Virus record (IMG/VR): IMGVR_UViG_3300043435_000575
Coordinates: 1 to 44,515 of that record
DNA length: 44,515 bases
Reading direction: 5' to 3' (one strand)
DNA from: a virus
Shown here: positions 1 to 44,515 of the stretch, one piece after another
Position numbering within the stretch: position 1 is the first letter of the stretch
Layout of the letters: the number at the start of each line of letters is the position of its first letter
Notes under the pieces: model-generated
Seen by the model: the letters and a program-made list of their open reading frames with translations, nothing else
Told to the model about the DNA's origin: nothing
The model's database searches: none
Position numbers and translations under genes: made by a program

Positions 1-856
1 CCAAAGCAAGGGTTGCTGATCTACGAACATTGCCTGATACCACACAGGTACCAATAAGATTTACAAGGTCTACGATAGCACGAGAGTCTAGTGTTTCACC
101 TGCTCTGGAGCCTATTACACGGTCTATATGGTCATGCAACTTGATAAGGGGTGCAGGACCTGATGCAACGCCTCCAAAGCCCTTAATAGGGGCTCCAAGA
201 GGTCTTATCAAATCATAGTTAAATTTTTGAATGCTTTGGTTTGCTCTTAGATATGAGTTGATAAGAAGTCTAACTGACTCTACCCATCCCTCACGAGTGT
301 CTGGGATTTCGAACACCTGTTCTGGTTCTGTTGGGGCATAGATTGCAAAATGCTTATCCTGTCCCACTGTATCAAACCCTACACCAATACCAAGCATAAG
401 GGCATCCATAACCCAAGCAAACAGGGCTCCTGGATCATTCTTGTCAAGGTCCTTTGTAGAAACCATTGCACAATTCTGTAGTGCTGCCGAGTTCTTTTTT
501 TCCATTACCATTGGAGTTCCAAAAGCCCACATACCTCGTCCTGGTGGTGTCCACTTTAATTCAAACATTCTTTGGAATGCTTCTTGTGCAGACTTCTGAG
601 CCTTATAATCATTCCATGGTAGACGGTTTTCTTTAGCATGATTCTTTTGAACTGAATACATACCCTCGATTACTCGACGACAAACTTCGTGCCAACGCTC
701 TTTAGTTCCATCCTCCTTCATACGAGAATAAGTACGGATAAATGTAATCTCTCCTAAAGAGTTTTCTGCTGCATCCTTAAAACCAAAAGGGCTTGGAGCA
801 GAAACATATTTACCTATAAAATCTTCTGGAAGTCTAAAACTAAAAAAATCTGACAT
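1..856 (-). CDS. Class II (adenosylcobalamin-dependent) ribonucleoside-triphosphate reductase, N-terminal part
   Basis: Reading the minus strand from ATG at 856 gives an open frame of about 285 codons that runs off the left edge, so the C-terminal part is missing. It starts MSDFFSFRLPEDF and contains FIRTYSRMKEDG (about residues 39-50), PPGRGMWAFG, a redox-type Cys in QNCAMVS and GNVRRSATLALG near the edge. These match the monomeric RtpR/NrdJ class, which reduces NTPs to dNTPs using coenzyme B12 and does not need oxygen or a small subunit. An AGGA ribosome site lies 8 bases before the start, and an extended -10 (TGCTATACT) lies about 35 bases further upstream. It would supply dNTPs for phage replication. 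Any intein in the missing part cannot be seen. Confidence 0.88.
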   Translation of the reverse strand, partial: MSDFFSFRLPEDFIGKYVSAPSPFGFKDAAENSLGEITFIRTYSRMKEDGTKERWHEVCRRVIEGMYSVQKNHAKENRLPWNDYKAQKSAQEAFQRMFELKWTPPGRGMWAFGTPMVMEKKNSAALQNCAMVSTKDLDKNDPGALFAWVMDALMLGIGVGFDTVGQDKHFAIYAPTEPEQVFEIPDTREGWVESVRLLINSYLRANQSIQKFNYDLIRPLGAPIKGFGGVASGPAPLIKLHDHIDRVIGSRAGETLDSRAIVDLVNLIGTCVVSGNVRRSATLAL

Positions 857-959
857 GTGTATCGTCCTTTCAAAAACGGAATAGTCCTAAGTATAGCAGA
901 GTTTTATGAAAAGCAAAACTCTCTATCTTATGTATAAGTTGATATTTAAAAATCTATGG

Positions 960-1730
960 TTAAGACGTTAACTTTTTCCACTCTTCTTTTTGAATGGCTT
1001 GCTCAATTCTTACTTGTTTTTCTTCTTCTTTCCACTTATCAATAGTTTCTTGACTATATTCAATTTCAAAATAATCCCAAAAAGAAACCATAGTATATCT
1101 TGTGCCTTCTAATATTTTACTAACACCATGCACATTTTCTATTCCTCCAGGAAATACATAGTAAGAGTATGCATTTGGTTTAAAGGATAAATAGATGTCC
1201 CACTTTTCTCCTTCTGAATTTATTTCAAAGTCTTCTTTTTCTTTACAAAAGAAAAGATCTCCACCTTCATAGTCGTTATTAAGATATAGAATACCCACAT
1301 ACTTATTTATTTCAAAAGCGTTTGGGACCCCGTCATTATCTGAGTTGTCAGAATGAGGAGAAGCAAAACCGCCAACATCCCACTTCTGTGCATGAGATGT
1401 ATTGGCTCTAACTTTTCTTTCAAAAACCAGTTCAACTGCTTCTTTAAACTTTTCTCTAAGGTCATCAAAAAATGTTAGCGTTAGACCATGTTCTTCAAGT
1501 CCTGGATCGTTTGCCATTAATCCCATACCTAGAGATCCATAAAACGCTATGTCTCCCCAGTTTTCTCCTTTTGACTCTACATAATTAATTAGACATTGGC
1601 TTGTTTTTTCATCTATAAAATTAGGAATTTCAACAATTCTGTTGTGAGTTATACCTAAAACACCCTTATTATTTAATTCATCTTTTAAATATTTAAAGTT
1701 ATCTTTATTAAGTTGATTAATGATAGTCAT
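960..1730 (-). CDS. 2OG-Fe(II) oxygenase, prolyl-4-hydroxylase-like (256 aa)
   Basis: C-terminal double-stranded beta-helix of the 2OG-Fe(II) family. The iron ligands are H126-x-D128 (PHSDNSD) and H201 (NVHGV), and R211 (EGTRY) is the probable 2-oxoglutarate ligand. The strand signature YLNNDYEGGDLFF precedes KPNAYSYYVFPGG. It should hydroxylate a peptide or sugar substrate using O2 and 2-oxoglutarate; proline hydroxylation is inferred from family resemblance. The N-terminal 110 residues are not recognised and may choose the substrate. It overlaps the upstream gene by 14 bases and is the last of the packed oxygenase run. The sequence does not show the substrate. Confidence 0.85.
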   Translation of the reverse strand: MTIINQLNKDNFKYLKDELNNKGVLGITHNRIVEIPNFIDEKTSQCLINYVESKGENWGDIAFYGSLGMGLMANDPGLEEHGLTLTFFDDLREKFKEAVELVFERKVRANTSHAQKWDVGGFASPHSDNSDNDGVPNAFEINKYVGILYLNNDYEGGDLFFCKEKEDFEINSEGEKWDIYLSFKPNAYSYYVFPGGIENVHGVSKILEGTRYTMVSFWDYFEIEYSQETIDKWKEEEKQVRIEQAIQKEEWKKLTS

Positions 1731-2529
1731 TTTTTATGTAAACCCCGCTGCTTCTTTCAATGTTCATTCTGTCTTTTTCCATTTGCATCCATGTATCTGG
1801 TCCATATTTTTTTTGATTCTCAATCCAAGCATCTGATGCTTGTTCATCTACATACCAAAAAGATCTAACAAAATACTTTTCTCCTTCAGTAGTTTCTCTT
1901 ACTCCATGCCAGTACGGTGGCCTTGACGGAAAGATAATTACATCTCCTTCTTCTGGCTTATAAGTAATTCTTGTAAAAGAATCTTTATTGGAAAATACTT
2001 TAAATTCAATTTCTCCGCCATTATAGTTACTATTTAAATACATATTGCAAGTCAGGGCTTGTTTTTCTCCTGGACCCTCTGCATCTTCTTGTGGATAGTC
2101 TGTATGAAAAGACATAGAATATCTTGAATTGTTGTTTTCAATATGTGGAGAGTCACTTTCAGCCTTTGTAGAATCTTTTGAATTATAGTATTTGCATATG
2201 TCAGCCTTTAAAAATACTAAGTCCTCTAAGGATAGACCCGTTGTATCAACATAATGCTTTGTTGTTTTATAAAAAACATCAAGTATATCCTTGTGTTGAT
2301 CTGATACAAGAAAAGATTCTATGTATAAAGACCATTCTTGATCTGAAGGAAAAGATTTAGATCGATAAAAATTGTTATTGAAAATTTTATAAATATCCCC
2401 AAAGTCATACCACTTTTCCCAAGTTGCGGAATCTAGAGAATCCAGAAGGCCACGCAAATCTTTAAATGGGTTCTTATATACAAAAATGTTTTGGTCTATT
2501 TTATTAAAATTAATATTTTTAATTGTCAC
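1717..2529 (-). CDS. 2OG-Fe(II) oxygenase, prolyl-4-hydroxylase-like (270 aa)
   Basis: Metal ligands H142-x-D144 (FHTDY) and H208 (WHGVR), with GEKYFVRSFW supplying the basic 2-oxoglutarate-binding position. The core YLNSNYNGGEIEF and KPEEGDVIIFP are typical of viral P4H-type enzymes. It starts at GTG in a GTGA overlap with the upstream gene's stop, so it is probably translationally coupled. The N-terminal half has no motif I recognise. It is closest in layout to the next gene upstream (2526-3362), with a shared pattern ALTCxMYLN, so the two look like divergent duplicates. Confidence 0.85.
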   Translation of the reverse strand: MTIKNINFNKIDQNIFVYKNPFKDLRGLLDSLDSATWEKWYDFGDIYKIFNNNFYRSKSFPSDQEWSLYIESFLVSDQHKDILDVFYKTTKHYVDTTGLSLEDLVFLKADICKYYNSKDSTKAESDSPHIENNNSRYSMSFHTDYPQEDAEGPGEKQALTCNMYLNSNYNGGEIEFKVFSNKDSFTRITYKPEEGDVIIFPSRPPYWHGVRETTEGEKYFVRSFWYVDEQASDAWIENQKKYGPDTWMQMEKDRMNIERSSGVYIKNDYH

Positions 2530-3362
2530 ATTGCTACCTTAGATTCATCTATACCCTTTTTAATATTTGGCTTTTTGAAATCGTGATACCTGTCACCTCT
2601 ATCAATTCTTTCTTTTTCCATCTTTGCCCATTCTTCAACACCAAATTTTTCTTGATTATCGTGCCACTCTTTTGTTCCAGCAAATGGAATTTGATAAAAG
2701 CATCTAATAAGATATTTGTCAATATTTCTAATTCTTTTAACACCGTGAAGGTATCTTCCCTCTTGAGATAATAAATCTGGATGGCCTGAAGGAAAAACCA
2801 AAACATCTCCAGCCTCTGGTTTATAATCTATAACCGTTTTATTCCCAGTTAAAAATGTTATACCTCCATCGCCATAGTCATCATTCAAATACATTGTGCA
2901 TGTTAATGCAAATTGTGCTCCTGGGCAATCTGTTTCAAGGGCTTTATAGTCTGAGTGATGGATCATTTCTAAAGAATCTTTATCGCTATTTGGATCATTG
3001 TCATGAGTATATTTTGAAATTGATGGGCCCATAATAATCCAGTCCTCTCCTATTTTAAGATTATGGGCAGACATAAAATTTTCGGTTGCATAACCAAATG
3101 CATGCTGTATTGTTTCTAATGCCTCAACCTCTTCTAAATATAGTGTGTTATTAATATTAGGATCATCTTCATTTAGAAAATTACCAATGACATATACATA
3201 GTGTCCAAACCTACTCCATGGTTGCCAATCGTCAAATAAAAAACTAGTTCCTTTGTTTAATTCAGACTGCTTAAATAATTCTACAATCCTTTTATTGTTT
3301 GGAATTAACCCTTTGTAAACATAAATGTTTTCATCTAATTGTTTAACTGTAATATTATTCAT
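2526..3362 (-). CDS. 2OG-Fe(II) oxygenase, prolyl-4-hydroxylase-like (278 aa)
   Basis: Iron ligands H136-x-D138 (HHSDY) and H206 (YLHGV), with R220 (KYLIRCF) as the likely 2-oxoglutarate contact. YLNDDYGDGGITF and KPEAGDVLVFPSG form the conserved barrel strands. Its ATG overlaps the TGA of an 11-codon reading frame (3359-3394) that starts 6 bp after a TATAAT box, so expression may be coupled to that leader. It resembles the following gene (1717-2529) over most of its length. Substrate unknown; a phage fibre protein is my inference from context. Confidence 0.85.
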   Translation of the reverse strand: MNNITVKQLDENIYVYKGLIPNNKRIVELFKQSELNKGTSFLFDDWQPWSRFGHYVYVIGNFLNEDDPNINNTLYLEEVEALETIQHAFGYATENFMSAHNLKIGEDWIIMGPSISKYTHDNDPNSDKDSLEMIHHSDYKALETDCPGAQFALTCTMYLNDDYGDGGITFLTGNKTVIDYKPEAGDVLVFPSGHPDLLSQEGRYLHGVKRIRNIDKYLIRCFYQIPFAGTKEWHDNQEKFGVEEWAKMEKERIDRGDRYHDFKKPNIKKGIDESKVAM

Positions 3363-3394
3363 TTTTTGTCCCCCATTGGATTATCTTTAAACAT
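3359..3394 (-). CDS. Possible 11-codon leaderless leader peptide
   Basis: Minus-strand reading frame MFKDNPMGDKK. Its ATG lies exactly 6 bp after TATAAT (3401-3406), and its TGA overlaps the ATG of the oxygenase gene at 3362. The oxygenase has no good ribosome-binding site of its own, so ribosomes loading on the leaderless ATG could reach it by termination-reinitiation. Too short for coding statistics; the geometry is the only support. Confidence 0.45.
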   Translation of the reverse strand: MFKDNPMGDKK

Positions 3395-3401
3395 ATAATT
3401 A

Positions 3402-3956
3402 TTATACCACCTTGTCTCCAAATAAAATTGCAAAACCAAATCTAGGGGTTATGGGTTCAACATAGTGGTAAGTTCCACCAGGTATATACAATAGATCTCC
3501 TTCTTCTAATATAACATCCATAAAAGGTTGATCATTTTCAACAGAATCATAAAGTCTCCAACGTGTTTTACCTTTACATTGCCAATGTATATTGTTTTCC
3601 CTGTCTTCATGTTTGCCAATAACTTGTCCGCTATCTTCAAGTTTAAGTGAACCAAATAACTGACATGTTACAACCTTTAAATCTTTAAAACAAGGATAAA
3701 ATCTAGAATGAACTTCTTTTACAAATAAATTTACTGAACTTATAATCTGTGCCTCATCATAAAATAATGCGTATGGATTAGGCAAAATCTTTTTACCAGT
3801 TTTTTTGTGCTCATAATCATTTACAAACTGAAGCACTTCATCCCAGGTAACTTCAGGCATTGATATTTTTGGAAAAAGAGTTGCTACTTTATTATTATAA
3901 GCATTTAAAAAATTATCTTGATCTAAAAAATTAAAATCAAAACTTTTATTTTTCAT
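3402..3956 (-). CDS. JmjC/cupin-like 2OG oxygenase (184 aa)
   Basis: Small cupin-fold protein with a JmjC-type metal site: H116-E-D118 (GKHEDRE) and H164 (GTYHYVEP), joined by WQCKGKTRWRLYD and EEGDLLYIPGG. This resembles bacterial and ribosomal JmjC hydroxylases of the ROX/cupin_4 type, which hydroxylate Arg or His side chains, but shorter. The stop codon lies inside the extended -10 GTGGTATAAT that serves the next leader. The start overlaps the previous gene by 4 bases (ATGA). A relative with the same ligand spacing (H116, D118) lies at 42862-43461. Confidence 0.72.
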   Translation of the reverse strand: MKNKSFDFNFLDQDNFLNAYNNKVATLFPKISMPEVTWDEVLQFVNDYEHKKTGKKILPNPYALFYDEAQIISSVNLFVKEVHSRFYPCFKDLKVVTCQLFGSLKLEDSGQVIGKHEDRENNIHWQCKGKTRWRLYDSVENDQPFMDVILEEGDLLYIPGGTYHYVEPITPRFGFAILFGDKVV

Positions 3957-4627
3957 TTTGATTTTCCATGTGAACGAATTGTAAAGAAAAAAGGAATAAC
4001 ATATCTAATTCCTTTTTTAATTTCTCTTACTCCGTGAATATAATTTAAATCTCCAGGGAAGAAATATGCAGAACCCGCTTTTGGCTTAAACTCAATTCCT
4101 TGATTTGGGAAATATAACTCTCCACCTTCATAGTCATCATTAAGATAAAAAAGACCTGCAATATCATACCAAGGAAAATCATTTGGCTTTCCTACATTGT
4201 CTCCTTCGTGCAACTCTTTATCTGCATGTGGGTTTTGTAGTTGTCCTGGAAGCCATCTAACAATTGCTGTTGCTGTGGGCCAGGCGTCAATATTAAAAAA
4301 ATCATTTACTTCTTCTGTAAGCCTGTCTTGAAGGCTTTTAATTACTGGGTTTATATTTTTATTATTTTGATCTAATCTATCTCCAGTGCAGACTCTGTCA
4401 TCCCAATATTTAGAATCATAAATAACAGTTCCTTCTTCGTTATAGTGAGTTTCAGTAATATCCCAAATTGTAATATTTTTTGCTGATTCTGATAAAAAAG
4501 ATAGTTCTTCGTCGGTCATAAAATTGTTTCGTGCTTGGATCATATCTGCACTTTTACCAAAAAATCCAGAGGGAGTTATTGAAAATCTATCTTTATCTTG
4601 GTGATTAGAGTACTCTATTTTTTTCAT
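3953..4627 (-). CDS. 2OG-Fe(II) oxygenase, prolyl-4-hydroxylase-like (224 aa)
   Basis: Iron ligands H134-x-D136 (NPHADKE) and H198 (YIHGVRE), with R208 (KGIRYV) as the 2-oxoglutarate contact. YLNDDYEGGELYFP and KPKAGSAYFFPGD are the conserved strands. The ATG is 6 bp after TATACT (4634-4639), so the message is probably leaderless and this gene heads a sub-operon running to 960. The N-terminal 110 residues are unrecognised. Confidence 0.85.
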   Translation of the reverse strand: MKKIEYSNHQDKDRFSITPSGFFGKSADMIQARNNFMTDEELSFLSESAKNITIWDITETHYNEEGTVIYDSKYWDDRVCTGDRLDQNNKNINPVIKSLQDRLTEEVNDFFNIDAWPTATAIVRWLPGQLQNPHADKELHEGDNVGKPNDFPWYDIAGLFYLNDDYEGGELYFPNQGIEFKPKAGSAYFFPGDLNYIHGVREIKKGIRYVIPFFFTIRSHGKSK

Positions 4628-4647
4628 ACAGTTAGTATATCATCTTT

Positions 4648-5382
4648 CTATTCATATTTGCGCTGCTCCCAGATTTCATTTTTATATATTCCGCCATTTG
4701 GTTTTCTATAAATTTGATAATTTTCTATTGATTGCTTCATTAGTTCAACTGCATTATCTTGTTCTATTATTTCAGAAGTCCAGGATTCTCTTTTAAATGG
4801 CAGAAGTTGAGCATACGCTGTTCCTTCTGGAATAATTCCCTCAAAACCCTCACAAATAAAAAATGGAAAAGATCCAGGCATATGAACTTTGTCGTTATCC
4901 ACAATTCCACTAGTTAGCAAAAATGGTAACTCAAATCTGTTAAATGGCTGAGTATACAATACGCTATATCCTGGAGGAGTTTTTATTTGCCAATCTGGAG
5001 TTATTGCAAAATGATTTTTGTAATACCCGCGGGGGTGTTCAAACTGTGGCATTTCTGATCTTTCTTCAATTAAGTTTTTATATTTTACATTTAAAACTTT
5101 ATGTTTTAGTCCAGAATCAGTCATGTAGAATTCAATATCGCAAGGAAGATTAAGAGAATATCCAGAACCCATAATATCAAAAATTGCAGGACAGGCCTTC
5201 CATGTAGGAACTTTTCCACCATCCTCTCCTATATAAAAAGAATTGTCTGTTGGTAATTTTGCAAACCTATCTGCTTTTCTAAACCATTCAGGAATTGTTC
5301 TTATAATTGGAGTTGGTGCTGACTTGCTTTCTTTTGAAAGCCAAATTTTATTTGCAATAAAAGATATTTTTTCTGTATTCAT
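4648..5382 (-). CDS. DUF6065-like phage protein A (244 aa)
   Basis: No catalytic motif recognised. Landmarks are IPEWFRKADR, VPTWKACPAIFDIM, LPCDIEFYMTD and a C-terminal IPEGTAYAQLLPFKRESW. The order of elements (Cys-Pro block, strand with D-I-x-F, Pro/Phe-rich middle, PxGT block, terminal helix) matches the upstream neighbour, so the two appear to be divergent paralogues. I associate this architecture with DUF6065, but the assignment is from memory. The start forms a TAATG junction with the upstream stop. Its place among oxygenases suggests a role in the same modification pathway. Confidence 0.6.
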   Translation of the reverse strand: MNTEKISFIANKIWLSKESKSAPTPIIRTIPEWFRKADRFAKLPTDNSFYIGEDGGKVPTWKACPAIFDIMGSGYSLNLPCDIEFYMTDSGLKHKVLNVKYKNLIEERSEMPQFEHPRGYYKNHFAITPDWQIKTPPGYSVLYTQPFNRFELPFLLTSGIVDNDKVHMPGSFPFFICEGFEGIIPEGTAYAQLLPFKRESWTSEIIEQDNAVELMKQSIENYQIYRKPNGGIYKNEIWEQRKYE

Positions 5383-6092
5383 TACTTGTCACTTTGATAT
5401 TTATTAATTGAAAGTTTTAAGGATTTTACTTCGTGCTCTCCAAGGCTATTTCCTAAATGGTCAACAGCATCTCTATAAAAGTTTGTCCATTGTCCAGACT
5501 GAGTTATTTCTCCAGAGGCTTTTCCATATTCAGAAAGATTCTTTTCAAAATCTTGATCTTTTACATAGTCGTACAGATTTACTTCTGTTGCTTGGAGTTT
5601 TTTTAAACTAATTGGCATAATACAAACAATTGGTGTTCCTGCTGGTATTGTTATTACTTCATTTGCCCTTGTTATTTTCCATGCATATGGAAGTGGAGCA
5701 AGATGGACAACTGGACTAATTACACTTGAGAATCCTTGAACACCATCAATAAATTGATTTGGAACTGGAAGGAGCAGTAGACTAATCTCATCAGTACTTT
5801 TAAAATATAAACCACTATTAAAACTTATAGTTCCGTTAGCCCTGTTTGCATGAACATACTTTTCTCCAGAAAGAATTTCAAGGTCTTCAGATCTAGAGTT
5901 TGGATCTGTTCCTTTCCAAATAAAAGAAATGTCTTCTGGAAAAGAAAATGTCCATCCTGTTGTGTTTGCCAACGATACTGGGAAGCAATGATAGGCGTGT
6001 TTGTCAAAAGTTTCATCCATCCAGTTTCTTCTAACTTTTAAAGTATCAAAAGTTACATCAGAATGTGGTGTTTGATAAACATCTATAGACAT
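5382..6092 (-). CDS. DUF6065-like phage protein B (236 aa)
   Basis: Contains RRNWMDETFDKHAYHCFPVSL, NTTGWTFSFPEDISFIWKG, a hydrophobic Pro-rich middle (LAPLPYAWKITRAN) and IPAGTPIVCIMPISL. The NxTGW...P.D..F.W.G signature is what I recall for DUF6065. The fold and activity are unknown, and no metal site like those of the neighbouring oxygenases is visible. It sits 1 base after the upstream oxygenase stop and shares a TAATG junction with its paralogue downstream. Confidence 0.62.
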   Translation of the reverse strand: MSIDVYQTPHSDVTFDTLKVRRNWMDETFDKHAYHCFPVSLANTTGWTFSFPEDISFIWKGTDPNSRSEDLEILSGEKYVHANRANGTISFNSGLYFKSTDEISLLLLPVPNQFIDGVQGFSSVISPVVHLAPLPYAWKITRANEVITIPAGTPIVCIMPISLKKLQATEVNLYDYVKDQDFEKNLSEYGKASGEITQSGQWTNFYRDAVDHLGNSLGEHEVKSLKLSINKYQSDK

Positions 6093-6093
6093 G

Positions 6094-6780
6094 TTAGTTT
6101 CCTGTTTCTAAAAACATCTCTGGTCCATGGAATTTTGCGCTGTAGTCTAGCATTGTTACAATTGAATATTTAGTTCCGCTAGTAACTGGCATTGCTCTAT
6201 GAGAATACATATATGTTGATGGGAAAATATACAAATCTCCAGCACGTGGTTTTACTAATAAATCTTGGTGTTGAAAATGTAAACCACCGTCGACGTAGTC
6301 GTCATTTGGGTATGCAACCAAAGACACTGTACAGTTATAAGAAAATCCATGATCATGATGATATTGGAAATGCTGACCCTCATGGTATCTAATAAAATTC
6401 ATTGCTTCCCAAAACCTTAGTTCTGCAATATTAAACATTTTACGATAGTGCTCAACTGCTGGACTTTTTCTATCGTAGCAGTCTTGCCAAAGTTGTTGAA
6501 GCGCTAAAGATGCTTCTCCTGGTCTTTGTGCCATATCTTTCTTTGTAAACTTAAAGTCAACACAATCTCTATATTCTGGCATGCTTTCTTGATAGCCAAC
6601 AAACGCTTCCATCCAGTGAAATGGGTTGCTTTGGTCTTCAAGAACAGACTCTAATCTGTTAATAATATCCAGTTCTTTAGGTAAAACATCTCTATAGACA
6701 AAAATTCCACTCCCTAGATCTTCAAAAGACGACCAGGTTTGCTCTATAGGGGTTGTCTCAGTTTGAACATGTTTTTGCAT
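6094..6780 (-). CDS. 2OG-Fe(II) oxygenase, prolyl-4-hydroxylase-like (228 aa)
   Basis: Iron ligands H141-x-D143 (YHHDHG) and H194 (YSHRAM). The basic position is K204 (SGTKYS) rather than Arg. Core strands are YPNDDYVDGGLHF and KPRAGDLYIFPSTY. It shares EAMNFIRYHEG with EAFNFVKYLPG of the next gene upstream (6816-7520), so these two form a closer subgroup. A TATAAT box lies about 30 bases upstream of the ATG, and AGCAGGA provides a ribosome site, so this gene has a conventional leader. Confidence 0.85.
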   Translation of the reverse strand: MQKHVQTETTPIEQTWSSFEDLGSGIFVYRDVLPKELDIINRLESVLEDQSNPFHWMEAFVGYQESMPEYRDCVDFKFTKKDMAQRPGEASLALQQLWQDCYDRKSPAVEHYRKMFNIAELRFWEAMNFIRYHEGQHFQYHHDHGFSYNCTVSLVAYPNDDYVDGGLHFQHQDLLVKPRAGDLYIFPSTYMYSHRAMPVTSGTKYSIVTMLDYSAKFHGPEMFLETGN

Positions 6781-6815
6781 TTTTTCCTGCTTTCTACTAT
6801 GTATATATTATAGCA

Positions 6816-7520
6816 CTAGTTATTCTTATGATGTAAATCGTTATAGTCTGTCATAATTACAACAGAATACTTTATACCCTGCAATAATTCACAAGAGGCA
6901 TGCTCATAAACAAAATTTGATGGGAAAAGAACAATGTCTCCAGCCTGGGGCTTAATCTTTAATTCTTGTCTTGGAAACTCTAATTCTCCACCAACATAGT
7001 CATCATTAAGATATAGTATTGCAGATATTGTACATGCATAGAATGGGCCATGGTCACCATGAAGTTTAAAATATTTCCCAGGTAGATACTTAACAAAATT
7101 AAAGGCTTCTTTGTATTTCATCTGAAGATGCCATAAAGACTCATAATCATTTAGGCAGACATCTAATGCGTCTTCTACCTCTTTGTGTATGTCAAACATG
7201 TCTTGATTAAAAGATATCCCAGACTTTCCAAGCATATCTCTTTTATATTTTATATCAATGCAGTTCCTAACATAATCTAAATTTTCTACATCATTAACCA
7301 TTGCTGTAGACCAAGAAAGGTTACAGTCTGGATCGTTTGCTGAGTTTTCTAGTCTTTTAATTATACTATCACACTGGCTTCTATTTATGGCATTTTTATA
7401 TACATTAATACCGTAGCCAATATTTAAAACCTCTATGTTATTTGACATTGATCTAGACTTTAGCCTACTGTCTGCTTTTTCTAATCTTGGTAAATCAAGC
7501 CACCCAAAGTTATTTGTCAT
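6816..7520 (-). CDS. 2OG-Fe(II) oxygenase, prolyl-4-hydroxylase-like (234 aa)
   Basis: Iron ligands H154-x-D156 (LHGDHG) and H207 (YEHASC), with K217 (QGIKYS) in the 2-oxoglutarate position. YLNDDYVGGELEFP and KPQAGDIVLFPSNF mark the core. The ATG is 6 bp after an extended -10 TGCTATAAT (7527-7532), so it is probably leaderless. Like the 6094 gene, it carries an N-terminal domain of about 130 residues with an NCIDIKYKRD block similar to DCVDFKFTKKD. Confidence 0.86.
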   Translation of the reverse strand: MTNNFGWLDLPRLEKADSRLKSRSMSNNIEVLNIGYGINVYKNAINRSQCDSIIKRLENSANDPDCNLSWSTAMVNDVENLDYVRNCIDIKYKRDMLGKSGISFNQDMFDIHKEVEDALDVCLNDYESLWHLQMKYKEAFNFVKYLPGKYFKLHGDHGPFYACTISAILYLNDDYVGGELEFPRQELKIKPQAGDIVLFPSNFVYEHASCELLQGIKYSVVIMTDYNDLHHKNN

Positions 7521-7564
7521 TCTAATATTATAGCATATCTACATATTTATACAAAATATTAATT

Positions 7565-8242
7565 TTAAATTTGATATATGTAAATTTCTGCAAAATCATA
7601 AATTGGATCTTTTTTAAGCAATTCTTTAAAAATATAATCATTTTCAAAATGAAAAACAAAAAAGGATTTAGATTTTGATAAAATTTCCCATTTATCTAAT
7701 ATTAATTTATTAAAAATTTCAGGCAGCAATGGGTAATAAAAATAATAAACACACTTTTCTTCTGAAAAATGATAATCATTTATATCACTATTTATAAAAT
7801 CAACTTCTTTATCTATTTCTATATTAATTGTTTTTAAATTATTTAAAGCAATATTGTTGAATTGATCGTCTATCTCTACACCTACATACTTCTTATACGG
7901 TGCATTTGAGATTAACTGATGTAAAATTGTTTTTCCCTTACCGCTACCTATATCTAAAAAGGTATACTCCTCAATTCCTTCAATATCTTTCATAAAATTA
8001 TTCACCATGTCTAAAATTTTTAAAGGTGAGTTCTGTAAACCCATTGATCCTGGAAACCTATCATTATTATCAATACTGCCTGGCACATATTCACCAGAAC
8101 CATCTGAGGCTAAAGGAGTTGGATGCCAAGTGTCTACATTATATTTTTCATCAAAAAATTTGAATAATGAAGCGTCTTCTCTTCTAATTTTTTTTAATAC
8201 ATCTAAATTCTTTATTGTACTTTTGTCTACACCTTTATGCAT
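7565..8242 (-). CDS. Class I SAM-dependent methyltransferase (225 aa)
   Basis: Rossmann-fold methyltransferase motif I is FLDIGSGKGK (residues 95-104). The acidic ribose-binding strand is YVGVEIDDQF (about 118-127), and a YYFYYPLLPE block sits near residue 167. It should transfer a methyl group from SAM to an unknown acceptor; candidates in context are a hydroxylated peptide or a fibre glycan. SD-like AGGAG lies 7 bases before the ATG. It overlaps the AspH-like gene upstream by 8 bases, which implies co-translation. DNA methylation motifs such as DPPY are absent. Confidence 0.78.
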   Translation of the reverse strand: MHKGVDKSTIKNLDVLKKIRREDASLFKFFDEKYNVDTWHPTPLASDGSGEYVPGSIDNNDRFPGSMGLQNSPLKILDMVNNFMKDIEGIEEYTFLDIGSGKGKTILHQLISNAPYKKYVGVEIDDQFNNIALNNLKTINIEIDKEVDFINSDINDYHFSEEKCVYYFYYPLLPEIFNKLILDKWEILSKSKSFFVFHFENDYIFKELLKKDPIYDFAEIYIYQI

Positions 8243-8822
8243 TTTTTGCTCCTAAATATTTGTTTGGCATGATATCAATTATAGCATGGATTCTGTCATG
8301 GTCACTATCGTTTATTACTGAGTGTGGAATAATATTATTAATCTCATACCAATTTCCAACCTCAAGATACTTTTTTTCTTCAAATACTTCAAATATGACT
8401 TTTGGATTTGTTATTAGTGGAATATGTATTCTTCTACCGAGTTGTAGCATTACCCCGCCATCAACGTGAGATTTTATTCCAGAGCGCTTATTCATTTGAA
8501 TTATCTCACTCCTAATAACTTTGCCATCGTACAAGTTTTCTAAATATTCATAAATAGCATTAAGGCTTTCATTAGATTGTTTATTTTTAAAATAATTTAT
8601 ATCATAAGATGTATTGCCTTGTCCAATTTCCCAATGATAAGACATAAACCTTAGTTGAAACATTTTTGTATCTTTGTGCGTTGCCAACTTGTCTTGACGA
8701 GAAGTATCCAGTAGCCACTCATTTTCAAAAGAGTTAACTTCTTGAATTATTGAAGATAGATCAACTGGTAAAGATCCATATTGATAGTTCCAAGAAGTAT
8801 TCTTATCTGGTAGTTTTAACAT
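8235..8822 (-). CDS. Aspartyl/asparaginyl beta-hydroxylase-like oxygenase (195 aa)
   Basis: Matches the AspH family pattern: H119-x-D121 (SHVDGG), RRIHIPLITNP (130-140), YEINNIIPHSV with H167, and DRIHAIID with R177. AspH enzymes hydroxylate Asp or Asn beta-carbons in peptides; bacterial members also act on lipid or small substrates. This is a different subfamily from the P4H-like neighbours, so the locus gathers at least three oxygenase types. It overlaps the sulfotransferase gene upstream by 20 bases. Confidence 0.8.
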   Translation of the reverse strand: MLKLPDKNTSWNYQYGSLPVDLSSIIQEVNSFENEWLLDTSRQDKLATHKDTKMFQLRFMSYHWEIGQGNTSYDINYFKNKQSNESLNAIYEYLENLYDGKVIRSEIIQMNKRSGIKSHVDGGVMLQLGRRIHIPLITNPKVIFEVFEEKKYLEVGNWYEINNIIPHSVINDSDHDRIHAIIDIMPNKYLGAKNA

Positions 8823-9489
8823 AATCGTAAATTTCCATATCTAAATTGTTTAATTCTTCAATTTTATTTTTCATTGAATCTGATATTTTAATAGTTTGAA
8901 AATTTTCATTAATAGCATTTTTATTTGAAAAACTATAAAACCCATATGCCTGATAACATAGATCATTTAACCTTGATATAAAAGATGAATGATTGTCTAA
9001 TGTATCTATTAGAGCCATTGAGTCTATAAGGTCTTTTACTTCTTTTATATCTACGCTACCTTCTTCAAGGCACCAACTTTCATTGGCTCTTTGAATTCCG
9101 TGGTCTAAAGAATTATAAAAATCTTCGTTTAAACTTTTATTTAAACTTCTAGCCTGAAGGTTATGGTGTTTTGAATTTTCCACCCATTTTTCAAGTTGAG
9201 CCTCTAAGTGAGCACCTTTAAAAGATGGATGTAAATAAATAAAGTTGCTTATAAATCTATCTAATGGATTTCTAACCAAGCCTATATTTATTAAGTCGTC
9301 TCTATACTTTAATGCAGTCAGACCAAAGTGCCCTGAAATAAACCGTTTATCAACAAAGGTTTTTGGAAAAACCTCTCCGTGGTTTGTAGCAAAGTATGGA
9401 ATCTTCCTAATCTTTAGATCATTAACAATATGAGTCTTTATATATATACCCGAACATCTTGGGATATGTATATGATTTATTGAACTCAT
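8803..9489 (-). CDS. Sulfotransferase-like protein (228 aa)
   Basis: The N-terminal HIPRCSGIYIK (residues 8-18) resembles the PAPS 5'-phosphosulfate loop (HIPKTAG-type). LVRNPLDRFISNFIYL (71-86) resembles the 3'-phosphate motif with conserved Arg and Ser. This is the Sulfotransfer_2-type layout for enzymes that sulfate carbohydrates or proteins from PAPS. The first loop has Arg-Cys in place of Lys-Thr, so catalytic competence is uncertain. It lies directly downstream of the first Hint adhesin gene, with a 1-base gap. Confidence 0.7.
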   Translation of the reverse strand: MSSINHIHIPRCSGIYIKTHIVNDLKIRKIPYFATNHGEVFPKTFVDKRFISGHFGLTALKYRDDLINIGLVRNPLDRFISNFIYLHPSFKGAHLEAQLEKWVENSKHHNLQARSLNKSLNEDFYNSLDHGIQRANESWCLEEGSVDIKEVKDLIDSMALIDTLDNHSSFISRLNDLCYQAYGFYSFSNKNAINENFQTIKISDSMKNKIEELNNLDMEIYDYVKTTR

Positions 9490-9490
9490 A

Positions 9491-10855
9491 CTACTGAGAA
9501 TCTCTGATAGTTAAGCCTTGGAAGGCACCCTTCTTATTATGAGAGATTAGATCTCCTGCAATAAAGAGTGAATAAGGATTTACAGTGATGTCATAAACAT
9601 CTGTTGTTTCATCAATATATTCAACAACTTCAACAAGGGTATCAACTGCTTGATTATTGATATCGGATACTAGGTAGTCTCCAACTTTAACGACGCCAGC
9701 CTGTACGAATGCATAGACTCCATCTCTCTTAACAAGCATCAAGTGCTCCATAGAGAATCGTTTTTCGTTGGTGCTATTGAATGCTACTGTAGTTGCAACA
9801 TCTCTAGCCTTGATTGCTCCGATAACTGTTTCAACAACTGATGATCCAGTTAGAGTATCAGATACCCATGTCTCAGCAAAATCAACAGATGAGTTATCTG
9901 GTAATTCATTGAAACTGTAGGATACTAGACTTTGTCCAATAGCCAGGTCTCTTGCTTTAACATATCCACTAGTTGTTCTTACAAGAACATCACCTTGTAC
10001 GCAGAATACTGGTGGGAAGAACGGACAGAATACTGGTGGGAAGAACGGACAGAATACTGGTGGGAAGAACGGACAAAAACGTGGTGGGAAGAACGGACAG
10101 AATACTGGTGGGAAGAACGGTGGGAAGAATGGGAAGAACGGACAAAAACGTGGTGGGAAGAACGGTGGGAAGAACGGTGGGAAGAATGGGAAGAACGGTG
10201 GGAAGAATGGTGGGAAGAATGGGAAGAACGGTGGGAAAAATGGAGGGAAGAAAGGAGGTGTTGTTGTAACGTTGTTAGAACTATTACCGTATAGTCCATC
10301 TCCATTAGCATTTATAGCAAGAACCTGATAACTCTGTGATGTATCTCCAGTTTCTGCTACAGTTGTTGACAAAACATTTCCTACAACATAAACTGGACCA
10401 TCAGAAGACTTTACACGATATCCAGTAATTGCAGATCCGCCAGTTGCAGGTGCTGTCCAAGATACTGTATCTAAGTTAACGGCTGTAGTTGCTGTTGGAG
10501 CATTTGGAGCAGCAGGAACTGTTGTTGCCAATACTCCTGCTGATGCAGAAGATGCTGCTGATGTTCCCGCAGCATTAGTTCCTGTTACTGTAAATGTGTA
10601 AGAAGTATTTGATGCAAGACCATCAACGGTAATTGGAGAGGCAGAAGAACTTCCTGTAAACCCTCCTGGAGAAGATGTTACTGTAAATGATGTTGCTGCT
10701 GGAGAATCTCCTGGTAATGAAAAACTAACACTTATGGCACCATTGTTAAACGCACGTGAAGTTCCTACGTTTGTGCCTACAACAGATATGGGTGGTTTTG
10801 GCTCTAATGAGTCATTCTGTTGTAAAGATTTAGATCCTAGTTCTTTTTTTGCCAT
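9491..10855 (-). CDS. Adhesin/fibre protein: two Fn3 domains, FFPP repeat, C-terminal Hint domain (454 aa)
   Basis: Order: a short N-terminus, two fibronectin III-like domains (about 22-110 and 112-200), a Pro/Phe low-complexity tract of PPFFPPFF and PPVFCPFF units (about 205-284), then a Hint domain (285-440). The Hint domain opens with Cys285 (CVQGDVLV), has a block-B-like SMEHLML and VKVGDYLV, and ends in ISHN (His439-Asn440). It is followed by a 14-residue tail beginning KKG, so no Ser/Thr/Cys acceptor follows Asn. This predicts self-cleavage rather than splicing, as in bacterial intein-like or Hedgehog-type Hint proteins. The SD is GGAGAA. The last 170 residues are almost the same as those of the 20779-22500 product. 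Confidence 0.82.
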   Translation of the reverse strand: MAKKELGSKSLQQNDSLEPKPPISVVGTNVGTSRAFNNGAISVSFSLPGDSPAATSFTVTSSPGGFTGSSSASPITVDGLASNTSYTFTVTGTNAAGTSAASSASAGVLATTVPAAPNAPTATTAVNLDTVSWTAPATGGSAITGYRVKSSDGPVYVVGNVLSTTVAETGDTSQSYQVLAINANGDGLYGNSSNNVTTTPPFFPPFFPPFFPFFPPFFPPFFPFFPPFFPPFFPPRFCPFFPFFPPFFPPVFCPFFPPRFCPFFPPVFCPFFPPVFCPFFPPVFCVQGDVLVRTTSGYVKARDLAIGQSLVSYSFNELPDNSSVDFAETWVSDTLTGSSVVETVIGAIKARDVATTVAFNSTNEKRFSMEHLMLVKRDGVYAFVQAGVVKVGDYLVSDINNQAVDTLVEVVEYIDETTDVYDITVNPYSLFIAGDLISHNKKGAFQGLTIRDSQ

Positions 10856-10885
10856 TTTTTATTTCTCCAATTTTCTTTGTATTTT

Positions 10886-13603
10886 TTATGCTGTGAGATC
10901 TCCAACAACAACCCAAGAGTCTGTTGCTCTCTTCATTAATGTTGCTGATGACCACTGTGTACGAAGTTTTAATCCTGGAGTTGCATTAACTGTTACTCCT
11001 ACTGCTCCAGCAATTGTTACTTGTCCCGCACCAGTTTGAAGGATATCAATTGATGATCCTATTGGAAAGGCTGTTGTTGCATTTGTTGGAATTGTAACTG
11101 TTACTCCAGTAGCAGAAGAAACTTCAATTAATGAATCTCTTTCATTAAGTGCTGCAAGTGTGTAGCCTGCTGTTTTTTGTATAATTGTTGTACGTGATGG
11201 AACGCCTTCTTTTGTTTGTGTTCCATCTGTGAATTGTACTCCGCCTGCTGGAACAGTTATTCCTACGCCAGTAAATATTGGGGAAGCAAGTGGTGCATAT
11301 GTATTTGCTGCTGTTGATGAAGCAAGTTTTAGGTCTAAAGCAGTTTGTGTAGCAGTTGAAACTGGCTTGTTAGCGTCGGAAGTATTTTCTACGTTTCCAA
11401 GACCAACCATTGTTGCTGAAATACCTGAAACTGTTCCACTAAATGCTGGGGAACTAAGTGGTGCATACCCTGAAATGCTTGCGCCTGTAGGAATTGTTAC
11501 TTCTCCAGTAAATGTTGGTGAGGCTAGTGGTGCATACCCTGAAATGCTTGCGCCTGCAGGAATTGTTACTGATCCAGTAAATGTTGGTGCATGCAATGGT
11601 GCCTTATAACCAAGTACTGTGTGTGTAGCAGTTGAAACTGGCTTATCTGCATCTGCTGTATTATCAACAGATCCTAGGCCTACCATTGACTTTGTTACAC
11701 CAGACACAGTTCCTGTGAATGTTGGTGAAGCAATTGGTGCCTTAGCAGCAAGGTCAGATGTTAAACCTGAAATCTTAGACTGTGCAATTGCGGCTGATGC
11801 GTTAACGTCTGCGTCTACAATTGTTCCATCAAGTATCAGCGATGAAGTTATTGCCCCAGTTGAAATAGAAACTTCGTTACCTGATACAGTTACTCCAGTT
11901 CCTGCTGTAATTGTTCCTGAACCTGAGAACTGGAATACATCAATGTTATCCGTTCCAACAACAAATGTTGCAGGGTCTGCAACTACCTGAATCCATCCTG
12001 TTCCAGCGTTTGTTCCATCTTGTACGAATATGTATGCGCCTGGAATCTCTGATGCTTCATCACAATATGTACAACGAGTAAGAACATATGGTGTTGATGC
12101 AGATCCCATGTCTGAAACATAGTATCTACCATTTTGAGCCTTATTGGTTTGATTCTTTACAAGAATACCCTTGTAAAGTGCCCAACCTGATGCGCCACCT
12201 GATTCTGCAGGAAATGCTCCATTGGTGTTATGTGTAAGAGTTGCTCCTACACCTGCTGTACCATTATTGTATGTAGCATCAATATTTGCTGTTGTTGCTC
12301 CAAGAACCTGTGGCTTTGCAATAACTCCTGATGCTGTATTATCAACATACTGCTTAGTTGCTGCATGTAGTGATGATGATGGATCTGCAGAAAGTGTAAG
12401 TGCTCCTGTCATTGTACCGCCAGCAAGCGCTAACTTAGAAGATAGGTCGTCAGTAAGTCCTGAAATCTTTGATTGTGCAATTGCTGCAGACTCATTAATG
12501 TCTGCGTTTACGATTGCTCCATCAAGGATCATTCCTGAAGTAACTGTTCCAGTTGGTAGAGTTACTGTTCCTGTAAATGTTGGAGAAGCAAGATTTGCCT
12601 TTAGATCAAGTGCTGCTTGTGCAGCAGTTGAAACTGGCTTGTTAACATCAGATGTGTTGTCTACGTTTCCAAGATCAACCATTGCCTTTGTAATACCAGA
12701 AACTGTACCTGTAAATGTAGGTGAAGCAAGTGGTGACTTTAGATCAAGTGCTGTTTGAGTATCACTAGATATTGGCTTATTTGCATCAGAAGTATTATCT
12801 GCATCTGCAAGTCCAACCATATCTTTTGTAACTGCACCAGTTGCAATTTTAGCATTTGTAACTGCTTGATCTGCAATTTTTGCAGTAGTTACTGCTTCTG
12901 CTCCAATTTTTCCTGCTGTAACTGCTGTATCGGCAATGTCTGCTGTCACAATAGTTCCTTCAGCAATCATTCCACTTGTAACTGTTCCTGATGGAAGATT
13001 TACTGTACCAATAAATGTTGGTGAATCAAGGTTTGCCTTAAAATCAAGGGCTGTTTGAGTTGCTGTTGAAACTGGCTTATTAGCATCTGTTGTATTGTTA
13101 ACTGATCCTAAGCCAACATCTGACGCTGTTATTCCTAAAGGAGTTACAAAAGTTTTGTTAGTTAATGTTTGTGTTCCTGATAGTGTTGCAAGAACTAGCG
13201 TGTCTGTAATACCATGAACATTTGATGTATCTGTATTATGGTTTGAAAGAATTGTTGTTGTTACTAAATCTGCTGTATTTGTAATACCATGGATATCAGT
13301 TGTGTCTGTAGCATGGTTTGTCAAGTTTGTTGCTATTGTTGTTAAGAATGCTGGGTTGTCTCCCATGGCTGCTGCTAATTCATTAAGTGTATCAAGAGTT
13401 GCTGGTAAATCAATTCCAGAAAGACCACCCAAGATTGACTCTGCATCTGTAAAGTACTTGAGGGATGCCCATGCAGAAGAACCGTTACCTACTTTAAATT
13501 TAACTGTGTCGGTTTCAAAACCAATTTCTCCTGCTGCCAAAGTTGGGTTTGCAGCCGTCCATTGCGCTGCTGTTCCTCTGCGCTGTTGCATTCTTGTTGC
13601 CAT
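10886..13603 (-). CDS. Long tail-fibre protein with Mtd-N-like head and repeated fibre modules (905 aa)
   Basis: The first 50 residues (RRGTAAQW...LAAGEIGFETDTVKFKVGNG) match the N-terminal domain of the major tropism determinant type, which anchors fibres to the baseplate. The middle repeats ASPTFTGTV and VGLGNVDNTSDANKPVST modules about ten times, as in phage fibre shafts. Near the C-terminus, GVQFTDGTQTKEG precedes a beta-rich tip. The leader carries an extended -10 (13646-13651), a small hairpin (13620-13634) and AAAGGAG. It is the likely receptor-binding or shaft protein and the largest gene in the window. Confidence 0.85.
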   Translation of the reverse strand: MATRMQQRRGTAAQWTAANPTLAAGEIGFETDTVKFKVGNGSSAWASLKYFTDAESILGGLSGIDLPATLDTLNELAAAMGDNPAFLTTIATNLTNHATDTTDIHGITNTADLVTTTILSNHNTDTSNVHGITDTLVLATLSGTQTLTNKTFVTPLGITASDVGLGSVNNTTDANKPVSTATQTALDFKANLDSPTFIGTVNLPSGTVTSGMIAEGTIVTADIADTAVTAGKIGAEAVTTAKIADQAVTNAKIATGAVTKDMVGLADADNTSDANKPISSDTQTALDLKSPLASPTFTGTVSGITKAMVDLGNVDNTSDVNKPVSTAAQAALDLKANLASPTFTGTVTLPTGTVTSGMILDGAIVNADINESAAIAQSKISGLTDDLSSKLALAGGTMTGALTLSADPSSSLHAATKQYVDNTASGVIAKPQVLGATTANIDATYNNGTAGVGATLTHNTNGAFPAESGGASGWALYKGILVKNQTNKAQNGRYYVSDMGSASTPYVLTRCTYCDEASEIPGAYIFVQDGTNAGTGWIQVVADPATFVVGTDNIDVFQFSGSGTITAGTGVTVSGNEVSISTGAITSSLILDGTIVDADVNASAAIAQSKISGLTSDLAAKAPIASPTFTGTVSGVTKSMVGLGSVDNTADADKPVSTATHTVLGYKAPLHAPTFTGSVTIPAGASISGYAPLASPTFTGEVTIPTGASISGYAPLSSPAFSGTVSGISATMVGLGNVENTSDANKPVSTATQTALDLKLASSTAANTYAPLASPIFTGVGITVPAGGVQFTDGTQTKEGVPSRTTIIQKTAGYTLAALNERDSLIEVSSATGVTVTIPTNATTAFPIGSSIDILQTGAGQVTIAGAVGVTVNATPGLKLRTQWSSATLMKRATDSWVVVGDLTA

Positions 13604-13662
13604 ATTTTATTTCTCCTTTATGGGGGCTGCCCATTAACTTATCTTATTATAACACCCAATTT

Positions 13663-14112
13663 TTAATTGAAGTTATCTACTACACTACCGCCATCGAATA
13701 CAACTGTCCACTCTGTTGAAGAGGGGCTGCCTGCATCCAAACCTACACCCAATGGGCTATTGAATGATCCACCTTCATAGAACTGGGATACTATGAAACC
13801 AGTTCCATCAATTGCGGTATCGTGAATATGTTGTGGTAAATTATTTGTATCATCAATAGTGGCCTGGGTATACCATGCTCCATCATAATAGAAATTAACT
13901 CTGTTTGTTGCAGTGTCTAACCACATTGTTCCATTAGTTGGTGAAGAGGGAGCAGTAGAGCCTACGGCCATTGAACGACTATCGACATACTCCTTGGTTG
14001 CTGCGTGGGCATTGATAGTAGGAGTTCCTACTGTTACTGCGCCTCCGAATGTACCGCCGTTTGCTACGACTAATCCATTCTTGACCTTGAAGTCTTTATC
14101 GACTATTGCCAT
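13663..14112 (-). CDS. Tail-fibre/structural protein (149 aa)
   Basis: Starts MAIVDKDFKVKNGLVV, the same opening as the 688-residue neighbour (MATVNKDFKIKSGLIV), then NAHAATKEYVDSR, a fibre-shaft motif. Next comes PTNGTMWLDTATNRVNFYYDGAWY, typical of phage fibre tips. The C-terminus is not recognised. SD GAAGGAG. It probably assembles on the same attachment point as the neighbour or competes with it. Confidence 0.75.
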   Translation of the reverse strand: MAIVDKDFKVKNGLVVANGGTFGGAVTVGTPTINAHAATKEYVDSRSMAVGSTAPSSPTNGTMWLDTATNRVNFYYDGAWYTQATIDDTNNLPQHIHDTAIDGTGFIVSQFYEGGSFNSPLGVGLDAGSPSSTEWTVVFDGGSVVDNFN

Positions 14113-14147
14113 TTACTACTCCTTCTTCCAACTATTTTTATTTTTTA

Positions 14148-16214
14148 TTAAACTAGAAGTGTTCCCATAACAGTAACTGTTGAGTCATTGTTAGCGGTTG
14201 TTACCTGTAGTTGTACGTTTGCTCCTGAAATACCTGCTGAAATTGATGACGCTGAGCCATTTGTTCCAACAATTCCGTATTCAGTGATTGCAATGTTATC
14301 TGAAGAGTCAAGTGTCAAAAGGACCTTTGATATTTCAGTATGTGTTCCGTAGGCAACCTTTACAAGGTATTCTGCTGAACGGTAGTCAGCCTTTGCGAAG
14401 GCGTGTGCTACTTGAATTCCTGCTGTAGGTGCTGAAAGTGTTGCTGCAACCTGCTTAGCAACTGAGTTTAACTCAACTGCTGTGAAGTTTGGAACAACTG
14501 CTTCAAGAGCGTCTACTGCTCTTTGTGCTGTGAAGTAAAGGTTATTTGCTCCACCAGCACCAGTATTGTCTGTTCCTTCTGCAAGATCATTAGTATCAGA
14601 ATCTGCTACACCGTTTTCTGCGGTAATAGTAAGTCCTGAACCTGTGCCTGAGATTGTAATATTTGTTAGTGTTGCACCAGTCAAAAGGGCTGCTGCTGAA
14701 GTCTTGGCACGAGCATCTGTAAAGTAAAGGTTTGTTGAGCCCTCTTCAATATCATCTGTGTCAATAAGATCAATCTGATCTTCAATTGTTCCACCAACAG
14801 CGTCAATTGCTCGCTGGTTTGTGAAGTAGAGGTTTGCTGAACCTTCTGCTACATCGTCTGTTATAAGGCTGTTTGCTACATCAGTTGCTGCTTGCTGTGC
14901 AATACTAATTTCTGTTGCTGTCTTATATGCTGACCAAACCTCTGTTGAAAGGTTTGATGCATCATTGATCAAGTCATCTGCATAGTCCTTAGCATCTTGC
15001 TCTGCATCATCAGCATATGACTCATAAGCAGTTGTTATTGCTGTCTCACGGCCATCTGTGTAAGAATTTGCATCAGATTCTGCTGTATTAGCATAACCCT
15101 GTGCTGTTGTAAGAGCAGTTGTAATTTCTCCATCTACATAACCCTTATTTGCTGCATCAGTTGAAGATGTTGGTGCTCCAAGGCTTGTAACCTTATTTGT
15201 TCCACCAAAGTCAAGGTTTCCGCTCATGCTGTCGCCAGCCTTTGCTACCTTTTCTCCAATTGATGTTGTAACTGTTGTAATAAAGTCTTCGTCATCACCA
15301 ATTGCTTGGGCCAACTCATTAAGAGTGTCTAGCAGTTCTGGTGCTCCGTTAATTAAGTCTGCAACTGCTGTATCAACGTATGACTTTGTTGCTGCATCTT
15401 GGTTTGCTGAAGGATTTAGAAGACCAGATACCTTGTAACCACCAGCAGCAAGATCGCTACCAAGTGTCTTATTAGAAAGTGTCTGTGTATCTGTTGTACC
15501 AACAACATTACCAGTTACTCCGTGTGCTGAAGTGTCTAATTCGTGTGTTGAAAGATCTCCTGCTACTGTACCAACAATTCCATCAGCATAAGACTTTGCA
15601 TCAGCCTCTGCTGTGTCTGCGTATGATTCATAAGCAGTTGTAATTAATCCTTCACGAGTATCTGTGTAAGCCTTAGCATCTACTTCTGCTTGGTCAGCGT
15701 ATGCTTCATAAGCAGTTGTAATTAATCCTTCACGAGTATCTGTGTAAGCCTTAGCATCTACTTCTGCTTGGTCAGCGTATGCTTCATAAGCAGTTGTAAT
15801 TAATCCTTCACGAGCATCTGTGTAATCTTCAGCGTTTGATTGTGCTGTTGCTGCTGCTCCAACTGTATCCCAAAGACCAGTGTTAGCATCAATCGCTCTC
15901 TGGTTTGTAAAATACTTATTTGTTGCATTTTCTGCAAGGTCTGCAGTGTCATGGTTTGAAAGTGAAGAAACTGTTCCAGTTACGTTACCAATCAAGTCTG
16001 CTGTAATATCACCAGCAGCAAAATCTCCATTAGCATCACGCTTTACAACTGTGTTTGCTGTGTTAGCAGATGTTGCTGTACCACCAATAAGATCAATAAT
16101 ATAATTTTGATCTGCTGTTTTCTTTGTAAGAACGTCAAAACCGTTAACTGTCGCTGTTGTACCTTCAACGATTAAACCACTCTTAATTTTAAAATCTTTA
16201 TTTACTGTTGCCAT
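14148..16214 (-). CDS. Tail-fibre protein with tandem 26-residue repeats (688 aa)
   Basis: Starts MATVNKDFKIKSGLIVEG. The shaft is Ala/Asp-rich with repeated LITTAYEAYADQAEVDAK units of 26 residues, two of them identical at DNA level (78 bp, about 15625-15860). It also has NLYFTNQRAIDA modules and AATKSYVDTAVADLI. The last 100 residues (EYLVKVAYG...VLLTLDSSDNIAITEYG) resemble the C-terminus of the 16233-16679 product. The SD is AAAAGGAGA. It is most likely a trimeric fibre shaft ending in a beta-sandwich tip. Confidence 0.82.
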   Translation of the reverse strand: MATVNKDFKIKSGLIVEGTTATVNGFDVLTKKTADQNYIIDLIGGTATSANTANTVVKRDANGDFAAGDITADLIGNVTGTVSSLSNHDTADLAENATNKYFTNQRAIDANTGLWDTVGAAATAQSNAEDYTDAREGLITTAYEAYADQAEVDAKAYTDTREGLITTAYEAYADQAEVDAKAYTDTREGLITTAYESYADTAEADAKSYADGIVGTVAGDLSTHELDTSAHGVTGNVVGTTDTQTLSNKTLGSDLAAGGYKVSGLLNPSANQDAATKSYVDTAVADLINGAPELLDTLNELAQAIGDDEDFITTVTTSIGEKVAKAGDSMSGNLDFGGTNKVTSLGAPTSSTDAANKGYVDGEITTALTTAQGYANTAESDANSYTDGRETAITTAYESYADDAEQDAKDYADDLINDASNLSTEVWSAYKTATEISIAQQAATDVANSLITDDVAEGSANLYFTNQRAIDAVGGTIEDQIDLIDTDDIEEGSTNLYFTDARAKTSAAALLTGATLTNITISGTGSGLTITAENGVADSDTNDLAEGTDNTGAGGANNLYFTAQRAVDALEAVVPNFTAVELNSVAKQVAATLSAPTAGIQVAHAFAKADYRSAEYLVKVAYGTHTEISKVLLTLDSSDNIAITEYGIVGTNGSASSISAGISGANVQLQVTTANNDSTVTVMGTLLV

Positions 16215-16232
16215 TTTTTATATCTCCTTTTA

Positions 16233-16679
16233 TTACGCCTTAAGTCCAATTCGTGCGTAACGAACTGTGACTGGCTTGATCGCAGGATCTGGAGTGACTG
16301 TAATAGCCACGGTATTTCCAGTGCGAGAGACATCAATGGTGCCAATATTCCCATCATTGTCGATAGTGCCGTACTCGCTGACTGATACATTTGTACCGTC
16401 AACAAGAATTGTTAATTCAGTTGCATAGAACTTGTTGTCCCCTGCAGAGGTCTTTGATATTGAAATAATATACTTGACCATGCGCCAAACTGTAGCATCA
16501 AAGTTATCAATGACAGTTACATTTTCAATGCCGTTGACTTCATTTTCGTTGTTACCCTTTGATCCCAAATCTGTTGCTTGGGCTGAAGCGGTATCAATTA
16601 AGTCTACGTAATTTTCTTGAGTTGGTCTATCACCTGTTTGGAATAAACCTTTTACATCTGAAATTGATATTTTAGCCAT
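16233..16679 (-). CDS. Structural protein sharing a fibre C-terminal module (148 aa)
   Basis: MAKISISDVKGLFQTGDRPTQ opens the protein. Residues 60-148 (VKYIISISKTSAG...VSVSEYGTIDNDG) parallel the C-terminus of the 688-residue fibre. The ATG lies 6 bp after TGATATAAT (16686-16691), so it is probably leaderless and starts a new transcript for the fibre block below. It may be a baseplate adaptor or a short fibre. Confidence 0.72.
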   Translation of the reverse strand: MAKISISDVKGLFQTGDRPTQENYVDLIDTASAQATDLGSKGNNENEVNGIENVTVIDNFDATVWRMVKYIISISKTSAGDNKFYATELTILVDGTNVSVSEYGTIDNDGNIGTIDVSRTGNTVAITVTPDPAIKPVTVRYARIGLKA

Positions 16680-16711
16680 GTGGTAATTATATCACCCTTT
16701 TAATTATCTAA

Positions 16712-16936
16712 TTAGAGAATATAGTTGCTGTAGCCAATAACCTGTAGTGGGATTGCTGGAGTATTACCTAAACCAATAGCCACAATCTGAATGGCTGAAA
16801 ACTTAACTCTAAAAGGAAGTATATCTGTAATCAAAGTGTTTCTTGTAAAGTCTTCTACCTGAATTAATGGATAGTCAATAGGAAAAATTTGTTTTGTTTT
16901 GCCGTTAAGTTTATCAAGTATTAATGCTGTGGCCAT
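16712..16936 (-). CDS. Hypothetical structural protein (74 aa)
   Basis: Small protein (MATALILDKLNGKTKQIFP) with no recognised motif and several short hydrophobic strands. Its ATG overlaps the stop of the gene at 16936-17346, so the pair is coupled. Position among baseplate and fibre genes suggests a virion or assembly role. Confidence 0.6.
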   Translation of the reverse strand: MATALILDKLNGKTKQIFPIDYPLIQVEDFTRNTLITDILPFRVKFSAIQIVAIGLGNTPAIPLQVIGYSNYIL

Positions 16937-17346
16937 TAATCTGTTACATCTTCAAGAATTTTTAGGCTACCCTGAGCAACCGTCCAAACTCTTGTAGGGT
17001 CTGACACTTGAATGTCAAAGATGTCTCCTGTTTGAAGTTGTACTGACTCTGCTGCTGTTAGCCAAACTGTAAACTCTCCAACTAGGTCATCTTCATCTGC
17101 AACTGGATATAAATTTAAAACTAGTGTCGCAGCATCTGTAATAATTCCAGGGGTTGAAGTAGGTCTTTTAATCTTCATAGCAATATCCCATTCAGATCCC
17201 GCGCCTTTTAGGATCAAAGGAACTTTAGCATCATCTGTTACATAAACCTTAAACCCAGAAGTATCTCCACGAACTACAGTCCAAATAACTGTTGGCGGTG
17301 CATTGCCAATATCGTATGATGTTTGAGATCCTCTTAAAGTTGCCAT
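16936..17346 (-). CDS. BppU-N-like baseplate/fibre adaptor, paralogue 1 (136 aa)
   Basis: Contains VIWTVVRGDTSGFKVYV, WDIAMKIKRP, a central FTVWLTAAESVQLQTGDIFDIQV and a final GSLKILEDVTD. This pattern (RGDTxxF.V, W.., LxxGxxYDIQV, GxIxVxxDVT) recalls the immunoglobulin-like N-terminal domain of phage upper baseplate proteins. Similar proteins lie at 23896-24351 and 26309-26689. A TATAAT box 5 bases before the ATG suggests an (almost) leaderless start. Confidence 0.66.
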   Translation of the reverse strand: MATLRGSQTSYDIGNAPPTVIWTVVRGDTSGFKVYVTDDAKVPLILKGAGSEWDIAMKIKRPTSTPGIITDAATLVLNLYPVADEDDLVGEFTVWLTAAESVQLQTGDIFDIQVSDPTRVWTVAQGSLKILEDVTD

Positions 17347-17357
17347 AGTTTATTATA

Positions 17358-17894
17358 TCACGACAGGCCGTCTTTGAGAGCGCCCCAAGTGCCGTTTCCT
17401 TTTGTTTGAACTATTAACATACCGCTAACTGACTGAATGGCAACAACGGCTACATATCTTGCTGGTCCTGTACTTGGACGGGTTGAAACAAGTGTTCCAC
17501 TTTCATCAACATAAACCCTTGTGCCAGGAAGACCAAGACCTGTTGTATTCATTTCTAAAACACCAGAAACAATTACAAGCCCATTTGTATTATTTGCAAT
17601 ACTGCTTTTTACTAACCCTAATATTGGAATATCTGGATTGTGAGATACACTTGATGGATTATATTTTTCTATTAATGATTTTCCACTAAGACTTCCGCTA
17701 ATAAAAACTGGTGTACCAGTATCAATTGCTGCTCCTGTAGTATTTCTAGCATCAAGATATGCTGCGCCATAGCCTAGTGGAGGCAAAATATCATTTAAAG
17801 CATCAACTAATACTTTAAAGTCTCCGTGTACGTTCACGGGATCAGAAGCAATAGGATATTTCATAGTAGGATAATTAGATGATGATTGCGCCAT
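17358..17894 (-). CDS. Structural protein, decoration/fibre type (178 aa)
   Basis: Has a beta-rich pattern: NTTGAAIDTGTPVFISG, ILGLVKSSIANNTNGLVIVSG, PGTRVYVDESGTLVSTRP and YVAVVAIQSVSGMLIV. The alternation of 'TG..I..GTPV' and 'G..V' strands is seen in phage capsid-decoration and fibre-tip proteins. TATAAT lies 7 bases before the ATG. It is the first minus-strand gene after the opposing lysozyme gene and opens the fibre block running left. Confidence 0.65.
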   Translation of the reverse strand: MAQSSSNYPTMKYPIASDPVNVHGDFKVLVDALNDILPPLGYGAAYLDARNTTGAAIDTGTPVFISGSLSGKSLIEKYNPSSVSHNPDIPILGLVKSSIANNTNGLVIVSGVLEMNTTGLGLPGTRVYVDESGTLVSTRPSTGPARYVAVVAIQSVSGMLIVQTKGNGTWGALKDGLS

Positions 17895-17920
17895 AATTTC
17901 TATTATACCACCCTCTAAAG

Positions 17921-17975
17921 TTGACTTTTGACAAATTTTTATGTTATACTAGTAAGTAACACCTACCAAGGTGTT
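17921..17975 (+). promoter_or_regulatory. Promoter and leader hairpin of the lysozyme gene
   Basis: TTGACT (17921-17926), 18 bp, then extended -10 TGTTATACT with the hexamer at 17945-17950. A 6-bp inverted repeat AACACC/GGTGTT (17958-17975) overlaps the predicted transcription start and could be an operator or leader hairpin. This gives the lysozyme its own switch inside an opposing block. Confidence 0.75.
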
Positions 17976-17997
17976 GTTGTTTTCTAAGGAGGAAACT

Positions 17998-18561
17998 ATG
18001 ATTAAATTTATCGAAAGAAACAAAGAGATCATTAGCACACTCAGTATCGTAGCACTAGTAACAGTTATGTCTAATTCTGCTAATGCTATTTCAGATTTTG
18101 ATACTAAGAATAACCTTAGCCTGAAACAGGCTCAGACATCGGAAACCACCTCGAAAGAGGTTTTTTTGGTTTCTAAAGCAAAAAAGTTAGAGAGTTTTGA
18201 AAATAAGGTTTCTCTAACAGATTTAGAACTAAAGGAACTGCTTTCCCTAGTTGGCTTCAAGGGTAAAGACCTTGTTGTGGCTTGGGCAGTAGCAAAGAAA
18301 GAATCTAATGGACGACCATTGGCCTTTAATGGCAATCACAAGACTGGGGATTCGTCTTATGGTATGTTCCAAATTAATATGATTGATACACTTGGTCCTG
18401 ATCGTAGGGACAAGTTTGATCTTGACTCTAACGCTGAATTATTTAATCCCGTCAAGAATGCTGAAATTGCATACTACATGACAAAGGGTGGGGACGACTG
18501 GTCTTCTTGGAAAGGCATCACTCCAAAGACTAAGGAATGGATGGCTAAGTTTCCTCGCTAA
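17998..18561 (+). CDS. Lysozyme-like/transglycosylase endolysin with signal-type N-terminus
   Basis: The start at 17998 is chosen because AAGGAGG sits 6 bases upstream. The N-terminus is basic, then hydrophobic (STLSIVALVTVMSN), then ANA-I, which resembles a signal peptide or signal-anchor. The C-terminal domain has AVAKKESNGRP (likely catalytic Glu), SSYGMFQINMI, FNPVKNAEIAYYM and WSSWKGI, the goose-type/SLT lysozyme-like pattern for cutting peptidoglycan. It is the only plus-strand gene among minus-strand late genes, and its stop overlaps that of the convergent glycosyltransferase. Export by the host Sec system would put it outside the membrane before the holin acts. Confidence 0.82.
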   Translation: MIKFIERNKEIISTLSIVALVTVMSNSANAISDFDTKNNLSLKQAQTSETTSKEVFLVSKAKKLESFENKVSLTDLELKELLSLVGFKGKDLVVAWAVAKKESNGRPLAFNGNHKTGDSSYGMFQINMIDTLGPDRRDKFDLDSNAELFNPVKNAEIAYYMTKGGDDWSSWKGITPKTKEWMAKFPR

Positions 18562-19511
18562 TTCCTTCTTGGTGGCATGCCAAGTGCCCTAGGCTCAACT
18601 ACAACATGTGAACTGTAGTTTGGAATAAAGTCTGTGTATTTTGTGTCTATACCAGACTCTTTAAGAAAATTGTAAACTTTTTCTTTTGGAATTTCTAATT
18701 GACCAGACATTAGCATAGACAGTCTATTAGTTGATTCTTCAACATGGCTCCAGTAGTGTTCTTTTCTGCCGTCTGCCCAAGGCCTAAGCGTTTCTCTTGT
18801 TACAGATCCATTTGCCTGTCCATGCGACTGATTGTGAAAAACATCCCTTGTGCCAATAGAGTAAATTTTCCAATCTTTTGCATAAGTTCTTAAAGATAAA
18901 GCAAACTCTTCAGTATTGAATGATTCTTTACCGCTAATACCAACTTCATCAATCCATTGCTTGGGTGCAAAAAGGTAACAACATGTAGCCCAATACGAAC
19001 GAACTATTTCCTCTATTTCTAAAACCCTGTATCCTGGAAACTGAAATCCTGGAACTAAATTATTAAATAAAAATCCATACAGTGATACTTTACAGTCTGT
19101 AACAAAATTAATTGACCCGTCTGACATTATTTTATACTCTGCTGGGGCATATGCAATAATAAATTTTTCATTATTAATATTTAATTTTTCATATCTTTCA
19201 ACAGCAAACCTATCCCATTCTGGTGCTGCATAGGTGTGTGAATCAAACTGTATAAAATAGTTATAATCTACATTAACTTGAGTTGCCAAGTTTCTAGCCC
19301 AACAGACACCACCCCTATACTCTGAAAGATCAAAGTGCCTATATAATAACTGTTCTTTTGGTATAAAAGATAAATCATATTTAGTATTATCTTCTGAAAC
19401 TATAGAAAAATACAGATCCTCTTTATTTTTTGCCTGATGCCACAAAGAAAACATTGTAGAATAAAACTCTGGGTCACAATAATTGACAACACTAACTAAT
19501 ATTTTTTTCAT
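18558..19511 (-). CDS. GT60-like glycosyltransferase (hydroxyproline GlcNAc-transferase-like; 317 aa)
   Basis: Starts ILVSVVNYCDPEFYSTMFSL, a GT-A nucleotide-sugar fold. RGGVCWARNLA (about 67-77) is followed by YFIQFDSHTYAAPEWD with the acidic metal motif DSH (90-92). A later NTEEFALSLRTYAKDW and VFHNQSH fit the same pattern. It matches my memory of PF11397/GT60, whose known member adds GlcNAc to hydroxyproline on Dictyostelium Skp1 after a P4H acts. It is followed downstream by the lysozyme gene and overlaps an oxygenase-like gene upstream by 4 bases (ATGA). Donor and acceptor are inferred. Confidence 0.75.
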   Translation of the reverse strand: MKKILVSVVNYCDPEFYSTMFSLWHQAKNKEDLYFSIVSEDNTKYDLSFIPKEQLLYRHFDLSEYRGGVCWARNLATQVNVDYNYFIQFDSHTYAAPEWDRFAVERYEKLNINNEKFIIAYAPAEYKIMSDGSINFVTDCKVSLYGFLFNNLVPGFQFPGYRVLEIEEIVRSYWATCCYLFAPKQWIDEVGISGKESFNTEEFALSLRTYAKDWKIYSIGTRDVFHNQSHGQANGSVTRETLRPWADGRKEHYWSHVEESTNRLSMLMSGQLEIPKEKVYNFLKESGIDTKYTDFIPNYSSHVVVEPRALGMPPRRN

Positions 19512-20068
19512 CCCTTATTTCTTATTCCAGTATATAAATGTTGTGGGCCTTTTGTAAAAAACCAATGATCTGGCTCTACATAAAAGAAAAAAGCATTTGC
19601 AACTAGGTTATTCTTTGGGTCAGGGAATTCCTCTCTCCAGTGTTGTTGATCATTCCCGTATGAAATAACCATATCATTTTCTTCTGGTTGAAACTTTATT
19701 CCTTCAACATAAAAATCCCAAGGTGTTTTATGAAAAATTGTATAATTCATATGGTATGTACAAGCATTATCATCAACATGTTTCCAAAGTCTAGCCTTTT
19801 CTCCTTCATAGATACTTAATAAACACCAGGAAGGAAGTAATGTTTCTGATTCAAATTCTTCTTTTGCCAGTGGTAGAAGCATCTGATGAAATTTTCTAAG
19901 TGGTATTATATTTTCTCTATGTGTTCCGTCCCAAATTGCCCATTGATGTCTACCAAAACCTTCGTCAAATGTACTTTTATCTGTTGACCAAAGATGCATT
20001 GCTAGATCTTGTAATTCCTTATGTTCTTTTTCTGGAAGAACGGTTTTTAATAAATATGGCGCTTTCAT
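19508..20068 (-). CDS. Probable 2OG-Fe(II) oxygenase, divergent (186 aa)
   Basis: Carries H97-V-D99 (WKHVDDN) and H143 (DQQHWRE), spaced as in 2OG-Fe(II) enzymes. The strands between them (YHMNYTIFHKTPWDFYVEG, FQPEENDMVISYG) are compatible with the barrel, but the usual YLNDDYxGG is absent and the 2-oxoglutarate Arg is not obvious. It is the middle gene of a three-gene set (zinc protein, oxygenase, this gene, glycosyltransferase follow one another with overlaps), which ties it to glycan addition. Confidence 0.62.
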   Translation of the reverse strand: MKAPYLLKTVLPEKEHKELQDLAMHLWSTDKSTFDEGFGRHQWAIWDGTHRENIIPLRKFHQMLLPLAKEEFESETLLPSWCLLSIYEGEKARLWKHVDDNACTYHMNYTIFHKTPWDFYVEGIKFQPEENDMVISYGNDQQHWREEFPDPKNNLVANAFFFYVEPDHWFFTKGPQHLYTGIRNKG

Positions 20069-20586
20069 CGTAGAAAACTAACTACTGCATATTTATCGCC
20101 TTCAATAATTGGGGATACTGAGTGATTATAAACATATATAGATGGAAATATAATTATTTGATTAGTTTTTGGTTTAAGTTTAATATTAAATCTTGGAAAG
20201 TTTATTTCTCCACCAATATAATCATCATTTAAATAATATACAACTGAAACTCTTCTATGATATTCGGTTCCGTCATCTACATGATTAATAAAACCTTGTC
20301 CTGGACTATATTTCATTATTCCGTATACGTCATGCCATTCAGGAAATATCTTATAATACTCTTTATAGTCTTTCTCTATTGGATCAAAATGATCAAAGAA
20401 CAACCTGTTTAATTTTAAAGAAGTTATTTTTTCTAAATCTTCAACTTCTGCATAAGACCATTTAGGTGTAATCCATTTAGAATCCATCATCAATTTTTGA
20501 ATTTCTTTATATAAAAAAACATTATCTGGAATTACATTATCATATACAACAATTCCTGGAGCAATTTCTTCTTTTATCATTACCAT
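20065..20586 (-). CDS. 2OG-Fe(II) oxygenase, prolyl-4-hydroxylase-like (173 aa)
   Basis: The start at 20586 (or 20580, MIKEEI) is preferred over a longer frame because it overlaps the stop of the zinc protein upstream. Iron ligands are H102-x-D104 (NHVDDG) and H155 (YNHSVS), with K165 in the 2-oxoglutarate position. YLNDDYIGGEINFP and KPKTNQIIIFPS mark the core. At 173 residues it is almost just the catalytic core, like short algal and phage P4Hs. The glycosyltransferase lies two genes downstream. Confidence 0.82.
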   Translation of the reverse strand: MVMIKEEIAPGIVVYDNVIPDNVFLYKEIQKLMMDSKWITPKWSYAEVEDLEKITSLKLNRLFFDHFDPIEKDYKEYYKIFPEWHDVYGIMKYSPGQGFINHVDDGTEYHRRVSVVYYLNDDYIGGEINFPRFNIKLKPKTNQIIIFPSIYVYNHSVSPIIEGDKYAVVSFLR

Positions 20587-20777
20587 TTTCCTAACGGACA
20601 CGATGCTGCTTCTAACATTACTTTTGCTTTCATAAAACATCCACATTTTTTACATTGTTTTGTTAATTTTATTAGTTCTGGACATTGTTTGCATATATTA
20701 AATCTTTGATTAGAGAGATCTGATTCCTTTACATAATTTTTTAAATTAAGCATGTGTAAAGGATTTACTTCGTTCAT
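20580..20777 (-). CDS. Small Cys-rich zinc-ribbon-like protein (65 aa)
   Basis: Contains CKQCPELIKLTKQCKKCGCF and a later Cys in AASCPLGKW, so two CxxC pairs and an extra Cys could bind zinc. Similar small proteins occur next to 2OG oxygenases in other phages as far as I recall, but no function is known to me. Its ATG is 1 base after the stop of the second Hint adhesin gene. Confidence 0.68.
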   Translation of the reverse strand: MNEVNPLHMLNLKNYVKESDLSNQRFNICKQCPELIKLTKQCKKCGCFMKAKVMLEAASCPLGKW

Positions 20778-20778
20778 T

Positions 20779-22500
20779 TTATTCTGAATCTCTTTGTGTT
20801 AGGCCTTGGAAGACACCCTTCTTATTATGAGAGATTAGATCTCCTGCAATAAAGAGTGAATAAGGATTTACAGTGATGTCATAAACATCTGTTGTTTCAT
20901 CAACATAACCCAATACTTCAACAAGTACATCTGTTGCTTGATTATTTATGTCATAAACTAAATAGTCGCCAAGTTTAATTACACCAGCCTGAATAAATGC
21001 GTATACTCCATCTCTCTTAACTAGCATTAAGTGCTCTAGAGAGAATCTTCTTTGCTTACTACCATTAAACATTACAGTAGTTGCAACATCTCTTGCCTTA
21101 ATTGCACTAATAGTTGTTTCAACAACTGATGATCCAGTTAGAGTATCAGATACCCATGTCTCAGCAAAATCAACAGATGAGTTATCTGGTAATTCATTGA
21201 AACTGTAGGATACTAGACTTTGTCCTATAAACAAATCTCTTGCTTTAACATATCCACTAGTTGTTCTTACAAGAACATCACCCTGTACACATCCATCAAT
21301 TGGTGCAACTGGTGTTGGTTCAGTTGGAGTTGGGGTAAATACTGGTGGGAAGAATGGACAGAATACTGGTGGGAAGAATGGACAGAATACTGGTGGGAAG
21401 AACGGACAGAATGATGGTGGGAAGAACGGTGGGAAGAACGGTGGGAAGAACGGTGGGAAGAATGGTCCTGTTGCTGGAGGCGTACAGTCTTGTGTGTCCG
21501 AATCTGTTCCTGTTGTAACAATTGGGGCTGGGTTTGGAGAACATCCACTTGCAGTTTCTGTTATAGTATACGATCTAGTTCTTGTTTGTGCATATTCATC
21601 TGGGCCACCAACTCTTACACAAGCACCCCAAGGACCCCACTCACCGTAAGTTGTTGTTGTTGTCCAGGTTGGTACACATGTTGGTGCAACTGGTGCAACT
21701 GGTGCAACTGGTGCAACTGGTGCAGTTGGTGTAGGTGTTGTACAAGTTACTGATGGATATCCTGAAGAACTTGCTGCAGTAATATTGGTTGCAGTTGGAT
21801 ATGTTGCTAATAAATTATCTAATGCCTGTCCTGATGTTGCTCCTGTGTCAGTAACCGTAGTTCCACCAACACAACCAGAGATATACCAAGTTGTTGCAAC
21901 AGGTGTTGGAGTAGGTGTTGTACAAGTTACTGATGGATATCCTGAAGAACTTGCTGCAGTAATATTGGTTGCAGTTGGGTGAACTTCTAGAAGATTATCA
22001 AGGGCTCTTCCTGATGTTGGACCTTCTCCATAAACAGGACTTCCATTAACGCAACCAGAGATGTACCAAGTAACAGGTGTTGGTGTTGGTGTTGGTACAC
22101 ATGCTGCAGGAATTCCCAATAAAGTAACAATTTCAGCACTTGACAAGTTTGATATTGTAGTTGTTCCTGTAATGTTTGTAATTCCTGATCCTGTAGGAGG
22201 TGTTCCATAAGCGCCTGAATAAGCAGTCGTTGATCCGTTACATGTTACATAAATATCATAAATTGTAACCTCTGGTGTTGGTGTTACAGGAGTAGGTGCT
22301 ACAGGAGTAGGTTCTACAGGAGTAGGTGCTACAGGAGTAGGTGCTACAGGAGTAGGTGCTACAGGAGTAGGTGCTACAGGAGTAGGTGCTACAGGAGTAG
22401 GTTCTACAGGAGTAGGTGCTACAGGAGTAGGTGCTACAGGAGTAGGAGTTGCTGCTAAAAATATTCCTATACCACTTGGGCCACGAAATAATGGACTCAT
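20779..22500 (-). CDS. Second Hint adhesin: PTPV repeats, Cys modules, TSP1-like, FFPP, Hint (573 aa)
   Basis: Order: a PTPVA pentapeptide tract (about 17-76), three related Cys modules (TxxIYVTCNGS, WYISGCVNG, WYISGCVGG), a short APV repeat, a thrombospondin type 1-like segment (EWGPWGACV...QTRTRSY...C...C, about 285-340), an FFPP/PPVFCPFF tract (346-388), then a Hint domain from Cys404 to His558-Asn559 and a 14-residue tail starting KKG. The Hint part is near-identical to that of the 454-residue adhesin. The tandem Pro-rich tracts resemble hydroxyproline-rich glycoproteins, good candidate substrates for the nearby P4H-like enzymes and GT60-like enzyme. Confidence 0.82.
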   Translation of the reverse strand: MSPLFRGPSGIGIFLAATPTPVAPTPVAPTPVEPTPVAPTPVAPTPVAPTPVAPTPVAPTPVEPTPVAPTPVTPTPEVTIYDIYVTCNGSTTAYSGAYGTPPTGSGITNITGTTTISNLSSAEIVTLLGIPAACVPTPTPTPVTWYISGCVNGSPVYGEGPTSGRALDNLLEVHPTATNITAASSSGYPSVTCTTPTPTPVATTWYISGCVGGTTVTDTGATSGQALDNLLATYPTATNITAASSSGYPSVTCTTPTPTAPVAPVAPVAPVAPTCVPTWTTTTTYGEWGPWGACVRVGGPDEYAQTRTRSYTITETASGCSPNPAPIVTTGTDSDTQDCTPPATGPFFPPFFPPFFPPFFPPSFCPFFPPVFCPFFPPVFCPFFPPVFTPTPTEPTPVAPIDGCVQGDVLVRTTSGYVKARDLFIGQSLVSYSFNELPDNSSVDFAETWVSDTLTGSSVVETTISAIKARDVATTVMFNGSKQRRFSLEHLMLVKRDGVYAFIQAGVIKLGDYLVYDINNQATDVLVEVLGYVDETTDVYDITVNPYSLFIAGDLISHNKKGVFQGLTQRDSE

Positions 22501-22518
22501 GATTCTACCTGTTTACTA

Positions 22519-23277
22519 CTAAGCAAACTTGTTCTGTGATGCAAGAGCAGTAAATGTTTCTGCACCTGTTTTCCTAATTGTATAAACATAAACATCTGTT
22601 GAGTTAATGTTTCCTGAAGAAGGGGCTATTCCACCTAACCATTTAGGAGTTACTGATGCACCATCAACAGTAAGTGCTGTTGGGTAATATGCAGTTCCAC
22701 TTTGAGGAGATTCAAATACAACAGAGATTTGCTGACCTGTTGCCATTAATGAATTAAGAGTAGTTGTTGCATTGCCACGAATATTTATTGTCCAATTTGC
22801 GACGGCATTGGAAGTACGAATATCAATAGAAGAAGTAGCAACATCAATATCAATTGCTCCAGTTGCTGCTGTTGCAGAAATAGTTGTTAATTCTTTTGGT
22901 GATACAAGTGAAGATTTATCAACTCCGTCTACATAAGACTTTGTTGCTAAAAGAGAAGTATCTGCTATGCCATGGACATTTGTTGTAGATGAATTATGTG
23001 TTGTAATTGCAGCATTTCTGGCTAATACTTCTGCTGCATCTGCTGCAGTTCTATTTACTACTTCAAGAGCATCTGCATCTACAAGATTCTGTAAATGTTT
23101 TGCAATAGATGGGGTTAAAAGGTTTGCGGTATTTGTATTTGAACCGTCATAGGCATAAGATCCATAGTGGTAAAGTCTTAGCGCTGCTTGAATATCGGCT
23201 GCATCTGAAAGTCCAGGTATTTTGGCATTGAATAGCCCAGTACCACCAACGGTATTGTCAATATTCTCTGCTGCCAC
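22519..23277 (-). CDS. Tail-fibre/structural protein (252 aa)
   Basis: GTG start with an AAAGGGTG site upstream. The protein opens MAAENIDNTVGGTGLF and has an Ala-rich helical middle, a THNSSTTNVHGIADTSLL shaft-type motif, LATKSYVDGV, and a beta-rich C-terminus (NWTINIRGNATTTLN, ISVVFESPQ). The NVHGITDT motif is shared with the 905-residue fibre. Probably a short fibre. Confidence 0.72.
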   Translation of the reverse strand: MAAENIDNTVGGTGLFNAKIPGLSDAADIQAALRLYHYGSYAYDGSNTNTANLLTPSIAKHLQNLVDADALEVVNRTAADAAEVLARNAAITTHNSSTTNVHGIADTSLLATKSYVDGVDKSSLVSPKELTTISATAATGAIDIDVATSSIDIRTSNAVANWTINIRGNATTTLNSLMATGQQISVVFESPQSGTAYYPTALTVDGASVTPKWLGGIAPSSGNINSTDVYVYTIRKTGAETFTALASQNKFA

Positions 23278-23296
23278 TATAAATCACCCTTTTTCA

Positions 23297-23893
23297 TTAT
23301 ACCACCGTAATAAATAGGTGGACACGCTTAGTACCAGTTATCGGTCCCCAAGTTGTTCCATCATATTCTACACCCTCTATTTCAAGTGGTAGTGCTCTAA
23401 TGCTTCCGCTATCTACTACATCTTTTACTACAAGATTTGTTGCTAATGGTCCAGCAGTATCTGGAGATGAAATAGAATACTGAATACTAAAACTTGCAGA
23501 TGTAAGGTTTACGTCGCTTGCAATTTCTGTTACGTTAATTGGTGGAATAGTTAGTTTTCCATTTGCAGCAGTTACATCTTTTACAGCAGAATAAAAATTT
23601 GTTTTTAAACTAAGCATTTCAGTCCACTGTGTTCCAGTTGTTGTCGCTATTCTTTGAAATACTGTTTTATATGTATCTGAGTATGGATTATAGTCAATTG
23701 CAATATCTAGCGCTTCAATTCCTGTTGGAAGGTTAAGGATATCTGCATGAACATTTGCATCTTGTGGATTTCCGTTTGATCCCACAATAATACTTCCACG
23801 ATCACCCTGTGGCCCTATGTCTAGGTCAAGACTTATTTCTACTGGACCACCAAAAACTGTTAAATCGTCATTTGATACTAATATATCTGCCAT
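23297..23893 (-). CDS. Structural protein with a short collagen-like motif (198 aa)
   Basis: Starts MADILVSNDDLTVFGG. A GPQGDRG motif sits near residue 28, then a beta-rich body (ALDIAIDYNPYSDTYKTVFQ, LTIPPINVTEIA). The stop codon lies inside GTGGTATAAT, so the last two residues (VV) are dictated by the promoter of the next gene. Likely a fibre or baseplate component. Confidence 0.68.
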   Translation of the reverse strand: MADILVSNDDLTVFGGPVEISLDLDIGPQGDRGSIIVGSNGNPQDANVHADILNLPTGIEALDIAIDYNPYSDTYKTVFQRIATTTGTQWTEMLSLKTNFYSAVKDVTAANGKLTIPPINVTEIASDVNLTSASFSIQYSISSPDTAGPLATNLVVKDVVDSGSIRALPLEIEGVEYDGTTWGPITGTKRVHLFITVV

Positions 23894-23895
23894 TG

Positions 23896-24351
23896 TTAAT
23901 CTCCAGGGACTGGATCTCGTGTGACTTGATCAGTAACTGTGATTGTTCCAGTCATAAGTGTAATTACTTTTTCATAAAATGGGCTATCTGGTCCTCCAGC
24001 AGGATATCTTACTTCAACATCATAAACATATTCTGTGCCAGCAACAAGTTGATTTCCTTCTGTTGGTCTAATTGCACATTGGACAAAAGTATTAGTCTCA
24101 ACATCAACTCTAGCAAAACATTTAATTGTTGCTGATTCTGCACTTCCTCTTGCTGTGGCAATTGAAAACCTTGCTTGCTCATATGGAGCGACTCCAGTAA
24201 CACCATCAATAGTGTTTGTGTTATATAGAATATTGCTGTCATAAAATGGACTTAGGTCAAAAACCGTTCCATCGTTCTTTTTCGGGTAGATACGAAACTC
24301 AAAGGTGTCACCCTTATAGTAATTAAAGTCGTAGGTTGCTGGAAATGCCAT
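23896..24351 (-). CDS. BppU-N-like baseplate/fibre adaptor, paralogue 2 (151 aa)
   Basis: YYKGDTFEFRIYPKKNDGTVFDL opens an Ig-like domain, with EQARFSIATARG in the middle. It closes with LVAGTEYVYDVEVRYP and a late GTITVTDQVTRD, the same order as in the 16936 and 26309 products. The ATG is 6 bp after an extended -10 (24358-24363) nested in the previous gene's stop. Probably an adaptor joining fibres to the baseplate. Confidence 0.66.
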   Translation of the reverse strand: MAFPATYDFNYYKGDTFEFRIYPKKNDGTVFDLSPFYDSNILYNTNTIDGVTGVAPYEQARFSIATARGSAESATIKCFARVDVETNTFVQCAIRPTEGNQLVAGTEYVYDVEVRYPAGGPDSPFYEKVITLMTGTITVTDQVTRDPVPGD

Positions 24352-24358
24352 GGTTTTA

Positions 24359-25090
24359 TTATACCACGCTGACGTAGACAGAATTGAATATTACAGATGA
24401 ATCAAAGTCTGTTCTAATTTGTGGAACAGCGCCATTGCCCCACATTGCTTGGTTTTCAATAAATATTTGTTGAGTGACTGAAAGATTATAAGTATTCTGA
24501 TATTTAAATGATCCTACTAATTGTACAAACTCCTGATCATTGCTTGCAAAATAGGTTCTTAGCCAAACCTCTGTATTTGAGGTATATGTGGTTAGTTCAA
24601 AGTTATATGTTACGGATACTTGGGAGCCTTCTTTTATACCGTGAAAGTTTAAGGCTCTCTGGTGGCTATTCCAAAGACTGGTACAGCCTGCTGGAAGGTA
24701 TTTTTCATTTTGACTCTTATCTTTTGTGTCTAATAAAAGAGTTACCCAACCATCGTCTCCTTGAGAGATACCAAGTTTGATTGGTTTTTCAATAGTGTTT
24801 GTATATGAGGCCCAACCTGCTTGTTGTCCAGATGATGACAATGAACTTTGGCCATTGACTCCTGCTGGACCACGATCTCCTTTAGGGCCAGGATTTCCCT
24901 GTGCTCCTTGCAATCCTTGTTCGCCATTTCTGCCATCTCTACCTGCAGGTCCTTGTGGTCCGACTGGGCCAGGGACTGGAAGAAATGAAATAGCATTATC
25001 TACAGTAGGATATGTTTGACTTTGTTCTACTTGTGCAGCATAAGAAGATTTTTTTGCACCTGGGAAATCCATAGATTTAGAAACAGCCAT
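24359..25090 (-). CDS. Collagen-like tail-fibre protein (243 aa)
   Basis: About 13 Gly-X-Y triplets (roughly residues 40-80, GPVGPQGPAGRDGRNGEQ...) lie between a short N-terminal segment and a beta-rich C-terminus (GWVTLLLDTKD, VTYNFELTTYTSNTEVW). Collagen triplets in phage proteins form trimeric coils. Prolines before Gly (as in GNPG) are the classic P4H target. The ATG is 6 bp after GATAAT (25097-25102). Confidence 0.8.
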   Translation of the reverse strand: MAVSKSMDFPGAKKSSYAAQVEQSQTYPTVDNAISFLPVPGPVGPQGPAGRDGRNGEQGLQGAQGNPGPKGDRGPAGVNGQSSLSSSGQQAGWASYTNTIEKPIKLGISQGDDGWVTLLLDTKDKSQNEKYLPAGCTSLWNSHQRALNFHGIKEGSQVSVTYNFELTTYTSNTEVWLRTYFASNDQEFVQLVGSFKYQNTYNLSVTQQIFIENQAMWGNGAVPQIRTDFDSSVIFNSVYVSVV

Positions 25091-25110
25091 GGAGTTATTA
25101 TCTCACTATA

Positions 25111-25935
25111 TTAAGTCAGTGACTCTATAGATGTAATGATTCCGTTGGTAACTGTAACCATCTTGCTATCTGAGGTTTGGAATGTTCCTGTTGCTCCCGT
25201 TGGTAAATCACCAATAGTTGCAATTTGATTATCAGCAACAGTTGGATCATCTAAGAATTCTCCACCATCTCCAGATATAACAACAGTGTCAGGAGCAAGT
25301 AAAAATAAAGGATCTGCATCTTTACCATAAAGTCCATTAACTTTTATTAAACTGTCTGGTGCTGGGCCAGTTAATAATCCATCAGATCCAAATACCCATT
25401 GGTTTTCAGATACTTCTTCTCCAGGCGGTCTTGTGCTTACCAATACTAATCTTTCTTCATCAGAAACAAGAACTTTATTTCTTTCTCCACCAATAACAAA
25501 AGTGCTGTTTTTAGAGAAAATGTCCCACTCGGCAGTGTTACCAACTGGATCTGCTAAACCACCATTTGCTTTTGCAATGTATAGATTGTTATCGCTTCCT
25601 CTTACAACTGCAAGATCTGTAATGTATCCATTACCTGAAATATAGTTTCCTAAGTATACAAGTCCGCTAGAACCATTTGTTCCATCTGCACCTTTTGCTG
25701 CAAGCAAGTTCCAGATAAATCCTTGTGCAGGTGTGTCTCCAACGTTTCCACCATTTGCATTAGCACGGTACCAAAGTTGTCCATCGTATGTTGCTAAATC
25801 TCCAACAGCATATGCTGCGCCACCACTGTATTCTCCAGTGTAATTCCAAATAGCATCTGCCCCATCTTCTCCTGGTGTACCAGGTGCTCCTGGAGTCCCG
25901 TCTCCGCTACCACCTGTTGTAGTAAAACGTGCCAT
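25111..25935 (-). CDS. Fibre protein with collagen-like head and CBM-like modules (274 aa)
   Basis: The N-terminal TPGAPGTPGEDGADA is a mini collagen-like stretch. Then AYAVGDLATYDGQLWYRANANGGNVGDTP resembles chitin/carbohydrate-binding module 5/12 repeats (YxxGDxVxYxGxLWxA...P), with a second, weaker copy around LAVVRGSDNNLYIAKANGG. The C-terminus (QIATIGDLPTGATGTFQTSD...) is a fibre-tip motif. It may bind host surface glycans. Confidence 0.76.
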   Translation of the reverse strand: MARFTTTGGSGDGTPGAPGTPGEDGADAIWNYTGEYSGGAAYAVGDLATYDGQLWYRANANGGNVGDTPAQGFIWNLLAAKGADGTNGSSGLVYLGNYISGNGYITDLAVVRGSDNNLYIAKANGGLADPVGNTAEWDIFSKNSTFVIGGERNKVLVSDEERLVLVSTRPPGEEVSENQWVFGSDGLLTGPAPDSLIKVNGLYGKDADPLFLLAPDTVVISGDGGEFLDDPTVADNQIATIGDLPTGATGTFQTSDSKMVTVTNGIITSIESLT

Positions 25936-25937
25936 GA

Positions 25938-26210
25938 TTAATCAAGTCCCATTTTAAATAATGCAACTTTAGAGTTGTTGGTATCTGTGATTGCATATAG
26001 CGCATCTAGTCCAGGTAGTTCTACAGACCATGCTGAGCCAGGGGCAAGACGGTATCCGTAATCAGATGCTGTCACTCCTTCTCCTCCAAGGTATACATAT
26101 GCAGAAGCATCTACATTTTGAATTGTAATATCCATTCCAGAATGCATTCCGTTTGGAGTTAGTCTGGTAGCAGAAGCGCTACTAAGAGTTGTAAGGGCAT
26201 GAGTTGTCAT
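25938..26210 (-). CDS. Small structural protein (90 aa)
   Basis: Pattern LTPNGMHSGMDITIQNVDASAYVYLGGEGV...LAPGSAWSVELPGLDALYAIT is a compact beta-sandwich typical of phage head or tail accessory proteins. The ATG is 6 bp after TGATATAAT (26217-26222), whose TGA is the stop of the upstream 28-codon gene. Confidence 0.7.
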   Translation of the reverse strand: MTTHALTTLSSASATRLTPNGMHSGMDITIQNVDASAYVYLGGEGVTASDYGYRLAPGSAWSVELPGLDALYAITDTNNSKVALFKMGLD

Positions 26211-26222
26211 GCCTAGATTATA

Positions 26223-26309
26223 TCACCTATTTACTTTGAAAGTTTTATCTTTAATTCTAACCAGCGTGGGCAACTCAGGTCTTGGAGTTGATATTTTAAC
26301 TACTGCCAT
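26223..26309 (-). CDS. Small hypothetical protein (28 aa)
   Basis: MAVVKISTPRPELPTLVRI begins a 28-codon frame. Its ATG overlaps the upstream stop as TAATG, and its TGA is part of the extended -10 of the next gene. Such geometry is common between real genes here. No function seen. Confidence 0.55.
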   Translation of the reverse strand: MAVVKISTPRPELPTLVRIKDKTFKVNR

Positions 26310-26689
26310 TAGAGACTACCTGTTACATCTCCAATTACTGAGATGGTTCCAATCAAAGGTGTCCAAATTGTTTCTACGTCAATAGTTACTTGAAGGTCAA
26401 AAGTTAATTCTGTTACAACTGATTTATAACCAGTACCCCATAATTCAGTAATAGATGCTGGAGCCATAATGTCTACATATCCACTTCCTGCCGTAACTTC
26501 CAGGGTATCAAGAGCATCAGACTGAGGATCATAAGTAGTAGCCTCAAAGGTCCAATCAGAAGTATCAAAATATGTTACTTCGTCATCTTCTAAAAATTCA
26601 ACACGAAGCGGGGAGGTATCTCCTCTAACGATTTGCCATTTAATTCTGGCTGGATCTGCTCCAAAAACTTCTGGTCCATGCATAGTCAT
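26309..26689 (-). CDS. BppU-N-like baseplate/fibre adaptor, paralogue 3 (126 aa)
   Basis: IKWQIVRGDTSPLRVEFLED, DWTFEATTYDP, VTELTFDLQV and a final GTISVIGDVTGSL give the same Ig-like layout as the 16936 and 23896 products. It is the first gene of the minus-strand structural block. Its ATG is 6 bp after TATAAT (26696-26701). Confidence 0.68.
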   Translation of the reverse strand: MTMHGPEVFGADPARIKWQIVRGDTSPLRVEFLEDDEVTYFDTSDWTFEATTYDPQSDALDTLEVTAGSGYVDIMAPASITELWGTGYKSVVTELTFDLQVTIDVETIWTPLIGTISVIGDVTGSL

Positions 26690-26695
26690 AATGTG

Positions 26696-26701
26696 ATTAT
26701 A
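26696..26701 (-). promoter_or_regulatory. -10 box of the structural block, leaderless geometry
   Basis: TATAAT on the minus strand, 6 bp before ATG 26689. No clear -35. The inverted repeat at 26714-26756 lies just upstream and could act as an operator. Confidence 0.65.
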
Positions 26702-26713
26702 CCATAAAAAAGA

Positions 26714-26756
26714 CTAATACCTTGATTGGTGGGTATAGGACAAACCAAGGTATTAG
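26714..26756. terminator. Bidirectional terminator or operator: perfect 11-bp inverted repeat
   Basis: CTAATACCTTG (26714-26724) and CAAGGTATTAG (26746-26756) are perfect inverted repeats with a 21-base loop. It has A-rich sequence on its left, so the minus-strand transcript would end in U-rich sequence. It sits between the holin-like gene region and the structural promoter. Confidence 0.5.
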
Positions 26757-26955
26757 CCAGTAATAAAAGTATACCATAATAGACAAAACGGACATAACAT
26801 TTAAAGTTATCAAATTGTTATAATAGACAATGTCCGATTTGTTACCATATGTCTTTTATGCCAGGTATTGAATAGTGTATACTAAATATATATAAGAAAA
26901 AAAAGAACTATCTTTATAGTTTTACAAACTATCTTTATATATAGTATATAGCAAA
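26757..26955. other. Intergenic AT-rich spacer with small repeats
   Basis: No gene seen. It holds a 13-bp direct repeat AACTATCTTTATA (26906-26918 and 26927-26939). The first copy also forms a hairpin AACTAT-CTTT-ATAGTT (26906-26921). Several TATA-rich stretches could be promoters, but none has convincing spacing. Confidence 0.5.
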
Positions 26956-27222
26956 TTATTTATCATTAGCAGCAATGTGCTTAATTAGAATTTCGTACAT
27001 TTCGTCAAGTTTCTTTTCTTGGCGATCTCTAGATTTGATAGAGTCAATTCTCTGTTCGTCAACAGCACTTTCTAATCTATTAATTTGATCTTTTACCGAT
27101 GATCCGCCATTAGTTTTAAGTTCGTAAAGATAATGCTTTACAAGCCACTTGATTCCAAAGGCAATTGATGATACAATTGTAAGTATTGCTACTATTAAGG
27201 AAGCCCAGTCTTGAATTGTCAT
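26956..27222 (-). CDS. Holin-like membrane protein with coiled coil (88 aa)
   Basis: A start at the MTIQDW methionine (27222) is preferred; a longer frame begins at 27240. One membrane segment (ASLIVAILTIVSSIAFGIKWLV) is followed by a charged helix (DQINRLESAVDEQRIDSIKSRDRQEKKLDEMYEIL). This layout resembles DUF2746-type actinophage holins. It is divergent from the DHH-like gene and about 9 kb from the lysozyme. Holin function is inferred from topology. Confidence 0.6.
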   Translation of the reverse strand: MTIQDWASLIVAILTIVSSIAFGIKWLVKHYLYELKTNGGSSVKDQINRLESAVDEQRIDSIKSRDRQEKKLDEMYEILIKHIAANDK

Positions 27223-27254
27223 AACTATATTATTATACATGGAGTTTATTAAAA

Positions 27255-28025
27255 ATGAAGACAGACATACTCAATACATTAGAGCATTCGACGAATCTTA
27301 TTATATCCCCTGACATGGATGGCTTTATGACCGCAAAATTATTAGAGCGTTTTAACGGTTCGCAAATAGTAGGCTCATACGACAAAAATATTTTATGTCT
27401 CGCCGACGGGATCAATCCAGAAGAATGTCTGTTTGTCGACTGCGATATGAATCGGCAAGAGTATGTATCTCTCGGCAATCATATGCGACTCTTGGAAGAT
27501 AATATGTCCGTCGAGTCGTTTAATCCAAATGTTCACTTTGGCGTCACGACATATAGCGACAAGTTTCCTTTCGCAACCGCCTTTTTGATAAGTTTCGCAA
27601 CAGAGGTTCAAACCTCCAATCTTGACCTCATACGCATGGCTTTCGCTGACTCAACTCTCAAGAACATGGAGAAATATAGCGAGAACATGCGAAATTGGTC
27701 AACACGGATGGATCATCCTGCAGTACAGTACATAATGGACAATTCGGACATTGCAAGAAAAAATGATGCACAGGCAAGGTTTGATTATGTTGATCAATCA
27801 TTTACTTCTAAACGATACGGCAAGCAACGATACCTGGATACCCTTAATAACGCCCTAGAAGGTCAGGGTATGAAGTTTAAACCACTAACTATGGGTAGTA
27901 AGTACATATGCGACAAAGTTGGCAAAGAAACCGTTATAAGGTATAATAGAGATATCATCTCTTATGCAGAGATATTTACAGGAGAGTATTCTGTAACTTA
28001 CAACCAAGAAAAGGAATGGGTATGA
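27255..28025 (+). CDS. DHH phosphoesterase-like protein (256 aa)
   Basis: NLIISPDMDGFMTAKLL (residues 14-30) resembles motif I of DHH enzymes (xxDxDGxxSA), and LFVDCDMNRQ (about 59-68) resembles the second acidic strand. The canonical DHH triad is not seen, so activity on cyclic dinucleotides or nucleic acid ends is only a possibility. SD GGAG lies before the ATG. It starts a short plus-strand operon with two small genes that overlap it. Confidence 0.5.
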   Translation: MKTDILNTLEHSTNLIISPDMDGFMTAKLLERFNGSQIVGSYDKNILCLADGINPEECLFVDCDMNRQEYVSLGNHMRLLEDNMSVESFNPNVHFGVTTYSDKFPFATAFLISFATEVQTSNLDLIRMAFADSTLKNMEKYSENMRNWSTRMDHPAVQYIMDNSDIARKNDAQARFDYVDQSFTSKRYGKQRYLDTLNNALEGQGMKFKPLTMGSKYICDKVGKETVIRYNRDIISYAEIFTGEYSVTYNQEKEWV

Positions 28026-28207
28026 ATAAAGAAGAAATTATTGACATGATGGTAGAGAGTATTACTGCTGATAACAGAGAACTTTGCAAGCAAAACAATA
28101 TGAGCGATGAAGAAGCAGAAGCGCAAATTTCACAAGTACATCCAACGTTAGTATACATGGCTTCAAATATTTACACAAAATTGAAAGAAGGTGGCGCACT
28201 TGCCTAA
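28022..28207 (+). CDS. Hypothetical acidic protein (61 aa)
   Basis: The ATG overlaps the upstream TGA (ATGA). MNKEEIIDMMVESITADNREL is helical and acidic, with no recognised motif. Coupled to the DHH-like gene. Confidence 0.65.
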   Translation: MNKEEIIDMMVESITADNRELCKQNNMSDEEAEAQISQVHPTLVYMASNIYTKLKEGGALA

Positions 28208-28403
28208 ATATTATTACAAACCAATTTTTGAAAAAGTCCAAGAAGCATATCTGGCAAATGCCAAAAAAGACTACGAGCCAGGAATTTATATTGAGTCTAA
28301 TGTGGATATTGTTGTAAATGCAGATTCAGAAGAGCATGCAAATATGATTTGCTATGGGTTTATTGATGTAGGTATGTGGAAATTATATCAAATTAAGGAT
28401 TAA
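28191..28403 (+). CDS. Hypothetical protein (70 aa)
   Basis: Starts at GTG 28191 or TTG 28200 and overlaps the previous gene. KYYYKPIFEKVQEAY is followed by YIESNVDIVVNADSEEHANM. No motif recognised. Last gene of the operon. Confidence 0.6.
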   Translation: MAHLPKYYYKPIFEKVQEAYLANAKKDYEPGIYIESNVDIVVNADSEEHANMICYGFIDVGMWKLYQIKD

Positions 28404-28406
28404 GGT

Positions 28407-28577
28407 TTAGGCCATATTTTTTACAAATTGGGCTATCTCATGTGCTGCTTCATGATGTGTACCGTGAAATTTTAACTCGATCTGGTTTGCAATATGTTGT
28501 CTAAGTCTTTGCTCAATATTAAATAGCAAAACCGCTTGTTTTTGTTCTGGAGTTAACTCTTGATGATCGCTATTCAT
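28407..28577 (-). CDS. Small helical protein (56 aa)
   Basis: MNSDHQELTPEQKQAVLLFN opens a His-rich helical protein (FHGTHHEAAHEIAQF). The ATG overlaps the stop of the next gene upstream (ATGAATAG). Convergent with the DHH operon. Function unknown. Confidence 0.6.
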   Translation of the reverse strand: MNSDHQELTPEQKQAVLLFNIEQRLRQHIANQIELKFHGTHHEAAHEIAQFVKNMA

Positions 28578-28737
28578 TTTTGCAAGAACATCCTGAGCAA
28601 CAAGTTTCTGAAAATATTTTTACAGCCAACGAAGAGTAGTCTGTAGGTCTGCCCATATTGTCTGTTGATTGCATAGGTTTGGATTCGAATAAGAAATTTT
28701 CATCCCAGGCATTTTCTAGATTGTCCAGAATTCCCAT
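28570..28737 (-). CDS. Small protein with C-terminal Cys cluster (55 aa)
   Basis: MGILDNLENAWDENFLF begins the frame, which ends in ETCCSGCSCKNE with four Cys in six residues, a possible metal site. It overlaps the next gene by 8 bases. Its neighbour upstream also has a Cys cluster. Confidence 0.6.
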   Translation of the reverse strand: MGILDNLENAWDENFLFESKPMQSTDNMGRPTDYSSLAVKIFSETCCSGCSCKNE

Positions 28738-28741
28738 TTAA

Positions 28742-28825
28742 TTATTCCTGTGGTGCACTCATATGAGGATTAGTGCATGTGCATGCTTTGCAGCAGTTAT
28801 CGCCATCATAATTTGTTTCGGTCAT
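28742..28825 (-). CDS. Cys-cluster microprotein (27 aa)
   Basis: The 27-residue product contains NCCKACTCTNPHM. The ATG is exactly 6 bp after extended -10 TGCTATAAT (28832-28837), so it is probably leaderless and heads a three-gene minus-strand operon. Confidence 0.55.
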   Translation of the reverse strand: MTETNYDGDNCCKACTCTNPHMSAPQE

Positions 28826-28853
28826 AGATCTATTATAGCACCATTCTGAAAAA

Positions 28854-29450
28854 TTATTTTTTTAAGTAATCTATCATTCTTTGAAGGATCTCTACGCTGT
28901 CTTTGGCATTACCTAGCGCAGCATTACAGTGATGACACAACAAACCTCTAATACAATTACCACAGGCCCTAGTTCCAGGACAGCAGGAATGATTATGGTC
29001 TACAGATAGGCGCTTTCTAAATGTACTTTCTTTTAAACCACAAATCCTACAACTATAGTCTTGATCTTCTAGCATTTTATGATATTGCTCCATTGTCAAA
29101 CCATATCTTTCAATATTTCTTGTATGTCTAAGTATGGGAGCACAAGTAATACAATATGATAATTCTTTATATTTAACGTTTTTAGATTGCTTCATTTCCT
29201 CTTGAGGAAAATACTCTCCACAGTTGCGACAATGAATATTGCCAGAAGAGTCTAATTTTCTAGGAAATATACGTGTGGCATCATTTTCTTTAATGTCATA
29301 TGCCTTTACACAAACCTTGCACCAAGGCTTTAGTTTATCTTGTGCTTTAGAGTACTTGTGAAAATGTAATAGGTTTTTATATTCCCTGCAATTTGTACAT
29401 TGTTTTTGATTTTTGTCATTGTATTGAACTTTTGTGTATTCTTTTCTCAT
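28854..29450 (-). CDS. Recombination endonuclease VII/HNH-type nuclease (198 aa)
   Basis: N-terminal CxxC pairs (NCREYKNLLHFH, CKVC, CRNCGEYF, CITC) precede the endonuclease VII core: YSCRICG, SVDHNHSCCPGTRACGNCIRGLLCHHCNAALGNAKD. In T4 this family resolves branched DNA before packaging; in many phages it is a free-standing HNH homing or packaging nuclease. The ATG is 6 bp after TGATATACT (29457-29462). Structural Cys and the catalytic DHNH are present. Confidence 0.85.
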   Translation of the reverse strand: MRKEYTKVQYNDKNQKQCTNCREYKNLLHFHKYSKAQDKLKPWCKVCVKAYDIKENDATRIFPRKLDSSGNIHCRNCGEYFPQEEMKQSKNVKYKELSYCITCAPILRHTRNIERYGLTMEQYHKMLEDQDYSCRICGLKESTFRKRLSVDHNHSCCPGTRACGNCIRGLLCHHCNAALGNAKDSVEILQRMIDYLKK

Positions 29451-29604
29451 ATTATAAGTATATCATAAAATTCAGATTTATTCAGATTTCTATATTTACA
29501 CTTTTTGGAATATTTTATTCAGATGTACGATACACACTATACAGAAAATACACACAAAAAAATAGTGCGCCCATAACAGACGCACTAGATCTTGGGAAAA
29601 CCTT
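29451..29604. other. Spacer with ATTCAGAT repeats and a minus-strand terminator
   Basis: ATTCAGAT occurs three times between 29470 and 29525, upstream of the endonuclease gene on its own strand. No gene is seen. Confidence 0.45.
29555..29586 (-). terminator. Rho-independent terminator for the 29605-30106 operon
   Basis: On the minus strand AGTGCG and CGCACT (29564-29586) pair around an 11-base loop and are followed by A then seven T. Good position after the operon's last gene. Confidence 0.8.
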
Positions 29605-29787
29605 CTACTTCATTCTACCCTGTATCCATCCATTGTGTATACCTATGATGGGTGCATCAATACATACCGCCACACCTTGGTGTAGGGTGCTTCCCATCAA
29701 TTCAATGAACTCGTGTACATGCTCCTTGGTATCGAATTCCATACCCCGCGTTGTACCGCTTGTTGTTGTTAGTGTTAATTTAATCAT
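29605..29787 (-). CDS. Small protein, paralogue of 31520-31705 product (60 aa)
   Basis: MIKLTLTTTSGTTRGMEFD and a later GVAVCIDAPIIGIHNGWIQG match, position by position, the pattern SG...T...V..FI...GV.V...GI....G of the plus-strand gene at 31520. The ATG overlaps the upstream stop (ATGA). Function unknown; the two copies are fired from opposite sides of the divergent promoter region. Confidence 0.7.
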   Translation of the reverse strand: MIKLTLTTTSGTTRGMEFDTKEHVHEFIELMGSTLHQGVAVCIDAPIIGIHNGWIQGRMK

Positions 29788-29933
29788 TGTGTTACCTTTC
29801 GCATGTGTGCTACTACATTGACAGAAACCTTTTGTAGGTCTGCTACTACCTTGTTCATTTCATCTGCTGAGTTAGCAGTAAGCCCTGCGCCTAGTAATTG
29901 TGCGCCGTCCCATAGTGAGTAAGTGATAGTCAT
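29784..29933 (-). CDS. Hypothetical protein (49 aa)
   Basis: MTITYSLWDGAQLLGAGLTA opens a small frame that overlaps both neighbours by 4 bases (ATGA). NSADEMNKVVADL is helical. Overlap geometry is the main evidence. Confidence 0.65.
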   Translation of the reverse strand: MTITYSLWDGAQLLGAGLTANSADEMNKVVADLQKVSVNVVAHMRKVTQ

Positions 29934-30106
29934 TTGATAAGCCCTCTTTTCTTTAGTAATTCTTGAGCCTTAGCGATTTGCTCAGGTGTAGCGTTGCGAT
30001 AAGCGTTAATTGTTTCTCTTATCCATGGTGACTTAGCCATAGCCTTCTCATGGGCTTCATGGCGAGCAATCGCTTGCTCGGCTTGTATTCTATTTAGTGT
30101 ATTCAT
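29930..30106 (-). CDS. Hypothetical helical protein (58 aa)
   Basis: The ATG at 30106 is preferred over a GTG at 30115 because GAAAGG sits 8 bases upstream. MNTLNRIQAEQAIARHEAHE is followed by ATPEQIAKAQELLKKRG. First gene of the leftward operon from the divergent promoter. Confidence 0.68.
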   Translation of the reverse strand: MNTLNRIQAEQAIARHEAHEKAMAKSPWIRETINAYRNATPEQIAKAQELLKKRGLIK

Positions 30107-30417
30107 CTTGAACACCTTTCTTTATTTTGTATACTGCAAGTATAACAGAGAAATGTCAAAAAGTCAAGTCCTAGCACGGCGTGTCGCATGTGATGTCCGT
30201 CACACGGCACGTGTCAAATCGACACACCGATAACCTCACTATTGTTACGCAATCGTTATAATTCCCCCTACTAATGTGACCTACCTCTCATGTGATACAC
30301 CTCATAATGTCCCTAATGTCCGTTTTGCACCCCTCAATTTGTCAGACCCCCCTGCTATACTTACAGTATAAAGAAACACAAGCGGTAAAGAAATCCGCTA
30401 AAGAAAGGTGGTCATAA
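30107..30417. other. Divergent promoter region
   Basis: Holds a leftward promoter (TTGACT 30162-30167, TATACT 30139-30144) and a rightward one (-10 TATACT 30356-30361). Both -10 boxes sit in TATACT-N3-AGTATA palindromes (30130-30144, 30356-30370). An exact TGTGA-N6-TCACA lies at 30189-30204, centred about 63 bp before the leftward start. TTTGTCAGACCCC precedes the rightward -10. CGGCGTGTCG-type repeats lie near 30178 and 30220. Confidence 0.75.
30189..30204. promoter_or_regulatory. CRP/GlxR-type operator (exact)
   Basis: TGTGA-TGTCCG-TCACA, a perfect half-site pair in the divergent region. Centre about 63.5 bp before the leftward transcription start, close to class I activator placement. Confidence 0.6.
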
Positions 30418-30600
30418 ATGACTACATTAGATAAAACAACAGTATGCGTAGAGCATAACCCTTATTTCACCGCTATCTCAGAGGTAGCCGATGTGCAATA
30501 CACATTCTGCCAAGATTGCGAACAGAATATAGACCGCTTTTGGCTAGACTATGGAATGGAACGACTACCAGAGTGGTCAGATTGGTCGGTTACTAAATGA
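30418..30600 (+). CDS. Hypothetical small protein, zinc-finger-like (60 aa)
   Basis: SD AAAGGTGG upstream. MTTLDKTTVCVEHNPYFTAI and FCQDCEQNIDRFWLDYG hold C..H and CxxC features that could bind zinc, in a form familiar from actinophages. First gene of a six-gene overlapping operon. Confidence 0.75.
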   Translation: MTTLDKTTVCVEHNPYFTAISEVADVQYTFCQDCEQNIDRFWLDYGMERLPEWSDWSVTK

Positions 30601-30764
30601 GTATTTGGACTAGAATTGCTACCACTAGCAATTACCCAAAGGGCATGATGAACCTATGCCCATGTGGTCAGGTGGTATTAGCCCCTGCGCTATACCATGA
30701 GGGGCAGTCATACATGACTAACCCTAACAAATGTAAAGACTTATTCGAAGGAGTAAATAAATGA
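30597..30764 (+). CDS. Hypothetical protein with CxC motif (55 aa)
   Basis: ATGA overlap with the previous gene. MSIWTRIATTSNYPKGMMNL is followed by CPCGQVV and a late CKDLF. Possible zinc ligand set. Coupled on both sides by 4-base overlaps. Confidence 0.68.
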   Translation: MSIWTRIATTSNYPKGMMNLCPCGQVVLAPALYHEGQSYMTNPNKCKDLFEGVNK

Positions 30765-30925
30765 GTACCTATGTACCTATCAAATCCGTATGTGGTGCGG
30801 TAACTACCACAATCGACCAGTATGACTATGACCTAAACCCTCATGGTGTTATCTGTTGCGATAACTGTAACTCTATCGTGTTATGCCGTAAGGCTTGGGA
30901 TTTTCTATACAAGGAGGTTAAGTAA
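30761..30925 (+). CDS. Hypothetical Cys-containing protein (54 aa)
   Basis: MSTYVPIKSVCGAVTTTID then GVICCDNCNSIVLCRKAW, a treble of Cys pairs. ATGA overlap upstream and TAATG downstream. GGAG near its end serves the next gene. Confidence 0.66.
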   Translation: MSTYVPIKSVCGAVTTTIDQYDYDLNPHGVICCDNCNSIVLCRKAWDFLYKEVK

Positions 30926-31074
30926 TGAATAACTATGAGTTTAATGTCTATGTAACAGTAGAGGCAGAGTCCTATGATGAGGCCATTGATGTATTTGAGT
31001 TTCAATTAAAATACGGAATGAATAAAGATAATGTTTATTGTGCAGATATAAAAGATTTGGGGATAAGCGAATGA
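30925..31074 (+). CDS. Hypothetical protein (49 aa)
   Basis: MNNYEFNVYVTVEAESYDEA, a beta-strand followed by a helix, resembles the 'VxVTVEAxxxxEA' small proteins common in actinophage early regions. TAATG start, with GGAGG 6 bases upstream. Confidence 0.68.
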   Translation: MNNYEFNVYVTVEAESYDEAIDVFEFQLKYGMNKDNVYCADIKDLGISE

Positions 31075-31160
31075 AAACACTTCAAGAAAAACTTGACGCA
31101 GTAGCGTTAGAGTTAGAGCCAGTACTTTGGGAATTACTAAATGAAATCGAGGATAAATAA
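31071..31160 (+). CDS. Helical microprotein (29 aa)
   Basis: MKTLQEKLDAVALELEPVLW is acidic and amphipathic. ATGA overlap with the previous gene. Confidence 0.5.
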   Translation: MKTLQEKLDAVALELEPVLWELLNEIEDK

Positions 31161-31215
31161 ATTGTTATTAGTTTTAATTGCAATGATTGTGTTTGGCTTT
31201 TTGTATTCACTCTAG
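31141..31215 (+). CDS. Single-span membrane microprotein (24 aa)
   Basis: MKSRINKLLLVLIAMIVFGF: a basic start and one hydrophobic helix. It overlaps the end of the previous gene by 20 bases in another frame. Such peptides can act on the membrane or host transporters, but function is unknown. Confidence 0.45.
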   Translation: MKSRINKLLLVLIAMIVFGFLYSL

Positions 31216-31222
31216 TAGTAAA

Positions 31223-31252
31223 GATCGCATGGATAAATACCCTGCGATTTTT
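31223..31252 (+). terminator. Rho-independent terminator
   Basis: ATCGCA (31224-31229) pairs with TGCGAT (31243-31248), followed by a T run. It ends the 30418 operon and is directly followed by a TGCACGTG/DnaA-box module. Confidence 0.75.
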
Positions 31253-31286
31253 GCACGTGGCGGTTATCCACAGGGGGTGTGTATAA
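31252..31286 (+). promoter_or_regulatory. TGCACGTG-N4-DnaA box module 1
   Basis: TGCACGTG (31252-31259), GCGG, then exact TTATCCACA (31264-31272), with the imperfect inverted copy TGTGTATAA at 31278-31286. Confidence 0.7.
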
Positions 31287-31519
31287 CTAATGTGTTTAAG
31301 GTCACACAATTATTTCCCCCATTTACGGCGTGTCGATTTGCTTTTTTGACATTTCTTTGCTATACTTCTAGTATAACAATTAAATAATGACTAATAAAGC
31401 AATGAGCCTTAGCAAATAAATGTGACGAGTATCACAGTGAGCCTAAGCAAATAAGTGCCCAATTTGTCAGACCCCCCTGTTATACTTATATTAACAAACA
31501 AACGAAAGGTAGTCACTAA
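31253..31519. other. Regulatory intergenic region
   Basis: No gene seen. It carries DnaA-box module 1, a near CRP site (TGTGT-TTAAGG-TCACA, 31291-31306), a promoter TTGCTT-17-TATACT (31338-31366) with palindrome TATACT-TCT-AGTATA (31361-31375), an exact CRP site (31421-31436) and a second promoter with TTTGTCAGACCCC (31463-31475) and TATACT (31481-31486). Confidence 0.7.
31421..31436. promoter_or_regulatory. CRP/GlxR-type operator (exact)
   Basis: TGTGA-CGAGTA-TCACA. Centre about 64 bp before the predicted start of the 31520 operon, so an activator role is plausible. Confidence 0.6.
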
Positions 31520-31705
31520 ATGACTTACACTATAAAACTCGAAACCTATTCAGGTTCCGTAAAAAATATCCCCCTATCAACTAAAGGACAGGTTGCAGAT
31601 TTTATCTCTAACTATCCTAATGCGTTACCTGTTGGCGTATCTGTTAAAGTATCTTGCGACATGCTAGGTATTCGTGGAACACTTAGAGGAAAGGCACTTA
31701 TCTAA
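31520..31705 (+). CDS. Small protein, paralogue of 29605-29787 product (61 aa)
   Basis: SD GAAAGGT upstream. MTYTIKLETYSGSVKNIPLS, then VADFISNYPNALPVGVSVKV and LGIRGTLRG. Aligns end to end with the minus-strand 60-residue protein. Function unknown. Confidence 0.72.
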   Translation: MTYTIKLETYSGSVKNIPLSTKGQVADFISNYPNALPVGVSVKVSCDMLGIRGTLRGKALI

Positions 31706-31860
31706 TGATAAACTCAGTACTCTCTATCCCTTGCGAAGAATGCCACGCAACAGGTTTAATCTTTTTTGGCGATGAAGATAATTTCGATGTAGAATCTTGC
31801 GTATGCGATTTTGGCATGGAGCAAGACCTTAATTTATTCAATACACCCGAATCAAACTAA
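31705..31860 (+). CDS. Hypothetical zinc-motif protein (51 aa)
   Basis: TAATG start. SIPCEECHATGLIFFGD and ESCVCDFGM give CxxC and CxC pairs, as in DnaJ-type zinc turns (CxxCxxxG). Confidence 0.66.
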   Translation: MINSVLSIPCEECHATGLIFFGDEDNFDVESCVCDFGMEQDLNLFNTPESN

Positions 31861-31878
31861 AGAATAGGAAATAAAAAA

Positions 31879-32088
31879 ATGACAGTATCAATCGAACACA
31901 ACCTAAAGTTTATCACAGAGGTAGACGAGACTCACCCCGTAGGAATGCAACTGCTTAGACTTTCAGAGTCAATGCAAATTGTAATGCTTGAAGGAATGCT
32001 AAAAGAGTTACTTGCTCCCCGCATTCAACCCGCCATTGATGAATTAAATGCTAATGGTTCATATGCAATTCTTAAGGTGGTCAAATAA
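31879..32088 (+). CDS. Hypothetical protein (69 aa)
   Basis: AGGA upstream. MTVSIEHNLKFITEVDETHP and a helical middle (LSESMQIVMLEGMLKELL). No motif recognised. Overlaps the next gene at TAATG. Confidence 0.68.
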   Translation: MTVSIEHNLKFITEVDETHPVGMQLLRLSESMQIVMLEGMLKELLAPRIQPAIDELNANGSYAILKVVK

Positions 32089-32273
32089 TGATGACACGCA
32101 AAGACTATGTAGCAACCGCAGAAATCCTGCACGGATTTAAAGATTTAATCGGTGACCAATTAGTTTTTGAAGATTTGGTCGATGAGTTTTCGCTAATGTT
32201 TGAAAGCGATAACGAAAGATTTGACCATGTAAAGTTTTTCAATGCTTGCCATAAGGAAATGGAGTTAGTGTAA
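32088..32273 (+). CDS. Conserved phage small protein (61 aa)
   Basis: MMTRKDYVATAEILHGFKDL...FMFESDN-type pattern with FNACHKE near the end is, from memory, a widely distributed small phage protein of unknown function. TAATG junction upstream and again downstream. Confidence 0.72.
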   Translation: MMTRKDYVATAEILHGFKDLIGDQLVFEDLVDEFSLMFESDNERFDHVKFFNACHKEMELV

Positions 32274-32566
32274 TGACAACAACAACAACGACAACTACAT
32301 CAACAAACCCAGCAACAGTTACAACTACTGCAACTGCAACTCTCTTGCCATGGAATGGATTTGCAATTTCGGGCTTTGTTCTTTCACTTACTATTTGGCC
32401 AATGGCTTTTATCTTTAGTCCAATAGCACTTAGCCAATTTAAAAGAAATGGTGAAAACTGGAACAGAGGTAAAGGTCTTGCAACTGCAGGTTTAATTATT
32501 GCAATAGTGCAAGCAGTTTTTACTGTTTTGTTTTGGGATTATCTTCTTAGCGATATGGAATACTAA
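32273..32566 (+). CDS. DUF4190-like membrane protein with Thr-rich start (97 aa)
   Basis: The first 40 residues are mostly Thr/Ala. Then two membrane spans (GFAISGFVLSLTIWPMAFIF, ATAGLIIAIVQAVFTVLF) flank IALSQFKRNGENWNRGKGLA, the DUF4190 loop. It ends at a hairpin element (32581-32606). Membrane role, unknown. Confidence 0.75.
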   Translation: MTTTTTTTTSTNPATVTTTATATLLPWNGFAISGFVLSLTIWPMAFIFSPIALSQFKRNGENWNRGKGLATAGLIIAIVQAVFTVLFWDYLLSDMEY

Positions 32567-32580
32567 TCCTATAATAAATT

Positions 32581-32606
32581 ATCCTGAGCATGATTTAAAA
32601 CTGCTC
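32581..32606 (+). repeat. Conserved hairpin element, copy 1
   Basis: ATCCT, then GAGCA / TGCTC stem around 11-base loop TGATTTAAAAC. Same element at 35630, 36230, 36817 and 38035. Confidence 0.65.
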
Positions 32607-32625
32607 GATCTTTTAACAAAAAAAA

Positions 32626-32658
32626 TGCACGTGTGACTTATCCACAGGCTGTGTATAA
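32626..32658 (+). promoter_or_regulatory. TGCACGTG-N4-DnaA box module 2
   Basis: TGCACGTG (32626-32633), TGAC, exact TTATCCACA (32638-32646), then inverted TGTGTATAA (32650-32658). Confidence 0.7.
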
Positions 32659-32670
32659 CTTTAAGTAGCA

Positions 32671-32686
32671 TGTGATTTTTCTCACA
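32671..32686. promoter_or_regulatory. CRP/GlxR-type operator (exact)
   Basis: TGTGA-TTTTTC-TCACA, about 130 bp before the next promoter's start, so direct activation there is less likely than at other copies. Confidence 0.55.
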
Positions 32687-32844
32687 CTCTCTGAGCGTCT
32701 CATTATTTAAGACTACTCGCTAGTAGGTTGATAATTTATGACTAATAGGCTAGACTTACATAGTAAGAAAAAATAAATAAGCAAGATTTGTCAGACCCCT
32801 ATGGTAGGATAAAGTTAATAACAAAAAAAGAAAGAGGTTGCCCA

Positions 32845-33051
32845 ATGGCTACTAAACTATACACAATACAGGATTTACTAATTGGTAAAAACTATCGTTC
32901 CCGTAATCGTCACTTTGAGGGAGAAATTATTTCTGCCTCTCCACGCCCTGCAATTTGGTATGGAGAAAATACTGAGGCGTATGTCGTTGAAGTCTATGAC
33001 CGCACTTTGCGAAGTAAGTTTGCAACAGTAGCAGTAAAGGTTGGTGAGTAA
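32845..33051 (+). CDS. Hypothetical protein (68 aa)
   Basis: The start at 32845 is chosen because AAAGAGG lies upstream and a longer frame would run through the promoter. MATKLYTIQDLLIGKNYRSR then YGENTEAYVVEVYDRTL suggests a small beta-barrel. First gene of a four-gene operon. Confidence 0.7.
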   Translation: MATKLYTIQDLLIGKNYRSRNRHFEGEIISASPRPAIWYGENTEAYVVEVYDRTLRSKFATVAVKVGE

Positions 33052-33272
33052 TGAATAACGAATACCTATACGCAGTAACAGTATCGTATGATAGTAACCC
33101 CGTTCATTGGACGGGTCGTTACTCTGATGCACTAAGTGCAGTTAATGCTTTCAACGAAATTGTTGATTGGGGATTTGCTGATGAATATTCAACAGTTAAT
33201 TTATCTGAACCAAGTGGAAAGATGCACACCCGCACTTTCTATCGTGAAGGACGAAAGGTCGTAACAAAATAA
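33051..33272 (+). CDS. Hypothetical protein (73 aa)
   Basis: TAATG start. MNNEYLYAVTVSYDSNPVHW followed by YSDALSAVNAFNEIVDWGFA, a beta-alpha fold. Seen, as far as I recall, in other actinophages. Confidence 0.7.
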   Translation: MNNEYLYAVTVSYDSNPVHWTGRYSDALSAVNAFNEIVDWGFADEYSTVNLSEPSGKMHTRTFYREGRKVVTK

Positions 33273-33541
33273 TGGGAAGCGTAACTGCACTCGGTATTCA
33301 AGATACCGTACTTGATTTAGAAACACAATTAGCATATCACTTGCAGGGTAATCACTATCCTCCAGTACCGCTATCTATGGTGCAACCTTGCATAGATGCT
33401 ATTGACGCATACTATGATGAGGACTACCGCAGAGAGATAGATTTGCCTCAAGGAGTGTTGTGGCGTGGGCAGGTTACTGCACCAGCAGATGCAATAATTG
33501 AGCAACACCATTTATCTTTTTGGCTACCAGAGGAGGACTAA
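33272..33541 (+). CDS. Conserved actinophage hypothetical protein (89 aa)
   Basis: LETQLAYHLQGNHYPPVPLS, CIDAIDAYY, then LPQGVLWRGQ and IIEQHHLSFWL. This 'HLxxNHYPP...AIxA...LPxG' pattern is one I associate with Streptomyces and other actinophages. Function unknown. Coupled by TAATG. Confidence 0.75.
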   Translation: MGSVTALGIQDTVLDLETQLAYHLQGNHYPPVPLSMVQPCIDAIDAYYDEDYRREIDLPQGVLWRGQVTAPADAIIEQHHLSFWLPEED

Positions 33542-33775
33542 ATGTCTGATACAATAAACAATATGGAACTTAGATTTGCTGATAACTTAAAACCATCTCA
33601 ACTTATAGAAGGCGATCTAATTAAGGTTGATGATGAATATGTAACTATTGAAACCATTACAGAAAATGAAGATGGATTTAATATTTATACTAGAAATGAT
33701 TTTAACGAAGAGGGTCACATTTATTTATTTGATGATGAAACTATTGAGTGGTATGTATTCTTTGAAGAAGACTAA
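33542..33775 (+). CDS. Hypothetical acidic protein (77 aa)
   Basis: LKPSQLIEGDLIKVDDEYVT, a strand pair typical of small SH3-like barrels, followed by an acidic C-terminus. Starts 1 base after the previous stop. Confidence 0.7.
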   Translation: MSDTINNMELRFADNLKPSQLIEGDLIKVDDEYVTIETITENEDGFNIYTRNDFNEEGHIYLFDDETIEWYVFFEED

Positions 33776-33786
33776 TCACTAAAGTA

Positions 33787-33812
33787 TTTTTATGTGCTTC
33801 CCCGCATAAAAA
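33787..33812. terminator. Bidirectional terminator hairpin
   Basis: TTTTTATG (33787-33794) and CATAAAAA (33805-33812) around a 10-base loop, with U-rich ends in both directions. It is followed at once by TGCACGTG (33813-33820). Confidence 0.65.
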
Positions 33813-33827
33813 TGCACGTGGCGCCTG

Positions 33828-33887
33828 TGTGAGATTTATCACATTTAAGATATTGACATTTTTTCCCATGTATGCTAAGATTAATTT
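33828..33887 (+). promoter_or_regulatory. CRP-type site and leaderless promoter
   Basis: Exact TGTGA-GATTTA-TCACA (33828-33843) ends 9 bp before TTGACA (33853-33858). A 17-bp spacer leads to TAAGAT (33876-33881), then exactly 6 bp to ATG 33888. Confidence 0.65.
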
Positions 33888-34031
33888 ATGAAGAAAACAC
33901 CAGAGGAATTACGCAGGCTTATGGAATTACGCCGTAGCAATGCGGCCTCTGCCGTGCCCTCTAAGAAATCCTATAACCGTAGGAAATGTCAGTCCGAAAT
34001 GCTACAATTAAAACAACAAGAAGGAGAATAG
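33888..34031 (+). CDS. Basic small protein (47 aa)
   Basis: MKKTPEELRRLMELRRSNAA, rich in Arg and Lys, could bind nucleic acid. Probably leaderless. Four bases before the next gene. Confidence 0.62.
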   Translation: MKKTPEELRRLMELRRSNAASAVPSKKSYNRRKCQSEMLQLKQQEGE

Positions 34032-34035
34032 CCCC

Positions 34036-34212
34036 ATGGGAAATATCGCAGATGAATTCTATGATGAATACTATGCAACAACCTGCCCTGAATGTAAAGA
34101 AAATGCGGTAGACGCATATGAAGAAAAATGCACTCATTGTTTACTAGAAGAAATGTCCGCAACCTATAACGAAGACATTGCTCTAGAAATGAGTCTTGGC
34201 CTTGACTACTAA
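34036..34212 (+). CDS. Zinc-ribbon-like small protein (58 aa)
   Basis: GAAGGAG upstream. Acidic start, then TTCPECKEN and EKCTHCLLEE (two CxxC pairs). Overlaps the next gene. Confidence 0.7.
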   Translation: MGNIADEFYDEYYATTCPECKENAVDAYEEKCTHCLLEEMSATYNEDIALEMSLGLDY

Positions 34213-34936
34213 TACACTTAAACTAAAACGCTCTAAAGATAGAAAGGTTGCTAATGCCGTCACACCTAATGGAAAACAAGCAAGTATCGCAAATACCTTT
34301 GGCCTCCCTGCTGGAAAGGCTTTCTCGTGTCCTGGTGCCACGAGTGTATGTGAATCCGTATGCTATGCAGGAAAACTCGAAAAGATCTTCCCAACCGTAA
34401 AAGTTAACCTGCTACACAATTGGGCCCTGCTAAAAGACGCAGACTATTTAACTATGCTTAATCTCATTGCTGAGATGATTGCAGACTTCAAGGCTGATTG
34501 TATAAAGAAAGACGCCCCCATGCTATTCCGCATTCACTGGGACGGTGACTTCTTTAATGATACTTATACCACTGCATGGTCCGATGTAATCAAACTTAAT
34601 CCTGATATTCAATTTTGGGTATACACTCGTGTAAAATCTGCAGCCCTCCTACTTAAGGACATTGATAATCTTAGTCTTTATTTTTCTGCTGATAGTGAGA
34701 ATGTAAAAACTGCCGTTGATTTAAAAATTAACAGTGGTGTACGCATGGCATACCTTGCTAAGAATTTTGCAATTGGTAAGGCAGACATAAAAGAAATGAT
34801 TGGTAAGCCTGCTGCTAAGTGTCCTGAGAATAATAAACAGATTCCACTTATCTCAACAAATGGAAGCGCTTGCGTTTCTTGCTCACTTTGTGTATACTCT
34901 AAGAGTGACATAATTTTTTCATCGAGTAAGAAATGA
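34196..34936 (+). CDS. Gp88-like actinophage protein (246 aa)
   Basis: Starts at TTG 34196 (or 34202). LKRSKDRKVANAVTPNGKQ, then FSCPGATSVCESVCYAGKL, FRIHWDGDFFNDTYTTAW and a C-terminal CVSCSLCVYS. I recognise this as the 'gene product 88' family of actinophages; the Cys pattern suggests a metal or Fe-S site. Function is not known to me. It overlaps the zinc-ribbon gene by 17 bases. Confidence 0.75.
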   Translation: MALTTNTLKLKRSKDRKVANAVTPNGKQASIANTFGLPAGKAFSCPGATSVCESVCYAGKLEKIFPTVKVNLLHNWALLKDADYLTMLNLIAEMIADFKADCIKKDAPMLFRIHWDGDFFNDTYTTAWSDVIKLNPDIQFWVYTRVKSAALLLKDIDNLSLYFSADSENVKTAVDLKINSGVRMAYLAKNFAIGKADIKEMIGKPAAKCPENNKQIPLISTNGSACVSCSLCVYSKSDIIFSSSKK

Positions 34937-34942
34937 GATAAC

Positions 34943-35005
34943 ATGCGTAGTACTCAAGTTATACTTTTATTTTGGTTGTTGCTTCTTTTATTTTTCCATC
35001 AATAA
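34943..35005 (+). CDS. Possible hydrophobic microprotein (20 aa)
   Basis: MRSTQVILLFWLLLLLFFHQ, one membrane-length hydrophobic segment. Ribosome site weak (GAGATAAC). Could be chance in a T-rich stretch. Confidence 0.3.
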   Translation: MRSTQVILLFWLLLLLFFHQ

Positions 35006-35065
35006 AATAAAAGGGTGCACGTCGCAAAGATCCAGGTTTGTCAAGTTTATGATAGGCTTTTAAGA

Positions 35066-35136
35066 TGTGATTAAGGACACACCGCAAATCCCCCGCTGGA
35101 TTGGTATTTATGACATTTTTATGCTAAAATTATACT
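35066..35136 (+). promoter_or_regulatory. Near CRP site and -10 of the 35176 gene
   Basis: TGTGA-TTAAGG-ACACA (35066-35081), one mismatch, about 70 bp before the predicted start from TATACT (35131-35136). Confidence 0.45.
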
Positions 35137-35175
35137 ATAAGCAATTAACCCCCACAACAGAAAGGCAAGACCCAA

Positions 35176-35346
35176 ATGACACTACACGGATACACTTACC
35201 AAATTGGTGATTTATTCACAACAAGCAAGACAGGCGTTACAGGTCGTATCGCAGGATTTACACCAATGTCTAATAAGGTTACTAGAGTTAGCCTCATCTT
35301 GGCAAATGGCGCACAACGCCTTGCTATGGTTAAGACCTCTAAGTAA
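35176..35346 (+). CDS. Small SH3/KOW-like protein, paralogue 1 (56 aa)
   Basis: YQIGDLFTTSKTGVTGRIAG matches YKVGDTFTTQKSKVTGVIQE of the next gene. This short barrel type is frequent in phages as far as I recall. Single-gene unit. Confidence 0.68.
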   Translation: MTLHGYTYQIGDLFTTSKTGVTGRIAGFTPMSNKVTRVSLILANGAQRLAMVKTSK

Positions 35347-35377
35347 TCTCACAATGTGAGAAATGTTAAGTTTCGAT

Positions 35378-35417
35378 TTGACATTTCTACAACCAAAATG
35401 TTATACTTAGGTATAAC
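35378..35417 (+). promoter_or_regulatory. Promoter with 7-bp inverted repeat
   Basis: TTGACA (35378-35383), 18 bp, TATACT (35402-35407). GTTATAC-TTAG-GTATAAC (35400-35417) is a perfect inverted repeat over the -10. Confidence 0.7.
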
Positions 35418-35452
35418 TAAATAACAACCCCTAAACAGAAAAGAGAAAAACA

Positions 35453-35617
35453 ATGTCAGTAGCAACAGCAACATACAAGGTCGGCGATACTTTCACGACA
35501 CAGAAGTCAAAGGTAACAGGAGTTATCCAAGAAATTAACCCACTACCAAATGGTAATGTGCGAGTTAAGTTAGATGTAAATGGTTCAGCCCGTTACACAA
35601 CTTGGACGGCTAAGTAA
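35453..35617 (+). CDS. Small SH3/KOW-like protein, paralogue 2 (54 aa)
   Basis: Same GDxFTTxKxxVTG core as the upstream paralogue. A purine-rich AAGAGAAA lies before the ATG. Followed by hairpin element copy 2. Confidence 0.68.
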   Translation: MSVATATYKVGDTFTTQKSKVTGVIQEINPLPNGNVRVKLDVNGSARYTTWTAK

Positions 35618-35629
35618 TCTAATTACTAA

Positions 35630-35655
35630 TTCCTGAGTAGGAATACAAACTGCTC
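35630..35655 (+). repeat. Conserved hairpin element, copy 2
   Basis: TTCCT, then GAGTA/TGCTC stem (one T-G wobble) around 11-base loop GGAATACAAAC. Confidence 0.5.
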
Positions 35656-35699
35656 AACCTCCCCCAACTAATACCCCATAAAAGAAAAGAGATAAACAG

Positions 35700-36122
35700 A
35701 TGGCTAGAGCAAAAGCAATAAATGTAAAAATCCCAACAGTTCGAGTAATCGCAGGACTAGAGCAAGCACTTGCTACACTAGAAACAGACTACGCAACACA
35801 AGAAGCAAAAGAAGCAAAGTATGAAATTGCTCGCAAGGCATGGCAGGAAGCACTTTGTGCCTATGCCGTAGCAAACATCTCAAAGGCAGAAAACTTCCGT
35901 ACTAACTATCGTCATTGGTCAAACAATCTTAACATTGACTTTGACTTAACAGTTACAGAAAAAGAAATGCCAACAGAGCCTGAGAAGGACTTTGAGACAA
36001 TTCACATTAGCACTTATCGTGAGTCAAAGAAAGAAATAACAAACGCAATTCGTCTGTTAAAGATGACAGATGAGGAAACAGTTAATACCTCAACCTACAA
36101 CGCAATCGCACAGTACCTATAA
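35700..36122 (+). CDS. Hypothetical helical protein (140 aa)
   Basis: Long Ala/Glu-rich helices (LEQALATLETDYATQEAKEA, ARKAWQEALCAYA) followed by a short beta segment and a C-terminal helix (NAIRLLKMTDEE). AAGAGA upstream. A recurrent actinophage protein type by my memory; function unknown. Confidence 0.72.
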   Translation: MARAKAINVKIPTVRVIAGLEQALATLETDYATQEAKEAKYEIARKAWQEALCAYAVANISKAENFRTNYRHWSNNLNIDFDLTVTEKEMPTEPEKDFETIHISTYRESKKEITNAIRLLKMTDEETVNTSTYNAIAQYL

Positions 36123-36268
36123 ATGAAATTGGGGGAGGCGTAAAAACCTCCCTCAACTTTCGCCAGGCTGATTAGGGCGATAATAGAAATACTATAGAGC
36201 AAGGCTCCTGCAGGCCTAAAGAAGCAGACATCCTGAGCACGATCCAAAAAGGCTCACCCTTAAGGGGA
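36123..36268 (+). other. Hairpin-rich intergenic RNA segment
   Basis: Stem GGGAGG/CCTCCC (36133-36152), stem TCGCC/GGCGA with an 11-base loop (36160-36180), and GAGC/GCTC near 36197, then hairpin element copy 3 (36230-36255). It could be a 3' UTR with terminators or a small RNA; it lies between two operons. Confidence 0.45.
36230..36255 (+). repeat. Conserved hairpin element, copy 3
   Basis: ATCCT, then GAGC/GCTC stem (with an A-G mismatch at the top) around loop CGATCCAAAAA. Shares CATCCTGAGCACGAT with copy 4. Confidence 0.6.
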
Positions 36269-36269
36269 C

Positions 36270-36299
36270 TTGACAAATGTCAGTGGTGCCCTGTACAAT
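36270..36299 (+). promoter_or_regulatory. Promoter of the 36331 gene
   Basis: TTGACA (36270-36275), 18 bp, TACAAT (36294-36299). Confidence 0.7.
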
Positions 36300-36330
36300 T
36301 AAATTAAACCAACTACAGAAAGAGGCCCCC

Positions 36331-36759
36331 ATGGACCAAACAGAAGAATCAGTAACAGTAATACCAAACACAACGCAAGAATTCCTTTTATCTCAGATTA
36401 AAATAAAAGATGAGCGTATTGCTCAACTTGAAGAGCACACTCAAAAAGTAACCCAGCGCTCTTATTCCGATTCAGCAGACCGTAACCGTATGGTTGAGGG
36501 AATGAAGGACTGGACCCTTAGTGAATTAAGTAATGAAGACATCACTGAATCTCAAGCAGAACAAATTGCTGAAATCATGGGCTTTGAATTAACAACAGAG
36601 TTTGAATTGGAAGTTACAGTTCTTTATTCAGTTACTGTTAATGCTCGTGATGAAGAGTCTGCACAGAATGTAATTCACGATATTGATTTTGATACCGTGC
36701 AATATGACTCAGATAATATTTCTTGGTTATCATCGAGTGTTGATAGAATAGATATTTAG
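36331..36759 (+). CDS. Hypothetical protein with coiled coil and beta domain (142 aa)
   Basis: ATG at 36331 follows AAAGAGG. SQIKIKDERIAQLEEHTQK is a coiled coil. ELEVTVLYSVTVNARDEESA resembles the 'VTVEAxDEExA' domain of other small genes here (compare 30925). The stop codon lies inside a TTAGTAG-GGGG-CTACTAA hairpin (36756-36773). Confidence 0.7.
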   Translation: MDQTEESVTVIPNTTQEFLLSQIKIKDERIAQLEEHTQKVTQRSYSDSADRNRMVEGMKDWTLSELSNEDITESQAEQIAEIMGFELTTEFELEVTVLYSVTVNARDEESAQNVIHDIDFDTVQYDSDNISWLSSSVDRIDI

Positions 36760-36842
36760 TAGGGGGCTACTAATACAACTGGCCACCGTACAGCCAGTAT
36801 AAATAAGTGGCGAAACATCCTGAACACGATGTAAAACTGTTC
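36756..36842 (+). other. Structured 3' segment with hairpin element copy 4
   Basis: Hairpin TTAGTAG/CTACTAA, then ACTGGC/GCCAGT (36778-36798, competing with GCCAC/GTGGC 36782-36811). Then the element ATCCT + GAACA/TGTTC around CGATGTAAAAC (36817-36842). The stem differs from copy 1 by a paired change. Confidence 0.55.
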
Positions 36843-36858
36843 ACTTTTTATTTTAATT

Positions 36859-36910
36859 TGCACGTGGGGGTTATCCACAGGTTTATCCACAGGCTGTGAT
36901 TAAGATCACC
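36859..36910 (+). promoter_or_regulatory. TGCACGTG-N4-DnaA box module 3, two DnaA boxes and near CRP site
   Basis: TGCACGTG (36859-36866), GGGG, TTATCCACA (36871-36879), a second exact TTATCCACA (36883-36891) and TGTGA-TTAAGA-TCACC (36895-36910). Confidence 0.7.
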
Positions 36911-36937
36911 TTTAAGAAATGTCCGAATTGCCCCATG

Positions 36938-36980
36938 TATACTTATACGATTTGACTTTGTCAGTCCACCCATGTATACT
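36938..36980 (+). promoter_or_regulatory. Tandem promoters of the DUF932 gene
   Basis: A first TATACT is at 36938-36943. The second promoter is TTGACT (36952-36957), 17 bp containing TTGTCAGTCC, TATACT (36975-36980). Confidence 0.65.
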
Positions 36981-37010
36981 TAGATTAACAACAACAGAAA
37001 AGAGAAACTC

Positions 37011-38027
37011 ATGGCACATGACCTAGAAACACAAAACGGCGTTGCATCATTTGCATCATTCCGTGAACCTGCTTGGCATGGATTGGGTACTGTATTCACA
37101 GAAGAAAAAACTACATCAGAAATGTTGGCGCTTGCTAATCTTTCTAATTGGAATGTTCGTCTTGAAGATTTAACAGTACCGACCCACTTATCATCAGATA
37201 AGAATTATCAATATGTATTGCGTACTAACCCTACAGATACAACACAGACCGACATTCTTGGTGTCGTTGGTGAGCGTTACCATGTAATGCAGAATGAAGA
37301 TTTATTCTCATTCGGTGACAACATTCTAGACGGCGGAGGCCGTTGGGAGACTGCTGGCTCAATTAAGGGTGGCCGTGTTGTGTTCGGTGCGTTGGCACTA
37401 GAGCGTGAGACTGTCCTAGACCCTAGCGGTGTTGCCGATAAGGTAAAGACTTATTTACTTATCAACACATCACATGATGGCTCAATCGCTATTCAAGCAA
37501 GCATCACACCTGTTCGTGTTGTGTGCGCTAACACTCTCAATCTTGCTCTTGGCTCAATCAAGAAAAAGAATGGCGTTAAGCAATCATTCAAGATTCGTCA
37601 TACACAGACTGCAAGCGGTAAGGTTGCAGTTGCTCGTGAGACTCTTGGAATGGCTAACAAGTACATGGACGCATTTGATATTATGGCTAAGGCTATGATT
37701 GAAAAAGAAGTCAATGCTAAGCAATTCAATGATATTGTATTGGCTGCATATGCAAAACCAGAAACAGATGCTAAGGGTTCGCTAAAAAAGTGGGAGAATA
37801 AAATTGATTCAATCAATGATATTTACACAGGCGAGTTCAATGGTATGATTGCTGGTAGTGCATGGGGTGCTTTCAATGCACTAACTGAGCGCCTTGACTG
37901 GTATCGTTCTGCTCGTGGTGGTTCTAACGAATCAATCCTTGCATCAGCATCAGGATTTGACCCTGCTATCAATGCAGAAAAGAATCGTTTGCTAAAAGTT
38001 GTACAGAATGTAATGCAACTCGCATAA
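37011..38027 (+). CDS. DUF932 / phage-plasmid-like protein (338 aa)
   Basis: Starts MAHDLETQNGVASFASFREP with AWHGLGTVF, then YHVMQNEDLFSFGDNIL, VKTYLLINTSHDGSIAIQ and PVRVVCANTLNLAL, the DUF932 (TIGR03299) signature. Widespread in phages and plasmids; role unknown. AAGAGA upstream. It ends at hairpin element copy 5 and the tRNA. Confidence 0.88.
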   Translation: MAHDLETQNGVASFASFREPAWHGLGTVFTEEKTTSEMLALANLSNWNVRLEDLTVPTHLSSDKNYQYVLRTNPTDTTQTDILGVVGERYHVMQNEDLFSFGDNILDGGGRWETAGSIKGGRVVFGALALERETVLDPSGVADKVKTYLLINTSHDGSIAIQASITPVRVVCANTLNLALGSIKKKNGVKQSFKIRHTQTASGKVAVARETLGMANKYMDAFDIMAKAMIEKEVNAKQFNDIVLAAYAKPETDAKGSLKKWENKIDSINDIYTGEFNGMIAGSAWGAFNALTERLDWYRSARGGSNESILASASGFDPAINAEKNRLLKVVQNVMQLA

Positions 38028-38034
38028 CAAAAAA

Positions 38035-38060
38035 ATCCTAAGCATGATTTAAAACTGCTT
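38035..38060 (+). repeat. Conserved hairpin element, copy 5
   Basis: ATCCT, then AAGCA/TGCTT stem around loop TGATTTAAAAC. The outermost pair differs from copy 1 on both sides (A-T for G-C). It sits 9 bases before the tRNA. Confidence 0.65.
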
Positions 38061-38069
38061 TCCTTAATT

Positions 38070-38143
38070 GGAGTGTTAGCATAGTTGGTTAATGCGCTAC
38101 CCTGTCACGGTAGAGATCACGGGTTCAAGTCCCGTACACTTCG
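38070..38143 (+). tRNA. tRNA-Asp (anticodon GTC)
   Basis: Cloverleaf seen by eye: acceptor GGAGTGT/ACACTTC, D stem GCAT/ATGC, anticodon stem CTACC/GGTAG with loop CTGTCAC (anticodon GTC at 38104-38106), 5-base variable loop, T arm ACGGG-TTCAAGT-CCCGT, discriminator G. CCA is not encoded. It may support Asp-rich phage proteins. Confidence 0.93.
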
Positions 38144-38298
38144 CAAAATCGCCACGTGTGGAAATTAGTACAAATCGGACATAAAAATGTCAAATAAAAT
38201 AAACTTTACGATAGTCAAACCTTTTCCCCAAAAATGTCAAACCTAAAAATCTTTACGAACGACTTGACATTTCCCCCAATCTCTGCGATAATTAATAC
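38144..38298 (+). promoter_or_regulatory. Spacer and leaderless promoter for 38299
   Basis: GCCACGTGTGG (near 38148), two TTTACGA motifs, then TTGACA (38264-38269), 17 bp with TTTCCCCC, GATAAT (38287-38292), 6 bp to ATG. Confidence 0.7.
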
Positions 38299-38463
38299 AT
38301 GACCCAAACAATGAGAACGATTGACGAATTAGTCAATGAGATGTACATGGACAATGAGCCACATCTCGAATACATGGAGAATATGAACGGTGGGGATTGT
38401 GATTGTAACATCCACACTACCTTGAATACAATAGTCAAATACTGGTGGGATGAGGAGAACTGA
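38299..38463 (+). CDS. Hypothetical acidic protein (54 aa)
   Basis: MTQTMRTIDELVNEMYMDNE, then GGDCDCNIHTTLNTIVKYWW. Probably leaderless. TGATG overlap with the next gene. Confidence 0.65.
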   Translation: MTQTMRTIDELVNEMYMDNEPHLEYMENMNGGDCDCNIHTTLNTIVKYWWDEEN

Positions 38464-38612
38464 TGTTAGGCTATGACATTGATGATTTAGATAAGATGAG
38501 CAATGCCGTTCATAACTCATATAAGTATTTAAGTGACCCTGATGATAAAGAAGGTATTCTCATGGCACAACAGTTTCTTCAAGGCCTATGGGCAGAAGGG
38601 TACTTTGACTAA
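38463..38612 (+). CDS. Hypothetical protein (49 aa)
   Basis: MLGYDIDDLDKMSNAVHNSY, helical and acidic. Overlaps at both ends (TGATG, TAATG). Confidence 0.65.
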   Translation: MLGYDIDDLDKMSNAVHNSYKYLSDPDDKEGILMAQQFLQGLWAEGYFD

Positions 38613-38743
38613 TGAATCCTGATGGCACAAGAGATGTTGTTTACTCCCCTGATAATTGGGGCATTGATGCTCCTGACTGGGCTACCCCAACCTTTGGGTC
38701 CTATAATGATTTCTTAGATGAGGATGATGACTATGTGGAGTAA
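38612..38743 (+). CDS. Hypothetical acidic protein (43 aa)
   Basis: MNPDGTRDVVYSPDNWGIDA and an Asp-rich tail. TAATG start. Overlaps the next gene by 11 bases. Confidence 0.6.
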   Translation: MNPDGTRDVVYSPDNWGIDAPDWATPTFGSYNDFLDEDDDYVE

Positions 38744-39020
38744 GTATACATTTGTTTGTGACCCTGATGAGTGTGACGCTCTTCTTGAGTTTACCGCTAG
38801 AGATGGCTTTGGCTTTCCCCTGGGATCTGTAGAGATGAAATGCCCATGTGGACGCTGGATGGCTTACATTAGCATTGAAGAGGTTTGGTCCCCCATCATT
38901 GATACTATAGAGATGCTTAATGATTTTAAGAAGCAAGCAGGCATAGCCATAGACTCTTTGGATGTGATGAAGGTCACACCCCCACAACTTGTAAAAATCA
39001 ACACCAACCCGTATAATTAA
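38733..39020 (+). CDS. Zinc-binding-type actinophage protein (95 aa)
   Basis: Start at MWSKYTFVCDPDECDALLEF (38733). CxxxxC and MKCPCGRWMAYI suggest a zinc site. I recall this MWSKYTF...CDALxEFT pattern from other actinophages. An exact CRP-type site (38963-38978) lies inside its coding region. Confidence 0.74.
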   Translation: MWSKYTFVCDPDECDALLEFTARDGFGFPLGSVEMKCPCGRWMAYISIEEVWSPIIDTIEMLNDFKKQAGIAIDSLDVMKVTPPQLVKINTNPYN

Positions 39021-39023
39021 TAT
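38963..39023 (+). promoter_or_regulatory. CRP-type site and leaderless promoter for 39024
   Basis: TGTGA-TGAAGG-TCACA (38963-38978), TTGTAA (38989-38994), 17 bp, TATAAT (39012-39017), 6 bp to ATG 39024. Confidence 0.65.
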
Positions 39024-39179
39024 ATGGACCTAAACACATTCCGAGAATATATCCGATTGCATGCCATATCCCTTGAACAGGATTTGGAAAGCGAGGACGG
39101 TGCTGATAGCATTGTTCCTTACCTTGAAGGAGCCATTGATGTATCCCGCCACTATTTGGAGGTAACCAATGAACGATAA
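39024..39179 (+). CDS. Hypothetical protein (51 aa)
   Basis: MDLNTFREYIRLHAISLEQD, helical and acidic. Probably leaderless. Its end carries the GGAG site for the next gene. Confidence 0.65.
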   Translation: MDLNTFREYIRLHAISLEQDLESEDGADSIVPYLEGAIDVSRHYLEVTNER

Positions 39180-39456
39180 CACTACCCTTGACCCATACCT
39201 AATGAAACTAGTAGAACTTGGTATGGACGGAGCAGATATCCTGCACGGTCACCTTAAAGTTTTAATGGTTGAGGCAGAGAAGCAATTAGACCTGTGCATT
39301 GAAGCAGAGGAGTATTCAGAAGAAGCAATGGACTCAATGGCTCGTACAGAGGCCAATGGCTATTTTGACGCACTGTGTGAAGTCTATGCCCTAACTTATG
39401 CTATTGCTTTTGCCAAGGAAGAAGTAAAGAACCGCAAGGAGATTCTAGGTGAATAA
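39169..39456 (+). CDS. Hypothetical helical protein (95 aa)
   Basis: MNDNTTLDPYLMKLVELGMD, then GYFDALCEVYALTYAIAFAK. TTGGAGG upstream. Overlaps its neighbours on both sides. Confidence 0.68.
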   Translation: MNDNTTLDPYLMKLVELGMDGADILHGHLKVLMVEAEKQLDLCIEAEEYSEEAMDSMARTEANGYFDALCEVYALTYAIAFAKEEVKNRKEILGE

Positions 39457-39889
39457 CGAACGGTTTATCGAAATGACTGAGGAAGAATGGTTTGAGACTT
39501 ATAAGCCTGTTAAGAATCATCTTGAGACTACCTCCTCATTTGACGGACACATGTTTGAGACATATGGCTCAGAGGTAGAGTTTGTTAAATCTATCCCTGA
39601 AGACCGTATCTGGATGCTTGGTGACGGTGACGACGGTGGCATGTACATCTGGAACGGCTGGGGATTTGTAAATAGAATAGGATACTTTGTCACTGAGGTA
39701 CCCTGCCCACCTGACACGACTATTCAGGTCCAAGTAGGTATACCTTGGTATTACTGTGAGGCCTGTGACTCAGAATGGGAAGACCCTGATAATCTTATTA
39801 GAGATGCCTTCCAAGAAGAGGATTTGGAAAAATGCCCTAACTGTGCTACCATTGAAGAAATGACCCTAGTAGGATTGGATAACAAATGA
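39449..39889 (+). CDS. Zinc-ribbon protein (146 aa)
   Basis: GTG start with GGAG upstream. MNNERFIEMTEEEWFETYKP and a WNGWGFVNRIGYFVT strand pair, then YYCEACDSEWED and KCPNCATIEE (two CxxC). Role unknown. Confidence 0.7.
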   Translation: MNNERFIEMTEEEWFETYKPVKNHLETTSSFDGHMFETYGSEVEFVKSIPEDRIWMLGDGDDGGMYIWNGWGFVNRIGYFVTEVPCPPDTTIQVQVGIPWYYCEACDSEWEDPDNLIRDAFQEEDLEKCPNCATIEEMTLVGLDNK

Positions 39890-40224
39890 CAAAATATGTA
39901 ATAGATGAACTTACCTTAGTAGGAAGTTTTGCTGTTGACTCAGGCCAAGCAATGGTGGGCGACCCATGCTACCTTGACCAATGGAAAACAAATGAGGGTG
40001 AGCCATGGGATATGGAAGGCAAGATAGGAGAATACTCTTATCAAGGTGCTAGTGCTACAACGATTAACTCTAACGCAGGGGAGTTAGGAATTGGTAGCGC
40101 AATTGTATTTAACACAGGCTATGGTGACGGCTACTATCCTGTTTATATAAAGACAAATCAAGACGGACGAGTTGTAAAGGTAGTAATTGACTTCGAAGGC
40201 GACCTAGATGAGGAGCAAGACTAA
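39886..40224 (+). CDS. DUF4241-like protein (112 aa)
   Basis: LVGSFAVDSGQAMVGDPCYL and FNTGYGDGYYPVYIKTNQDG match the DUF4241 signature. A common actinophage gene type, function unknown. ATGA overlap. Confidence 0.8.
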   Translation: MTKYVIDELTLVGSFAVDSGQAMVGDPCYLDQWKTNEGEPWDMEGKIGEYSYQGASATTINSNAGELGIGSAIVFNTGYGDGYYPVYIKTNQDGRVVKVVIDFEGDLDEEQD

Positions 40225-40589
40225 TGGGTGCACGGATCAACTATGTATTTAAAGATTCATTAACTAAGCCTTCAGTTGTACTCTATAGTCACTGGGGTGA
40301 GACCGAATGGCAACGGGACCTAGCAATGGCCCTGCAGCATTCAAAACCTAGGTGGATAGACGCCTCCTATGGTACCCGCATGATGATTAGTTATCTTACG
40401 CAAGACTCAGTCTTGGATGAGACAGGCTTTGGTATCTATGCTATTAATAACGGTGACTATGAATTTTGGGACACCACTGTAATCATCGACTTCAATACTA
40501 AGACTATTAATGAACTGGGCTCAGACACCTATGTTAATTGGGACCTATTCATAGCAGCATATCGACCAGTTTTAATGGAGCAAATCTAG
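40224..40589 (+). CDS. Conserved actinophage hypothetical protein (121 aa)
   Basis: MGARINYVFKDSLTKPSVVL, YSHWGETEW, RWIDASYGTRMMISYL and GFGIYAINNGDYEF are a pattern I recall from many actinophages. Function unknown. Last gene of the operon. Confidence 0.8.
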   Translation: MGARINYVFKDSLTKPSVVLYSHWGETEWQRDLAMALQHSKPRWIDASYGTRMMISYLTQDSVLDETGFGIYAINNGDYEFWDTTVIIDFNTKTINELGSDTYVNWDLFIAAYRPVLMEQI

Positions 40590-40628
40590 GGAGTGGGTCC
40601 TCTAGATTATAGGGTGGAAGGGGCAGGC

Positions 40629-40664
40629 GTGGGGCTTGCTCTTTCCCCCACTTTTTGGTACAAT
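40629..40664 (+). terminator. Terminator overlapping the next promoter
   Basis: GTGGGG/CCCCAC stem (40629-40651) with an 11-base loop and five T. The -35 TTGCTC (40636-40641) lies in the loop and -10 TACAAT (40659-40664) just after, with a 17-bp spacer. The two signals are therefore fused. Confidence 0.72.
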
Positions 40665-40681
40665 AGATACAAGGGAGAACT

Positions 40682-40888
40682 ATGCGTATAAGCAGACGAG
40701 TCACAGATGAGGAGAAGGTAGCCATGAAGTTAGGCAACATGGTATCTGACCTCAGAGTTGATTTGGAATTAGTCGGGGAATACCTAGCAAAGTCTCAGCC
40801 CTATGTCGTGTATAATAGATTACAGACAATAGCAGAGTCAGCCAAAGAAACTAAGGAAGGTACAAATTATGCCATTAACGGATTTTGA
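40682..40888 (+). CDS. Hypothetical protein (68 aa)
   Basis: AAGGGAG upstream. MRISRRVTDEEKVAMKLGNM, then helices (LVGEYLAKSQPYVVYNRLQT). Overlaps the next gene by 20 bases. Confidence 0.68.
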   Translation: MRISRRVTDEEKVAMKLGNMVSDLRVDLELVGEYLAKSQPYVVYNRLQTIAESAKETKEGTNYAINGF

Positions 40889-41129
40889 TAGCAGGGCTTT
40901 AATTCTTGGACAGTTATGGGTCAATTATAAAAGTGATGACGAATGGACAGACTTCTTCGCTTATAGCGATTTAGGTTTGCCACTTGCTTTCTCTTTTGCT
41001 GAAGGCATTGTCAATCACACACCATCACTTGAACAATACATAAACGAGACATGGGATTTGTTTATTGAAGGTTTGGGTATTGAAGATGAAGGTTTTGCAC
41101 GACTGGAAGATATCTTCACAGAAGAGTAA
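40869..41129 (+). CDS. Conserved actinophage hypothetical protein (86 aa)
   Basis: FFAYSDLGLPLAFSFAEGIV, then INETWDLFIEGLGIED. I recall this YxDxGLPLA...ETWDLL pattern in many actinophages. Acidic. Ends before a GTGCCC/GGGCAC hairpin (41132-41148). Confidence 0.78.
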   Translation: MPLTDFDSRALILGQLWVNYKSDDEWTDFFAYSDLGLPLAFSFAEGIVNHTPSLEQYINETWDLFIEGLGIEDEGFARLEDIFTEE

Positions 41130-41278
41130 CTGTGCCCCGAAAGGGCACGTGCATTATCATTCAATAACAAACCATCAAACCTTATAGCCAAAAGACATTA
41201 CGAACCTCCAAATCTTTCCCCCTCCAGAACATTACGATCCAAACCTTTGTTTCCCCAAACTAGGTGTATACTTTATAT

Positions 41279-41506
41279 ATGAGTCCAAGACATTTTGCAA
41301 ACCTTTATAAGCAAACCTCCCATCGCCATGATAGCCCAAGTGATGGTGATATATTTAATAAAGACTTTGGTGCTATATGTGGTATGTTGTATAGTGTTGT
41401 AACTCTTAAGGCTTTCTTTCCTAAGTCCCCCGCCCCAGCGATGACTGATAATCCTATCACTGACGGCAACGGCGGGGATCAAGAAGAACAAAACAAACCC
41501 CTATAG
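41279..41506 (+). CDS. Hypothetical protein (75 aa)
   Basis: ATG 41279 is 6 bp after TATACT (41267-41272), so leaderless. MSPRHFANLYKQTSHRHDSP, then a short hydrophobic stretch (GAICGMLYSVVTLKAFF) and a Gly/Asp tail. Flanked on both sides by CAAACC/GGTTTG repeats. Confidence 0.6.
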   Translation: MSPRHFANLYKQTSHRHDSPSDGDIFNKDFGAICGMLYSVVTLKAFFPKSPAPAMTDNPITDGNGGDQEEQNKPL

Positions 41507-41840
41507 AATAACAAACCATTATCTCCTGGTTTCTTTAAATAACATAAAGGTTTGTTAAAAAAACATTACGATATGTGCAAATTTCTCCCTGGTTTCTGGG
41601 GATTTTTTTATATGGTTTTAGGGTTTGACAAACCATTATATCTGTGGTATCATCGGCTGCGAGATAGTTTGTAAGGTTTGGTATATGAGGTTTGAAGGTT
41701 TGAGGTTTGGGGCCCCCAAGACATTACGAACGCATCGTTAAAAGCGCCCCATTCTCCACTATCCTCCACTTCACTCCACTTCTAGGGTGTCTAATAAGAT
41801 AATCAGTAAGATTAATCTGTGGATAAACCTGTGGATAACT
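41507..41840. other. Repeat-rich intergenic region, possible origin or control region
   Basis: No gene seen. AATAACAAACCAT occurs at 41163-41175 and 41507-41519, and ACAAACCATTAT at 41511 and 41629. GGTTTG-A-CAAACC is a palindrome at 41623-41635, and GGTTTG recurs five times in 41671-41710. ACATTACGA occurs at 41195, 41230, 41563 and 41721. Two exact DnaA boxes (41818-41826, 41830-41838) close the region. Confidence 0.6.
41818..41838 (-). promoter_or_regulatory. Two DnaA boxes
   Basis: TGTGGATAA at 41818-41826 and 41830-41838, exact matches to TTATCCACA on the minus strand, 3 bp apart. Confidence 0.65.
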
Positions 41841-42389
41841 TTATGAAATAAAGCCTAGGCTATCTCTAAACCTATATGCCTCATCAAGCATTGGATTATT
41901 TGGGACTGAAAGGTGAGAGTAATCTGACAAATTCTCTGGATTTAAAAACCTTACAAACATCATCCTAATATACTCTCCTTCTTTAAAATGCTTCAAAACC
42001 CTCCAATGAATTTCTTTATTTGCATTAAAGATTAAGGCACAGTTATCCTCTAACTTATAAGTTTCTAGGTTTAACCCTATATCCCAAACGGTATTAGACT
42101 CTAACTGTATACTAACAATCAGGTCATTAGTGTCTCCATCAAAATGAGGATTTAGTTCAGGGTTTCCATATAAAAGGCTATACTCTACAGACATGGCAGA
42201 GCCCATCTCTAAAGGTTTGCCAATCTCCTTTAGTTTCTCAATAGTCTCTGGGAGTAGTAGGCTTTCTAAATCACGAACCTGAATCCTGCCTAACTCATTA
42301 TCAATAATTGTTGGGCTTTCTGATATTATTTTCTTTATATGATCTATTTCTTTTTTTGAAAAAATGTTATTTATTCTTGTTATTGACAT
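41841..42389 (-). CDS. 2OG-Fe(II) oxygenase-like protein (182 aa)
   Basis: H82-x-D84 (NPHFDGD), H128 (EIHWRV) and R142 (EYIRMMF) are spaced as in 2OG-Fe(II) enzymes. The strands IVSIQLESNTVWDIG and ALIFNANKE lie between. No YLNDDYxGG. The only minus-strand gene in this early region, with its own leaderless promoter (TACAAT 42396-42401, 6 bp before ATG). It is far from the structural cluster, so it may have a different target. Confidence 0.72.
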   Translation of the reverse strand: MSITRINNIFSKKEIDHIKKIISESPTIIDNELGRIQVRDLESLLLPETIEKLKEIGKPLEMGSAMSVEYSLLYGNPELNPHFDGDTNDLIVSIQLESNTVWDIGLNLETYKLEDNCALIFNANKEIHWRVLKHFKEGEYIRMMFVRFLNPENLSDYSHLSVPNNPMLDEAYRFRDSLGFIS

Positions 42390-42395
42390 ACAAAT

Positions 42396-42436
42396 ATTGT
42401 ACCATAATTGACCTGTGGATAACTCTATGATATGAT
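42396..42436. promoter_or_regulatory. Divergent leaderless promoters with a DnaA box in the spacer
   Basis: Leftward TACAAT (42396-42401). Rightward TTGACC (42408-42413), 17 bp, TATGAT (42431-42436), 6 bp to ATG 42443. The spacer begins with exact TGTGGATAA (42414-42422), so DnaA could compete with RNA polymerase. Confidence 0.65.
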
Positions 42437-42442
42437 AGATAT

Positions 42443-42631
42443 ATGTTAGATATCAGAGGCATCCCAACACCTGCATGTCCTTGTTGTGGCTCTACACTCT
42501 TGAGGGTTACTGTAGAGTTTGATCCACAAACTTATGAGATTCAGATGTATCTTTTGGATGATGCCCAATGTGTAGAATGTAAGTGTCTTATCACTGCTCC
42601 TACTCCATTAGACCATCCAGACTATGTATAA
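42443..42631 (+). CDS. Zinc-ribbon protein (62 aa)
   Basis: TPACPCCGSTLLRVTVEFD and AQCVECKCLITA form two CxxC pairs across a beta hairpin. Leaderless. Seen in other actinophages as far as I recall. Confidence 0.72.
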   Translation: MLDIRGIPTPACPCCGSTLLRVTVEFDPQTYEIQMYLLDDAQCVECKCLITAPTPLDHPDYV

Positions 42632-42663
42632 CTCTGTTAACCATAATGTGATAAAATAGACCA

Positions 42664-42816
42664 ATGGACAGATTCGAATCATCATATAACAAATTCTCTT
42701 TAGGCTATACAAACCCTATGATCAATGTCCTATGCTATGAATGTGGTGGTATGTATCAAACCCAGTATGGTAGAGAAGATGTTACAAAACAATGTCAAAA
42801 ATGCGACGGTAAATAA
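42664..42816 (+). CDS. Zinc-ribbon protein, paralogue of 44417 product (50 aa)
   Basis: ATG 6 bp after TAAAAT. MDRFESSYNKF is shared with the gene at 44417 (MDRFESSYSKF). Then CYECGG and CQKCDG. Leaderless. Confidence 0.65.
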   Translation: MDRFESSYNKFSLGYTNPMINVLCYECGGMYQTQYGREDVTKQCQKCDGK

Positions 42817-42861
42817 AGATTACGATACACCAGATACTTCCCCCTATGGTATGATATATAC

Positions 42862-43461
42862 ATGGATAAAATTATAGAAGCCTCCAACAACAAGACATAT
42901 GCCCTATTTAGGGGGCTATGCAAAGATGTGCCTAACTGGTCAGATTTCATAGAAAACTTTGATTATAACTACAATAGAGACAAAGACAAAAATAAAAATA
43001 ATCCAGACCGTAGATACCTTACAGACCACATTATGGTTTATAATAAGTTTGACCCCATCATCTTTAATGCTATAGAAGACAAAACCACTAGACTATTTGA
43101 TAAGTCATTAGAGGCACAAAGCCTTATAAAAGGTTTGACAAAAAATAAAATCAGTTCAATTAAAAGTATTATTAACTTCCTAGGCAATGAGCAGGAATAC
43201 TGGATCCATAGTGATGACCACGCTGTTATCTCCTGGCACTGTGTTGGTACCATTGAGTGGAGATTCTATAAAAATGTTAAAGAAGAGGATATGGAGAAAA
43301 TAAGCATTGAAGGTGCCGAGTATGACTCCGTAGTCCTTGAACCAGGAGATGTGGTATATGTGCCTGCTGGGGTGGTACATCAGGTTATTAATAACAAACC
43401 TAGAGCATCTTTAGTATTTCAATATTTTCCAGATTCTGACGCTATAGGGAATACTTACTAG
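42862..43461 (+). CDS. JmjC/cupin-like 2OG oxygenase (199 aa)
   Basis: H116-x-D118 (WIHSDDH) and H173 (VVHQVI), with ISWHCVGTIEWRFYKN and LEPGDVVYVPAGVVH. Same ligand positions and strand order as the 3402-3956 product, so the two are relatives. TATGAT lies 6 bp before the ATG. It stands in the early region rather than next to fibres, which suggests a target other than virion proteins or a host protein. Confidence 0.75.
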   Translation: MDKIIEASNNKTYALFRGLCKDVPNWSDFIENFDYNYNRDKDKNKNNPDRRYLTDHIMVYNKFDPIIFNAIEDKTTRLFDKSLEAQSLIKGLTKNKISSIKSIINFLGNEQEYWIHSDDHAVISWHCVGTIEWRFYKNVKEEDMEKISIEGAEYDSVVLEPGDVVYVPAGVVHQVINNKPRASLVFQYFPDSDAIGNTY

Positions 43462-43482
43462 TATAGGGATTACGATCCTTTC

Positions 43483-43511
43483 TTGACATCCCCCGCAATT
43501 TCTGATACAAT
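43483..43511 (+). promoter_or_regulatory. Leaderless promoter of the 43518 gene
   Basis: GATTACGATCC (43468-43478) upstream, TTGACA (43483-43488), 17 bp with a CCCCC tract, TACAAT (43506-43511), 6 bp to ATG. Confidence 0.75.
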
Positions 43512-43517
43512 CAATAT

Positions 43518-43802
43518 ATGAACCAATTTATGCAAGACTATGCCTCATGGGTCCTCGCTGTCATTGGGGTCGCAGGTATATATTTTGTTGGCCGTAAGAG
43601 TTTCTTCGGCTGGTATATTCTTCTATTCAATGAGACCCTATGGATGATATACGCTATTACTACTGAGCAATATGGTTTTATCTTCTCTGCCCTTGCATAT
43701 GCAGCAGTATATGTTCAATCACATAGGCACTGGAAGGCTTTAGACAAAGAACAGTTGTCTTGGAGGAGTTTTACCAAGTTAGTTTGGGACCGTAATGATT
43801 AA
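43518..43802 (+). CDS. Three-span membrane protein (94 aa)
   Basis: Hydrophobic segments WVLAVIGVAGIYFVG, FGWYILLFNETLWMIYAIT and FIFSALAYAAVYVQS, then a basic tail. Resembles small actinophage membrane proteins of the W.LA.IG..G...G...GW type. Function unknown. Confidence 0.7.
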   Translation: MNQFMQDYASWVLAVIGVAGIYFVGRKSFFGWYILLFNETLWMIYAITTEQYGFIFSALAYAAVYVQSHRHWKALDKEQLSWRSFTKLVWDRND

Positions 43803-44001
43803 CATGGAGATACCTGATCCATTCCAAACCTTTGTAGCCAAGAAATATGCTAACGCTAAGGGCTATGTGCATGACTTCTTTACTGGAGAATGGTCTTATA
43901 GGTGTAGTACTTGTAAGGATGATATTTCTGGTCCGTCCCGCAAAATATTGACCAAGATTAGACTATACCACAGCAGGAATGAGTGTTTAAATGGTTGGTA
44001 A
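43795..44001 (+). CDS. Hypothetical zinc-motif protein (68 aa)
   Basis: Overlaps the upstream gene by 8 bases. YRCSTCKDDISGPSRKIL, then HSRNEC, gives CxxC...H..C. Second of four overlapping genes. Confidence 0.65.
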   Translation: MINMEIPDPFQTFVAKKYANAKGYVHDFFTGEWSYRCSTCKDDISGPSRKILTKIRLYHSRNECLNGW

Positions 44002-44101
44002 ATGCGATCACACCTGGTATATGCGTGAGCCAGGGATACAGTGTACAAAATGTTTAGTTATATGGGAGAGTGATGAGGATATTAATCTGTCCGATTTGTA
44101 A
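43991..44101 (+). CDS. Small zinc-motif protein (36 aa)
   Basis: MVGKCDHTWYMREPGIQCTK, with C..H and CxxC. It overlaps both neighbours in other frames. Confidence 0.55.
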   Translation: MVGKCDHTWYMREPGIQCTKCLVIWESDEDINLSDL

Positions 44102-44177
44102 GAAGGAATGGGATCTAAGATGGGGTATCTTTGCTCATGATTCCCTTGCTCGGCATATGAAGGCTACTCACCAATAG
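44073..44177 (+). CDS. C2H2 zinc-finger microprotein (34 aa)
   Basis: CPICKKEWD...LARHMKATHQ is a C-x2-C ... H-x4-H layout. It overlaps the previous gene by 29 bases. Could bind DNA or a protein. Confidence 0.5.
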   Translation: MRILICPICKKEWDLRWGIFAHDSLARHMKATHQ

Positions 44178-44216
44178 TGCCCGTGTAGGGCATAGAGAGG
44201 TTTACTACCTCTATTT
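44178..44216 (+). terminator. Double hairpin terminator
   Basis: TGCCC/GGGCA (44178-44192), then AGAGGT/ACCTCT (44196-44212) followed by ATTTT. Confidence 0.7.
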
Positions 44217-44234
44217 TCGCCGAACTTTAAAGAC

Positions 44235-44263
44235 TTGACAATTTTTTCGCCGAATGGTATGAT
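44235..44263 (+). promoter_or_regulatory. Leaderless promoter of the 44270 gene
   Basis: TTGACA (44235-44240), 17 bp, TATGAT (44258-44263), 6 bp to ATG. Confidence 0.75.
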
Positions 44264-44269
44264 GTATAT

Positions 44270-44401
44270 ATGACATGTACAAAGTATGGGTGCGACTACC
44301 AATTAGACCTTGATGGCCAGGTAACCTGTGCTGTCTGTGGGGCTATGGATGATGATAGACAGCCTGTGGATATCTTTGAAACACAAACAGACTTTGAGTA
44401 A
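44270..44401 (+). CDS. Zinc-motif acidic protein (43 aa)
   Basis: MTCTKYGCDYQLDLDG then VTCAVCGAMDDD. C...C and CxxC pairs. Leaderless. Confidence 0.62.
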   Translation: MTCTKYGCDYQLDLDGQVTCAVCGAMDDDRQPVDIFETQTDFE

Positions 44402-44416
44402 TGATATAATAGATCA

Positions 44417-44515
44417 ATGGACAGGTTTGAGTCATCATATAGTAAGTTTGCTAAGTGGGAGCCATATAAAATAGCCTGTAGCAAATGTGATCAATTATAT
44501 ATCAAACAAGATGAC
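44417..44515 (+). CDS. Zinc-ribbon protein, N-terminal part (runs off the edge)
   Basis: MDRFESSYSKFAKWEPYKIA, then CSKCDQLY. Paralogue of the 42664 product. ATG 6 bp after TATAAT. Incomplete at the right edge. Confidence 0.62.
   Translation, partial: MDRFESSYSKFAKWEPYKIACSKCDQLYIKQDD

Follow-up and report, generated by a model that had tools for sequence, protein, structure and literature searches.

Prolyl-hydroxylase-like enzyme arrays accompany Phe-Phe-Pro-Pro fibre tails in uncultured phages and may modify them

Animal collagen is matured by prolyl 4- and 3-hydroxylases and lysyl hydroxylase, which belong to the same 2OG-Fe(II) families as the enzymes described here and act on a Pro-rich structural repeat, the kind of target that we presume here. 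Giant-virus versions of collagen-type hydroxylation are known from mimivirus, and PBCV-1 has a P4H. Mimivirus collagen is reported to be hydroxylated and glycosylated by the virus (PMC8968730). In the locus studied here, Ox4 is likewise nearest to prolyl 3-hydroxylase 1 (P3H1) and Ox5 and Ox6 are nearest to P4H, whereas the setting is a bacteriophage with several enzymes per array and DUF6065 and PHROG 7084 partners, and the repeat is FFPP, not Gly-X-Y. A second parallel is the Skp1 pathway of Dictyostelium and Toxoplasma (PhyA, Gnt1), in which an oxygenase of prolyl-hydroxylase fold goes with a PF11397 GlcNAc-type transferase, Gnt1 being, as we take it, a member of GT60/PF11397. Skp1, once hydroxylated, is the Gnt1 substrate, as stated in PMC3515798. 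The two kinds of enzyme are adjacent in our locus, whose version differs in being viral and gene-adjacent, with a presumed repeat substrate and a putative acceptor and sugar.

Among phages, the 2OG-Fe(II) oxygenases of T4-like cyanophages belong to the same superfamily with detectable similarity (for Ox5, 27-42% over 36-82% of Ox5 among the best 20 of 67 matches), whereas the roles proposed for those, in PMC3037559, are 2OG/NtcA (N) signalling and DNA repair. Neither the fibre N-terminus nor DUF6065 had a match in 50,697 phage records, and GT60 gave one weak match among cultured relatives. We know of no bacteriophage with a repeat-directed prolyl-hydroxylation pathway of this kind. A search of titles and abstract openings, run with no FFPP term and with subscription journals mostly outside it, found no hydroxylated bacteriophage fibres, and PMC9301287 had already set viral P4H genes beside tail-fibre collagen and called their use cryptic.

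The window analysed is the whole 44,515-nucleotide stretch of IMG/VR record IMGVR_UViG_3300043435_000575. Its first enzyme cluster (960-9489) and the fibre gene beside it are as follows.

960..1730, minus strand: Ox1, 2OG-Fe(II) oxygenase, PF13640 over curated cut-off; HSD126, H201, R210
1717..2529, minus strand: Ox2, 2OG-Fe(II) oxygenase, PF13640 over curated cut-off; HTD142, H208
2526..3362, minus strand: Ox3, 2OG-Fe(II) oxygenase, PF13640 over curated cut-off; HSD136, H206
3402..3956, minus strand: JmjC/cupin-type oxygenase, JmjC_2 1.2e-9; HED116, H164
3953..4627, minus strand: Ox4, core array oxygenase, PF13640 over curated cut-off; nearest solved relative prolyl 3-hydroxylase 1
4648..5382, minus strand: PHROG 7084 protein, dUTPase-like fold, by PHROG match and AlphaFold model
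5382..6092, minus strand: DUF6065 protein, array core, PF19541 2.8e-28
6094..6780, minus strand: Ox5, core array oxygenase, prolyl 4-hydroxylase-like, PF13640 over curated cut-off
6816..7520, minus strand: Ox6, core array oxygenase, prolyl 4-hydroxylase-like, PF13640 over curated cut-off
7565..8242, minus strand: methyltransferase-like accessory enzyme, Pfam matches all below cut-off
8235..8822, minus strand: AspH-like accessory oxygenase, Asp_Arg_Hydrox PF05118 2.1e-10; HVD119, H167
8803..9489, minus strand: sulfotransferase-like accessory enzyme, Sulfotransfer_2 PF03567 3.2e-5; RxPxxRxxS at 73
9491..10855, minus strand: fibre 1, with conserved N-terminus, fn3 domains, FFPP tail and Hint domain
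10010..10252, minus strand: FFPP tail of fibre 1 (residues 202-282, 13 FFPP units)
9536..10003, minus strand: Hint domain of fibre 1 (C285 to H439-N440)

The six P4H-like oxygenases and the JmjC-like, AspH-like, sulfotransferase-like and methyltransferase genes named in the initial annotation are thus all present, co-oriented with fibre genes that carry FFPP, PTP and collagen repeats, as it had described. It had overlooked the DUF6065 and PHROG 7084 genes, two Hint domains, and two more oxygenase-like genes that lie away from the cluster (41841 and 42862). An RNR gene stands at the end of the array. The sulfotransferase-like match is marginal (24.6 bits against a Pfam cut-off of 22), and its RxPxxRxxS motif presumably binds PAPS. 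The methyltransferase-like gene has an equivalent position in two further loci (L039 and L040). Best-hit relatives of Ox4 were found in 133 loci, and the JmjC gene had none in any other FFPP or fibre locus examined; we therefore place it outside the conserved array.

The metal triads on which the initial annotation depended were also found, with HxD and a later His kept in all ten oxygenase-type proteins (Ox1-Ox7, Ox8u, JmjC, AspH). In Ox1-Ox7 the HxD...H iron triad is joined by a basic residue about 10 positions past the distal His, and both are invariant in families A4, A5 and A6. Prolyl 4- or 3-hydroxylases were the best solved relatives of all four enzymes tested. Ox4 (profile A5) matched prolyl 3-hydroxylase 1 best (8k0e, 8.8e-8), and also designed chlorophyll proteins (0.0005) and PiuC (0.0012); Ox5 (profile A4) matched prolyl 4-hydroxylase 3itq (3.7e-4) and also procollagen lysyl hydroxylase 6ax6 (0.0057); Ox6 (profile A6) matched prolyl 4-hydroxylase 5hv0 (6.4e-6), and the PDB matches of Ox7 were P4H and Egl nine homolog 1.

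IMG/VR was searched by the FFPPFFPP repeat alone, which gave at least 120 loci. As counted with an un-iterated model from the window's seven proteins, 2OG oxygenases were present in 86 of the 120 listed loci (322 genes in 1066 kb), compared with 4/118 loci (9 genes in 1076 kb) in a collagen-repeat control, from which two of 120 stretches, in loci already in the set, were left out. The results showed that the oxygenases co-occur with FFPP repeats more than chance would give when compared with collagen repeats. Collagen as a general substrate was ruled out by the same 4/118 loci. A model iterated on the FFPP loci gave an identical 86/120, and by this model 34 of the 120 listed loci, and 21/95 among those of at least 5 kb, were without an oxygenase. 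In the listed loci with an FFPP ORF, 298 oxygenases lay downstream of it (535 kb) and 4 upstream (351 kb), 13 of these 302 being on the opposite strand. In 30 long contigs, chosen by length, 95 of 150 listed PF13640 places followed an FFPP repeat within 8 kb and in the same orientation, against 10.2 expected; 55 of the 150 fell outside these FFPP windows, and in five contigs (G017-G020, G028) no PF13640 place lay inside such a window.

One fibre family accounted for 64/88 clustered FFPP proteins, and FFPP proteins with other N-termini had such enzymes downstream too (L111, L129, L591, L071, L154, L149). The tails are poor in Lys and Arg. The commonest array order was Ox6-Ox5-DUF6065-PHROG7084-Ox4 (23/99), and Ox6 was the commonest identified first gene behind the FFPP fibre (42/99). 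No oxygenase was found in the available stretch for four FFPP proteins (L137, L155, L053, L060), nor for FFPP proteins of the 917-1098 aa type in 4/4 cases with 2 kb downstream. When bacterial genomes were scanned with a longer pattern, 12 stretches were found, each of them from a MAG, and in two (L591 and L600) an FFPP gene was accompanied by oxygenases and DUF6065.

These distributions bear on the idea of an auxiliary metabolic role for the oxygenases like that suggested in cyanophages, with small molecules, nucleic acid or host 2OG levels as the target, in which case they would be found near the fibre because that locus is variable. Such a role would fit the published cyanophage proposals, the resemblance of Ox5 to the cyanophage enzymes (best 20 of 67), the RNR gene at the array end and one contig (G025, L365) where six oxygenases, a sulfotransferase and PHROG 7084 are clustered with no FFPP gene in 16 kb. 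It does not, however, predict the downstream placement, prolyl hydroxylases as best solved relatives, or the lack of an array behind Pro-Pro-free tails described below, and we regard it as quite improbable.

Within the one fibre family, some members have FFPP replaced by Phe/Gly-rich (FG) tails without Pro-Pro. A set of 117 distinct proteins was taken from at least 600 matches, and among the fibre-family matches listed, two or more oxygenases within 6 kb were found for 80/82 PP tails and 0/32 FG tails. In the subset not chosen by tail sequence, the array was present in 43/43 PP, 0/6 FG and 0/1 other tails. Tail type was associated with the array at a Fisher value of 3e-26, kinship ignored. The tree has at least 6 changes of tail type. 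Of its 5 supported independent pairs, about 4.6 show tail and array changing in step, and none shows them going in opposite directions (p 0.0625, in a sign test that with 5 pairs cannot fall to 0.05).

This joint switching inside one fibre family argues against enzymes that target a different virion or host protein, or a host surface glycan, with the FFPP tail co-inherited because tail and enzymes suit the same hosts. Proteins alike in nothing but the FFPP tail have the enzyme families in common, which speaks against it as well, whereas the FFPP tails without an array, the oxygenase-like genes 41841 and 42862 outside the cluster, and the possibility that the sulfotransferase, AspH and methyltransferase have different targets are in its favour. 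We consider this explanation unlikely, though somewhat less so than the metabolic one.

DUF6065 followed the same pattern as the oxygenases, standing behind 80/82 PP tails and 0/32 FG tails among the fibre-family matches listed, whereas PHROG 7084 was behind 27/32 FG tails too. The two are remote relatives (hhalign 97.3%). The AlphaFold model of the PHROG 7084 protein (pLDDT 93.7) matched dUTPases by Foldseek (3.3e-4, TM by query 0.28) and by VIA (Z 10.3 over 120 residues, rmsd 2.8), so that a dUTPase beta-barrel fold is predicted, and its GIVDxD segment resembles what we take to be dUTPase motif III. Haloviruses carry PHROG 7084 near thymidylate synthase or RNR. A tail-specific enzyme role for PHROG 7084 was dropped, and since FG tails and haloviruses have it, it may be unrelated to proline. 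The array proteins might instead chiefly chaperone assembly or bind the aromatic tail, their oxygenase chemistry being vestigial; the dUTPase-like fold with DUF6065 as its remote relative, the PHROG 7084 genes behind FG tails, and the trimeric state common among both dUTPases and phage fibres would suit such a role. Against this stands the iron triad with the later basic residue, kept in all seven PF13640 paralogues and invariant in A4-A6, and we find this the least probable of the three alternatives.

The second cluster and its fibre are arranged as follows, with a collagen domain further on.

18558..19511, minus strand: PF11397 GlcNAc-type glycosyltransferase, GT60-like, D90-S-H, E 2.6e-20
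19508..20068, minus strand: Ox8u, oxygenase of predicted prolyl-hydroxylase fold, no Pfam hit, invariant H97xD99 and H143
20065..20646, minus strand: Ox7, prolyl-hydroxylase-like oxygenase, PF13640
20580..20777, minus strand: DUF6171 Cys-rich small protein
20779..22500, minus strand: fibre 2, with PTPV repeats, FFPP block (residues 347-386) and Hint domain
21343..21462, minus strand: FFPP block of fibre 2 (7 FFPP units)
20824..21291, minus strand: Hint domain of fibre 2 (C404 to N559)
24359-25090: collagen domain

The two oxygenase-like genes and the GT60-like gene assigned here earlier were borne out by PF13640 at 20065, the predicted fold at 19508 and PF11397 (which we take to be GT60) at 18558. 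The glycosyltransferase scored 73.6 bits against a cut-off of 21 and has the D-x-H motif expected of such transferases; phmmer gave no solved relative for it up to E 0.1. The Ox8u model (pLDDT 77.6) had a best Foldseek match of 1.0e-7 with TM about 0.5-0.6, and its best 50 matches were all prolyl or proline hydroxylases, suggesting a prolyl hydroxylase fold with HxD...H; its profile comparison with Ox7 was not significant (probability 0.6%). Ox8u and GT60 follow the PTP fibre in 11/11 mapped GT60 loci having an upstream side, where 12/20 GT60 loci were mapped and several are near-identical. As a general marker, the PTP repeat was ruled out both for GT60 and for oxygenases (4/119 PTP loci each). 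By analogy, Ox7, Ox8u and the transferase beside the PTP fibre may parallel Skp1 modification, the PTP link being limited to this phage group.

Each tail in this phage is followed by a Hint domain whose profile matches inteins and one bacterial intein-like (BIL) domain in the PDB. The N-terminal Cys and C-terminal His-Asn of BIL domains are likewise kept, whereas here the domain forms the C-terminal part of a phage fibre, behind its aromatic-Pro repeats, and a Lys follows HN.

Taken together, we think it likely that the window holds a fibre-tail maturation cassette, extended by optional enzymes, by which the phage hydroxylates the prolines of its own fibre tails. From gene content, motifs, folds and the way the enzymes co-vary with tail type, we infer substrate, residue, chemistry and purpose as follows. 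The fibre runs from a conserved N-terminus and fn3 domains to a Phe-Phe-Pro-Pro repeat end, with Ox6, Ox5, DUF6065, PHROG 7084, Ox4 and then Ox3/Ox2/Ox1 encoded behind it, and the prolyl-hydroxylase-type enzymes would hydroxylate the tail prolines during infection. If Ox5 and Ox6 are 4-hydroxylases and Ox4 a 3-hydroxylase, Pro-Pro pairs could become 3Hyp-4Hyp. The AspH-like, sulfotransferase and methyltransferase enzymes may, in some phages, attach additional groups. For the second cluster, Ox7 and Ox8u would hydroxylate the PTP/FFPP fibre before the GlcNAc-type transferase glycosylates it, much as PhyA and Gnt1 do with Skp1, and the Hint domains may cleave or covalently transfer the tails. 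The purpose may be to alter an otherwise very hydrophobic fibre tip.

The earlier proposal that the phage modifies its own fibres held unevenly. For hydroxylation of the proline repeats the support is good but indirect: the enzymes track FFPP, lie downstream and form no array behind tails without Pro-Pro, and the best solved relatives of the four families tested are prolyl hydroxylases. Hydroxyproline glycosylation is plausible within this phage group only, and the case for sulfation is weaker, with sulfotransferase genes behind 10/97 distinct FFPP tails. More tentatively, there may be a new fibre-tip class in many uncultured phages, a ribosomally made FFPP polymer that several dedicated oxygenases turn into a densely hydroxylated (3Hyp-4Hyp, possibly Phe), in places glycosylated or sulfated adhesive, in some phages released or covalently anchored by a Hint domain, with the tail chemistry swapped as a cassette, since sister phages have (FGA)n tails without oxygenases.

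Phage genomes carry many 2OG oxygenases whose role is not agreed, and the tight link to one repeat in one fibre family gives them a concrete, testable substrate. As enzymes and proline repeats are gained and lost together, many uncultured phages probably remodel their own fibre tips chemically, in a way like animal collagen. If so, DUF6065 would gain a context, short hydroxylases would become available for biomaterial work, multi-step hydroxylation would serve phages in the maturation of structural proteins as it serves animals in that of collagen, and infectivity would depend on host O2, Fe and 2OG.

The window (44,515 bases, from an uncultured virus) carries two fibre genes followed by enzyme genes, among them seven PF13640 2OG-Fe(II) oxygenases (Ox1-Ox7) and one oxygenase without a Pfam hit (Ox8u):

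10855-9491, minus strand: first fibre gene; behind it, in the same orientation and reaching to 960, lie twelve genes in the order sulfotransferase-like, AspH-like, methyltransferase-like, Ox6, Ox5, DUF6065, PHROG 7084, Ox4, JmjC-type, Ox3, Ox2, Ox1
22500-20779: second fibre gene, followed by DUF6171, Ox7, Ox8u (19508-20068) and a PF11397 GlcNAc-type transferase (GT60)

The enzymes that the initial annotation had placed at these loci were confirmed; DUF6065, PHROG 7084 and the Hint domains ending both fibres were absent from its list. The HxD...H motif and a Lys/Arg about 10 positions past the second His were kept in all of Ox1-Ox7. The Hint domains (C285..HN in the first fibre, C404..HN in the second) gave a profile match to inteins and one BIL domain. 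Because the Hint-bearing ends (9536-10003 and 20824-21291) are 87% identical though the remaining fibre sequence looks unlike, their similarity suggests that the C-terminal module of the two fibres was recently exchanged. Hint-like C-termini with Cys1/HN missing by eye were observed behind both FGA and FFPP tails (L025 17625-19151, L027 18803-20131, L345 5698-7212, L148 and L156). Distant from the cluster, the window holds two further oxygenase-like genes, one for a 182-aa HxD protein without a Pfam hit (41841-42389) and one for a JmjC_2/cupin protein (42862-43461).

A DNA pattern encoding only FFPPFFPP was run against IMG/VR and gave at least 120 loci; oxygenases were counted with a model of the window's seven proteins only. 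The results showed oxygenases in 86 of 120 FFPP loci (322 genes in 1066 kb), compared with 4 of 118 collagen-pattern loci outside those already collected (9 genes in 1076 kb). With a model iterated on FFPP loci, no oxygenase was found in 34 of the 120, nor in 21 of the 95 of at least 5 kb. Around the in-frame FFPP genes, present in 109 of the 120 loci, 298 oxygenases lay downstream (535 kb) versus 4 upstream (351 kb), and 13/302 were on the opposite strand; their downstream density was 0.5-0.8 per kb up to 7 kb and fell to 0.2-0.4 between 7 and 12 kb. All 30 long contigs, chosen by length, carried PF13640 genes. Among the matches listed, 95 of 150 PF13640 places were on the same strand and at most 8 kb downstream of FFPP, versus 10.2 expected, and five contigs had none in this zone. 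Ten regions of these contigs were inspected individually. The array, that is, the oxygenase row behind the FFPP fibre, stood directly behind a second FFPP fibre in G017 and began about 5 kb, six genes, past another FFPP-type gene in G018 and G019; in the regions inspected of G020 and G028, no array adjoined any FFPP gene.

The fibre N-terminus marks a large family (at least 562 relatives, best 80 retained), among whose members aromatic tails are swappable, either with Pro-Pro (FFPP, YFPP, HFPP, FFSPPG; PP tails) or Phe/Gly-rich without it ((FGA)n, FSVFGF; FG tails). A (GAF)n scan yielded 101 loci, 59 of them with this family; the 101 together held 7 oxygenases, 53 loci had one PHROG 7084 gene each, and DUF6065 was found in none. 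We then compared 117 distinct members with at least 3 kb downstream (82 PP, 32 FG, 3 other); the GAF scan supplied most of the FG tails, the FFPP scan many of the PP tails. Two or more oxygenases followed within 6 kb behind 80/82 PP versus 0/32 FG tails; the PP exceptions were L118 (none) and L039 (one), and a single oxygenase stood behind 4 FG tails. DUF6065 was likewise behind 80/82 PP versus 0/32 FG tails, and PHROG 7084 behind 73/82 and 27/32. The other tails belonged to two L135 genes, each followed by six oxygenases and, on reading, PP (entered so in the tree), and to L328, which had none. Among 50 members from the fibre scan, unselected for tail, two or more oxygenases followed 43/43 PP, 0/6 FG and 0/1 other tails; after thinning to 95 proteins (<90% alike at the N-terminus), they followed 63/65, 0/27 and 2/3. 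Fisher's test of tail type against array, with kinship ignored, gave 3e-26. A quick tree built from the N-terminal part gave at least 6 changes of tail type and 8 array changes; the array switched with the tail in about 4.6 of 5 supported independent pairs and oppositely in none (median p 0.0625, the lowest value reachable with 5 pairs).

To count the loci of each family, best BLAST hits were taken in the loci of the FFPP and fibre scans, which partly overlap. Of the core families, Ox5 and Ox4 each occurred in 133 loci, DUF6065 in 128 and Ox6 in 109; PHROG 7084 occurred in 107, followed by Ox1 (72), Ox3 (48), Ox2 (20), Ox7 (14) and the accessory sulfotransferase (11), AspH (10) and methyltransferase (5); the window's JmjC had no locus in this count. 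The order Ox6-Ox5-DUF6065-PHROG7084-Ox4 was found in 23 of 99 FFPP genes with at least five same-strand genes behind, and in 8 of the 99 the first five genes held none of these families. Sulfotransferase genes stood behind 10/97 distinct FFPP tails. A glutathione-peroxidase-like gene (PF00255) recurred downstream of FFPP in L115 and 9 other loci, and an SDR-like gene (by eye) in 8 loci. FFPP proteins with N-termini outside the family (L111, L129 and L591, PASTA-like by eye; L071, L154, L149) also had such enzymes downstream, L071 with two PHROG 7084 genes, a sulfotransferase, AspH, one oxygenase and a methyltransferase-like gene below the cut-off; within the sequence in view, none was found behind those of L137, L155, L053 and L060.

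Profiles of Ox4, Ox5 and Ox6 and the single Ox7 sequence were compared with PDB sequences. Ox4 matched prolyl 3-hydroxylase 1 (P3H1; 8.8e-8) and P4H 3itq (1.2e-5), and more weakly two designed chlorophyll proteins (5e-4) and PiuC (0.0012). Ox5 matched 3itq (3.7e-4) and the procollagen lysyl hydroxylase/glycosyltransferase 6ax6 (0.0057); Ox6 matched P4H 5hv0 (6.4e-6), P4H 5c5t (0.0063) and P3H1 (0.0088). Ox7 matched P4H at 8.8e-5, with 5c5t and Egl nine homolog 1 only above 0.01. Structures 3itq and 5hv0 are bacillar P4H, 5c5t is the PBCV-1 P4H and 6ax6 a mimivirus enzyme. In Ox8u HxD...H is invariant, and the 50 matches listed for its model (pLDDT 77.6) were prolyl/proline hydroxylases, including a PHD of Dictyostelium. 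PHROG 7084, remotely related to DUF6065, has a dUTPase-like predicted fold. Of the 50 phage records it matched, 48 are haloarchaeal viruses; it lies near thymidylate synthase or RNR in the two haloarchaeal records inspected and near RNR in cyanophage S-RIM4; the predicted fold suggests that these are dUTPase relatives. L601 (HSTV-2), L603 (HF1) and L602 (S-RIM4) are among them, and the 20 matches listed carry the annotation 'hypothetical'.

In the second cluster, 12 of 20 GT60 loci were mapped, several near-identical. A PTP-repeat fibre preceded Ox8u and GT60 in 11/11 mapped loci reaching upstream, with Ox7 in 5. This gene order parallels the sequence of steps in Skp1 modification: PhyA forms Hyp, and Gnt1 acts on hydroxylated Skp1 (PMC3515798). 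PTPTPTPTP repeats elsewhere were unlinked to these enzymes (GT60 in 4/119 loci, oxygenases in 4/119). L024 (641-1609) and L025 (602-1570) each encode another, divergent GT60 relative past the fibre cluster and on the other strand; its PF11397 match was confirmed in L025 alone. Where GT60 would stand after Ox7-Ox8u, L154 (5667-8652) carries a GDP-mannose-dehydratase-type epimerase and two genes that lack Pfam hits, which may represent another sugar pathway.

Giant viruses hydroxylate structural proteins, as described for mimivirus collagen (PMC8968730), and another paper links viral P4H in passing to tail-fibre collagen, as a suggestion (PMC9301287); our literature search found no description of an FFPP substrate, a multi-enzyme array or tail swapping. 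In G025 (L365 1721-11323), a six-oxygenase cluster with sulfotransferase, AspH-like and PHROG 7084 genes had no FFPP gene in the 16 kb covered, which makes fibre hydroxylation slightly less likely. Inferring every link from gene to chemistry, we conclude that the phage most likely hydroxylates prolines of its own fibre tail, with glycosylation and sulfation as possible, less well supported additions.
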